A DNA stretch of 43,264 bases from the NCBI GenBank assembly GCA_021790995.1, contig JAJYFA010000015.1, positions 1-43,264 on the forward strand, in the 5' to 3' direction. The stretch is from Acidobacteriota bacterium (GTDB lineage Bacteria; Acidobacteriota; Terriglobia; Terriglobales; Acidobacteriaceae). A program made the position numbers and the translations under genes. The first letter of the stretch is position 1. Every line of letters begins with the position of its first letter. The notes below the pieces were generated by a model. The model saw only the letters and a list, made by a program, of their open reading frames with translations, searched no databases and was not told where the DNA came from. Below are positions 1-43,264 of this stretch, in pieces.

Positions 1-19
1 CCTGTAAATTGAAAAGACC

Positions 20-45
20 ATGGTGGAGGCGGCGGGAGTCGAACC
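20..45. repeat. Left attachment-site repeat (tmRNA 3'-end copy)
   Basis: These 26 bases are identical to 43197-43222, and both copies are in the same orientation. Read on the minus strand, the copy is the last 25 nt of a tmRNA gene (T-arm and acceptor, ending in CCA) plus one base. Identity stops abruptly on both sides (position 46 is g against c at 43223). The body of the tmRNA is absent here, so this is the duplicated fragment made by integration. Bases 1-19 lie outside the element. Confidence 0.9.
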
Positions 46-126
46 GATGGCAAGTATTGATTATAGGTAACTTGCTGATTTTACGTTTGCCACAAAATCA
101 CCGAAAACCATGATTGCCAAGTCTAC

Positions 127-151
127 TGTACAAACGCTGTACAAAAATCTC
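127..151 (+). repeat. Integrase arm-type site, left end
   Basis: This 25-bp sequence matches 43132-43156 at 24 of 25 positions in the same orientation. Each copy holds two TGTACAAA units spaced 11 bp apart and ends in AATCTC. A paired short repeat just inside each end of an element is typical of arm-type binding sites for a tyrosine integrase. That role is inferred. The rest of 46-206 shows nothing else that I recognise. Confidence 0.6.
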
Positions 152-206
152 AGCGAACTCCGCGAATGACTTTGGCCCGTCTCACGGATGAAGAAGAGAG
201 AGGGGA

Positions 207-662
207 GTGCTGTACCCTACCGACGCCTACCTTACCAATTTTACAGGGCAAATCGGGCAGACAAACTACAATTTCCGCATGGCAAAATTGTGGCATTATG
301 TCCTGTCTCATTGGGGCATATCCCTTTGTAGTTGGCTGTTTGGCAACGTTACGGGTGGCATCTTTGTTTGGTTCTACCCAAACCGGAATGCTTGGAAACA
401 AGAACGGCAGGAAAAGAACGAACAGAAGATTGATTCTCGAGTCTTGACGGCAATGGCAGATCCAGCGTTATGGAAAGGACCGCGGCCAATGACTGGTGCG
501 GGTATTCGACCTGTCAAGTCAGACGAAATGGCAGAATTCCTTAAATTAAATCAAGACCAGGTGGCCGATAGTTTTGAACGGCTCGAAGCCCAAGGAAGAG
601 TAACACGCAGCAAAGGCGGTATGGACGATCCATCTCCGTGGTGGTTCATCGTACCGCGCTAA
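207..662 (+). CDS. Small membrane protein with C-terminal winged-helix-like domain
   Basis: A 151-residue protein; I do not recognise a named family. The GTG start at 207 follows a purine-rich GAGAGAGGGG stretch; ATG at 279 (residue 25) is an alternative. Residues about 28-57 (from KLWHYVLSHWG through GIFVWFYP) are hydrophobic enough for one membrane segment. A charged linker rich in K, E, Q and R follows. The last 50 residues (DEMAEFLKLNQDQV, then FERLEAQGRVTR) look like a winged helix ending in an aromatic wing. It is the outermost gene at the left end and converges with the HTH gene. A membrane-anchored regulator is a guess. The reading frame is AT-richer than the transfer genes. Confidence 0.6.
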   Translation: MLYPTDAYLTNFTGQIGQTNYNFRMAKLWHYVLSHWGISLCSWLFGNVTGGIFVWFYPNRNAWKQERQEKNEQKIDSRVLTAMADPALWKGPRPMTGAGIRPVKSDEMAEFLKLNQDQVADSFERLEAQGRVTRSKGGMDDPSPWWFIVPR

Positions 663-678
663 CTCCCGTCAATGCGAA

Positions 679-697
679 ATTGAGGGGAATACTCAAT
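679..697 (+). terminator. Weak stem-loop between convergent genes
   Basis: ATTGAG (679-684) can pair with CTCAAT (692-697) around a 7-nt loop, followed by CTTTCT. It lies in the 45-bp gap between the rightward gene ending at 662 and the leftward gene ending at 708. The position fits a terminator, but the stem is short. Confidence 0.35.
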
Positions 698-707
698 CTT
701 TCTGTGG

Positions 708-1103
708 CTACACCAGCCCCTGCAAGCGGCGGTGAACACGCTGCGCGATACGTTCTGGGATACGCATACTCGTATATCCGCGCTTATGCAGAGTCTCCTG
801 ATGGACAATTTTGATGACGCCCGGCTCTTTGCGGAAGAGACGGCGTATCGTGTTCTCGCTGAATCCCCACTGCTTCGACAGTTCTGACACTGAGCAATGC
901 TTTTCCAGAACGATGCTAGTCCGGCTATCTCTTCGCACCATTCTGTCCTCTTCGTAACCCGGATTCGCTACAGTGAAGACTGGCTCTTGCTGTTCTGCCC
1001 TGAATCTCTCCGGTTGTGTCTCTGACCTCACAGGCTTTCGTTCGAGGACTGACGTGACCTCGCGATCCTGCATGTTGTCTTCGCGTTCTAATACGTTTCG
1101 CAT
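708..1103 (-). CDS. Small HTH DNA-binding protein (possible excisionase/regulator)
   Basis: A 131-residue protein. The ATG at 1103 is preceded by GGGGGA five bases upstream; a TTG four codons earlier is less likely. The N-terminal half is charged and low in structure. Residues about 68-128 hold a MerR/excisionase-style helix-turn-helix (SVSELSKQWGFSENTIRRLFR), then a short wing and a basic tail (RIPERIAQRVHRRL). This combination occurs in small acidobacterial DNA-binding proteins and resembles excisionase-type HTH_17 domains. It sits near the left att site, and its upstream region shares a 43-bp motif with the transfer operon. That makes it a candidate recombination directionality factor or transfer regulator; the role is inferred. 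Confidence 0.75.
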   Translation of the reverse strand: MRNVLEREDNMQDREVTSVLERKPVRSETQPERFRAEQQEPVFTVANPGYEEDRMVRRDSRTSIVLEKHCSVSELSKQWGFSENTIRRLFRKEPGVIKIVHQETLHKRGYTSMRIPERIAQRVHRRLQGLV

Positions 1104-1235
1104 CGTATCCCCCAACTCGTGGCAATGGCGAGAGCATCTGTCGAGTTCGGGGGGGTAGTTGGACCCGCCCTCATGAGGCTAGATACTCCCTAGATACCTC
1201 TCATTCGGATAACGATTGACTGGCTCTGGCCGATT

Positions 1236-1278
1236 TGTCCAATCACGATTTGTCGGTCGGTTATTCCAAAACGTGATA
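1236..1278 (-). promoter_or_regulatory. Bipartite motif, left copy, upstream of HTH gene
   Basis: On the plus strand this reads TGTCCAAT, 15 unmatched bases, then GGTTATTCCAAAA, one variable base and GTGATA. The same two blocks with exactly the same 15-bp spacing occur at 41645-41687 upstream of trbC. Relative to the downstream minus-strand gene both copies have the same orientation (133 bp from the HTH start here). It lies in a 357-bp divergent gap (1104-1460) between the HTH gene and the LysR gene, in which I see no other feature. A shared operator or promoter is the simplest reading. Confidence 0.6.
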
Positions 1279-1460
1279 GTTGGCGAAAAACCATTGTGCC
1301 ACTCAGACCATCTCACTTTGCCCCCAAGGCATCTAAAAACGCAACGCGGGCCGTATCCATTTTCGGATATGCCCATCGCGCACGCCCTTGCGAATGTGCC
1401 GTGAACCATTCAGAAGAGCCGGATGGTTTGGCCCTGCTCGTACAGGAAGGGGGCTGCATA

Positions 1461-2393
1461 GTGGCGAACGAGCTGAAGTACATGAGAGCTGCTATTGCGG
1501 TAGCCGAGGAACTGAGTTTTTCTCGTGCGGCCAAACGTTTGCACCTGAGCCAACCAGCGATCACGAAGTACATCTCTGAATTGGAAGAAAGTTTAGGCGT
1601 TTTGCTTTTTCTCCGCGCTCATCATGTTGTATCCCTCACTGAAGCGGGAAAGGCTTACGTCGAAGAGGCGCGCATCGTTGTGCTTCACGCAGAGCGAGCA
1701 GTACAGGTTGCCCGCGCCGCCGGTCACAATGTAGAAACAGTCTTGAACGTGGGACGAACACCGTATGCTGATCCCTTCTTTACATCCATCCTTCTTGCTA
1801 CCCGGCTGCCACTCTTTCCCCGACTGCGGTTGAATCTATCGAGCGGATTCTCTTGCGATCTGACGCACGATGTTCTTACCGGAGAATTGGACGTGGCTAT
1901 CGTAATTGAACCTCCAACTTCTGGACTTTTGACCACGTTGAGGATTGATGAATCGCCACTCTACATAGTCATGTCACAAGAAGACGATCTGGCACGCTTC
2001 CCCTCTATCAGTCTTCACCAACTCGCAGGTAAGCGCTGGGCGTTATTCCAGCGACAAAGCCACCCGCCGTTATATGACTTGATCCAAAAATCTGTACAAG
2101 ACCTGCATGTCGTCCCTACCGCGGTCCAGCATTACATGATCCCCGAGGAGAGCCTGCCAATACTTATCGAACCTAATGGCATTTTGATTGTTCCGAAGTC
2201 AGGCGCGCTGCGAATTGCCCGTGATGGTTTCACCATGCGACCTCTTGATGAAGCCAAGCTGACGACGCGCACCCTGCTCATATCCAGATCCGATAATTCG
2301 TCGCCTCTGCTTAGTGAACTGGTCCGAAGTTTTGTACGAAAAATAGGTCATCTAAACGCCGATAGCCAAATGTCATTGCCTATTCCTGCCTGA
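1461..2393 (+). CDS. LysR-type transcriptional regulator
   Basis: A 310-residue LysR-family regulator. The GTG at 1461 has AGGAAGGGGG upstream at 7-8 bp; ATG 1482 would cut into the HTH. Residues about 1-60 are the winged HTH (ELSFSRAAKRLHLSQPAITK, ISELEESLG). Residues about 90-290 form the effector-binding domain with the usual ELDVAIV strand. It is alone on the plus strand and faces the efflux block (2.4-12.1 kb) tail to tail, so it may control those pumps, but LysR regulators often act on divergent genes, and here the divergent neighbour is the small HTH gene. The effector is unknown. The open frame extends upstream to 1296 without ribosome-site support. Confidence 0.85.
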   Translation: MANELKYMRAAIAVAEELSFSRAAKRLHLSQPAITKYISELEESLGVLLFLRAHHVVSLTEAGKAYVEEARIVVLHAERAVQVARAAGHNVETVLNVGRTPYADPFFTSILLATRLPLFPRLRLNLSSGFSCDLTHDVLTGELDVAIVIEPPTSGLLTTLRIDESPLYIVMSQEDDLARFPSISLHQLAGKRWALFQRQSHPPLYDLIQKSVQDLHVVPTAVQHYMIPEESLPILIEPNGILIVPKSGALRIARDGFTMRPLDEAKLTTRTLLISRSDNSSPLLSELVRSFVRKIGHLNADSQMSLPIPA

Positions 2394-2573
2394 ATCCGAT
2401 TGTGACTCACTAATCGCTTTCTCGTCCAAGATCACAACATTGATTCGGCCTGACGTTTCACATTTTGAGCACGTGATTACGCCTACTGATATTGTCTGTG
2501 GGGCGATGTCATCAATCCTGATTACATTCCCACATCTCCGACATTGATGTACATGTACCCAACGTGCTTCCAT
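2373..2573 (-). CDS. Small zinc-ribbon protein
   Basis: A 66-residue protein with two CxxC pairs (CRRCG near residue 11 and CSKCE near residue 35), the pattern of a zinc ribbon. It starts at ATG 2573; the ribosome site is weak. It lies 58 bp after the DedA-rhodanese gene in the same direction, so it is likely the last gene of the efflux block. Its end overlaps the end of the convergent LysR gene by 21 bp. The function is unknown; such ribbons bind nucleic acid or serve as structural domains. The short length lowers confidence. Confidence 0.6.
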   Translation of the reverse strand: MEARWVHVHQCRRCGNVIRIDDIAPQTISVGVITCSKCETSGRINVVILDEKAISESQSDSGRNRQ

Positions 2574-2631
2574 AATCTGCCCGACAAATCGCTCCCTTTA
2601 TCTCTTCCGGTGTGGAGTGCCACGCTTTGAC

Positions 2632-3630
2632 TCAAGAGAAATGCCGAGGCGCTACGGTTATACCGAAACGAGCAGACATTTCTTCGGGATTCGGCAGGTC
2701 TGTGGTGACAGGAAAGCCGGAATCCCGCCAGCCCTGTAGACCGCCTTCGAGAACCCATACCTTCCTGATCCCTTTATGCCGCAGGGCGACGGCAACACGA
2801 GCGCTCGCTACTTCCTTTGGCGATGAACAGTACAGCACCATCTGGACGTCATCTGGAACGTGAACGCGCGGAGCCTTCCGTAATCGCGTTGGATCAACAC
2901 GAATGGCATCCGGTATGGCAGGGCCGGGCGCTGAGAGTGACTCGCCTTCACAAAGCAGAAGATCAAGTACAGCGATTTTTTGCCCGGACCTGAGCTTCTC
3001 TTCTAGGAGCGCTGGAGAAACGGTACGGATTCTCAGTTGACGCACCATGCGGGTCAGCTCCCACACCCGCCAGAGCAGATAGCAGAAGAGTGGGACAATA
3101 AGAAGCGCCGCCAAGGTGGTGCTTATGCGTCTCAAGGCGGCGGCGACTACCTCTACGTGGTCCGCAAAGAGATAACCTGTCAGGCAATATGTAGAGGACC
3201 ACAGTACCGATCCGATTGCGTCGAAGAGCAAAAACTCTATTGTTCCCACTCCTTCGAGTCCAGCCAGCGGCGGTGTAAGCCCATCAAGACCGGGAATGAA
3301 TTTGGCAATCACGAGAGTGCGCAATCCCCACCGTGCGAAGACCTCCCGCGCCCGCTGAACACAGTAGCGGCGATCCGAACTGAAGCTGCAAAGGATTCTT
3401 AGAATTCGGCTGCCCCACCAGCGGCCAGCCTGAAACCAAGCAAAATCGGCGACCAAACATCCTGTGATCGAAGTCAGGATAATCGCAAGCAGGCTCAGCT
3501 TACCGCTCGCTCCCAAGGCGCCAGCCATTATCAGGAAAAGCATTGCAGGAACGGGCAGGCCGATCTGGCCGGCGAACACGGCGAGAAGGATGGCCGGATA
3601 TGTAAGGAGCGGGATGTGGCTTTCGGTCAT
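2632..3630 (-). CDS. DedA-family (VTT/SNARE-associated) membrane protein fused to a rhodanese domain
   Basis: A 332-residue protein. Residues about 1-205 form a DedA-like membrane domain: several hydrophobic segments, the re-entrant motif FAGQIGLPVPAML and the signature FIPGLDGLTPPLAG. Residues about 215-320 form a rhodanese-like domain with the presumed active cysteine in LYCSSPKEVASA and the closing GGLQGW motif. DedA proteins are linked to lipid scrambling and proton-motive-force homeostasis, and rhodaneses carry sulfur. The fusion suggests redox or sulfur chemistry at the membrane, but no substrate can be read from the sequence. It lies 72 bp downstream of the DHA2 transporter in the same direction. 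The ribosome site before ATG 3630 is weak (AAAAAGAT). Confidence 0.85.
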   Translation of the reverse strand: MTESHIPLLTYPAILLAVFAGQIGLPVPAMLFLIMAGALGASGKLSLLAIILTSITGCLVADFAWFQAGRWWGSRILRILCSFSSDRRYCVQRAREVFARWGLRTLVIAKFIPGLDGLTPPLAGLEGVGTIEFLLFDAIGSVLWSSTYCLTGYLFADHVEVVAAALRRISTTLAALLIVPLFCYLLWRVWELTRMVRQLRIRTVSPALLEEKLRSGQKIAVLDLLLCEGESLSAPGPAIPDAIRVDPTRLRKAPRVHVPDDVQMVLYCSSPKEVASARVAVALRHKGIRKVWVLEGGLQGWRDSGFPVTTDLPNPEEMSARFGITVAPRHFS

Positions 3631-3702
3631 ATCTTTTTAACCGGAAGAACATTTTCAGTGACACAAGCGAGGTTCCATGCCTCGCCTTATGGATCGGCAT
3701 CC

Positions 3703-5304
3703 TCAGTGAACCGGCATATTCATGTGCTTTGGCGGCTTCTTCAGCAAGGCGGCCATCGGCAACATACACGCGGCCACAAGAGAAAACATTGCCAGCACAT
3801 CGATGTAAGACAGCACGCTCGCCTGGGTCAGCACGGAGTCGTAAATGTGTTGCAAGGCGAACTGCTTAGCGTCGCTCATGGATGCGGTATGTGTTAGCGC
3901 CTGGTGAATTAAAGCGTCCAGTTGAACTCGATACGCAGGATTGGATTCAACAACATGGGAGACAAGAAACTGTTGATGTACCTGCTCACGTCTGGCCAGG
4001 ACGGTAGTAAAGAAGGATGTTCCTGCCGACCCTCCAATATTCCTCGCAAGGTTCGTCAACCCGGACACATCATTATTCTTCTCGCGAGAGATCCCAACAT
4101 AGCTAAGCGTATTGATCGGGACAAACAGGAACGCCAGGCCGGTCGATTGAAAGAGACGAAGCCACGCTGCGTAGGAAAAGCTGATCCCCAAATAGATCGT
4201 CGTCATGTGGTACAGCGAAGCTGCGAGAACGGCATAGCCACACATGATCAGGTAGCGTCCATCCATTCGGCCAATCAGGAAACCGACTAGCGGCATTCCA
4301 ATAATCGTGGCGATGCCTCCTGCCGACATCGCCATTCCCGCTGCCTCTGCTGTATACCCCATGACCGATTGAAGGAACTGCGGAAGCAGAACCGTTGTCC
4401 CATAGAGAACGAAACCAAGCGAGAGCATCATCAGGAAGGAGACTGCGAAATTGCGATTGCCGAACAGGTACAGATCGAGAATTGGTCTTTGCCCCCTCCG
4501 TTTTTGATACAGCTCCCAGAGGATGACTGCAACGAAGCTGGCAATGCAGAGTACGGTCAGAACGAGGATCAGGTGCGACGAGAACCAGTCGTCCTCTTGT
4601 CCTTTATCCATGACCACCTCAAGGCTTCCGAACGTGAGTGCGACCAACACAAAACCGATTACATCGAGTTGAAAACCTGCCCGTCTCGCCTCGGCAACGT
4701 CGCGCTGGATGTTCGGCGGATCTTCCACCAGGTTATGGGTGAGGACAAGCGAAAGGATTGCGACCGGAATATTGATGAAAAATATCCATCGCCAATCGTA
4801 ATTGTCGGTAATCCATCCGCCGAGTGTTGGGCCAATGATGGGAGCGGTAATCACCGCAAGTCCGTAAATTGCGAATGCCTGTCCGCGCTTCGCTGGTGGA
4901 AATGTGTCGGCGAGGATCGCCTGTTCGGAGGGTTGAAGGCCACCACCACCAAGCCCTTGAAGGACTCGGAAAAACAGAAGCGCAGGTAACGTTGGAGCCA
5001 GGCCGCACATCAGCGAACTGAGTCCGAAAATGGCAACGCAGCTCATGTAAAAGCGCTTTCTGCCTACGATCCGGCTCAAGTACGCTCCTACAGGAAGAAT
5101 GATTGCATTCGCGACAAGATATGACGTGATGACCCATGTTGATTCATCCTGCGACGCTCCCAGCGACCCCGCAATGTGGGGCAGCGCAACATTGGCAATC
5201 GAAGTATCAAGTACCTCCATGATGGTCGCCAACGTAACAGTGATTGCGATAATCCACGGGTTGTGCTTCGGTCTGTAAATGGCTTCTGTCATGTTCTCTG
5301 TCAT
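3703..5304 (-). CDS. DHA2-family (EmrB/QacA) drug:proton antiporter
   Basis: A 533-residue MFS transporter with about 14 membrane segments, of the size and type of EmrB. It has motif D1 (LDTSIANVALPHI near the N-terminus), motif A (LSRIVGRKRF) and antiporter motif C (AVITAPIIGPTLGGW). It would exchange hydrophobic toxic compounds for protons at the inner membrane. Start choice: ATG 5304 follows AAGGGGAT at a long distance. A GTG at 5331 overlaps the upstream stop codon by one base (TAGTG) and could be a coupled start; ATG 5292 is also possible. No EmrA-like adaptor is adjacent, so it may use the RND adaptor and channel encoded upstream in the same block. Confidence 0.9.
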   Translation of the reverse strand: MTENMTEAIYRPKHNPWIIAITVTLATIMEVLDTSIANVALPHIAGSLGASQDESTWVITSYLVANAIILPVGAYLSRIVGRKRFYMSCVAIFGLSSLMCGLAPTLPALLFFRVLQGLGGGGLQPSEQAILADTFPPAKRGQAFAIYGLAVITAPIIGPTLGGWITDNYDWRWIFFINIPVAILSLVLTHNLVEDPPNIQRDVAEARRAGFQLDVIGFVLVALTFGSLEVVMDKGQEDDWFSSHLILVLTVLCIASFVAVILWELYQKRRGQRPILDLYLFGNRNFAVSFLMMLSLGFVLYGTTVLLPQFLQSVMGYTAEAAGMAMSAGGIATIIGMPLVGFLIGRMDGRYLIMCGYAVLAASLYHMTTIYLGISFSYAAWLRLFQSTGLAFLFVPINTLSYVGISREKNNDVSGLTNLARNIGGSAGTSFFTTVLARREQVHQQFLVSHVVESNPAYRVQLDALIHQALTHTASMSDAKQFALQHIYDSVLTQASVLSYIDVLAMFSLVAACMLPMAALLKKPPKHMNMPVH

Positions 5305-5330
5305 TTGAGCCGTCTTAGAATCCCCTTGCA

Positions 5331-6149
5331 CTACTTCGGCTCACCACGGATTAGGAAGCGGAAGAGTTCCTGTGCCTCGTGCTGGCCTCCCAAACCGAGC
5401 AGCGAGAAGCCATAGGTGCGAGACATCGCATAAATGTCCCGATGACCCTCTGGATAGTAAAACTGTGCCATTGCTGCGGCACCGCCATATCCAATCAACG
5501 TAGATGTATTGAGCGTTTCTCCGCCGGAATCGGTTCGTGTTACCAGTACGCGCGTCGCGGCGTAGAAGAAACGATGAAAAAAGCCGTACTGATCACCAAG
5601 AACGTAATATCGAGGATCTTGGTGAAGTGCTGTCGCAAGAATGCCGTCAGAGAAAACGGCTTGACTTGCCTGACGTGCGGCTGAGGCACCGACACGTTTT
5701 GCGAATGCGTCACCGTCATCCCCGTATTTTGGGTCGGCCTGCCGCGCCTGCGAGAAACTTGCGGCGATAACGACACGAAACGGGAATGAATAAGAGACGA
5801 TTTCGTGGCCGGCATAGAGAAATTTTCTTCCATCCGTAAGAGGGACGGCACGATATTCCGGCTCGATGGTAAACGCCAATCGAGGCGCATAGCGTATCGT
5901 GGATGCCTGTCCGCCGACAGCGCTTGGTGCAGGGTGAATGTTTGAATTCTGCCCCTCGGCTGCCTGCAACGACACCGAGGGAGCGTCAGGCAGCGATGCC
6001 ATCATCACCGAGCTTGCCGGCGTCGCGGCAATCTCGTCCGTGGACGTTTGCTGCCCGAGGCCCGGCAAGCTGATGAAGATCGGAAATAATGTTAGGGCAA
6101 AGCAGCGACGAATCCCAATCGTGGACATTAAGCCGTCTTGTGTGGTCAT
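5331..6149 (-). CDS. Exported protein of unknown function in efflux operon
   Basis: A 272-residue protein. I do not recognise its family. From ATG 6149 (GGAG 11 bp upstream) it has a signal peptide (hydrophobic ALTLFPIFISLPGLG), then a low-complexity A/S/P-rich stretch to about residue 85, then a folded part rich in aromatic and glycine residues. The frame is open up to ATG 6218, which overlaps the end of the outer membrane channel gene, but that start would hide the signal peptide. It sits between the channel and the DHA2 pump, so it probably acts in the periplasm or outer membrane with them. Confidence 0.75.
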   Translation of the reverse strand: MTTQDGLMSTIGIRRCFALTLFPIFISLPGLGQQTSTDEIAATPASSVMMASLPDAPSVSLQAAEGQNSNIHPAPSAVGGQASTIRYAPRLAFTIEPEYRAVPLTDGRKFLYAGHEIVSYSFPFRVVIAASFSQARQADPKYGDDGDAFAKRVGASAARQASQAVFSDGILATALHQDPRYYVLGDQYGFFHRFFYAATRVLVTRTDSGGETLNTSTLIGYGGAAAMAQFYYPEGHRDIYAMSRTYGFSLLGLGGQHEAQELFRFLIRGEPK

Positions 6150-6208
6150 AATGGCAAATTCTCCGAACGAATATCCCGTTTCTCTCTGTCTGATTGTCCT
6201 GGTCAGAG

Positions 6209-7636
6209 CTACTGCCATCCGCCGCCTAACGCGGTGTAGAGCTGAACCAACGACTGGGCTTCTCCCTGTCGTGCGCTGACGAGATTCAGCTCAGCGGAGA
6301 ACAGGTTTGAATCCGTAGTGAGAACTTCGAGATAACTGGTTGAGCCTGCCTGGTATTGCAGGCGCGCAAGGCGTGCCGCATCAGTCGCAGCCGAAACAAG
6401 CATTTCCTGTTGCTCACGCCCGGCTCTCTGCTTGTTGACTGCGATTAGTGCATTCGAGACCTGCTGGAAAGCGGTAGCGATGGTCTTCTGATAACTCAGC
6501 ACCATCTCTTTTTTGGTTTCTTCCGAGAGCTTGAGCTGTGCTTTCAGCTTGCCGCCCTCAAAGAGGGGCTGCGTCAGGGAGCCGATCCCGTAACCGAGTT
6601 GGTTGCCGGAACTGAACATACTCGAAAAGTCGCTTCCGCTTGTGATGACGGATGCGCTGATCGATAGCTGAGGGAAAAACTGGGCGCGCGCCACGCCGAT
6701 ATTCGCGTTAGCCTCGATGAGTTGCTGTTCGGCTTCAAGGATGTCGGGGCGGCGCTCCAGCAGTCGCGAGGGCAACCCCACAGGCAAGTTCCGGGGAACG
6801 GGAGCAAGGGCGCTCGGGTCGGTGGCAGCAACGGGGCCAGGATTCTGGCCCAGCAGGAGATGCAGCGCATTCTCTTCCTGCTGTATCTCCTGTTCGAGCT
6901 GCGGGATTTCCGCCGACGCCGTAAATTCATTTTCCTCGGCCTGACGAAGATCAGAGAGCGGGTTGGCTCCCCCATCTACCAGAGTGCGTGTCAGCGCGAC
7001 CGATTCTCTTCTTTCCTTCAGCGTCTCATTTGCTATGACCAGTTGCGCTTGATAGGCGCGCAACTGAAAATAGTCCGTCGCAACCTCCTGAACCAGGGTC
7101 ATGCGAACAACTCGCTGCGCCCACACCTGGGAAAGCATCTGAGCCCGTTGCGCCTCGGTCTGACGGCGATAGAGGCCCCAGAAGTCGGGCTTCCAGAGAG
7201 CCGACAGATTGAAGCTACCCGAAGCAATTCCGCCGCTCGGCAATCCATTGCCAAGGGAACTCCCAAGGTCTGCGCCCGCGCCACTGCCCCCCACCGAAAT
7301 GGTCGGGAACTCTTGCGCGCGCGTGATTTTGAGTTGCGCCTCTGCCTCGGACACATGCTGTGCAGCGATGCGCACATCGTAGCTATTGGCGAGCGCTGTG
7401 CGAATCAGATCCTGCAATTCAGGCTGATTAAAGACCTGGGCAAACTTCTCGTCGCCTAGGGAGTCCTGATTTGCGCTCGACCGAGCGGTGTCGTCAGCGC
7501 CGCGATAAGCAGGTGGCGCAAGGGCCTGCGGGCGCACGTATTTCGGTCCCACTGTGCAACCTGTCAGTACAGGCAGCAGGAGTCCAGTCGAAAACAGCAG
7601 CGCTGCTGAAGTGCGTTTCAAAACCGTGGTGTTCAT
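6209..7636 (-). CDS. RND efflux outer membrane lipoprotein (NodT/OprM family)
   Basis: A 475-residue TolC-like outer membrane factor. The signal peptide ends in a lipobox (LTGC), followed by the family start TVGPKYVRP. Two repeats of the long helical barrel region follow, each ending near motifs such as LPVGLPSRLLERRPDI and LGYGIGSLTQPLFEGGKL. It forms the exit duct for the RND pump encoded just upstream. Its ATG overlaps the pump's stop codon by four bases, so translation is coupled. The length is normal for the family. Confidence 0.95.
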   Translation of the reverse strand: MNTTVLKRTSAALLFSTGLLLPVLTGCTVGPKYVRPQALAPPAYRGADDTARSSANQDSLGDEKFAQVFNQPELQDLIRTALANSYDVRIAAQHVSEAEAQLKITRAQEFPTISVGGSGAGADLGSSLGNGLPSGGIASGSFNLSALWKPDFWGLYRRQTEAQRAQMLSQVWAQRVVRMTLVQEVATDYFQLRAYQAQLVIANETLKERRESVALTRTLVDGGANPLSDLRQAEENEFTASAEIPQLEQEIQQEENALHLLLGQNPGPVAATDPSALAPVPRNLPVGLPSRLLERRPDILEAEQQLIEANANIGVARAQFFPQLSISASVITSGSDFSSMFSSGNQLGYGIGSLTQPLFEGGKLKAQLKLSEETKKEMVLSYQKTIATAFQQVSNALIAVNKQRAGREQQEMLVSAATDAARLARLQYQAGSTSYLEVLTTDSNLFSAELNLVSARQGEAQSLVQLYTALGGGWQ

Positions 7637-10600
7637 GCCTGATCTTCCTGTGCCTGTGCCGTGATTGTCGTGTGGGAGGAAACGCCCGAGCCTGACAGTC
7701 TCTCGACGACATAAAAAATGGCGGGAACCAAATATCTGCCAACAAAGGTTTCAAAGACCATGCCACCAATCACGGCGGTGCCCATCACCTGCCGTGAGAT
7801 CGCGCCCGCGCCGGATGCGGTCCAGAGCGGCACGCAGCCGAGGATGAACGCAATCGAGGTCATCATGAGAGGCCGGTAGCGTACTCGGGCGCCAGCCAAC
7901 GCGGCTTCGAGTAACGGTTTGCCTTTTTCGTATTCGGCTTTCGCGAAGTTGACGACCAGGATCGAATTCTTGGCGGCAAGACCGATCAGCATCACCAGTC
8001 CAATCTGGAAATAAACGTCATTTTCGACGTGGACGGCTCGTGGTCCAATGAGGACTGCGGTCAGGAAGCGTCGCAGCCACAGGGTGCCGAAAGCCCCCAG
8101 GACCGCCATAGGGGTACTCAGCAGGACACTGAACGGGAGTGACCAGCTTTCATAGAGCGCGGCGAGAATCAGAAAGACGCACAGAAGCGAGAGTCCGAAG
8201 ATCACCCAGGAGGGAACCCCCTCCGCGGCGCGCTGTTCCTGGAAACTCATACCCGAGTAGGAAAAGCCCATGCCTGCGGGCATCGATTGACGAAATACCT
8301 CTTCAAGAGCAGCACGAACCTGTCCCGAACTGTATCCAGGGGAGCCGGTGATGTTAATCTGCGCGCCGTTGTACTCATTGAATCGCTGGATAAACTCAGG
8401 CCCGGTGTCCTTCTGCACGTGGACCAGCGACGCGAGAGGCACCTGGCTTCCGTTGCTGCTGCGAACGTAAAACTGACTAATGTCCTGGATATTGGCGCGC
8501 GTGCTTCCTTCCGCTTCCACGTAGGTTTGCCATTGCCGGTCAAAGCGATTGAAGTAATTGACCAGGTATCCGCCCATGAAGGTCTGCATGGTCGTATAGA
8601 TCGAGCCAATATCCACCTGTTGCTGCGCAGCCTTGTCTACGTCCACATCCGCATAGAGTTGCGGAACCGCGGGCAGGTAGGAAGGCATGGCTGCGGCAAT
8701 CTCCGGCCGTTTTTTGAGCGCTGCAAGAAAAGCGCCTACATTGTTGGCCAAGAACGCAGGATCGTCGTTGCCGGAGCGGTCCTGAAGGATCATAGTGGCG
8801 CCGCCCGAGGTTCCGATGCCCGGAATCGCGGGCGGCGGGAACGTGAAGGCGAGTCCCTCGCCCACCCCCATCAGCTTTTTCTGTACGCTCCCCTGAATCG
8901 CGTCGATCTGCTCCATGCGCGATTTGCGCGTGTCCCACGGCTTGAGCGTGACAAAGAAGAATGCAGTGTTCGTGCTCTGGGTTTGCGTCAGCAGGTTAAA
9001 GCCGTCAATGCCGACCACGCTCTGGATGCCCGGCGTCTCCAGAAGCGCCTGGGTAACGTGTTGAGCGGCGGCGGCGGTGCGCTGTAACGAAGCCGCATCG
9101 GGCAACTGCAAAGCGACAAAAATGTATCCTTGGTCTTCCTGGGGAAGGAAACCTGCGGGCATGTGCGCGCCGATCAGGACGGATAATCCGGCAGCGGCGG
9201 CGAGCGCAACCATCACAAATCCGGATTTGTGAATCATAACGCCCGCTGCTGAAACATACTCGTCCGTGGTGCGATTGAAGAAGCGATTGAACCAGTCGAA
9301 GAATCTTCCCAGCGGACTGTTGCGACGTTCCGAACTCTTGGGCTTGAGCAGAAGGGCCGAGAGGGCAGGGCTGAGGGTTAGCGCGTTGAACGCCGAGATC
9401 AGGACGGAGATAGCGATGGTGATTGCAAATTGCTGATAAAGGCGTCCGGTGATGCCGGGAATTGCAGCCGTCGGGATAAACACGGCTGCAAGAACCAACG
9501 CGATTGCAATCACCGGACCGCCAACTTCTTCCATAGCCTTGAACGCTGCGTCACGCGGCGAAAGTCCCTCTTCAATGTGGTGTTCGACCGCCTCCACAAC
9601 GACAATCGCGTCGTCTACAACCAGGCCGATGGCCAGAACCAGTCCGAAAAGAGATAGCGTGTTGATGGAAAAGCCGAGCAGCGGGAATATGGCGAAGGTT
9701 CCGATCAGCGATACCGGCACCGCCAGCAGCGGGATCATCGTGGCGCGCCAGCTCTGAAGGAACAGGAAGACCACAAGGATGACGAGCAGCAGCGCGAGGC
9801 CAAGCGTGAAGATGATTTCATGAATGCCGGCTGTAACTGCGGCGGTTGTGTCCAATGGGATGGAGTAAGTGACTCCTGCCGGGAACCGCTGCGAGAGTTC
9901 CTGGATGCGCTTGGTTACGGCTGCGGCTGTCTGCACCGCATTGGTCCCCGGCAACTGGTAGATGGCCAATCCCGCCGTGGGCGCGTTGTTGTAGCGGCTG
10001 GTCAGGTTATAGGTTTGGGTGCCGAGTTCGATTCGCGCGACATCGCGCAGGTGAAGAACGGAACCGTCAGAATTGCCGCGAATGACGATGTTGCCGAATT
10101 GCTCTGGTGTCACGAGGCGGCCCCGCGTGCGCACTGTGTAGGTGAACTGTTGGCCGCTGGGCGCCGGCTCTCCGCCGATCTGGCCAGCGGGATTTACATT
10201 GTTCTGCACCTGGATGGCGTTAATGACGTCCGTGGCGGTTACGCCCAGTTGAGCGAGCTTATCGGGATTCACCCACACCCGCAGTGCGTATTGGCCGCCG
10301 AATACCTGGATGCGCGCGACGCCGGGAACACGAGTCAGCTCATCTTGAAGGTTGATGACGGCGTAGTTGGTGAGGAAATTGGCATCGTACTTGTCGCCAG
10401 GCGAAGACACAGCAACGATCATCAGAGGCGACGACATGGACTTTTGCACGACCAATCCTGCCGTGTTGACCTCCGAGGGCAACTGGGACTGCGCTTGCGA
10501 AACGCGCAACTGGGAGAGGACCTGATCGGTGTCAGAACTGGTCTTGACATCGAAATCCACATAGAGGGTCATCTGTCCGTTGCTGGCGCTGACGGAATTC

Positions 10601-10833
10601 ATATAAAGCATGTTGTCAACGCCATTCATCTGCTGCTCGATTGGCGTTGCCACAGCCTGCGCCAGGGTTCTCGCGTCCGCTCCTGGATATGTCGCCTGCA
10701 CCATGATTTCCGGCGGCACGATATTCGGAAATTGGGACGTAGGCAGCATCAGCATGGAAACAACGCCGATGATTACGGTGAGAATGGCGATCACGATTGC
10801 CACGATGGGCCGGCGAATGAAAAGCCTGGACAT
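7633..10833 (-). CDS. RND multidrug efflux pump (HAE1/AcrB family)
   Basis: A 1066-residue inner membrane pump of the AcrB/MexB type. It has the N-terminal FIRRPIVAIVIAI helix, the proton-relay aspartates in GLVVDDAIVVVEAVE and the matching lysine in GLAAKNSILVVNFAK. Two large periplasmic loops lie between helices 1-2 and 7-8, as in the HAE1 (hydrophobe) subfamily. It takes drugs or other hydrophobic molecules from the inner membrane or periplasm and expels them with proton influx. It starts 3 bp after the adaptor stop and the ribosome site GAGGT overlaps the adaptor's end. It appears intact. Confidence 0.96.
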   Translation of the reverse strand: MSRLFIRRPIVAIVIAILTVIIGVVSMLMLPTSQFPNIVPPEIMVQATYPGADARTLAQAVATPIEQQMNGVDNMLYMNSVSASNGQMTLYVDFDVKTSSDTDQVLSQLRVSQAQSQLPSEVNTAGLVVQKSMSSPLMIVAVSSPGDKYDANFLTNYAVINLQDELTRVPGVARIQVFGGQYALRVWVNPDKLAQLGVTATDVINAIQVQNNVNPAGQIGGEPAPSGQQFTYTVRTRGRLVTPEQFGNIVIRGNSDGSVLHLRDVARIELGTQTYNLTSRYNNAPTAGLAIYQLPGTNAVQTAAAVTKRIQELSQRFPAGVTYSIPLDTTAAVTAGIHEIIFTLGLALLLVILVVFLFLQSWRATMIPLLAVPVSLIGTFAIFPLLGFSINTLSLFGLVLAIGLVVDDAIVVVEAVEHHIEEGLSPRDAAFKAMEEVGGPVIAIALVLAAVFIPTAAIPGITGRLYQQFAITIAISVLISAFNALTLSPALSALLLKPKSSERRNSPLGRFFDWFNRFFNRTTDEYVSAAGVMIHKSGFVMVALAAAAGLSVLIGAHMPAGFLPQEDQGYIFVALQLPDAASLQRTAAAAQHVTQALLETPGIQSVVGIDGFNLLTQTQSTNTAFFFVTLKPWDTRKSRMEQIDAIQGSVQKKLMGVGEGLAFTFPPPAIPGIGTSGGATMILQDRSGNDDPAFLANNVGAFLAALKKRPEIAAAMPSYLPAVPQLYADVDVDKAAQQQVDIGSIYTTMQTFMGGYLVNYFNRFDRQWQTYVEAEGSTRANIQDISQFYVRSSNGSQVPLASLVHVQKDTGPEFIQRFNEYNGAQINITGSPGYSSGQVRAALEEVFRQSMPAGMGFSYSGMSFQEQRAAEGVPSWVIFGLSLLCVFLILAALYESWSLPFSVLLSTPMAVLGAFGTLWLRRFLTAVLIGPRAVHVENDVYFQIGLVMLIGLAAKNSILVVNFAKAEYEKGKPLLEAALAGARVRYRPLMMTSIAFILGCVPLWTASGAGAISRQVMGTAVIGGMVFETFVGRYLVPAIFYVVERLSGSGVSSHTTITAQAQEDQA

Positions 10834-10836
10834 GGA

Positions 10837-12093
10837 TTACCTCGCGCCCGTCGGGCTGGATGTTTGAATAGCCGCCTGTTCGGAGATCTCATGGGGAACA
10901 ATCGCGGCTCCGTCCCGGAGCTTCTGCAAATTGCTGGTAATCACGAGTTGTCCGGGCTGTAAGCCAGCGTTGACGATCCATTCCTTGCCGAACTGCGCGC
11001 CGAGCGTGACGTTGACTACATGCACGCGCTGGTCCGGTCCGGCGATATAGACCCGTTGAACTCCTTGCAGTTCCTGGATTGCTAATTGCGGTATGACGAG
11101 AGCATCCCGGCGGACCTCGGTCTCGGCTGTAACCCGGCCAAACTGACCTGGGCGGAGCACATCCTGCGGATTCGGAAATGCAGCCGCAATGCGAATGGCT
11201 CCTGTCTGTTGATTCATCTGCCGATCAACCCACACGACGTGGCCTTTGTAAGGCCACGCCTTGCCATTCGCGAGAGCCAGGGACAGGGGAAGATTGGAAT
11301 GACCGCTCAGCAGGTCGCTCCCCTGCTGGTGCGCGAGCTCGGTAAGGGCAAGGTATTCGGCGTCACTGATGGAGAAGTAGACCTTAATCGGGTCCAGTTG
11401 CGAGACCGAGGTCAGCGCCGACGACGGCGTGACCAGATTGCCGGCCTGTATGGCAGCCTGCCCCGCAACGCCGCTGATCAGAGAACGAACCTGCGTAAAT
11501 CCAAGGTTTAGCTTCGCTGTGGTCAACGAGGCTTCGGCGGTCTTGGTTGCGGCTTCGGCGGCGGCAACGGCGGCATCATCCTGTGCCGCCACTTGCTTGT
11601 CATTATCAAGCTGGCTTTGCGCGATGGCCTTGGCGGCAGCAAGCGGCGTGTCACGCTTCAAATTGATTTGCGCAAGGATCTGCTGGGCCTGCGCCTGAGC
11701 AAGCTGTCCGCGGGCCTGTGCAACCTGCGCCTGTGTCTGATCGACGGTGGCCTGAAAGAGACGGGGATCAATTTGGAACAGGACCTGATCCTTGCGGACC
11801 GGAGAGCCTTCCCGGTAATTCTGGCTGATCAGATAACCGCTGACTTCCGGCTGGATCTGCACGTTGAGAAAACCATCGAGTGTGCCGACCCAGTTGCCAG
11901 TGAGAGACACATCCTTTTGGCCAACTTTGACGACGGTGACGGGAATGGGACCGGAAGCGGGAGCGGCCTTTGCCTGGCCCTTGCCGCAGCCCGTTATGCC
12001 GATGCCGGCCATCGCCGCCAGCAAAGCGCCTGCTGTCAGCAGGAGAGTAGCGCGCGAATTCTCAATTCTCATTTTGCGATACATGTGGTTCAT
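10837..12093 (-). CDS. RND efflux periplasmic adaptor lipoprotein (AcrA/MexA family)
   Basis: A 418-residue membrane fusion protein. ATG 12093 follows AAGGAAAGCAG; the longer open frame to 12336 lacks support. The signal peptide ends in a lipobox (ITGC), followed by an A/P linker. The lipoyl-like half motifs (VQIQPEVSGYLIS, VRKDQVLFQIDPR) flank an alanine/glutamine-rich coiled-coil hairpin at about residues 105-185, and beta-barrel and membrane-proximal domains follow. It joins the pump to the outer membrane channel. It is the first gene of the efflux block, so the promoter should lie in 12094-12389, a 296-bp divergent gap where I see only a GCGC-TGA-GCGC palindrome near 12160. Confidence 0.94.
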   Translation of the reverse strand: MNHMYRKMRIENSRATLLLTAGALLAAMAGIGITGCGKGQAKAAPASGPIPVTVVKVGQKDVSLTGNWVGTLDGFLNVQIQPEVSGYLISQNYREGSPVRKDQVLFQIDPRLFQATVDQTQAQVAQARGQLAQAQAQQILAQINLKRDTPLAAAKAIAQSQLDNDKQVAAQDDAAVAAAEAATKTAEASLTTAKLNLGFTQVRSLISGVAGQAAIQAGNLVTPSSALTSVSQLDPIKVYFSISDAEYLALTELAHQQGSDLLSGHSNLPLSLALANGKAWPYKGHVVWVDRQMNQQTGAIRIAAAFPNPQDVLRPGQFGRVTAETEVRRDALVIPQLAIQELQGVQRVYIAGPDQRVHVVNVTLGAQFGKEWIVNAGLQPGQLVITSNLQKLRDGAAIVPHEISEQAAIQTSSPTGAR

Positions 12094-12389
12094 CTGCTTT
12101 CCTTCTGATGAGCATTGATCGCAGCTTAGGAGTAAGTGGAAGATTGCCGTGAGCTTAAAGCGCTGAGCGCGTGTATTGTTTCCTCTTGCGCGTGAAATGC
12201 GGGGATGAATAAACGGATGGGAAGCGCCTGGTTTCGCCTGCGAAGGCGTCATTCCGCGTTGATACGCGATTCTTCCGCACTGGTCCTTTTCTTCTCGGCT
12301 GAATTCAACAGGCAGAATTAGGCTCGCAATGGGCAACAGAAGCCACGCGCGTACCGGCCATATCAGCAGACAGGAGAGGGGAGCATCAA

Positions 12390-13070
12390 GTGGTCATCAG
12401 AACTGCCGTTTTCGGCTTAATACTCGGTGTAACTAGCGCGTTTGCGCAGGATGGAAGCCTGCTTCAGCAGAAGCTCACACAGATGGGAGAAGCAACAAAG
12501 AAAAACCAGTTTCAGCTCCGCGGCTACCAGTGGCAAGAATCCGTGTCCGTCACGGTTGATGGCCACCAGGCAGCTCCGCGCCAGTCGTTGTGTAGATATG
12601 CCGCCGATGGCACGGTTCTGAAAACACCACTTGGTCCGACAGACAGCAATGCAAAACATGGAGGACCATTGCGCCGCCACATGATCGAAGAGAAGCAAGA
12701 AGAGGTTGCCGAGGTCGGCAGAGTGGCCGCGCAGTACCTCTTGCCTGATCCAAATCGCCTTCGAGACTCTGTTGCCGCCGGCAGAGTTGCGTTCGAGTCC
12801 GACAGCCAGGGAGGGGCGACAGTTGCATTCCGTGATTATCAAAAACCGGGAGACGAGATGAAGCTGATCCTCGATCCCGCTTCCATGCAGGTAGTCCGCA
12901 TTGAAATATCGACCTACCTGGACAACGGGCGCAGCCCTGTCATGGAGCAAATACGTTTCGCGAGATTGGCCGACGGCACCTTATACCCGGCACAGACGAC
13001 AATTCAGGCGCCTGCAAAGAAAATCCTCATTTCAACCACGAGCACGAATTATGTCAGGCTGGCACCTTGA
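12390..13070 (+). CDS. Exported protein of unknown function
   Basis: A 226-residue protein with GTG start at 12390 after a strong GGAGAGGGGAG site. It has a signal peptide ending AFA before QDG. The mature part is soluble, has conserved-looking strands (FQLRGYQWQESVSV, MKLILDPASMQVVRIEIS) and no membrane segment. The pattern of strands ending in a LYPAQTTIQ-type segment recalls lipoprotein-carrier-like folds, but I cannot assign a family. It is transcribed away from the efflux adaptor, so both may share a control region. Confidence 0.7.
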   Translation: MVIRTAVFGLILGVTSAFAQDGSLLQQKLTQMGEATKKNQFQLRGYQWQESVSVTVDGHQAAPRQSLCRYAADGTVLKTPLGPTDSNAKHGGPLRRHMIEEKQEEVAEVGRVAAQYLLPDPNRLRDSVAAGRVAFESDSQGGATVAFRDYQKPGDEMKLILDPASMQVVRIEISTYLDNGRSPVMEQIRFARLADGTLYPAQTTIQAPAKKILISTTSTNYVRLAP

Positions 13071-13141
13071 GGATAGGAACAGGGGCGTTCGGAACTCGTG
13101 TATTTCTAGCGGCGAAAAGACGCAGAAAGAAATGTGACGCT

Positions 13142-13558
13142 ATGGATACTTCGACAAAGGTAGAGCAGTTAGCGCGAGACACGGAAAAGATCGTCGGAGA
13201 GGGAGATCTGTTAGTGACCGATTTGCGTTCGATTCTTAACCTTTATGTTAACTGGTTTGATTGTGGGCGTCTTGGTTCTGCGCCTACTATCACGCACCCA
13301 GGCATGGAAAAAGCGAGCCCATTGGAGCAAAGCGTACCGAGTATCATGCGTGTGGAAGATGCCACGCGCAGGTTTCTCGTTGATCGACTGTGCCCAGATC
13401 TGCCAGTTCACTTTGCGCTTGCCGTAATTGAGTCGCTTGCTTACACAACATCGCGGTTTGCAGCCGCCGACCGCGCCAACCGTCTACTGTATCGAGCAGC
13501 GGCCCTGCGGATATTGGAAAGAGGGTTGCTGTCCGAGACCCTATCGGCACCGAGGTAG
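13142..13558 (+). CDS. Hypothetical protein
   Basis: A 138-residue mainly helical protein of no recognised family. ATG 13142 lies 71 bp after the exported protein gene in the same direction; the ribosome site is weak. Segments such as DLPVHFALAVIESLAYTTS and AAADRANRLLYRAAALRILE look like amphipathic helices, which supports a real gene over a chance frame. It converges with the response regulator gene 55 bp later. Confidence 0.45.
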   Translation: MDTSTKVEQLARDTEKIVGEGDLLVTDLRSILNLYVNWFDCGRLGSAPTITHPGMEKASPLEQSVPSIMRVEDATRRFLVDRLCPDLPVHFALAVIESLAYTTSRFAAADRANRLLYRAAALRILERGLLSETLSAPR

Positions 13559-13613
13559 ATGGCGACCAATGGGTTTCGCCATTCGGGTGACCGGCATTAA
13601 CCGCTACGCGCAA

Positions 13614-14375
13614 CTACAGTCCTGGGATTCTCTCTCGGAGAAGTTTTGCTTGACGCTCGCTGACCTGGATCTCCGAACGAGCGGCGTCCGCCATAATCAA
13701 CAGGTAGCTGCTGCGAAAATAGGGTTGAATCTCTCTCACATGTTCCAAGTTGACCAGCGTCGCGCGATGCGCCCGAAAGAATCGCTGGGCCGAGAGCGAT
13801 TCCTCAAGCTCATTCATCGTCATCTCAACATGGAATATCTCGGTTGAGGTATGCGCCTTGACAACCCCCAGGTCAGCCGTAAAGTGCGAAATTTCCGCCG
13901 GACGCAAAAGGACGAACCTGCCCTTGCGCCGCACTACGATATGGTCCACTCGTGCCGCTGCTCGTCGAACCAGGTTGACGATCTTCCCTTTTTCTTCCAA
14001 GGCGTTAGACGGATCTCGAATCAGATGGCGCGCTCGGCTAAGCGCAGAGGTCAATCGCTGAGGCTCAACCGGCTTGAGAAGGTATGCTAGAGCATCTGCT
14101 TCGAAGGCAGCCAGAGCGTGTTCATCGTAGCCGGTGATAAAGATGATAAGAGGCAGATTGTCTGTGGCGGGAATTGCCCGAAGCATTCCGAAGCCATTCA
14201 AACGTGGCATCTCAATGTCAAGGAAGATCAGGTCAGGCTTTAGCTCATTTAGTTTCTCAAGCCCTTGAATGCCATCTTCAGCCTCTCCGACGACTTCGAC
14301 ATCCGACTCCGGCATTAGCAGTCGCTTCAGGCGCGAGCGCGCCGAAAATTCATCGTCAATAATCAGGCATCTCAT
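13614..14375 (-). CDS. LytTR-family response regulator
   Basis: A 253-residue response regulator. The receiver domain (about 1-120) has the acidic pair in LIIDDE, the phosphorylated aspartate in LIFLDIEMP (about residue 54) and the lysine in LLKPVEP. The LytTR DNA-binding domain (about 150-250) has the ISHFTADLGVVKAHT and FFRAHRATLVNLEHV motifs. ATG 14375 follows GAAGGTG and overlaps the kinase stop by four bases (ATGA), so the two are co-translated. LytTR proteins bind pairs of short direct repeats; such repeats are found upstream of the kinase at 16462-16576. Confidence 0.93.
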   Translation of the reverse strand: MRCLIIDDEFSARSRLKRLLMPESDVEVVGEAEDGIQGLEKLNELKPDLIFLDIEMPRLNGFGMLRAIPATDNLPLIIFITGYDEHALAAFEADALAYLLKPVEPQRLTSALSRARHLIRDPSNALEEKGKIVNLVRRAAARVDHIVVRRKGRFVLLRPAEISHFTADLGVVKAHTSTEIFHVEMTMNELEESLSAQRFFRAHRATLVNLEHVREIQPYFRSSYLLIMADAARSEIQVSERQAKLLRERIPGL

Positions 14376-16402
14376 GATTGCACCTTCGTGTAGGGTATCG
14401 ATACTGATACCCGGCACCCCTTCATCGGCGCCGATTCAATCTGTAAGCGTCCCTTTTCGCCATATACAGCTTGAAGGCGCGCACGAGTATTTGCCAGCCC
14501 AACCCCCGGAGTTTGCCCGCCGAACTTGGTGGACGGAATCTTCGCATTGAATCCCACACCGTCGTCTATCACTTCAAGAAATATCTCTGTTGCGCTGACT
14601 ACCGCAGTTACGCGGAGATTTCTGCGTCCTCCTTTCGGCCCCAGCCCGTGTTTCAGCGCGTTCTCCACCAGAGGCTGCAACAGAAGCGTAGGAATAGAAA
14701 CGTGAGCAAGTTGTGGATCGAGTGCAAAACAGACCTGTAGGTTCTCGCCGAAGCGCTCCTGCTCAATGTCGAGATAGTTCCGAAGGAACTCAAACTCTTC
14801 GTGCAGGGTCACGAATTGACAATCTGCTTGCGCCAGGACATGGCGAAAAACACTGCTGAGACGAAGCGTCATTCGTTCCGCTTTCGCCGGATCACGGATG
14901 ATAAGGTCAGCAATCGTGTTGAGGGAATTGAAGAGAAAATGAGGATTGACCTGTGCCCGAAGAGCGCGAAGTTCTGCTTCTGTGAGCTGCTGCCGAAGAA
15001 GTGTCTCCCGCACAGTCTGCCGTCGATGCTCGGCTTCCACTTCCAGGTGATGCAGGCGTACACCGAGGTTGTGGCCGATGTCTTTGAGGAAACCAATCTC
15101 CCCGCTATTCAGGGATTGGCGTCCGCTGCCTGTTGAAACCCCTATCATTTCCTCGACCTTTCCGTTTGACGGTATCGGTATCAACATGTCGATGTCCTGT
15201 AGGAAACCGATTTGAAGGGGTTCGTTGTATGAATTGATTTCCAACGGGGCGTTCGCAGGACCTTGCAGAGCAAGTATTTCTCGCGGCACACTTGCCAGCG
15301 GAACAATCTGTACATCACGAATTTCAAGACGATGCGTTAACGTTTCTTCGATAAAAGTAAACAGACCATCTCTGCTCTCGATGGCGAATAATTGCTCCTG
15401 CAACCGAACTTCCTCAGCTTTGAGATCGAGGCGCTGCAATACATGGGACTCGACCCAGCGGTCGCATTTTTCAGTGAACACCATTCCGAGGAGCAGAAGA
15501 ACCGCCACTTCAACGGTACAGGCAAGAATCCCGATGGACCGATTCGAAGGACTTGACCCAACTCCGACAAAAACAAAAGACAGTGAGCCGACAAGGGAGA
15601 GTACGCCCAGTATCGTTATGCGCGTACTCCATCGCACGAAAACGTCGGCAAAGCGAAAGCGAGCAGCCACAATGAATGATCCGAGAAGTCCTGTCAACAG
15701 GCACGCTTGCAGAAAAAAGACCTGAATCACCGCACGTATGGATGTGTCATCGTGCCTCACAGGGCTCACAAGGGCAATCAACGAGGCAACTACATAGATT
15801 GAACTGGTAGCCTTCATGAACGTTTTCAGGCGAGCGTCAAGCGGTAGTTGCATAATGCTCACCACCGCAGGCACGAGGCAAAGGACGCTGTTCAATGCGA
15901 GCACTCGCTCGAAAGTTCTGTTTACAAGCGGGTCCGGCCCAAACCATAGAGCGGTCACCACGACGAGAAAGCCATTTGCGCAAGCGAAAGCAAGTAGCCA
16001 GATGCTGATCCGTGATCTCCACAGCAGGATGGGCGATTTTCGCCAACTCCAAAGGATCAGCGCTGGCAGGAAAGACAACGTGCCGGTCAGCATAGGAGTG
16101 CCGTGGCGACTTGCCCAATTCCACTGGGAGATCCCGTAATACCTAAGAATTGCATTTCCGCAAACACTCGAATACATCCCAAAGACGGCGAGACCGAGCA
16201 CAATTCCGATCTTGGCTCCGGCATCCGCTTTCTTTTGTCGTAGCAATAGAGTGATGAGCAAAAGGCTTACAGCAATGCCGAGTAGGGAGCACAGGACGAC
16301 GATGATAAGCCGTGCAATCTCGGTAGGGCTCGCACCGTAACCTTGGATAAAAAACAGCAGATGAGCCACCTCCCGCATCGAATTAGCGGCTGATGAATTC
16401 AT
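14372..16402 (-). CDS. LytS-like sensor histidine kinase
   Basis: A 676-residue membrane kinase. About 7-9 hydrophobic segments fill residues 25-310, a GAF-like region covers about 330-450 and a coiled linker follows. The His_kinase domain has the phosphorylated histidine in QVNPHFLFNSLNTI (about residue 487), and the ATP-binding part has LVENALKHGL and VIDDGVGF. It would sense an envelope or intracellular signal and phosphorylate the LytTR regulator encoded next. ATG 16402 follows GAAGGCG. The gene diverges from the barrel gene across a 293-bp gap holding LytTR-like sites. Confidence 0.93.
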   Translation of the reverse strand: MNSSAANSMREVAHLLFFIQGYGASPTEIARLIIVVLCSLLGIAVSLLLITLLLRQKKADAGAKIGIVLGLAVFGMYSSVCGNAILRYYGISQWNWASRHGTPMLTGTLSFLPALILWSWRKSPILLWRSRISIWLLAFACANGFLVVVTALWFGPDPLVNRTFERVLALNSVLCLVPAVVSIMQLPLDARLKTFMKATSSIYVVASLIALVSPVRHDDTSIRAVIQVFFLQACLLTGLLGSFIVAARFRFADVFVRWSTRITILGVLSLVGSLSFVFVGVGSSPSNRSIGILACTVEVAVLLLLGMVFTEKCDRWVESHVLQRLDLKAEEVRLQEQLFAIESRDGLFTFIEETLTHRLEIRDVQIVPLASVPREILALQGPANAPLEINSYNEPLQIGFLQDIDMLIPIPSNGKVEEMIGVSTGSGRQSLNSGEIGFLKDIGHNLGVRLHHLEVEAEHRRQTVRETLLRQQLTEAELRALRAQVNPHFLFNSLNTIADLIIRDPAKAERMTLRLSSVFRHVLAQADCQFVTLHEEFEFLRNYLDIEQERFGENLQVCFALDPQLAHVSIPTLLLQPLVENALKHGLGPKGGRRNLRVTAVVSATEIFLEVIDDGVGFNAKIPSTKFGGQTPGVGLANTRARLQAVYGEKGRLQIESAPMKGCRVSVSIPYTKVQS

Positions 16403-16461
16403 GGTACGCCTTCGATATAGACGCTCCTATTGCCGCTTCTTCTACGCGGAACAAGAGGGCA

Positions 16462-16489
16462 TGAGCGCGTAGAAATTGCGCCTGAACGC
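16462..16489 (+). promoter_or_regulatory. LytTR-type direct repeat, kinase-proximal pair
   Basis: TGAGCGC at 16462 and TGAACGC at 16483 are exactly 21 bp apart on the plus strand, that is, two helical turns. On the other strand they read GCGCTCA and GCGTTCA, close to the LytTR half-site core GTTnAG/T. The pair lies 60 bp upstream of the kinase start and mirrors the pair at 16548-16576. An autoregulatory operator for the LytTR regulator is inferred. Confidence 0.6.
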
Positions 16490-16547
16490 TGGCGATAGAG
16501 AAGCTGAGATTAGTGGTTCTGGCAAAAAAGCGGAAAGGAAAAACTCC

Positions 16548-16576
16548 GCGCTCATCGCCCTTACTTCCGCGTTCAG
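16548..16576 (-). promoter_or_regulatory. LytTR-type direct repeat, barrel-proximal pair
   Basis: On the minus strand TGAACGC (from 16575) and TGAGCGC (from 16554) are exactly 21 bp apart. This is the mirror image of the plus-strand pair at 16462-16489. On the plus strand the halves read CGCGTTCAG and CGCGCTCAT, matching the LytTR half-site pattern with at most one core mismatch. It is about 120 bp before the barrel gene start. A binding site for the neighbouring response regulator is inferred. Confidence 0.6.
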
Positions 16577-16695
16577 TCCATTTCTCTTATCCATACGAGA
16601 ACTCTCCCATTAGTCTCAGCCATGCGCATTCAGTCAGAGAGCATTCGCTCATCGATCCATGCCGAATGCTTCATGTAAAGCAGAGCTGAGCGCAT

Positions 16696-17418
16696 GTGAA
16701 ACCGTTCAACGTGCAAAGGAGAGTAGATATTCCATCCGTAAACCACTGTGGGCTGGCGCCCGCATCCAACCTTAAACTACAGCCGCGATGCGTACACCGC
16801 CTTAACCGCGTATGTGGTGCGCTGGTATGTATGCTCTTGCTTGGATTGTTCACCGGAACCTCTTTCGCACAACGCCCTGACTCCGTTCCGTCGCCCTATG
16901 ATTTTGCCAATGACCTATTTGTAGGCGGCGTCTTTGCACGGGGAATGAGCGGCCCCAATCTGGACGATACGAACTTCGGCGGATGGAATGTGAGCGGCAC
17001 ACATTACTTCACGCCAACTTTGGGGACTACTGTGGATGTTCAGGGGTTTTACGGTCATGCGCCCATTGCGCCATCCAGCTTTACCTTGTCCGATCCTCTG
17101 GTCTCAAAATATGTATTCATGGCAGGCCCTCAATATCGGTGGCGCAAACGAGCGCGCTACTCTTCGAGCATACGATTGCTCGCCGGCGTTACAGATACAA
17201 ACTCCGACACGCCTTCAGGCACAATTTCTCCTGCCATGCTGGGCCTCTACCCAAACGCGACGAAGTTCGCGTTTAAGCCTGGGCTTGCATTCGATCTGAA
17301 CATCACTCCCCGTATGGCCTTTCGGTACTCCGGCGGTGTGCTCGTGGAACGTCAAAACGGAGACTTCCAAAGGGATTTCAATCTTTCCGTTGGACTTGTC
17401 TTCAGGCTTGGTCGGTAA
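16696..17418 (+). CDS. Outer membrane beta-barrel protein
   Basis: A 240-residue protein. A long N-terminal stretch leads to a signal peptide (VCMLLLGLFTGTSFA, then QRPD). The mature part is a small barrel of alternating hydrophobic strands, for example FVGGVFARGMSG, WNVSGTHYFTPTLGTTVDVQGFYG-like strands and a C-terminal FNLSVGLVFRLGR ending close to the usual aromatic/basic terminus. The GTG at 16696 has no clear ribosome site. A good AGGAGAG at 16717-16723 has only an ATT at the right distance, so the true start is unsettled. It is divergent from the LytS-like kinase and may be its regulatory target. Confidence 0.75.
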   Translation: MKPFNVQRRVDIPSVNHCGLAPASNLKLQPRCVHRLNRVCGALVCMLLLGLFTGTSFAQRPDSVPSPYDFANDLFVGGVFARGMSGPNLDDTNFGGWNVSGTHYFTPTLGTTVDVQGFYGHAPIAPSSFTLSDPLVSKYVFMAGPQYRWRKRARYSSSIRLLAGVTDTNSDTPSGTISPAMLGLYPNATKFAFKPGLAFDLNITPRMAFRYSGGVLVERQNGDFQRDFNLSVGLVFRLGR

Positions 17419-17517
17419 ATGTGTCCTGCGGGACTTGCTGCGGCAGGCCCCGCGCTTCGGAATTTCATTATGGCCACTCATGACAAGGGGTAATGTTGGC
17501 TTCTCCAAGAGGGGCAC

Positions 17518-17694
17518 ATGAGGGATTGGCCAGTTGAAGAGATGTGGTACATGCTATTTGTGGCTCGCTGTCTCGTACTCGCGGTTCCACTCATTCTGGC
17601 ACTCATGTTGCTCCGCTTCATATCGCGCGCTGGGAAGCCTGGCAAACGCTCGTCCAAGCGGCGACACCCCTTCGTTCACCCGTTCAAACGGTAG
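17518..17694 (+). CDS. 58-residue single-pass membrane peptide
   Basis: A short frame with ATG 17518 preceded by AAGAGGGG and stop TAG at 17692. An acidic N-terminus (WPVEEMWYM) is followed by a strong hydrophobic helix (LVLAVPLILALMLLRF) and a very basic tail (GKPGKRSSKRRHPF). It ends 65 bp before the ECF sigma gene in the same direction. The sensible topology and ribosome site argue for a real gene. A small membrane partner of the sigma factor is possible but unproven. A competing frame at 17534-17755 has no such features. Confidence 0.5.
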   Translation: MRDWPVEEMWYMLFVARCLVLAVPLILALMLLRFISRAGKPGKRSSKRRHPFVHPFKR

Positions 17695-17759
17695 ATCGAG
17701 ACTGTGCTCATCGGGCCGTCACCTTGTGAAATATCTGACCGATGAGAAGGGATGATTGG

Positions 17760-18329
17760 ATGGATCAGCGGCCTACAGCATCGGATCGGACAAGCAACTC
17801 CGCGATTTCTTCCCGTCGCCTAGCAGAGTTTGAAAAGGCATTTCACGAAAATCGTCCGCGTATATACAGGTTTCTCTTGGTGTCATCCCATGATCCCGAT
17901 CTGGCCGAGGTTCTCACTCAGGAGTGCTTTCTCAAGGCATTTCAGAACTGGTCAACTTTTCGTGGAGACGCACAAGTGTCTACTTGGTTGATGAGGATCG
18001 CGATTAACCTTCAAAAAGACCACTGGCGCAGCAGACGGATTCAGTTCTGGCACCAAACATGCAATAACTCCCTGGATGTGGACGGTGTTTTGCAGCAGGT
18101 TCCAGATGATCACGAATCACCGGAGAGGAGTGCGGTTGCCAAACAACAGGTAGCGCGCATCTGGAACACTGTGTCGAAACTTCCCCATCGGCAGAAGACG
18201 ATATTCTTGCTCAGAATCGTGGAAGAGTTGACACTGAAAGAAATTGCGGATGTGACCGGCACCCCGGAGAGCACTGTCAAAAATTATCTCTGTCACTGCA
18301 TGAGCAGAATCCGAAGAGTTCTACATTGA
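17760..18329 (+). CDS. ECF sigma factor (RpoE/SigW-like)
   Basis: A 189-residue sigma-70 family protein of the extracytoplasmic type. Region 2 (about residues 25-90) has FLKAFQNWSTFRGDAQVSTWLMRIA, with the DNA-melting and -10 recognition helices. Region 4 (about 120-185) has LPHRQKTIFLLRIVEELTLKEIADVTGTPESTVKNYL, broken here only by its own variation. ATG 17760 follows GAGAAGGG at good spacing; ATG 17742 is an in-frame alternative. No recognisable zinc-finger anti-sigma gene follows; the next gene is convergent. Control may come from the small membrane peptide upstream or from the two-component system. Confidence 0.92.
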   Translation: MDQRPTASDRTSNSAISSRRLAEFEKAFHENRPRIYRFLLVSSHDPDLAEVLTQECFLKAFQNWSTFRGDAQVSTWLMRIAINLQKDHWRSRRIQFWHQTCNNSLDVDGVLQQVPDDHESPERSAVAKQQVARIWNTVSKLPHRQKTIFLLRIVEELTLKEIADVTGTPESTVKNYLCHCMSRIRRVLH

Positions 18330-18399
18330 ACAAGTTCGCAAGGACAGTTTGCCATAACAGTGCGTATTCATTTTGCCCGTCGGGTGGGATGAGACTGCC

Positions 18400-18421
18400 G
18401 CTCCTGCCGGATGGCAGGAGC
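18400..18421. terminator. Stem-loop between convergent sigma and ParB genes
   Basis: GCTCCTGCC (18400-18408) pairs perfectly with GGCAGGAGC (18413-18421) around GGAT. It lies in the 184-bp gap between the ends of the ECF sigma gene and the ParB-like gene. No T-run follows on either strand, so it may be a weak or Rho-aided terminator. Confidence 0.5.
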
Positions 18422-18513
18422 CACGCACAAGGGATGGGAAGACGGGCAGCCGGACAAAAAACTGCGGAGCCTCAACGTGAGACCCCGCACAATGGTTTCG
18501 ATTGAATTGAGAG

Positions 18514-20124
18514 CTACGCTGCTACCTGTTTCTTAGCTGGCTTCGGCTGCGACTTGACGGCTGGCTTCGCGGTAGCCTTTTTCGTTGCCTTCGCCTTGTC
18601 CCGGTCAGCAAACTCCCGCTTCACCTTTGCAGCGATGGCTTCTGTGTCCACCTTGTACACAGCAGCGGCTTCCCGCAACACCTGAGCGCCATTGCCACGC
18701 GCGGCGGCAAGCAAGAGCGCCAGTTGAACGATGACGCTGCCAAGAATGCTCTCTTCGGCTTGGCGCAGGTACGCCAGAAACAGCTTACCGATAGAGTCAT
18801 TTTCCTTGACCTTCTTGATGCCGTACTGACGCGCAAGTGCGGCAAGATGGCTCTCGTTGGCGACTGCGGCTAAGCGTTCCGCGATAAAGAGTAGGTCGCG
18901 CTTCATCAGACGTACCGGCACAGCCTCCGCAATCGCGGAGAGAGTACGAATGCCGATGGTGTTGGCAATCGCCTCCTCCCTGCGCTGTTTCTCCTGCGCG
19001 GCCTTGAAAGAGGCATCCGCCTTGCTCGTCTGCCTCTTCGGGTGATGTACCGGGCAAGCGAGATTGGCGCAAACCTTGCGAATCTCTCCCTTGCCCGCAC
19101 CATCGGCAATGATGGCCTCGGTAACGGATTTGCAGGTCTTGTACTCCGGGGCTTCCTGCTGGTACTTGTTCTGCGGCTTCTCGTCGCGGATTTGGATGTA
19201 CTGACCACGCGGCACAATCGGACTGCCTTCGGCGGGTTTGCCGTGCGCGGTCGTAATCTGTACCAGCTTGGGCTTGGCCGCAATCGTCTTTTTGACGTGC
19301 GCGTCCAGCTTGGCGGCGTAGCAGGCCGGGTCTGAGCAGGCATCCGAGTTTTCGCTGATACCTGCAAAGAGCAGCGTGTTATGCCCTGTGCGCTTCGGGC
19401 ATTCCAAGCAACTGCCCGCTGCCGGGACAAGCTGCCCATCGCGCTTCGAGAAGGGCGCTTCTTTCAGGATGAGCAAGACGTTCTGCTCAATCCAGCCCTG
19501 TAGCTGGCGAACCGGGAGCAAGATGCGCTTGGCCTTGCCGCCGCCGCTCCAATCCTCGCGGAAGCAAGCGGCGAGGGCCTGTTCCTGCTGGCCGGACTGG
19601 AGGCGGGCCAGGAGCAGCGCATGGCCCACGCCGATCTCGTCCCGATAGAACGCATCGACCACAGCCGCGATGAGGTCAACCAGCTTGAGACGGGTTGCGA
19701 CAAAAGCGGGCGATTTGCCCGTGCGGGCTGCGATGAGTTCGATGCTGTACTTGGGTTCCTCCAAGTCGAGAAGCCGTTTGAATCCTTCGGCCTCTTCCAT
19801 CGGGTGAACATCGCGGCGTTGGAGATTTTCGACAAGCTGCGCCTCCAACACCTGCGCGTCGGTCATCTCGCGGATGCGTACCGGGACGGTGGCGGCTTCG
19901 GCAATCTGCGCGGCGCGGTAACGCTGTTCCCCAAAGACGATTTCCAGCCGTTCCTCTTTGGGGCGAACGAGCAACGGAGTCAGAACGCCATTGCCGCGGA
20001 TGCTGGCCGCAAGCTCTTTCAAGAATGCCTCATCGAAACGGCGGCGCGGGTTGGTGGTGGACGGGACAAGCAACGCGAGAGGCACGTCGCGGTATTCGGG
20101 GGTATTGATAACCGTGGTCGTCAT
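18514..20124 (-). CDS. parB: ParB-like nuclease/partition-domain protein
   Basis: A 536-residue protein. Residues about 8-100 form a ParB N-terminal domain with NPRRRFDEAFLKELAASI (box I region) and the GEQRYRAAQIA form of the arginine box II. LVENLQRRDVHPMEEAEGF and an HTH-like stretch follow to about 190. The middle holds several Cys pairs (SCLECPKR, DACSDPACYAAK, CANLACPVHH) that look metal binding, and the tail is a K/A/P-rich basic stretch. No ParA is encoded nearby, so classical partition is unlikely. It resembles the orphan ParB proteins of conjugative leading regions. ATG 20124 follows AAGGAG at 8-10 bp. Confidence 0.85.
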   Translation of the reverse strand: MTTTVINTPEYRDVPLALLVPSTTNPRRRFDEAFLKELAASIRGNGVLTPLLVRPKEERLEIVFGEQRYRAAQIAEAATVPVRIREMTDAQVLEAQLVENLQRRDVHPMEEAEGFKRLLDLEEPKYSIELIAARTGKSPAFVATRLKLVDLIAAVVDAFYRDEIGVGHALLLARLQSGQQEQALAACFREDWSGGGKAKRILLPVRQLQGWIEQNVLLILKEAPFSKRDGQLVPAAGSCLECPKRTGHNTLLFAGISENSDACSDPACYAAKLDAHVKKTIAAKPKLVQITTAHGKPAEGSPIVPRGQYIQIRDEKPQNKYQQEAPEYKTCKSVTEAIIADGAGKGEIRKVCANLACPVHHPKRQTSKADASFKAAQEKQRREEAIANTIGIRTLSAIAEAVPVRLMKRDLLFIAERLAAVANESHLAALARQYGIKKVKENDSIGKLFLAYLRQAEESILGSVIVQLALLLAAARGNGAQVLREAAAVYKVDTEAIAAKVKREFADRDKAKATKKATAKPAVKSQPKPAKKQVAA

Positions 20125-20163
20125 GGTGAAAAGCTCCTTTCGAGCGGTTGAGAGTGAAGGCAA

Positions 20164-20197
20164 GCGGAGCGGGGACACTCTGGCTGTTCCGCTCCGC
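20164..20197 (-). other. Intercistronic stem-loop before parB
   Basis: GCGGAGCGG (20164-20172) pairs perfectly with CCGCTCCGC (20189-20197). It fills most of the 85-bp gap between the DUF6908 gene and the parB start. It may lower or protect the downstream transcript; no T-run follows on the minus strand. Confidence 0.5.
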
Positions 20198-20209
20198 AAG
20201 GGAAGCGGA

Positions 20210-20629
20210 CTAGCCGCGAATTGACTTGTCCGTGAAGGCTTCGGCGAAGCCTTGCAACTTGAGGTTCTTGTCCCAATCGGCGGCAAAGCGTTCATGCTGG
20301 CCGTGCAAACCGACAAGGGCGACATAGTTCCCGCGAACGAGGTTGCGGGACCACTGCTCCACGCCCACGTAATCGTTGCGCCAGTAGTACGGGTCAAGGG
20401 ACAATCCGCAGCCGATGGGCTTCACCAACTCGAAACACATCTCCGGGTCGCGCATGAGGTCGCCGTTCTGTTCGCCATAGTGGGCAACGGAGATTGCGGG
20501 CAATCCGAGCGGCCCCGGCTCTCCCACGGCCTCGATAACGAGGGCCATGTAAGGCGGGTTTTCGATTTTGAGATAGAGCGAGGGCCGGTAGCCTCCGGCC
20601 CGCTCAAGGATGCGGAGTAAGGTCTGCAT
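20210..20629 (-). CDS. DUF6908 domain protein
   Basis: A 139-residue protein matching the DUF6908 pattern as I remember it (SLYLKIENPPYMALVIEAV, then ISVAHYGEQNGDLMRDPEM). The biochemical role is unknown. Its ATG overlaps the ardC stop codon by one base (TGATG), so translation is coupled, and it sits between ArdC and ParB. The fold looks like mixed strands and helices, with no membrane segment. The association suggests a part in DNA establishment or defence evasion. Confidence 0.8.
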   Translation of the reverse strand: MQTLLRILERAGGYRPSLYLKIENPPYMALVIEAVGEPGPLGLPAISVAHYGEQNGDLMRDPEMCFELVKPIGCGLSLDPYYWRNDYVGVEQWSRNLVRGNYVALVGLHGQHERFAADWDKNLKLQGFAEAFTDKSIRG

Positions 20630-21594
20630 CACGCCACCTCCGCAAGTGCATCGGTGGCTGCTGGTGCCGCCTCTTTCGACTGTGGCGGCTGCAAGGCGGC
20701 GAGAATGACAGCGGATGTGCGCTGGATGACTTCAAGGCTTTCGGCCAGGAGCGCAGCATTGCCGCTGTACATCTGGATGTAGTCGCTTGAACTGGTTCCC
20801 ATCTCCAAGCCGATGGCCTGACCGACGACAAACGCCACGGCCTCGGCTTCGGTCTCGCGCACCTTCGGCGTGGTGAAGGTGGCGCGGTCGGCCTGATGCA
20901 AAAGCTCGTGCGCCGTTTCGTGTACCAGCGTCACAAACTCCTGCGCCTTCGGCTGGCCGGGGAGCAAGGCAATCTTGCCGCCATAGCTGACGCCCAATGC
21001 CGGAGCAATGCGCTCGTTGAATTCAAGCTCGATGCCACGCTCTGCGAGGAAATCCCGCAGACGGTCGTGGTACTCGCCCACTTCGCCAGTGATGGCAAAG
21101 TCGTACTCCGGTAGGTCTGCGCCTTCGGTCTGCGCCACATCGAAGACGTGAACGACACGAAAGCCGATGAGTACCGGGCGCGGCTTCTCGCTCGTCTCCT
21201 GCTCTGTATCGTCCTTCCTGCGGCGGTAGCCGGTGACGGGCGCGAGAATCTGGATGCCTTTCTCGCCGCGTTTCACGAACCGGCCCATCTCTTTCCATGC
21301 GCCGTAACCGGCAACGCGGGTTGCGGTTGGCCGCTGCCGGGCAATGGCGAGGATGTTGCCAAAGCTGTAATTACGGAAGCGCGACATTGCCGCCAGATAC
21401 GCGGTCAAGGTTTCGCTCTTGCCTTCCTGCACCTGCTGAATGAGGAAATCCACGGCCTGCCGGATGATGGCCTGCGTGGGGTTGTCCTTCTGCGCTGTGC
21501 GGCCCTGATAGGGTGACTCGCTGCGGATGGGGAGCGCCGCATTTTCACTGTGCGGCGCGGTGGTGGCGGCTGCGTTGTTGCTGGTGGTAGACAT
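20629..21594 (-). CDS. ardC: ArdC-like antirestriction protein
   Basis: A 321-residue protein. The N-terminal ssDNA-binding domain (about 45-150) has FGNILAIARQRP, VAGYGAWKEMGRFVKRGEKGI. The C-terminal zincin-like metalloprotease domain has LVHETAHELLHQ (HExxH at about residue 223) and a downstream acidic ETEAEAVAFVVG helix. ArdC proteins protect incoming single-stranded DNA from restriction on entry. ATG 21594 follows CAGGAGAG; a longer frame to 21669 runs into a palindrome and is rejected. It is the first gene of the ardC-DUF6908-parB unit, and a long palindrome lies 74 bp upstream. Confidence 0.93.
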   Translation of the reverse strand: MSTTSNNAAATTAPHSENAALPIRSESPYQGRTAQKDNPTQAIIRQAVDFLIQQVQEGKSETLTAYLAAMSRFRNYSFGNILAIARQRPTATRVAGYGAWKEMGRFVKRGEKGIQILAPVTGYRRRKDDTEQETSEKPRPVLIGFRVVHVFDVAQTEGADLPEYDFAITGEVGEYHDRLRDFLAERGIELEFNERIAPALGVSYGGKIALLPGQPKAQEFVTLVHETAHELLHQADRATFTTPKVRETEAEAVAFVVGQAIGLEMGTSSSDYIQMYSGNAALLAESLEVIQRTSAVILAALQPPQSKEAAPAATDALAEVA

Positions 21595-21667
21595 GATGTT
21601 TGCTCTCCTGTGCTGCCCGCGTGGGGCGAGATTCTGAAGGAGGGCATTTCGCCTTTGGCTCTCAACC

Positions 21668-21850
21668 AAATTTCTTTTGTTGAGTGCCCCCGCTTCATGT
21701 CTTGTGCGGCGGGCAGAGGCGAGGCGGGTTCGGTCAAGGGCGCGCGTCCTCTGCGCGTTTATGGAGCGTCAGCGAACACCCTTGACGGGTTCCGACCGGC
21801 TCTGCCACAAAGCCGCATGAAGCGGGGGCACTTGATAAAAGAAGAAATTT
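21668..21850. repeat. Long imperfect palindrome upstream of ardC
   Basis: The outer arms AAATTTCTT (21668-21676) and AAGAAATTT (21842-21850), then a perfect 17-bp arm at 21683-21699 with 21816-21832, then GTCAAGGG (21733-21740) with CCCTTGAC (21779-21786), form one long stem with internal bulges. The loop holds a small CGCGC/GCGCG hairpin. CTCAAC (21661-21666) can also pair locally with GTTGAG (21679-21684), an alternative fold. It lies in a 458-bp gap (21595-22052) otherwise holding only an IS110 remnant. It could be a promoter active in single-stranded DNA, a dispersed extragenic repeat or a structured RNA. Confidence 0.75.
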
Positions 21851-21949
21851 AGTTATTCTTCCATATCGTTTTAAGGGTGGGCGTTGCGGGGCAGGGGCCC
21901 GATGGGAGTATAGATCTCGTACAGAACTTTACTGCGGGAGGAAACAGCG

Positions 21950-22015
21950 ATGAAGATAACCAGATCAAAGAACGAAAAACGGCGGCTCACGATTGGCGTG
22001 GACCAAGCCGATTGA
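21950..22015 (+). pseudogene. 5' fragment of an IS110-family transposase
   Basis: An ATG preceded by a perfect GGGAGGAAACAGCG ribosome site opens a 21-codon frame, MKITRSKNEKRRL then TIGVDQAD, ended by TGA. This matches, from memory, the N-terminus of IS110 transposases (basic start, then IGVD with the first catalytic Asp of the DEDD set). Everything after it is missing. About 100 bases upstream (21853-21949) are probably the IS left non-coding end, which in intact IS110 elements encodes the bridge RNA. It marks an old insertion and deletion between ardC and doxX. Confidence 0.6.
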
Positions 22016-22052
22016 TGGCCCTATCATGCCAACGCAATGGAGCGCATCTTTG

Positions 22053-22421
22053 TCAGGCGGGTCTTGATCTCCACCCAAGCCAGACAAGCGTTGCCGCAAG
22101 AAGCGTCATCACCAAAGGAAAAGCAGGGTTGAAAACCGCCTTCGTATAGCAAAGGAAGGTGCCGAGACCGACGCTACAGGTAATCATGAAGGCTCCCAGC
22201 GAGGTGAAGCGTGGGATAAAGACCAGAAGTGCGCCTATCGTGTCCACGGCACCCGAAGCGTATCGCAACCACTGCCCCCAACCTATCGCGTCGAAGAATG
22301 GAATGGTGCCCATGGTTCCAGTGAGCTTTTCGACGCCGACTACGAGAAAGATCAGGCCGATGATGCCCCTGAGAACCCAGGTGACGACAGCACTTACCTT
22401 GCTGGTTGTCTCCATCGTCAT
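22053..22421 (-). CDS. DoxX-like membrane protein
   Basis: A 122-residue protein with four hydrophobic segments and the DoxX-type start (TWVLRGIIGLIFLVVGVEKLTG), then FFDAIGWGQWLRYASGAVDTIGALLV. The family is linked to quinone or thiol redox balance, but most members are uncharacterised. ATG 22421 follows AAGGAG at 9 bp. It stands alone between the IS110 remnant and a small unknown gene, and is probably cargo. Confidence 0.88.
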   Translation of the reverse strand: MTMETTSKVSAVVTWVLRGIIGLIFLVVGVEKLTGTMGTIPFFDAIGWGQWLRYASGAVDTIGALLVFIPRFTSLGAFMITCSVGLGTFLCYTKAVFNPAFPLVMTLLAATLVWLGWRSRPA

Positions 22422-22626
22422 GGCTATTCACTCCTTGCGATTGTGTGCTAAGCATATCGGAAAATACGCCTACGACTTGCAAAAACAAATAAGGGCAGGA
22501 ACAATTTGCCCGATGCGCGGGAACTACCGTTTCTCTACGGTGTCGGATGTCTGCGCACCATCGCAACGCCGGAACACAAGGTATGCGCCCAAATTGATGT
22601 CTACTCACCGCCCTCAAAAAACAGAA

Positions 22627-22845
22627 TCAGCGGGAGACGGCAGGCGTGGAATAGTCCTTGAGCAGTCGAGGGCGTCCACCCTCATCCCGTGTCACCTTCG
22701 CTTCTAATGCAGTCGAGGTCTTGAGACAGGAAGAGAACACAGTGCCATCGGTGAACTCGATACAGATTTCCGGGCCGTCGCTGCTGTCCTCATAGATGGT
22801 GAAGGTACTGACGACTTTCCCAACGAACTCTTTGCATTCGACCAT
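22627..22845 (-). CDS. Small hypothetical protein
   Basis: A 72-residue protein of no recognised family. ATG 22845 is preceded by AGAGGA at 7 bp, a good site. The sequence alternates short strands (VGKVVSTFTIYED, ICIEFTDGTVFSSCL) in the manner of a small beta barrel or SH3-like fold. A 205-bp gap separates it from doxX, and upstream lies the hairpin-rich stretch. Confidence 0.65.
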   Translation of the reverse strand: MVECKEFVGKVVSTFTIYEDSSDGPEICIEFTDGTVFSSCLKTSTALEAKVTRDEGGRPRLLKDYSTPAVSR

Positions 22846-23093
22846 TCCAAAATCCTCTTAGCCGGAGCCAATTAGTCCAAGAATGAGACCTGGCATATCG
22901 CGCAGCAAATAAATTCTTGTGAAATGCACTCGTATTCTTAACGCTGACCGGAACCTCTTGTTGCCAGTGGGATGCCGCCTCCAGAACAAACAATCGCCTT
23001 CGGCTGTGAACGAGTGTTGCACAGAGGCAGTGGTCTCATATTGTGGATGGGAAATACACACGTCCGAACTCCGCAACCGGGTTGGGAAGAATC

Positions 23094-23280
23094 GTTTGCG
23101 GTGCGCCCCCGCAAACTGCCCTAAAACCCGTGATCGGGGAGTTGGAAAGCCGAAGTAAGCACGGCTCCTACGACCTTTAGCTTTAGGGGCCTGGACATAC
23201 GTCGCAGGCTCCCCGACCGCAAAGGCCAAGGGAATCTTCAGCACGCCGAAGGCGTGCCTCTTGCTTACTTTGGGGTTTCC
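23094..23280. repeat. Multi-hairpin structured intergenic element
   Basis: Several stems occur in order. GTTTGCGG (23094-23101) pairs with CCGCAAAC (23109-23116). A long outer stem joins GGAAA and AAGTAAGCA (23144-23161) with TGCTTACTT and TTTCC (23262-23280). Inside it are GGCTCCTA with TAGGGGCC, GCCTG with CAGGC, and the perfect GCACGCC-GAA-GGCGTGC (23241-23257). This is within a 595-bp gap (22846-23440) with no convincing gene; the open frame at 22858-23370 on the minus strand only reads through the stems. It may be a dispersed acidobacterial repeat, a non-coding RNA or a DNA-processing site. Confidence 0.65.
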
Positions 23281-23384
23281 ACACCCCAGGGCAGTGCGTA
23301 CCTGTCCCGGCTCCATGATTTCGGAACGGGGAGGAAAAAGCAAGGCGGGCCAAAGTGGGCCGCGCCGCACTGGTTGGTTTTATC

Positions 23385-23404
23385 AGGGAAAGAGGCGTTT
23401 CCCT
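23385..23404 (-). terminator. Stem-loop after the DUF1016 nuclease gene
   Basis: AGGGAAA (23385-23391) pairs with TTTCCCT (23398-23404) around GAGGCG, 37 bp past the nuclease stop codon. No long T-run follows, so a terminator role is only likely from position. Confidence 0.4.
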
Positions 23405-23440
23405 TTGGGGAAGCTGCGGCTTTGGGCCGTGCTTTGTGAA

Positions 23441-24613
23441 TCAGTGATCTTGATTGTTCTGTTGCTTGGCCTGAATCTGGTCGCGTTCGCGGGCAAGCTC
23501 CCTTTTCAATTCTTCTTCTGTGGGGAGATAGAGCATATATTTCGAGGCAAACATTTGCTGGCTCTCATGCAGGATGGAATAACGCGCCACAATCTCATCC
23601 TTTTCCGCGCACAGAATTAAACCCACGGTGGGATTGTCGCCCTCTCCCCGTTTGAGGTCGTCGAACATACGCAGGTACATATCCATCTGGCCCACGTCCT
23701 GATGTTCGAGTCGGCCAATCTTGAGGTCAATCAGGACGAAACATTTCAGCAGGAAGTTATAGAACACCAGGTCAATGTAGAAGTGTTGTGACTCGGTGGT
23801 GATGCGATACTGACGGCCAACGAACGCAAAACCTTTGCCCAATTCGAGCAGGAATGGCTGCAAGTTTTCGATGATTGCCGTTTCCAGATCGGATTCGTGC
23901 AGTTGCGCCTTGTCGGGGAGATCCAGAAAGTCGAGGACATAGGGCTGCTTGATGACATCTATGGGCTGGCTGATGGTCTGCCCCTGTTGTGCCAGGGCCA
24001 GCACTCCCGCCTTGTCGCGGCTTTTCAAGAGGCGGGCAAACAGCAAGCTATGAATCTGCCGTTCCATAAACGACAAGCTCCAGCCGCCCCGGTCGGCCTC
24101 GATCTCATAGAACCGGCGCTCAGCGCGACTCTCGATTTTGGAGAGCGCCCTGTAATGGGACCAGCTCAAGTTGGGGGAGAATCCTGTGAGTTTGTCGGTT
24201 TTCTCCAGTGCCTTGCTCATGTCGTCTAAAGCGCCTTCCTGCGTCAAGACCAATTCATCAGACGGTGTGTGATGAATCTCCGGCACTCGGTCGCTAAATG
24301 ACTGATAAAACAGGCGAAAGTAGCGTAGATTGGTAGCCGAAAAACCCTGCCCGTAACGCTTGGACAAGCGTTCGGAGAGGTCGTTCAGCAGCTTTTGGCC
24401 GTATCCCGCCCGGCCTTCGCCGCTTTGCAATTCTTCCACAATCTCATGTCCGATCAACCAATACGCGATGACCATGTTGCTGTTTACGGATCGCGCCACG
24501 TTCGCACGGGCTTGCTCCAGAATGGATACAATCCGTTCGATCAGGGTTCCGCTGCCTATCTGAATCAGGGAACTGGTTTGGGGCCGCGAGATGTCGGGAC
24601 TTTTCTTTGCCAT
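23441..24613 (-). CDS. DUF1016 (YhcG-type) PD-(D/E)XK nuclease
   Basis: A 390-residue protein. The N-terminal DUF1016_N domain (about 20-190) has VNSNMVIAYWLIGHEIVEE, SKRYGQGFSATNLRYFRLFY and LSWSHYRALSKIES. The C-terminal nuclease domain (about 215-370) carries the D and (D/E)xK residues in HFYIDLVFYNFLLKCFVLIDLKIG-type strands (written here in part: YIDLVFY and LIDLKIG). ATG 24613 follows GGAAGAG; ATG 24631 is possible. Family members occur on mobile elements and have been linked to recombination and defence, but no substrate is established. It stands alone between a hairpin region and a divergent membrane peptide. Confidence 0.9.
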   Translation of the reverse strand: MAKKSPDISRPQTSSLIQIGSGTLIERIVSILEQARANVARSVNSNMVIAYWLIGHEIVEELQSGEGRAGYGQKLLNDLSERLSKRYGQGFSATNLRYFRLFYQSFSDRVPEIHHTPSDELVLTQEGALDDMSKALEKTDKLTGFSPNLSWSHYRALSKIESRAERRFYEIEADRGGWSLSFMERQIHSLLFARLLKSRDKAGVLALAQQGQTISQPIDVIKQPYVLDFLDLPDKAQLHESDLETAIIENLQPFLLELGKGFAFVGRQYRITTESQHFYIDLVFYNFLLKCFVLIDLKIGRLEHQDVGQMDMYLRMFDDLKRGEGDNPTVGLILCAEKDEIVARYSILHESQQMFASKYMLYLPTEEELKRELARERDQIQAKQQNNQDH

Positions 24614-24721
24614 TTTCACAATCTCTTCCATTCATCTTATCGGGTTGTCCTAGAGAGCTGCCGCATCCGTTCGGGACTAAAATAAGACGCGAGATGTAAG
24701 GTGCAATCGCGGAGGTAGCCC

Positions 24722-24937
24722 ATGCTGATACTCATTCCGTGGAAGCCGGTTGCCATCTTCGTTCTGGTAATGGCTGCGTTCATCATGGTCGGCTACTTTG
24801 CGGGCGCTTTCATGCGTGGCGAAAATCCCTTTGCCGAAGACTGGAAGAACGCGAAGCAGATTATGGCAACACACTCTGACACGCACCCGGCCTCCACACA
24901 CAAGACGGATAAGGCGGCACGACACGCGACACAATAG
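24722..24937 (+). CDS. Small single-pass membrane protein
   Basis: A 71-residue protein with ATG 24722 behind a near-perfect GGAGGTAGCCC site. A hydrophobic helix (VAIFVLVMAAFIMVGYFAGAFM) near the N-terminus precedes a hydrophilic, His/Thr/Lys-rich tail. It is the only plus-strand gene in the 18.5-43 kb stretch and converges with the relaxase gene. No family is recognised. Entry exclusion is one possible role for a small membrane protein in a transfer region, but this is a guess. Confidence 0.7.
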   Translation: MLILIPWKPVAIFVLVMAAFIMVGYFAGAFMRGENPFAEDWKNAKQIMATHSDTHPASTHKTDKAARHATQ

Positions 24938-24943
24938 CGCACG

Positions 24944-24988
24944 TTTGGGAGGGACGAATGTTTCGTTTTACAGTGACAGTCCCAAACC
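24944..24988. terminator. Possible terminator between convergent genes
   Basis: GTTTGGGA (24944-24951) can pair with TCCCAAAC (24981-24988), and inside it ACGAA-TGT-TTCGT followed by TTTTA forms a smaller stem. It covers the ends of the small plus-strand gene and of the relaxase gene. The stem is interrupted, so support is weak. Confidence 0.35.
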
Positions 24989-27733
24989 TTCCGTGTTCGG
25001 CACACTCTGCTGGCCCATACTCTGCTCTGCGGAATGACTTTGAGCTTTCGTGAAGTCCACTGCGGTTGTCTTGCTCACGTCGCGGCTGAGATTTTCTCCA
25101 AGAGACTTGGCATCGTTCGTATAGATATGGGCCTCGTGGGAAGCCCTCGAAATGGAGACATAGGCAAAACGATTGTTGATTAAGTCCGGGTGTACGCCGG
25201 TGTCGATATTGACTAGCACGCGCTCTGCGGTGAGTCCCTGCGAGCTGTGCGAGGTCACGGCATAGCCGTGATCGAAGTGGCGCATCTCATCCGCATCGAA
25301 GGAAACCGTCTTGCCGTTGTCTATGCGAACGGCAAGCTGTCCGTCGCTTGTGATGTGTTCGATAGTGCCGAGGTCGCGGTTGGCAACCTGCAACTCCCGA
25401 TTGGGCGCGGTAAATTGCAGCCGATCGCCTACAGAGAACTCCCGCTCGATCTCCCGGTAGGCGCTGATACCGCGTAAGCGTGAGGGATCGTAGCTTACTT
25501 GCTCACCATTTTCTTTCCGCACAGTGATGCGATTTTGCTTCGGGTCGGCGGCTACAACCTGGGCATAGCTGCGCTGCTCGATGCCGAGGTCTTTGCTGCC
25601 ACGCTGGTAATGCAGTATGTCACCCACCTGATAGCGTGCGGCCCATGCACGATCCGCGCCGGTCATATCGGAGCGCGGCGAGAGCACGCGCATGGTGTAA
25701 TCGGCGGATTGAACTACCCCTAACGTCTGCAACTCTGCGCGGACGGCCTGATTGATCTCGCGGCGCGAAGCGTTGTCGGGCGAGACAATGATTGTATTTT
25801 CGGGATGAGCCGCATAATTCTTCGCAATCGCTTCGATACGCTGCGGCGCGTCTGCAATTTCGGTGATGCGGCCCTGCTGTTGCAACATGGCAATGCCGGG
25901 AATGACTTCACCTTTCGCCAGATGCTCCACCGCTTTCAGCAACTCCGGGTCTTTCTGGCGCACGATCTGGTCAAGCTGCGCGGTGTGCATTCCGGCCTGC
26001 ACAAGCTGCTCGAAGGGCTTTCCGGCATCGACGCCCTGATGCTGCCGGGTATCGCCAATCAGCAAGACTCTATCCTGCGGACCAATCTTATTGAGGAAGT
26101 CGTGCATTTGTTGTGTCGATGCCAGGGAGGATTCATCGACCATATAAAGATGCTTGCTCGCAGGATCGCCGGCGGCCTGCAGGCCGCCGCCTGCGAGGAA
26201 GTGTTGCAACGTGTCCGCTTTGATTCCAGCATCGCGGAGCTGGTTCGCAGCGCGAGAGGTGGGAGCGAAGCCCTCCACGGTGTAGCCATGCTGCTCCGCA
26301 CCTTCACGGACGGCAATCAGGGCGCTCGTTTTCCCCACGCCTGCGCCGCCTTGCAAGCCTTGAATCGTATCATGAGAGGTCAATATCTGTTCGATGGCAC
26401 GATGCTGCGCCGCGTTGAGCTGCTGGCGCGAGTTGGTGAGCGCAACGGCATCCTGAATGGACATGATCTGCGGAGCATGATTCTGCCCCTGCTCCATCCG
26501 GCGAATCACATCCTGCTCGGCCCGGATGGTCTGCGCGGTCGTGAACTGCCGTCCCGTTTCATGCTTTTGTCCCGGCACTTCCTGAAACTCGCCCGAAGCA
26601 ATCCGCGCCTCGAAGCTGGCGCGGACCTGCGGATAAGTAATCTCGCCCATGCCTCGCCGCAAGGCATCGCGGAAAATATCACGCTCGTCGGTGACGGCCT
26701 CCCGCTCAAAGCTGCGGTCGCGGGCATAGGTGACGGTTTCCTGTGCCTGTAGCCGCGAAGCCTCCGGCGTCCGTTCTTCGGCATGGCCGCGCTGCCGCGC
26801 CTCCGCTACTACTTGGTCGGCCTGATTGCCGAACTCGGCGGCAACCTGCCGGTGCGCGGCCAGTACCTCATCGGGCGAGTGAATCTCTTTCTTATCGCGG
26901 GTGGAGTGCGCGGCAATCTGCGCGGCCTCCGGCCCCTCGTAGCCGGTCTTTTCAAGGTATTCGCGTATCTGCTGGCTGCGCGGACTGGAAGCGTCAAGGT
27001 ACTCCTGCGAGTAGCCTTTGATTTCGGGAGCGCCGCTGCGTCCCGGCTCGATCTCGTAACCGAGATTGCGAAGCCGGTACATCAATTCGGATTGGTAAAC
27101 GGCAGTGGCGAACTGCTGGCTGTCGAACAATCCCTGCGGCTGGAGCGCACGAAAACTTCCATCTTCGCGCTCGGTCATATTGAAGACCACAACATGCGTG
27201 TGGAGTTGCGGCGCGGCGTAGCCGTCTACGGGCCGGGCTGTGTCATGCTCGAACTTCGCCGCAATAAACTGCCCGGTGGTTTCGGCGGGATGATTGCCAC
27301 CGATGCGGGCCTGCGTGTACCGCTCCAACTCATTCAACGCAGTATTGACGGCCTCACGGTGCGCTTCGCGCACTAGGTCATCGCCGCCGACAAGCGCGGT
27401 CAGCGATACCGATTTTGGAGCGGAAAAGGTGGCATCCCAACCGGCGCGATGCTCGACGGAGGTAACAGTCTTTCCCTCCGCTGTCTGATACTCGTGACGC
27501 TGGCGGTGCTGGACAAGTTGATCGCCGGTGGCGGGCTGCTGGCCTTCACTGAGCCGCGCAAACTCTTCTGCGCCGACTGCACCCGCAAGCCCAAACTTCC
27601 CGGCAAGTTTGCCATGCCATTGTCCCTGAATGGTGTCGCCCTGTTTCCAATAATTCTGCGCGGCAGCCGTGAACTCCTTTTCGTGATAGGTCTGCGCCTG
27701 CGATGCGGAGAGCGGTTTCGAGATATTCAGCAT
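24968..27733 (-). CDS. traI: MobF-family relaxase-helicase (TrwC/TraI type)
   Basis: A 921-residue conjugative relaxase. The relaxase domain (about 1-300) has the candidate catalytic Tyr16 (QAQTYHEKEF) and the metal-binding histidines in APQLHTHVVVFN (about residue 176). The helicase part has Walker A (GGAGVGKTSAL, about 464), the DEAD-like LYMVDESSLAS motif and the C-terminal YAVTSHSSQGLTAERV and YVSISRA motifs of superfamily 1. It nicks oriT, stays bound to the 5' end and unwinds the transfer strand. It is a single-tyrosine form, shorter than F TraI and near R388 TrwC. It starts 2 bp after the VirD4 stop. Confidence 0.96.
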   Translation of the reverse strand: MLNISKPLSASQAQTYHEKEFTAAAQNYWKQGDTIQGQWHGKLAGKFGLAGAVGAEEFARLSEGQQPATGDQLVQHRQRHEYQTAEGKTVTSVEHRAGWDATFSAPKSVSLTALVGGDDLVREAHREAVNTALNELERYTQARIGGNHPAETTGQFIAAKFEHDTARPVDGYAAPQLHTHVVVFNMTEREDGSFRALQPQGLFDSQQFATAVYQSELMYRLRNLGYEIEPGRSGAPEIKGYSQEYLDASSPRSQQIREYLEKTGYEGPEAAQIAAHSTRDKKEIHSPDEVLAAHRQVAAEFGNQADQVVAEARQRGHAEERTPEASRLQAQETVTYARDRSFEREAVTDERDIFRDALRRGMGEITYPQVRASFEARIASGEFQEVPGQKHETGRQFTTAQTIRAEQDVIRRMEQGQNHAPQIMSIQDAVALTNSRQQLNAAQHRAIEQILTSHDTIQGLQGGAGVGKTSALIAVREGAEQHGYTVEGFAPTSRAANQLRDAGIKADTLQHFLAGGGLQAAGDPASKHLYMVDESSLASTQQMHDFLNKIGPQDRVLLIGDTRQHQGVDAGKPFEQLVQAGMHTAQLDQIVRQKDPELLKAVEHLAKGEVIPGIAMLQQQGRITEIADAPQRIEAIAKNYAAHPENTIIVSPDNASRREINQAVRAELQTLGVVQSADYTMRVLSPRSDMTGADRAWAARYQVGDILHYQRGSKDLGIEQRSYAQVVAADPKQNRITVRKENGEQVSYDPSRLRGISAYREIEREFSVGDRLQFTAPNRELQVANRDLGTIEHITSDGQLAVRIDNGKTVSFDADEMRHFDHGYAVTSHSSQGLTAERVLVNIDTGVHPDLINNRFAYVSISRASHEAHIYTNDAKSLGENLSRDVSKTTAVDFTKAQSHSAEQSMGQQSVPNTEGLGLSL

Positions 27734-27735
27734 GG

Positions 27736-29742
27736 CTACTCATTTCCTAGCGAGAACCGGCCCTGAGCTTGTGCCTGGGCATCATCCTCTGCATCTTCGT
27801 CCACGTCATCTTTCGGCTGCTGCTCGCGTTCCTCCTGAGCATTGGAGGGAGCCTCCGCTACCGTTTCGGAATCGGACGTGACAGCTTCCGGGGTGCGAGC
27901 CTTGAGGGTCGCCGGATCGAAGGAAAGCTCGTCGTCTTCCAACGTGCGAGGCTCAAAAGCGGGCTGCGTCTTGGGCAGGTCGCTATAGGAAAACGAGAAG
28001 CGGGCAACGTGATTTCCCAACTTGAGAAAGGCGTGCATCGGGTCCAGGCCGGAGATTTCGGAGTCCATGACCAACGGCTCGGCCTGACGGTCCAGACTGA
28101 AATTCCTGCCCGCGCGGGAGCCGTCGAAATGTGTCTCCCGCATTCGTTCGATCTCTACTTTGCCGATGGCGGCGCTCACCCATTCGGCGGCCTTCGGCTC
28201 GGTGGTCTTGAGAAAGATTTTGGTGGCTGGCTGCGATAGCATCACCTCGGCAATGTGGCCGTAGATGACTTCGAGCTGTGCCTTTCCCTGAAAGCCAAGC
28301 ACCAGCGGATTTTTCGATTTCCGGTTCTCCGTAATGGCCGTGTGCAACTGCGGGAGCCGTTGCAGACTCGCCAGCTCGTCCAGCACGAACCACACCGGGC
28401 GCTGGTCCTCGGTCGGCGCATTCAAGAGGCGCAATACCAGCAGGTCAATCCAGAGGCTATTCAATGGACGCAGGGCTTCACGCTCGCTTGGTTGTGAGGT
28501 AATGAATATCCAGCCCTGACGCTCTTTCGCCCATTCGGTCGCGCTCCATGTGCGTTTCGCCTGGTCTTTCCGTGGCAGCATTCGCAGGCTGTCGGCAATC
28601 AATCCAAGCGAGGCCAGGACGCCGTTGCGCTGCTGCTGTGCGCCTTTGGCAATCATCATCGCCATCTCGGTTCCTTGCACACGGCGGTCTATTTCAGAGG
28701 GGTTCGCCATCCACTCGACAAGCTCCTGGGGAGACGGCCCAAAGGTGAGCAAGTGGGCAAAAATCTTCTGGGGCGTTTCTACGAAAAACTCGCCCTTTTT
28801 GTCGGTGGTGGGCTGGTACAGGGATGCGGCGATAGCCTTTGCTTCGGCCTTGCGCCGCAACTCTTCGGCTGGCCCCCAGTAGGGGCAGCGCCGGTCCAAA
28901 GGATTGAGAATAATGTCGCCATTCTCCGGCCTATAAAATCGCTGTACGAACTCACAGGCCGGGTCATACACGATGGCCGAATGGCCTCGGCTCTGTACTT
29001 GCCGGAGTATCTGCATTATCAGGGTCGTTTTGCCCGAACCCGTGTCGCCCATCAGTTCGATATGCTGGTCTTCCACGCGCAGCGGAATCCGCATCATCTT
29101 GTCATGGTCATCGGTTTTGATGCCGATACCGTTGCCCTGCACGGCCTTGTTGAAGCCTTTGGGTGAGACAAGAAACGGGCCTTTCAGCCGCCGTCCATAC
29201 TTCATCTCTTTGCGGCGGCGAATATCTTTGACGATTGAGAACGGGAGCTGCAACGCCAGCGCCAGTACGCCGAAAAGGATGGGCACTTTGAAGATGCTCC
29301 GTAGGCTGTCACCTCCGTACACGGCACTCTGAAAGTATGCGTTCAAGAGCTTGTTCTGATACGGAATGGATGGCCCACGGTACAGCGAGCGGAAGCCAGC
29401 GGTACGGGCGGCTGCCGAAAGCTGGAGGGGGATGTGTTTGCCATTTGCTTCGGTTGTCATCCCTGCCGTCACGTCGGTTTCCGTGACGATGCGGGCGTGG
29501 TTTTTCTCATCCGCGACGGCGAGCAACTGGTACTTGTCGGTCTTGTGCATTACCCCGGCAACGCCGGTGCGGAGATAGTACGGAAGATAGAACTGCTGCA
29601 ACGGCGTGAGCACGAAGCTGAAGCGCAAGTAGACGAACAAGCCTGCGGCGACAAGGGAAAGAAAGATCGCGCCGTAGGTGTAGATCGGGGAATGCGGTGG
29701 AAAGATGACGGTCTCTTTCCTGCCCCATTGTGTCGTCGCCAT
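27736..29742 (-). CDS. virD4: VirD4/TraD-type coupling protein
   Basis: A 668-residue T4SS coupling ATPase. Two N-terminal membrane segments (about 20-42 and about 150-170) precede the ATPase with Walker A GDTGSGKTTLI (about residue 236) and Walker B WFVLDELASL. The tail after about 610 is acidic and low in complexity (EEREQQPKDDVDEDAEDD). It hands the relaxase-DNA complex to the Trb channel. ATG 29742 follows CAGGAGAA. The RHH-coupling protein-relaxase order matches trwA-trwB-trwC of R388. Confidence 0.96.
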   Translation of the reverse strand: MATTQWGRKETVIFPPHSPIYTYGAIFLSLVAAGLFVYLRFSFVLTPLQQFYLPYYLRTGVAGVMHKTDKYQLLAVADEKNHARIVTETDVTAGMTTEANGKHIPLQLSAAARTAGFRSLYRGPSIPYQNKLLNAYFQSAVYGGDSLRSIFKVPILFGVLALALQLPFSIVKDIRRRKEMKYGRRLKGPFLVSPKGFNKAVQGNGIGIKTDDHDKMMRIPLRVEDQHIELMGDTGSGKTTLIMQILRQVQSRGHSAIVYDPACEFVQRFYRPENGDIILNPLDRRCPYWGPAEELRRKAEAKAIAASLYQPTTDKKGEFFVETPQKIFAHLLTFGPSPQELVEWMANPSEIDRRVQGTEMAMMIAKGAQQQRNGVLASLGLIADSLRMLPRKDQAKRTWSATEWAKERQGWIFITSQPSEREALRPLNSLWIDLLVLRLLNAPTEDQRPVWFVLDELASLQRLPQLHTAITENRKSKNPLVLGFQGKAQLEVIYGHIAEVMLSQPATKIFLKTTEPKAAEWVSAAIGKVEIERMRETHFDGSRAGRNFSLDRQAEPLVMDSEISGLDPMHAFLKLGNHVARFSFSYSDLPKTQPAFEPRTLEDDELSFDPATLKARTPEAVTSDSETVAEAPSNAQEEREQQPKDDVDEDAEDDAQAQAQGRFSLGNE

Positions 29743-29744
29743 GA

Positions 29745-30131
29745 TTATTCTCCTGCGCCGCTGCGATAGCTTTCCATGAGGTCAGCGGCTACCTTGTGCT
29801 TGTTGGATTTCACGTAGCGGAGCATTTCCTTGAACTGCTCCGCGCTCCATTTCTCGCCGCGTAGAAGCGGCTCAAGCGCGTTGATGAGGATGAGGCGAAG
29901 CCCCTGAACCTCAGCAAATATCGCACTCTCATCGTGCAGACGCGAGCCACGCGCTGCCTCTAACAGAACCTCACGCGACCATTCGCGGAGATTCATGCCC
30001 CGGTCGGAAGCGACCCGCAACAGGGTCTTTTCTTCCGCCCTGGTAAAGCGCGTGGCGATGCTCTGGCTGCGGCTTTCGCGGCCTTTCATGTGCTGGAGAC
30101 GGCTCTCAATTCCTAATGAGTCAGTCGGCAT
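29745..30131 (-). CDS. Relaxosome accessory protein, ribbon-helix-helix-like (TrwA-like)
   Basis: A 128-residue protein. Residues about 22-60 (SIATRFTRAEEKTLLRVASDRG, then LREWSREVLLEAA) look like a ribbon-helix-helix domain; the rest is helical. By position just before virD4 and the relaxase, it matches TrwA/MobC-type proteins that bind oriT and assist nicking. ATG 30131 follows GAGGTGAT. It is separated by 2 bp from virD4, so the three form an operon. Confidence 0.75.
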   Translation of the reverse strand: MPTDSLGIESRLQHMKGRESRSQSIATRFTRAEEKTLLRVASDRGMNLREWSREVLLEAARGSRLHDESAIFAEVQGLRLILINALEPLLRGEKWSAEQFKEMLRYVKSNKHKVAADLMESYRSGAGE

Positions 30132-30139
30132 GTATCACC

Positions 30140-30300
30140 TCGAACCTGCGTTTTGGCAGTGATTGCAGATGGAAACGCGAAATTCACGCTGCGCCTGCAA
30201 CCGCTCTGTTTTCTGCATGGTTCCCGATGGAACCGGAACGGTTCCAAACGCAACCCTTTCAGGGGTGGAGTGTCGAAATTGTTCCGGTGCGGAGCACCGT
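30140..30300. other. Candidate origin of transfer (oriT)
   Basis: This 199-bp gap (30132-30330) lies between two RHH-like genes and just upstream of the relaxosome operon. It holds GCGTTT/AAACGC (30148-30178), the alternating arms GGTTCC, GGAACCG, CGGTTCC (30219-30245, two mutually exclusive perfect hairpins) and CGGTGC-GGA-GCACCG (30285-30299). CTGCGTTTTGG at 30147 resembles, from memory, the TGCGTATTG part of the R388 nic region. The position and the inverted repeats fit an oriT; the nick site is not proven. Confidence 0.5.
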
Positions 30301-30330
30301 CGTGGTCCCGGCACAGATTCCAGAGGCGAA

Positions 30331-30645
30331 TCATGCTCTCGCCCTCTGCACAGAATCACCAGACTCCACCCCGACAGCAGGTTTCTTGGAAGGCTGCTCT
30401 ACCGCATCGGAAACGGTGGCTCTGCGGACACGCAGAGTCGGCGTGATGTGCTGCGCTTCAGGAGTCCGAAGGAAGTCCTGAAAGTCGCGGTCTTTCGAGA
30501 AGACATAGGCGAGGGCTTTGTCCACTACATCGTCGGCGGATGCGTGGATGAAAGCGGCGTATTGATCGACCTGCGCGGCGGTCGTTTCATCGAGCCGGAC
30601 GGTCGCGTTGACGTATCGGATTTGGGTGACTTCAATCAGTGCCAT
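30331..30645 (-). CDS. Small RHH-like DNA-binding protein
   Basis: A 104-residue protein; ATG 30645 follows AAGGAGAACACCA, and the longer open frame upstream is not supported. Residues about 10-60 (NATVRLDETTAAQVDQYAAF, then ADDVVDKALAYVF) suggest an Arc/MetJ-like ribbon-helix-helix domain; the tail is disordered. It borders the candidate oriT on the other side from the TrwA-like gene, so it may be a StbA-like or relaxosome regulator. It lies 23 bp downstream of the primase gene. Confidence 0.7.
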   Translation of the reverse strand: MALIEVTQIRYVNATVRLDETTAAQVDQYAAFIHASADDVVDKALAYVFSKDRDFQDFLRTPEAQHITPTLRVRRATVSDAVEQPSKKPAVGVESGDSVQRARA

Positions 30646-30668
30646 TGGTGTTCTCCTTGTGGGTGGAA

Positions 30669-31616
30669 TCAGGCCAGCTTGCGCCGGGCAATCATGCGCT
30701 GCGCGGTAGCCGCAATCTCCCGCGCACGAGCGGAGCAAAGTGCGGCGGGAATCTCGAAGCGGCGGCGGGATTCGAGCATGGTGATTACGTCATCGAAACG
30801 GATGCCTTCGATAAGCCAAAGGCGAGCCGAAGCCATGTCTACGGTGCGCTGCGCGTAGTAGAGAGGATTGGGCTTGTCGGCGCGGCGGTGGGCCAATTCC
30901 CGCGTCAGCTTCACGGCATCTTTGCCGTGGGCAAGCTCGTGCGCTACCCATGCCCAATCACTCTCTGAATGGCTGTGCTTGCCGGGTTGCTTCCGGGGCG
31001 GGATGGCACGGTCAAAGAGCATGGTATCTGCCGCCGCAAAGTCCAGCCGGAAGTCGGCGGGACTCCAGACAGAATCGCAAGGATATTCGACCGTGACGCA
31101 GTGAGCGGGATCGTACTTGCGATTATGGAATCCAGGCACGCGAAGGACGCGGTTACAGTCCGTGCAGGCGGGATCGCTGCCGAACATGACGGAGAGGATT
31201 TTGAGCGCGGTTTCCTGACGCTCAAAGTCGAAGCCATCTACGCGCCAAAGCACTTGATATTTGCCGGGCGATGTGGAGAGGATGGCGGTTGGTGTGGGCA
31301 CTGCATCCGATGCCCGGAGTGTAGCGAGCCGGGCATCCCCATCCTCGTCTATATCGAGGTACAGATGCCGGACGGAAGCAATGCTCTCTTTGGTCCGTTT
31401 CCGGCTGCCGGAGCGGAGCGGATTGGCCGCGACGTAGACGTTGGCTCCGGTGCTGTTCTCGTGCGCGAGCCAGCCGAGATAGCGAGGCGCAAGCGCCTGT
31501 TCCAAGCAGACGACACGCTGGGTCGCAGAGACGGGATTCTCCCGGCGAAGCAGGACGGCAATCGTCTCAGCCGGAGCGAAGCAATGGGTGAGAAATTCGG
31601 TGGCAATACTCTTCAT
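30669..31616 (-). CDS. RepB-like DNA primase
   Basis: A 315-residue protein of the RepB-primase type. The catalytic acidic motif is LYLDIDEDGD (about residue 89). TSPGKYQVLWRVDGF and CNRVLRVPGFHNRKY are the other conserved blocks. It would make primers on transferred single-stranded DNA or in rolling-circle-like replication of the excised element. Its ATG overlaps the trbB stop by four bases (ATGA), with GAGGTG upstream. No separate replication initiator is visible in the window. Confidence 0.88.
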   Translation of the reverse strand: MKSIATEFLTHCFAPAETIAVLLRRENPVSATQRVVCLEQALAPRYLGWLAHENSTGANVYVAANPLRSGSRKRTKESIASVRHLYLDIDEDGDARLATLRASDAVPTPTAILSTSPGKYQVLWRVDGFDFERQETALKILSVMFGSDPACTDCNRVLRVPGFHNRKYDPAHCVTVEYPCDSVWSPADFRLDFAAADTMLFDRAIPPRKQPGKHSHSESDWAWVAHELAHGKDAVKLTRELAHRRADKPNPLYYAQRTVDMASARLWLIEGIRFDDVITMLESRRRFEIPAALCSARAREIAATAQRMIARRKLA

Positions 31617-32569
31617 GGCTGCACCTCGAAAACTGGCTCGATAAGGAAGCGTTTGGTGTCGCGGTCGTAGCCGCGCAGCGTCAGCACTTCGCGGATGACG
31701 CGGCGGCCCGGTCGCCGCTCGACATGGACAATGAACTCGACCGCCTCGGCAATCTCTGCCTCCACGTCGGAGAACGTGGCTTGCGAATGCGAACGCATGA
31801 CAAGGTTGGCGAAACGATGCAGGGCTTTTTCGGCGGAGTTGGCATGGATGGTGGCGAGCGAACCGGAGTGGCCGGTGTTGAGCGAATCGAGCAACGTCCG
31901 TGCCTCGATGCCGCGCACCTCGCCAAGTATGATCCGGTCGGGACGCCAGCGCAGGGCGGACTTCAAGAGGTCATCGAAGGTGATGTTTGCCTTGAAGGTA
32001 TCCGTCTGACACTCGACGGCCAGCAGGTTCGGTTTATGGAGATGAAGCTCCGACGTGTCTTCAATGACAACGATGCGCTGGTCTTCGGGGATCGCGCTCG
32101 CCAGAGCGCGGAGCACGGTGGTCTTTCCCGTCGAAGTTCCGCCGCTGATAAGCAGTGTCTTTCCAGCGGCGATTTGCTTTGCCAGAAAGCCCGCAAGCGG
32201 CAGCGTAAGCGTGCCGCGAGCAATGAGGTCATCGACCGTGAAATGACGGCTGGGAAACTTCCGAATGGTGAGCGCGGGCGCTGGCCGCACGACGGGCGGA
32301 ATGACTGCCGCAAGGCGGCTTCCATCGGGGAGCTGCGCGTGCAGCAAGGGATTGTCTTCGTCCAGATGTTTGCCGAGTTGGTTGGCAATCACTTCAAGGC
32401 CGGTGCGGAGCCGCTGGCCGTCGAAGTGGATGGTCTTTTCCTGATGCAGAATTCCATCGCGCTCGTACCACCACGACGCATCGGGATTGCCCATGATTTC
32501 GCTGATGCTGTCGTCCAGCAACAGCGGTTCGATAGGGCGAAGGAATGGAAGAATCAACTCGAAACTCAT
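31613..32569 (-). CDS. trbB: VirB11/TrbB-type T4SS ATPase
   Basis: A 318-residue hexameric secretion ATPase. It has Walker A GGTSTGKTTVLRAL (about residue 145), the aspartate-box VVIEDTSELHL, Walker B RIILGEVRG and the HisBox TGHSGSLATIHAN. It powers channel assembly and switches between pilus and DNA export at the inner membrane. ATG 32569 follows CTGGAGATT; the frame is open to 32629 but would include a hairpin. It lies downstream of ssb, behind a terminator-like hairpin. Confidence 0.95.
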   Translation of the reverse strand: MSFELILPFLRPIEPLLLDDSISEIMGNPDASWWYERDGILHQEKTIHFDGQRLRTGLEVIANQLGKHLDEDNPLLHAQLPDGSRLAAVIPPVVRPAPALTIRKFPSRHFTVDDLIARGTLTLPLAGFLAKQIAAGKTLLISGGTSTGKTTVLRALASAIPEDQRIVVIEDTSELHLHKPNLLAVECQTDTFKANITFDDLLKSALRWRPDRIILGEVRGIEARTLLDSLNTGHSGSLATIHANSAEKALHRFANLVMRSHSQATFSDVEAEIAEAVEFIVHVERRPGRRVIREVLTLRGYDRDTKRFLIEPVFEVQP

Positions 32570-32588
32570 AGCGGGAATCTCCAGCGAT

Positions 32589-32613
32589 GGAAGCCCAACG
32601 TTGCCGGGCTTCC
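32589..32613 (-). other. Stem-loop in the trbB leader
   Basis: GGAAGCCC (32589-32596) pairs with GGGCTTCC (32606-32613). It lies between the ssb terminator and the trbB start. It may mark the 5' leader of a separate trbB transcript or limit read-through. Confidence 0.45.
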
Positions 32614-32623
32614 ACGATGAAAA

Positions 32624-32648
32624 GGACATCCCCTAAAGGGGGATGTCC
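32624..32648 (-). terminator. Intrinsic terminator overlapping the ssb stop codon
   Basis: On the minus strand GGACATCCCC pairs perfectly with GGGGATGTCC around a 5-nt loop that contains the ssb TAG stop, and TTTT follows. This is a textbook 10-bp intrinsic terminator for the leftward transcript. The stem includes the codons of the conserved SSB tail (DIP), so coding and termination share the bases. Confidence 0.75.
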
Positions 32649-33046
32649 TCGGCCTCCGGCTCTGCGGCATCGGATACGTCGTCCGCTGCGGCCTTCTCAG
32701 CGCGGTCGAGCTTCAGGATGGAGCTGACCCGGATCTCCCAAACGCGCTGCTTCGCTTCGACCTTTTTGCTCTTGCCGGTCGCCTTCTTGGGCGTGTACTC
32801 CCGGCTGCGTAGCTCACCTTCCACCTGAACGTGCGTGCCTTTGGTGAGCGTCCCGGCGAACTTCGAGAGGCCGCCGAAGACCACGCAACGGTGCCATTCG
32901 GTATGCGAGACGTATTCGCCGCTCTGCTTGTCCTTATAGGAGGACTTGGTAGCGACCGAGAACGTGGTAAAGCTGCGGTCGTTGGAGGTGTGAACTTCCG
33001 CGTCGTTGCCGAGAAAGCCGATGAGGTTGACTTTGTTCTGATACAT
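32633..33046 (-). CDS. ssb: Single-stranded DNA-binding protein
   Basis: A 137-residue SSB. The OB-fold part (about 1-105) has MYQNKVNLIGFLGNDAEV, FSVATKSSYKD and HTEWHRCVVFGGLSKFA. The acidic tail ends in EAEDIPL, near the usual DIPF tip that recruits partner proteins. ATG 33046 follows CGGAGA. An SSB on a conjugative element coats incoming strand DNA and dampens the SOS response. It sits inside the T4SS block, between trbF and trbB, and has its own terminator. Confidence 0.95.
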   Translation of the reverse strand: MYQNKVNLIGFLGNDAEVHTSNDRSFTTFSVATKSSYKDKQSGEYVSHTEWHRCVVFGGLSKFAGTLTKGTHVQVEGELRSREYTPKKATGKSKKVEAKQRVWEIRVSSILKLDRAEKAAADDVSDAAEPEAEDIPL

Positions 33047-33511
33047 GATCGTGTCTCCGTTTGTTGAATTTCCCGAACTTGATCGGGTCACGAAAAAAGC
33101 GAGTGGGCCATGCTCCCTAGTGCCGAAGCTCTGCATTTGCGGAAGGTTCGGAAAATCTTTTTGCGTTCGTTGCACAAAAGTTTTCTGAAAGCCGTAAAAG
33201 CAGAAGAGCGAGCTGCCGACGGGCGCATGAAAAGCCCCGAAGCCGTGACCGAGCATAGGCGGGATACAAAACGGAAGACACATGCCGGAGCAAAGTTCTC
33301 ATCTGCATCCCGGCTGCCGAAGTTCACTCCTATCGCAGCGGTGTTCGGGCTACCAAAGACTCCTTTAGCAGAGCGCAGTCCGCCATTCCCGTTGCGTTGC
33401 GGCAGCCTCCTGTTCGCCTGCCTCACCATGCACAAGAGAGGAAGGGATACAGCAGCCGGGCTGGTAGCAAGAGCAGGCATAGCGAAGCCTTTGGGAATCC
33501 GGGGCCACCCT
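33047..33511 (-). other. 465-bp gap between trbF and ssb
   Basis: No convincing gene is visible. The open frame at 33088-33480 (minus) has a poor ribosome site and a composition of R, S, A and C that looks like read-through of non-coding DNA. A weak CCGAA/TTCGG stem lies near 33122-33155, and GAGCATGGCCCACTC then GCTTTTTTCG (minus strand, near 33080-33115) resembles a poor terminator. The stretch probably carries the ssb promoter and leader. Confidence 0.5.
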
Positions 33512-34195
33512 CTAGTCGAACCCCTGATCCGCGCGGAAGCGCACGATGGTCAAGCCGAGAGGATTCACAGCCAGCTCGTTGTTCTTCACCACCTCGCGGA
33601 AGGCATAGGTAACGCTGGCGGTCCATCGCTCCCGCTTGAGTTCCGTGTGGTCGGATGGGTTGGCATAGACCTTTTCAAACTCGATGCGGGCTGAATACGG
33701 CGACTGTCGAAGGTCGTCAAGGATGACGTTCTTCACCTCCACATCGACATACGGAAGGCTACTGTCGTTGCGGTAATTCAGGATGAGGTTGTCTTTCCGT
33801 TCCTGCTCGATGACGGCCCGTTGTACATCGCTATTGAGGAAATACAGCGCGTTGGTCTGGTCGCGCTCGATGGTGAAGCGATTGCGGCTGAAGTACAGCT
33901 CCGTCCAGCGGGTGAGGTAATACTTGTTCTCGGCTTCCTGCGGACGATACTGGAAGTTGCGATAGTCAATCGCCTCGGACTCACCTACGTCCTTGATGCG
34001 GATAAAAAGGGGGTGCATGTGCGCCAGTGCTCGCTGGCTCTGCCATGCAATCGCGGCGAGCGCAATACATGCCACAGACAAGGCCAGAATCGTGACCTTC
34101 AAATAGGTATTCATCACCAGCGGGTCGCCGTACTGTTCGAGATACCGTTCTGCGGCGCGGGTGATTTCGGGAACGGGTTTTGTCTGTACGCTCAT
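33512..34195 (-). CDS. trbF: VirB8/TrbF-type T4SS component
   Basis: A 227-residue bitopic inner membrane protein. A short cytoplasmic N-terminus precedes the membrane segment YLKVTILALSVACIALAAIA (about 31-50), then a periplasmic NTF2-like domain (YRPQEAENKYYLTRWTELY, ARIEFEKVYANP, WTASVTYAFREVV). It links the core complex to the inner membrane platform. ATG 34195 follows CAGGAGGCACA. It is the last gene of the trbC-to-trbF run. Confidence 0.93.
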   Translation of the reverse strand: MSVQTKPVPEITRAAERYLEQYGDPLVMNTYLKVTILALSVACIALAAIAWQSQRALAHMHPLFIRIKDVGESEAIDYRNFQYRPQEAENKYYLTRWTELYFSRNRFTIERDQTNALYFLNSDVQRAVIEQERKDNLILNYRNDSSLPYVDVEVKNVILDDLRQSPYSARIEFEKVYANPSDHTELKRERWTASVTYAFREVVKNNELAVNPLGLTIVRFRADQGFD

Positions 34196-34209
34196 TGTGC
34201 CTCCTGCAA

Positions 34210-35070
34210 CTATGCCGCCAGTGTGCGAACCGCCATCGCTAGTACACCCAGACCGCCGCCACCACCACCGCCGCTGCCGAATAAGCTATGGGTCATGGTC
34301 GGAATCTTGAAGAGGATGTAAATGCTCACCAGCACCAGCAGCACAAGCAGCGGCAAGGTCTGAACGATGGTGGCCGGGTCGGAAAGGCTCTGGCCGAGGG
34401 AGACGTAGTAGTTGGTCAGAACATGCGACAGAACACTCATGGAAGCGGCGGCGACCACCTTGTAAAACGAAAATCCGAGATATGCCTTGAGCCAGCCCCA
34501 AAACAGCCAGTCGAGCTTGTCGAAGACAAGAAACGGAATGAATAACGGCCCCAGGAGGCCGATGATCGTGGAGGCAATCGCGCCGTAGGCGAGGATTGCA
34601 GAGACAACGGCTGCGAAGACAGCCAATAAAAACTGCACGACGAAATACACAAGCGCGTAATAGGGCGACATCATGGTGGAGAGCAGTGATGGCCCGGTCT
34701 TGGACGATGCCGCATGAATCTGATTCAGCATCGAAGTCGAGCCATCCGCTCCAATCACGTTCACAAGGTTGGTCGTGCCTCCATCAATGAAGCCTTTGAG
34801 GGAGAAGCCAAGTCCGGGGATGGAACTGTCGTAGTAGTTCACCATCGCGTATGCGAAGGTGAGCAACATGAAAAGGTTGAGAAACCTTGCCATGCTGAAG
34901 CCCGGCCCGCCGTGGGCGGAGGCAAGGGACTCCTGTACGCCAAACCACACAAGCATGATGGTTGCCAGCGCCAGGACGATGTGCGTACCCATCGCGGTAA
35001 CGGAAGGCGCTGCCGTCGCTGCAAGCGACTGGCAAGCCTGCGAGATATAGTCGAAGAGTCCCGTGCCCAT
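34210..35070 (-). CDS. trbL: VirB6/TrbL-type T4SS membrane protein
   Basis: A 286-residue polytopic protein with about six membrane segments (for example IVLALATIMLVWFGVQ, YFVVQFLLAVFAAVVSAIL, TLPLLVLLVLVSIYILF) and a glycine-run tail (SGGGGGGGLG). It forms part of the inner membrane channel. It is shorter than many TrbL proteins (400-500 residues) but complete in frame. It begins 20 bp after trbJ. Confidence 0.88.
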   Translation of the reverse strand: MGTGLFDYISQACQSLAATAAPSVTAMGTHIVLALATIMLVWFGVQESLASAHGGPGFSMARFLNLFMLLTFAYAMVNYYDSSIPGLGFSLKGFIDGGTTNLVNVIGADGSTSMLNQIHAASSKTGPSLLSTMMSPYYALVYFVVQFLLAVFAAVVSAILAYGAIASTIIGLLGPLFIPFLVFDKLDWLFWGWLKAYLGFSFYKVVAAASMSVLSHVLTNYYVSLGQSLSDPATIVQTLPLLVLLVLVSIYILFKIPTMTHSLFGSGGGGGGGLGVLAMAVRTLAA

Positions 35071-35090
35071 GTCTGTGCCCTCTGGCTTTC

Positions 35091-35978
35091 TCAGTACGAC
35101 TGCGTGAGAAGGTTCGCCGCGCCGCTGCTGGTGGTGGTGATGTTGGCGTTGTAATAGCTTTCATATCCGGCTGAATCGCGGAATGCCGATTTCATCGCGT
35201 CCTGCTGCTGCTTCTGCATGACCATCTGCTGCAACGCGGCATTTGCGTTGATCTGGTTCGCGTCCTGCATGGTGCGGAGTTGCAGTAAGAGGGCGCGATT
35301 GATTCGTTGTAGGACGGCCATTTCCGATTGCTGCGAGGTGTCGGTGGAGTTTGTCGCGTTCTCAAGCGCGGTAATGTCGGCCTGCCGCGCTGCCTGATTC
35401 GCCTTGATGGTGCCGATGGTCTGGAGTTCGGTTGCAGCAACCGAATCTCCGAGGTCCACCGTCGCGCCCTGCGCTGCCACCTGCTGCTGCCCGGCATAGG
35501 TCGCAATGCTTGTCGTGGGAATCGTCGCGGTGAGCGGCGGGAGACTGGCAAGCTGAATCGAAGACGCCGCGGCTGTGCCAGTATTCGAGGCATTGACCCA
35601 TGAAGTGCCGGAACCGTTGCCATAGTGATTGGCAAGCTGTTGCGTCATCATCAGGTCTGCCTGTGGAGAGAGAAAGCGCCCATAAAGCATCTGCGGCGCA
35701 ACCATCATCTCGTGATAGAGGTTGTACTGCTGGACGATCTGGTTGTAGGTTTGCAAGGCAGTGGACGCGATTTTCACGGTGTTGGTGAAAATCTGCTGGC
35801 CGTTCTCGATCTGCTGCATCTGGTTGCTGATGGACTGTTCTTCATGTGAGATTTGGGTGATGGCATGGGCAGATTGGGTGGGGTCGTAGACGATGCCGGA
35901 GCCGAACTGCGCCTGCGCTGCTGGCCCAAGCAACACAGCGAGTCCAGTGGCAAATGCAAGAGGGATGAGCTGCTTCAT
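35091..35978 (-). CDS. trbJ: VirB5/TrbJ-type T4SS protein
   Basis: A 295-residue exported protein; ATG 35978 follows AAAGGACACC. The signal peptide ends AAQA before QFG. The mature part is helical (QQIENGQQIFTNTVKIAS, TYNQIVQQYNLYHEM), with Q-rich coiled segments near the C-terminus. VirB5/TrbJ proteins act at the pilus tip or in mating-pair contact. It lies 26 bp after the lipoprotein gene. Confidence 0.88.
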   Translation of the reverse strand: MKQLIPLAFATGLAVLLGPAAQAQFGSGIVYDPTQSAHAITQISHEEQSISNQMQQIENGQQIFTNTVKIASTALQTYNQIVQQYNLYHEMMVAPQMLYGRFLSPQADLMMTQQLANHYGNGSGTSWVNASNTGTAAASSIQLASLPPLTATIPTTSIATYAGQQQVAAQGATVDLGDSVAATELQTIGTIKANQAARQADITALENATNSTDTSQQSEMAVLQRINRALLLQLRTMQDANQINANAALQQMVMQKQQQDAMKSAFRDSAGYESYYNANITTTSSGAANLLTQSY

Positions 35979-36004
35979 AGTGGTGTCCTTTCGGTTGCGG
36001 TGTT

Positions 36005-36298
36005 CTATTGCTGCGCGGCAAGAATCTGCCGCTGAATGTCTGCAAGATGGTCGGCCTGCGGTTTGCAACGCGCCTCCTGCGCTTTCTTCTTTGCGTCAAG
36101 AGCCGCCATCTGCTCTGCGGTCAGCTTTTCGCCGGTCAGCATCCGTGCGGCCCCGGAGGTGTTGTCGTCAGGGCAGGCATTGGTGTAGGCCGTATACGCG
36201 GCGTTGTACTGTTCCTGTAGCTGTTGCAGCTTGTGGGCTTTGCTCTCGCAGCCTGCGAGAGCAAGGATGGGCAAGAGAACGAGAACGGCAGGGCGCAT
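36005..36298 (-). CDS. Small T4SS lipoprotein (TrbK/VirB7-like position)
   Basis: A 97-residue lipoprotein; ATG 36298 has an ideal AAGGAGGTTTCC site. The lipobox is LAGC at about residue 17, followed by a helical stretch (KLQQLQEQYNAAYTAYTNAC) and two further cysteines (NACPDD, EARCKPQ) that may form a disulfide. Location within the trb block suggests a VirB7-like outer membrane core part or a TrbK-like exclusion lipoprotein; sequence alone does not decide. Confidence 0.75.
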   Translation of the reverse strand: MRPAVLVLLPILALAGCESKAHKLQQLQEQYNAAYTAYTNACPDDNTSGAARMLTGEKLTAEQMAALDAKKKAQEARCKPQADHLADIQRQILAAQQ

Positions 36299-36308
36299 GG
36301 AAACCTCC

Positions 36309-37640
36309 TTAGTACGTCTGCGGAATGGTGTGGTTGGAATACGCAGGCAGCAACATATCCTGCGTGAAGTAAATCTTGACCCTATGCCCCTCCCGAATCG
36401 TGATGGTCGGGGGTATCTGCATAAAGCGGTCAAGGATGCTGGTGGCCGACTGCGAGATGCTGGCGGATGATCCGGTGACAAATGCCTGGGAGCCGCTGGT
36501 GCTGATCGTGCCGCCACCTTCCTCGATCTCTCCGGCCCCGGCAATAACACCCAGGGCAATCGAAGTCCCGAAGATTTGCAGGTAATGGTTGTTGACCTTA
36601 TCTTTCAGACCTTGCTCTCCGATCTGGTCGAGACCGTGGAATTGGTCAAGGTCCACGCTGTAGCCGTCCGGCATGATGAGGCGGTGAAAGACCACGGTCA
36701 TGCGACGCTGCTGGCCGAAGCCCGCCGCGCCGATCTTCTTGGCCTCCCCAAGCACTACCGTCCCATCAGGGATAAGGACGTGCTGACGGTCGTGGGAGTA
36801 GAGAGGATTCGACACGAGCACCTTGACCGGCCCTGCGGCATCACCGTCCAGACGATTCATCAATATGGCGTCCAGTACCGTGCCCTCGTATAAGAGGTAA
36901 GGCTGGCCGGTCGCAGAGTCGATATTGGCCTCTACAGGACGCTTGTAACCTTCGCTGGTTTCCGGTTGCTCTCCTGCCGGACGCGGCGGGATAAGACTGC
37001 TGCTTTCCGGTTTCTGCTGGCTGGCGGATGTGCTTGCACTGGCAGCTTGTGCCGGAGACTGCATCGGCTGCGGCTGGTCGGCTCCACGAACATACACAAG
37101 ATTGGAGGCGAAGCGCGACTCATCGGCGCGTTCGCGCTCCTTCGCGGCAATCTGCTGCGCCTGCTGTTGTTCGGGCGTAAGCTGCGGCTGCGCGTTGCTC
37201 GGCTGACCATAGCCGGACTGAGCCGGTGTGCAGGGCTGGCCTGGTACACACTGGCCGGTCGGCGTGAGCGAACCGATAGCGGCCTGTTGCGCGGGTGTCG
37301 CAGAGGCAAGCGCGGGATCTCCTTGAGCGGCGGCAATAGCCGCTTGCTGCTGCTCCTTCAGGCGCTCGGCCTGAAGCTGGTTCTTCAAGTCCTGCACATT
37401 GTTGTCGGTGTTGTCTTGAATCATCGGCTGCGGCGGCTGGCCTTTGCCAGCGGTCTGCTGTCCCGGCGTCTTCTTGCCGGAGGAACTGAAGACCGCCGCC
37501 ACAATCACCAGCAAGGCCGCGCCGAGATATACAAAGGTCTTGAGGTTCTTTTGCAGTACACCCTTCGGCTGGACGCTCGTATGCCGCAACTCCGGCTCGG
37601 TCTGTGGCTGTGTTGGTGGAATGACATTGTTCTCGGCCAT
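36309..37640 (-). CDS. trbI: VirB10/TrbI-type T4SS core protein
   Basis: A 443-residue protein spanning the envelope. A proline-rich N-terminus, one membrane helix (TFVYLGAALLVIVAAVFSS, about 34-52), a long P/Q-rich periplasmic linker and the C-terminal TrbI domain (GTVLDAILMNRLDGDAAGPV, VLIPDGTVVLGEAKKIG, YSVDLDQFHGLDQIGEQGL) are all present. It connects inner and outer membrane complexes and gates the channel. It starts 5 bp after trbG. Confidence 0.95.
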   Translation of the reverse strand: MAENNVIPPTQPQTEPELRHTSVQPKGVLQKNLKTFVYLGAALLVIVAAVFSSSGKKTPGQQTAGKGQPPQPMIQDNTDNNVQDLKNQLQAERLKEQQQAAIAAAQGDPALASATPAQQAAIGSLTPTGQCVPGQPCTPAQSGYGQPSNAQPQLTPEQQQAQQIAAKERERADESRFASNLVYVRGADQPQPMQSPAQAASASTSASQQKPESSSLIPPRPAGEQPETSEGYKRPVEANIDSATGQPYLLYEGTVLDAILMNRLDGDAAGPVKVLVSNPLYSHDRQHVLIPDGTVVLGEAKKIGAAGFGQQRRMTVVFHRLIMPDGYSVDLDQFHGLDQIGEQGLKDKVNNHYLQIFGTSIALGVIAGAGEIEEGGGTISTSGSQAFVTGSSASISQSATSILDRFMQIPPTITIREGHRVKIYFTQDMLLPAYSNHTIPQTY

Positions 37641-37645
37641 GACGC

Positions 37646-38413
37646 TTACCCCTTCCGCGTGAAATCCATCCGCTTCTTGCCAAGCTCGACGTACCCGTTA
37701 TCCATCACCTTCGGGATGATGTAGGTGTTGTCGCGCAGCTCGTAGTTCACAAGGTTGGGCTTGCCGTCCCGCATCTCGTACACGCTGAACTTCTCCGGCG
37801 CATTGGTCTTGATGTAGGTGAACTTGTCATCGTGGTAAATGGACTGAATATCGAAGGGCGCTTCATTGGCGCGGAACGTGTAATCGAATTTCAACTGGAG
37901 AGGATAGGCGCTCTTGTACTCGTCCACGGCCTGCGAGATATGCGATTGCACAGCGGCGAGCTGCTGTTGCGATTGCGCCAGTTGCGCGGCAGGCACGAAC
38001 TGCGGCGGGCCGCTGGCGGCAACAATCGCGGAGCGGTCGGCAGGCTCCACGATCACCTTGAGGTCGGGAGCATCCGAAGACGCCGAAATGTCCTGAAGGG
38101 TGAAGCTGTAGATATTGCCTTTGTCGGTGATGAGGTCTAAGTTCGATGCGATTCCAGCTTTTGCCGGATGCACAAAGCAGAAGTTGCCGACTACATCGAC
38201 GATCCAAAAATCCTTGTCGCCGCTCGTTGCGGCTATGATCTTTTCCGTTGAGGGAACTTCGATAAGCGTGGTGTACTTCACCTTCGCCCGAATGGGCACA
38301 ATGTCCTGCGAGTGGTATTGGACGGTGCGGGCGGACGCATCTTGCGCGGAAGCCACAGCGGACGAAAGGCCAAGAGCAAGCCAGGCGAGAGTGATGGGGA
38401 CACGGTTCTTCAT
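37646..38413 (-). CDS. trbG: VirB9/TrbG-type T4SS core protein
   Basis: A 255-residue exported protein; ATG 38413 follows CAAGGAG and overlaps the trbE stop by four bases. The signal peptide ends ASA before QDA. The N-terminal domain (YHSQDIVPIRAKVKYTTLIE, DKDFWIVDVVGNFCFVHPAK) and the C-terminal beta domain (FKY-like FDYTF, FDIQSIYHDDKFTYIK, YIIPKVMDNGYVELGKK) match the VirB9/CagX family. It forms the outer membrane ring with TrbI. Confidence 0.94.
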   Translation of the reverse strand: MKNRVPITLAWLALGLSSAVASAQDASARTVQYHSQDIVPIRAKVKYTTLIEVPSTEKIIAATSGDKDFWIVDVVGNFCFVHPAKAGIASNLDLITDKGNIYSFTLQDISASSDAPDLKVIVEPADRSAIVAASGPPQFVPAAQLAQSQQQLAAVQSHISQAVDEYKSAYPLQLKFDYTFRANEAPFDIQSIYHDDKFTYIKTNAPEKFSVYEMRDGKPNLVNYELRDNTYIIPKVMDNGYVELGKKRMDFTRKG

Positions 38414-40908
38414 TGGGAGACTCCTTGTTTGGGGTTGGTGACGGTGAGCGAGCGGGGTTTGAAGGGATGATCCTGAGCGAGATGGCGCAGCCCCTCGGCT
38501 ACGCCGTACCGCTCGAAGTATTCGCGTTTCTTGAGGTTGTCGCGGGTGTTGTTGGTCGCCATCCAATGCGAGATGGAATCGACGTTGAGCTGAACCTTTT
38601 TGGAAGATTGCGCCTTGCGTATGAGCATCTGGCCGGGCGGTACAAGCCCGGCAATTAAGTCGAGTTCGGTATCGTTCAGGCGAAAGGCTTCCCGGTACTG
38701 CTCCCGGTTCATATCGGGATTGGCGAGAAAGATTTTTGTGGGGAAACCTTCCGAAACAAACTCAACCATGCCCTCGTGCATTAGCTCCTGCAACGAAAGC
38801 ATCGCCAGAATCATTGCGCCGTTGTGTTTCCGCCACATCTTTTGCGCTTGAAAAACATAGTTGCGGATAGTGGGGTTGGCAATGAATCCCCGCGCTTCGT
38901 CTATCAGGAACATCTTGAAGGTGGCGAGATTCTTAGGGACAGTGATTTCGTTGGAGGTCCGGTGCAGCACATAGAACAGCAGCGGGTCCAGCACCTCCGG
39001 GGAGTCATCCCATCCACGGAAGTTGAATGTCTGAAACATGCTGAAAGAAAGCGTGTCGGCGGCATTGTCGAAGAGGTAGCCGTATTGTCCGGCCCGCGTC
39101 CAGCGATGGAGGCGTTCTTTCAACTCGCCTACGATGTTGGCGAAATTGGTCAATGTCCGCTGGTCGGCGTCCAGCACATACATGCGCTCGATGCCGTCCC
39201 ACAGTTTGCGTTCCTCTTTGAAATCCATTCGATAACGCTGATCGTTGCCCTCGATGAGCACGCGAAAGAACGCGAAAAGGAATTGCAGGTTGTCTTTCGT
39301 CGGCGGCAGTGAGAAGGGATTGATAGTGAAATCCCGCGACTCCTGGCCGACGTTCAGATAGCTTCCGCCGAAGATGCTGGTGAGCGATTGGAAGCTCCCG
39401 CCAATGTCGAAAATCACCGTGAACGGCGCATATTTCTGCGCGTTCTGGAGGATGAAATTACATAGAAAACTTTTGCCTGATCCAGTGATGCCCATGATGA
39501 AGGTGTGGGCGACCTCTCCGTTGTGCAGGTTCAAAAAGTACGGCGTGCTGTTGTCCGTTTCGAGTACGGCAAGGTACTCAGCGCCGAGATGGGCGTTGCG
39601 CGTTTCGCCCGGCAGGATGGTAAAGAGAAACGAAAGGTCGGCATAGTTCGTATTCAGCAGGTACAGCCTGCGGAGATTGGTGGCATAGCCGCCCGGCACG
39701 GTAGCAAAGTAAGCATTGAGCTGGTTGTACGTCTCGACGTAGAGATTGCCGTCCGCATTGGTAAAGACACTGGCGAACTCCCCGATGAGTTGGTCTGTCT
39801 CTGCCTTCGCGGGCGCATACACCACAATCGTCAAAGAGAAGTCGCCCAACGATTGCCCGTCACCCAGGGCACGGAGGCAATCACCAAGATTCTCGATGTC
39901 AGCCTGCTTCGATTCATCTACCAGCACATCGCGGGGATTGGTCTTTGTCGCATCGTTGCCCATCTGCGAGATAAAGCCGGTCTTCGACATATTGAAGTGG
40001 CGACGGCGCTTGTTCACTTCCTTCCGTGCCTTGTCGGTGGCGAGCGGCGTCCATTCCGTGATGACATAGAAGTTCGCTGGAATCTTCAGCAGTGAGTCCA
40101 AGACCAGAGGCTTAGTCTCGGTAATAGCCTCTTTCATCGTGAGGACGCGGACGACATGATCGCCCACACGCAGATGATCGCGTTCGGCCTCGATGTTGGA
40201 ATTGACTACCTGATAGTCAAGGAACTGCGTGGACTGCGGCTTGCCCGCGATGCGCCACTCGTCGTAGTTGAGCAAGCGGCGAAAGAAGCGAAACTGCTCC
40301 TGCTGGCCCAACACTTCAATCTGCATGAAATCGGCAAGCTGGCGGATAAATGCCTGTACCTTCTGCTCCAGCCGCGCAAGCTCGTTCTCGATCTGCGAAC
40401 GCAGCAGAACCTTCATGCTGTCGTTGGTGAACTGTGTGCGAAGCTCGCCCATCGCCCCGGCAGGATCGCGGAAGAGTTGAGCAAAGGCAGCGCCGACGCC
40501 ACTCTTCGAGCGCGGGCCTTCGAGCATGATGGCGTAGAAGATTTCGACCTGATAGAGATGGTCGCGCTTGGCCTCGAAAAACTGCCGCCGCTGCTCGATG
40601 GCTGCCTCTACAACCGGGTCGTCGTAGTGGGCAAACGGAATCTCAGGCCGGTTCGACTTGAAAAGATACTGGTAGACGTGGAAGCCGGAGCCGAAGGCTT
40701 TGAGCGCAGCTTCCAGCCGCTTGACCGCGTATTCCTGTTGCGCGTGGTCAAGGCTCTCGTAGTCCACGCCGGGAACGCTCAGAACCATGCCTACATCGCC
40801 GCTCTTAGTGAGGAAGGCAGTTTCATTCCAGAAGCCATACAGGTTGATGTGGTCATTCAGCGCCGCCGCTTCTTTCCAGGGCTTGATGACTTTATCCAGT
40901 CGCAGCAT
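38410..40908 (-). CDS. trbE: VirB4/TrbE-type T4SS ATPase
   Basis: An 832-residue ATPase. The N-terminal CagE/TrbE domain covers about 1-400 (ALNDHINLYGFWNETAFLT, FVITEWTPL-like YVITEWTPL). The C-terminal ATPase has Walker A MGITGSGKSFLC (about residue 477) and the Walker B MFLIDEARGFI. It drives pilus assembly and substrate transport. ATG 40908 overlaps the trbD stop by one base (TGATG); the open frame to 41019 is trbD sequence in another phase. It is intact. Confidence 0.95.
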   Translation of the reverse strand: MLRLDKVIKPWKEAAALNDHINLYGFWNETAFLTKSGDVGMVLSVPGVDYESLDHAQQEYAVKRLEAALKAFGSGFHVYQYLFKSNRPEIPFAHYDDPVVEAAIEQRRQFFEAKRDHLYQVEIFYAIMLEGPRSKSGVGAAFAQLFRDPAGAMGELRTQFTNDSMKVLLRSQIENELARLEQKVQAFIRQLADFMQIEVLGQQEQFRFFRRLLNYDEWRIAGKPQSTQFLDYQVVNSNIEAERDHLRVGDHVVRVLTMKEAITETKPLVLDSLLKIPANFYVITEWTPLATDKARKEVNKRRRHFNMSKTGFISQMGNDATKTNPRDVLVDESKQADIENLGDCLRALGDGQSLGDFSLTIVVYAPAKAETDQLIGEFASVFTNADGNLYVETYNQLNAYFATVPGGYATNLRRLYLLNTNYADLSFLFTILPGETRNAHLGAEYLAVLETDNSTPYFLNLHNGEVAHTFIMGITGSGKSFLCNFILQNAQKYAPFTVIFDIGGSFQSLTSIFGGSYLNVGQESRDFTINPFSLPPTKDNLQFLFAFFRVLIEGNDQRYRMDFKEERKLWDGIERMYVLDADQRTLTNFANIVGELKERLHRWTRAGQYGYLFDNAADTLSFSMFQTFNFRGWDDSPEVLDPLLFYVLHRTSNEITVPKNLATFKMFLIDEARGFIANPTIRNYVFQAQKMWRKHNGAMILAMLSLQELMHEGMVEFVSEGFPTKIFLANPDMNREQYREAFRLNDTELDLIAGLVPPGQMLIRKAQSSKKVQLNVDSISHWMATNNTRDNLKKREYFERYGVAEGLRHLAQDHPFKPRSLTVTNPKQGVSQ

Positions 40909-41204
40909 CAGCGCACCTCCACGCGGGGAACCTGTTGCTTGGCCGCGTCGTAGCGCAGCTTGTACTTCTCCGACTTGGCGAGGATGCGAAGAAAAGCCGG
41001 GTCGCTGCTCGTCACCCAATGGCCGAAAGCGAAGCCGCCGATGAAGACGGCGATACCGGCTAGGATGGAATTGAAGATGTTGAACGCGCCGACCGCGCCG
41101 ACACAGACGAAATAAAACAGGGTGCGCTCGACGCCGAGATAGGTAAGGGGCTTATGCAGGCTCTTGAAAACACGATTGCTGCGGGTTGTGGGTTGTTCTG
41201 CCAT
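40908..41204 (-). CDS. trbD: VirB3/TrbD-type T4SS protein
   Basis: A 98-residue inner membrane protein with two adjacent hydrophobic segments (TLFYFVCVGAVGAFNIF, ILAGIAVFIGGFAFGHW) and a start typical of VirB3/TrbD (FKSLHKPLTYLGVER). The C-terminal cytoplasmic tail (PAFLRILAKSEKYKLRYDA) contacts TrbE in related systems. It lies 48 bp after the pilin gene. Confidence 0.92.
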   Translation of the reverse strand: MAEQPTTRSNRVFKSLHKPLTYLGVERTLFYFVCVGAVGAFNIFNSILAGIAVFIGGFAFGHWVTSSDPAFLRILAKSEKYKLRYDAAKQQVPRVEVR

Positions 41205-41252
41205 AAGCCCCTCGCTGTGCTGAGTGGGTTGGTGGGAGTGGAGAGAAGCGCC

Positions 41253-41579
41253 TTAGACGCCCCATAGCCAGGTAAGGACGTTGACCGCCATCACAGCGAT
41301 GCCCGTACCGGCTGCGACTCCGGCCAGGGCTTTCTTGGCTCCGGGTTCTCCGTGGGCAAAGCCGTAGCCGCCGATCACAATGGCGACAAGGCTTGCGACC
41401 TTTGCAATCGTTCCGGTGAACAACGTCTGAATGGCGGTAAAGCCGGTATCAAAGGGAGAGCCGCTGGATTGGGCGTGCGCAGCCAGCGGCAGTAGCAGAA
41501 TGGTGAACGCGAAAAGGCCCGCAACACGAGGTCGAAGAATCAACCTGTTCCTGCGGGCCGGACGACGAGCCTTGAGCAT
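41253..41579 (-). CDS. trbC: VirB2/TrbC-type pilin
   Basis: A 108-residue prepilin. A basic N-terminus and a signal peptide (FTILLLPLAAHA, then QSS) precede two hydrophobic helices (TIAKVASLVAIVIGGYGFA, AAGTGIAVMAVNVLTWLWG), the classic VirB2 pattern. It would be processed to the conjugative pilus subunit. ATG 41579 has a perfect GGAGGTGCAAT site. It is the first gene of the transfer operon and follows the 43-bp motif. Confidence 0.92.
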   Translation of the reverse strand: MLKARRPARRNRLILRPRVAGLFAFTILLLPLAAHAQSSGSPFDTGFTAIQTLFTGTIAKVASLVAIVIGGYGFAHGEPGAKKALAGVAAGTGIAVMAVNVLTWLWGV

Positions 41580-41644
41580 ATTGCACCTCCGCTGACTCAG
41601 GTGTTGTCAGCATGGGCGCAAACGTAAGGTGTATCAGTACATAA

Positions 41645-41687
41645 TGTCCAATAACAGAAGCACTTTTGGTTATTCCAAAATGTGATA
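41645..41687 (-). promoter_or_regulatory. Bipartite motif, right copy, upstream of the transfer operon
   Basis: This copy has the same TGTCCAAT and GGTTATTCCAAAA-n-GTGATA blocks as 1236-1278, with the same 15-bp spacing but unrelated filler. It ends 66 bp before the trbC start, on the correct side for control of trbC. The rest of the 203-bp gap (41580-41782) holds the trbC ribosome site and the integrase terminator. Confidence 0.65.
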
Positions 41688-41754
41688 ATCAAGGCGTGAT
41701 TATGGGGCCTGCGGCGTTGGAGTGCATTAGCTGCCCTTTGCAAAGTCAGTCGGG

Positions 41755-41781
41755 AAAAGCCTGCGATAATCGCAGGCTTTT
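41755..41781. terminator. Perfect bidirectional terminator after the integrase
   Basis: AAAAGCCTGCGA (41755-41766) pairs perfectly with TCGCAGGCTTTT (41770-41781) around TAA. It has a GC-rich core with A and T runs on each side, so it can stop transcripts from both directions. It begins one base past the integrase stop codon and insulates the integrase from the transfer operon promoter. Confidence 0.85.
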
Positions 41782-41782
41782 C

Positions 41783-43084
41783 TCATTGCACTAGCGCCGC
41801 TGTTTCTGTGGGAAGCGTTGCTTGCTGTGCCATCGACGGGTCTACGACCTGCCAAGCATTCCGTACACTCTCCTGCAACTGGAGCTGCCGCGCCTTGACG
41901 AATGGTGCGTAGCTCTTTTCCGTGATTTTCACGCTCTTATGTCCAAGCAGGAGAGAAACTTGGTCAATCGGAACCCCTGCGAGAAGGTTTTCGACCGCGA
42001 AGGTGTCACGGAACATGTGCGGGTGGCAACGCTTGGGGCTGCCGTCCGGTCTGGTCAGTGCGGCAATCTCAAACAGACGGCGGAACGACCGCTGCCAGTT
42101 CGCAACGGCACTCTTCGGGTCGCCGTTGCCGCTCCAGAAAAAGTAGCGGGGATTGGGGCGCGGTCCCGGCGGCAGGTCTTTCAATGCCTGAACCACATAG
42201 GGAGGAAGGGGGACATAGACCGGCGTCCCTGTCTTCGCCTGATAAAGAAACAGGCTGTCCCCCTGAAGGCGGTCCTTCTGGAGTGTCACGGCATCGCGGA
42301 TTCGTAAGCCGCTCCACCTCATCAACCAGGTCATTACCCGCAGGCGAAGTCTCAAATCCTCCAGAGGGATGAACCCGCCGCGAGGATCGCCATAGGTATA
42401 CGTTGCCTCGATGATCCTGTTGAACTCGTCTCTAGGGAAGTAGTCGGTGGGGACATGGACGACCTTGATTCTGCCGAAATCAAGCACCGGATTCTCTTTG
42501 ATGTAGCCACGGCGCTGACAGTGCCAGAAGAAGCCAATAACGCGACCTTGTTTCTTAGACTTTGCCAGTGTGCCGTCGGTCCATGTTGCGCGGAAATCCT
42601 TCATGGCATCTAGGTCAAGCTCATCAAGGTATTCGTATCCTTCGCTAGTTGCCCAGGGGACGAGTTGTTTCTGAAAAATGGTCGTGAGTTTGGAGAGCGT
42701 CGATTTTTCGAGACCCCGGCCCTTTGCGTCCGCAAGATACTTCTTGACGGCAACGCTGATCTTCACTCGTTCCTTCGCGGGTGGGATTATCTCTCCCGCT
42801 GGTCTCACGACCATAGGAGAGGGAGCGGACGGCGGAGCAGCGACCACGAGAGCAGATTCGGAGGTGTGGGGAAGCACAGCCGGGGGAGAGACGGTTTCCG
42901 ACTCGGACTCCAGTTCGCGGCGCAGTTCTTCGGCCTGTTCCCAACTCCGGGTCTTGGCGCTGCGGCGGACAAAATCTCCGTTGGGAAGCATCCCCCAAAT
43001 CCACTTTGGGCACCTGCAACGCTTCCATGTGCCATCGTTCACGCGGGGGCAATCTGCGGAGTGGCGGGCGTAAACCGAGAGCAT
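41783..43084 (-). CDS. int: Tyrosine integrase
   Basis: A 433-residue tyrosine recombinase. A Cys-rich N-terminus (CPRVNDGTWKRCRCP) may bind zinc. A SAM-like core-binding domain covers about 120-215. The catalytic domain has Arg in RWSGLRIRD (about 258), Lys in YQAKTGTP, HPHMFRDTF (HxxR, about 353), LLGHKSV and the tyrosine in EKSYAPF (about 392). It recombines attP with the tmRNA 3' end. ATG 43084 has an ideal GGAGGTG at 43088-43094; a TTG at 43138 is rejected. Its promoter region overlaps the arm site at 43132-43156, so binding may repress it. Confidence 0.96.
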   Translation of the reverse strand: MLSVYARHSADCPRVNDGTWKRCRCPKWIWGMLPNGDFVRRSAKTRSWEQAEELRRELESESETVSPPAVLPHTSESALVVAAPPSAPSPMVVRPAGEIIPPAKERVKISVAVKKYLADAKGRGLEKSTLSKLTTIFQKQLVPWATSEGYEYLDELDLDAMKDFRATWTDGTLAKSKKQGRVIGFFWHCQRRGYIKENPVLDFGRIKVVHVPTDYFPRDEFNRIIEATYTYGDPRGGFIPLEDLRLRLRVMTWLMRWSGLRIRDAVTLQKDRLQGDSLFLYQAKTGTPVYVPLPPYVVQALKDLPPGPRPNPRYFFWSGNGDPKSAVANWQRSFRRLFEIAALTRPDGSPKRCHPHMFRDTFAVENLLAGVPIDQVSLLLGHKSVKITEKSYAPFVKARQLQLQESVRNAWQVVDPSMAQQATLPTETAALVQ

Positions 43085-43131
43085 AAACACCTCCAGCCGA
43101 GCCCAAATTCGTGCGGCTCGACTGAGGTCAT

Positions 43132-43156
43132 TGTACAAACGTTGTACAAAAATCTC
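43132..43156 (+). repeat. Integrase arm-type site, right end
   Basis: This matches 127-151 at 24 of 25 bases and contains two TGTACAAA units 11 bp apart. It lies 41 bp inside the right att repeat (the left copy is 82 bp inside). It is 48 bp upstream of the integrase start, within its likely promoter. Confidence 0.6.
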
Positions 43157-43196
43157 TACTCAATTTGTAAACTACTGATTCTATAACTTTTAAGTG

Positions 43197-43222
43197 ATGG
43201 TGGAGGCGGCGGGAGTCGAACC
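43197..43222. repeat. Right attachment-site repeat (genuine tmRNA 3' end)
   Basis: The 26 bases are identical to 20-45. This copy continues into tmRNA sequence outside the element, so it is the functional 3' end of the gene. The element therefore spans about 43.18 kb between the repeats. Confidence 0.9.
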
Positions 43223-43264
43223 CGCGTCCGAAATCGCTGTCAGCCGGGAGAGTCCATGCTGTGT
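43198..43264 (-). ncRNA. ssrA: tmRNA (ssrA), 3' part
   Basis: On the minus strand this reads GGACTCTCCCGG, a pseudoknot-linker stretch, then GGACGCGGGTTCGACTCCCGC and the acceptor ending CTCCACCA. This is the usual tmRNA 3' end with T-arm and encoded CCA. The 5' part lies beyond the window. The gene keeps a full 3' end after integration because the att repeat restores it. Confidence 0.88.

Follow-up and report, generated by a model that had tools for sequence, protein, structure and literature searches.

Gene content and ends identify the window (the whole stretch of DNA analysed, an entire contig of 43,264 bases) as an integrative and conjugative element (ICE) located at an acidobacterial tmRNA gene. 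Pfam and NCBIfam searches identified a tyrosine integrase, a MobF/TrwC relaxase (MobF type by NF041492), a TrwB coupling protein, a full VirB set, ParB and ArdC, with efflux cargo at the left side of the element. The window thus holds the integrase, relaxase, coupling protein, type IV secretion system and flanking repeats of an ICE. Rfam detected the 3′ part of a tmRNA gene at the right end, and its 26-bp repeat is also found at the left end; ARAGORN reported neither a tRNA nor this cut tmRNA in the window. In the integrated form, a small helix-turn-helix (HTH) gene and the integrase gene lie at opposite ends (Table 1). The LysR-type protein encoded beside the HTH gene carries the LysR HTH domain (PF00126, E = 2.2e-20) and the substrate-binding domain (PF03466, E = 8.9e-20). 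A search of 72,556 plasmids gave no match to TrbC, and a plasmid search with LysR returned distant LysR proteins only, at best about 32% identical.

Table 1 Positions of the promoters, predicted operators, genes and end repeats in the window
Feature	Position	Strand	Basis
Left end repeat (att), 26 bp	20..45	.	Read by eye
Small HTH protein, in the slot of the excisionase-like gene of relatives	708..1103	-	Position
Likely -10 AATCGT of the HTH promoter, 19-bp spacer, weak	1212..1217	-	Sequence; vANNNT class pattern in xis promoters
-35 box TTGGAC, HTH (xis-like) promoter	1237..1242	-	Comparison with relatives
Predicted operator dyad TATCAC-N5-GGAATA, HTH side, imperfect, T-N11-A core	1262..1278	-	Pattern search, relatives
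LysR-type regulator, proposed activator, divergent from HTH gene	1461..2393	+	PF00126, PF03466
Rest of transfer region: VirB3, B4, B9, B10, B6, B8, SSB, VirB11, RepB primase, TrwB, TrwC/MobF relaxase	24968..41204	-	
trbC (VirB2 pilin), first gene of transfer operon	41253..41579	-	PF04956
Short trbC leader: small hairpin, possible pairing to ribosome-binding site	41580..41620	-	
-10 box TACGTT, trbC promoter, 19-bp spacer	41621..41626	-	Comparison with relatives
-35 box TTGGAC, trbC promoter	41646..41651	-	Comparison with relatives
Predicted operator dyad TATCAC-N5-GGAATA upstream of trbC	41671..41687	-	Pattern search, relatives
Tyrosine integrase	41783..43138	-	PF00589, PHROG integrase
Right end repeat, 26 bp, at 3′ end of tmRNA gene	43197..43222	.	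Read by eye; Rfam

The repeated motif in the window and the genome

A pattern search over the whole window found exact copies of a 43-bp two-block motif at 1236–1278 and 41645–41687, each with 15 bp between the blocks, as a preliminary description had reported. Two matches compare with none expected and none in 100 shuffles, and the long block with up to three mismatches matched only the same two places within the window. Both copies stand in the same orientation upstream of a minus-strand gene, the HTH gene and trbC, again as described, and the copy at 1236–1278 falls, in addition, within the intergenic region that precedes the divergent LysR gene. Based on the 26-bp end repeats, the two sites would be about 2.7 kb apart in the excised circle, slightly less than the ~2.8 kb given before. 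The filler and spacer differ between the two copies while the operator is kept, almost identical; the conserved blocks with differing filler that had been noted earlier are now read as operator and −35 box. The full functional unit is longer than the motif and runs, in minus-strand order, from a 17-bp dyad through 18 bp, ATTGGAC and 18–19 bp to a −10 hexamer.

The genome assembly (4.15 Mb in 263 contigs, 94% complete) contained just these two copies when a spacing of 13–17 was allowed, and a longer pattern with up to three mismatches again gave just these two in the whole assembly. Many copies unrelated to transfer, which the preliminary description had named as evidence against a shared regulator, were thus not seen. 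Across 399 genomes of the class, the 20-bp block with up to two mismatches matched in 8 genomes (the window's included), compared with 5 genomes matched by a reversed-pattern control, so the exact operator letters are not common beyond chance.

Promoters, operators and LysR genes in relatives

We aligned the DNA upstream of trbC from 30 TrbC relatives among the 399 genomes. The 33 loci used are the best TrbC matches and cover relatives above about 50% identity; 99 of the 399 genomes had some match. Over the whole analysis, such elements were found in Granulicella, Edaphobacter, Terriglobus, Acidipila and many acidobacterial MAGs. Of the 33 loci, 29 each hold one TTGGAC (or TTAGAC) with a TANNNT 18 or 19 bp further on, and this recurrence indicates that the ATTGGACA block is the −35 region. 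Three of the resulting 32 promoters were added by hand (G103, G364a and G396a), and G396b was dropped at a contig end.

The larger block is a dyad centred 28.0 bp before the first T of TTGGAC. At this centre, 5.2 of 10 arm positions matched across the 32 promoters, compared with 2.5 on average (z = 6.1). A second set came from named genomes: 80 loci were fetched, 16 were duplicates, and one of the remaining 64 lacked a promoter. Its 63 promoters again placed the centre at −28.0 (6.1 of 10, z = 7.6). In the 95 trbC promoters, T stands at −34 in 81% and A at −22 in 92%, and 75% have T-N11-A centred at −28, compared with an average of 7% when 70 centres are considered. If transcription is taken to start about 7 bp downstream of the −10 box, the dyad falls near −65, the usual position of a LysR activator site. 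On this layout and its core, the larger block is a predicted LysR-type operator with the arrangement of an activator site; T-N11-A is the classical LysR recognition site in excerpts of PMC8407307. The window dyad is imperfect, with four of six inner arm pairs matched, and the HTH-side copy scores 4 of 10 as a 10-arm dyad. Across relatives the chassis recurs and the operator letters vary.

Separately, the dyad scan of the 32 promoters gave a smaller additional peak at −17.5. By eye on the two window sites, a sigma-54 promoter and an ECF −35/−10 reading were rejected, TTGGAC with NANNNT 18–19 bp on fitting a sigma-70-like promoter better. The trbC leader was aligned for 27 of the 32 loci (G123, G248, G362, G364b and G386 left out); the energy test of its inner hairpin was weak, with the segment badly cut.

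A LysR gene is present in 25 of the 32 loci: directly upstream of trbC and on its strand in 19, about 4 kb upstream in one, and 26–57 kb away in five, the window among them. The LysR tree separates the five distal proteins from the remaining 20, and each of these two clades is fully supported. LysR was absent from the fetched DNA in the remaining seven loci, of which G103 is a whole 49-kb contig and several others lie at contig edges. A second TTRGAC site on the strand divergent from LysR, defined by this hexamer alone, occurs in 24 of the 25 loci, 153–250 bp from the LysR start; in G284 the LysR gene was chosen after the second site had been seen, and in G212 and G372 the one of two TTRGAC sites nearest to 195 bp from LysR was used. 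T-N11-A stands at −28 in 61% of 36 second sites. The pairing is plainly visible in G212, with CATTCC-N5-GGAATG at both sites, and in G115, with TATGC-N7-GCATA at both; their second copies lie immediately before a LysR gene 40–42% identical to the window's.

Within the new set, LysR was absent from the fetched stretch in 41 of 63 loci, many on short contigs, and 10 of the 22 loci with LysR have no second site. Fifteen of the 41 loci without LysR carry a second site that faces away, 364–413 bp upstream of the trbC promoter; in this group the operators resemble one another from locus to locus and therefore offer no test of element-specific matching.

Next after the second site lies a small HTH gene in all 19 sites inspected by eye (seven of the 24 position-defined sites were outside that inspection), followed by a tyrosine integrase in 12 of the 19, three of these integrases being confirmed by Pfam. 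A Pfam scan of 17 HTH proteins placed 13 above the cut-off for HTH_17 or AlpA, and those of G107 and G218 match HTH_17 weakly; the window protein and its G292 homologue match neither above the cut-off. One relative's protein matches PHROGs excisionase families, those of the window and G292 do not, and the window protein had no Pfam match above the cut-off and none in PHROGs or NCBIfam, including any excisionase family. Its homologues have a LysR neighbour in 6 of 30 loci, and all six carry an upstream TTRGAC and dyad (scores of 4, 7, 9, 9, 8 and 8 out of 10). These six include the window and G292, and one besides the window was already in the main set; the LysR–operator link thus reaches beyond the TrbC set.

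The −10 element differs between the two promoter classes. The second, xis-side promoters have vANNNT in 34 of 36 cases and TANNNT in none, compared with 11% and 4% at random sites; the TANNNT at 36 of 36 trbC promoters is partly by construction, because these were chosen partly by their −10 box. The −10 of the window HTH promoter is likewise poor. Lacking the first T, the excision promoter may be the weaker of the two.

Operator matching within loci

Control of both sites by one regulator predicts that operators resemble each other more within a locus than between loci. Across 24 loci (the 25 with LysR minus G396a, which has no second site), the within-locus match was 13.2 of 21 positions, compared with 6.9 after permutation, and none of 100,000 permutations reached as high. 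The difference held in the 20 loci with less than 70% LysR identity (14.2 versus 7.6), in permutations inside LysR clades only (p = 5e-5) and in 12 further loci (p = 5e-5 on 21 bp, 1e-5 on 33 bp). For the window's own five-member LysR clade p was 0.008, close to the minimum attainable with five loci. The LysR clade of G191, G115b, G398, G242 and G248 showed no operator matching (5.0 versus 5.2 expected). A locus's own operator ranked first in just 12 of the 24 loci, and in a free scan the second copy from the same locus outscored all other loci in 13 of 32 cases.

Operator similarity correlated with that of the LysR DNA-binding domain (r = 0.29, p = 0.0008), and still did so with VirB4 held constant (r = 0.26, p = 0.002); VirB4 added nothing given LysR (r = 0.007, p = 0.44). 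These correlations cover 23 loci, three VirB4 fragments being short. The operators thus appear to follow the LysR DNA-binding domain modestly. Pairing within loci together with tracking of LysR supports co-control of excision and transfer. The earlier proposal of one regulator acting on an excision gene and the transfer operon therefore gains support from the second copy before the HTH gene and from the within-locus match, while its further element, activation, is suggested by the layout.

Proposed control circuit and related systems

Our preferred reading, to which we assign a probability of roughly 0.86, is that LysR controls the HTH gene and the trbC operon through the two T-N11-A operators, most likely as an activator. 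LysR would bind the two near-identical dyads, each 28 bp before a TTGGAC −35 box, and, placed about 65 bp before the inferred starts, would most likely activate with an inducer present. Its targets would be the trbC transfer operon and the small HTH gene, whose product is probably an excision factor. Once the element has circularised, transcription from the HTH promoter would run through the HTH gene, attP and the integrase gene and on towards trbC, all on one strand, which would restore the xis–int order found in relatives. The window has the features of a LysR target: the LysR domains, an interrupted T-N11-A dyad upstream of a −35 box, and a divergent gene with the site between. We infer activation from this layout only; a role of the HTH protein in excision is probable.

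The two candidates named in the preliminary description fared differently. The HTH protein might itself bind both sites, combining autoregulation with control of transfer: it resembles a DNA-binding protein, adjoins the operator and is conserved in 93 of the 399 genomes by its C-terminal domain. Yet the genes in this slot come from different families (HTH_17, AlpA and the window type) whereas the dyad keeps its position and its T-N11-A core, and the operators follow LysR, whose signature T-N11-A is (PMC8407307, in part). We therefore regard binding by the HTH protein as very improbable and LysR as by far the likelier regulator. More serious, if still unlikely, is repression by LysR at both promoters, or at one of them with activation at the other. 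Autorepression is a further role of many LysR sites, according to excerpts of PMC8407307, and the lysR promoter lies in the same intergenic region; at both promoters, however, the dyad stands upstream of the −35 and −10 boxes and does not overlap them, the usual position for an activator, and TraR of Tn4371 activates, as excerpts of PMC11448139 report.

Least probable of all is that no dedicated regulator exists and the blocks simply reflect a recent duplication or a promoter type shared in the host. The constancy of TTGGAC and the −10 in relatives and the near identity of the two window operators would fit it, but the genome holds just two copies, whose filler and spacer differ while the operator is kept. 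In relatives, moreover, the two operators of a locus vary in concert in their letters, which neither an ancestral duplication nor a host promoter type would give. As other controllers, the window's ECF sigma factor and LytTR regulator were considered and rejected, as tblastn did not find them in the 20 first stretches of relatives.

The preferred LysR circuit has a precedent, and the preliminary description's claim of a new ICE control circuit does not stand as to kind. The LysR-type TraR of ICEKKS102Tn4677 (Tn4371 family) raises xis 80-fold and traG about threefold; a T-N11-A dyad precedes the xis −35 box, and traG has a half-site upstream (PMC11448139, in part). Shared with that system, as far as excerpts of the source describe it, are an ICE-encoded LysR, a T-N11-A dyad just upstream of the xis-side −35 box, and targets in the excision slot and transfer, here from sequence. 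The predicted LysR sites before both the excisionase-slot gene and the transfer operon suggest by analogy that the circuit may work like TraR. In contrast to TraR as described there, the full operator stands at both promoters with the same spacing here, and a full dyad at xis alone there; traR lies among cargo genes in Proteobacteria, whereas in the Acidobacteriaceae elements the LysR gene is located between the excision and transfer modules or next to them; and the operators here are recoded from element to element. The Tn4371 ICE family is marked by traR fixed downstream of the mating-pair genes and by the TraI/TraG sequence relationship.

SetCD, of the SXT/R391 ICEs, is not of the LysR type. 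It likewise provides one activator for transfer functions (PMC4344509, in part). TciR of ICEclc is a LysR activator needed for ICE transfer; excerpts of its description present it as a global activator, encoded together with MfsR and MarR in an operon of three regulators, and contain no matched xis/transfer operator pair (PMC4063739). A literature search on ICEs, LysR and conjugation in Acidobacteria or Granulicella returned no such circuit in titles and the beginnings of abstracts. To our knowledge, the coupling of excision to building of the transfer machine in ICEs is known mainly from Proteobacteria and Firmicutes.

New in this system are full operators that match at the two promoters and are rewritten jointly from element to element, as well as its occurrence in acidobacteria. 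The proposed circuit gives acidobacterial ICEs a testable switch with a named regulator, operators and promoters, and the relatives provide a natural series of matched regulator–operator pairs for studying how LysR specificity changes. More tentatively, the fixed chassis (dyad, 18 bp, TTGGAC and −10), with operator letters rewritten jointly with the LysR DNA-binding domain, might give each lineage a private control channel, so that co-resident ICEs would not set one another off, and the weaker excision −10 might order transfer-gene expression relative to excision.

Promoter and leader of the transfer and HTH genes

The second operator-promoter copy, which precedes the small HTH gene, differs in its likely −10 box: in the window and its relatives, the −10 boxes of these HTH-gene promoters lack the first T, with 34 of 36 reading vANNNT and none (0/36) reading TANNNT. 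Upstream of trbC, the short leaders of the window and its relatives fold into a small hairpin, and the 5′ end of the leader may pair with the ribosome-binding region. Two-sided changes were found at three of the four consensus pairs across 27 leaders. Among 77 distinct leaders, with kinship ignored, arms pair more strongly with their own partners (−8.6 kcal/mol) than with swapped ones (−7.0 kcal/mol). This pairing possibly exerts translational control.

Gene order and cargo

In the integrated form, the HTH and integrase genes are separated, one at each end. In the circular form they would be consecutive on the same strand, and in 12 relatives the integrase gene directly follows the HTH gene on one strand.

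Features of the window and of related loci
Feature	Sequence	Coordinates	Strand
HTH gene	window	708–1103	−
Likely −10 box, HTH-gene promoter	window	1212–1217	
Cargo region (VTT–rhodanese fusion, MFS transporter, OEP, RND pump, HlyD-like adaptor)	window	2632–12336	
trbC leader	window	41580–41620	−
Integrase gene	window	41783–43138	−
Three clustered operator-promoter copies	L089 (genome G386, contig C87)	9152–9282	
Second VirB gene set	L075 (genome G123)	14–10186	

Other operators and possible conjugation modules

Two of the clustered copies in G386 lie on opposite strands of one dyad. Directly upstream of the element in G123 lies a second, distant VirB gene set, whose proteins are 26–41% identical to the VirB proteins of the window and which has a LysR-like gene of its own. 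The window's own genome encodes two more TrbC relatives, on contigs C170 and C123 (44% and 41% identical, respectively), which suggests that it carries further conjugative modules.
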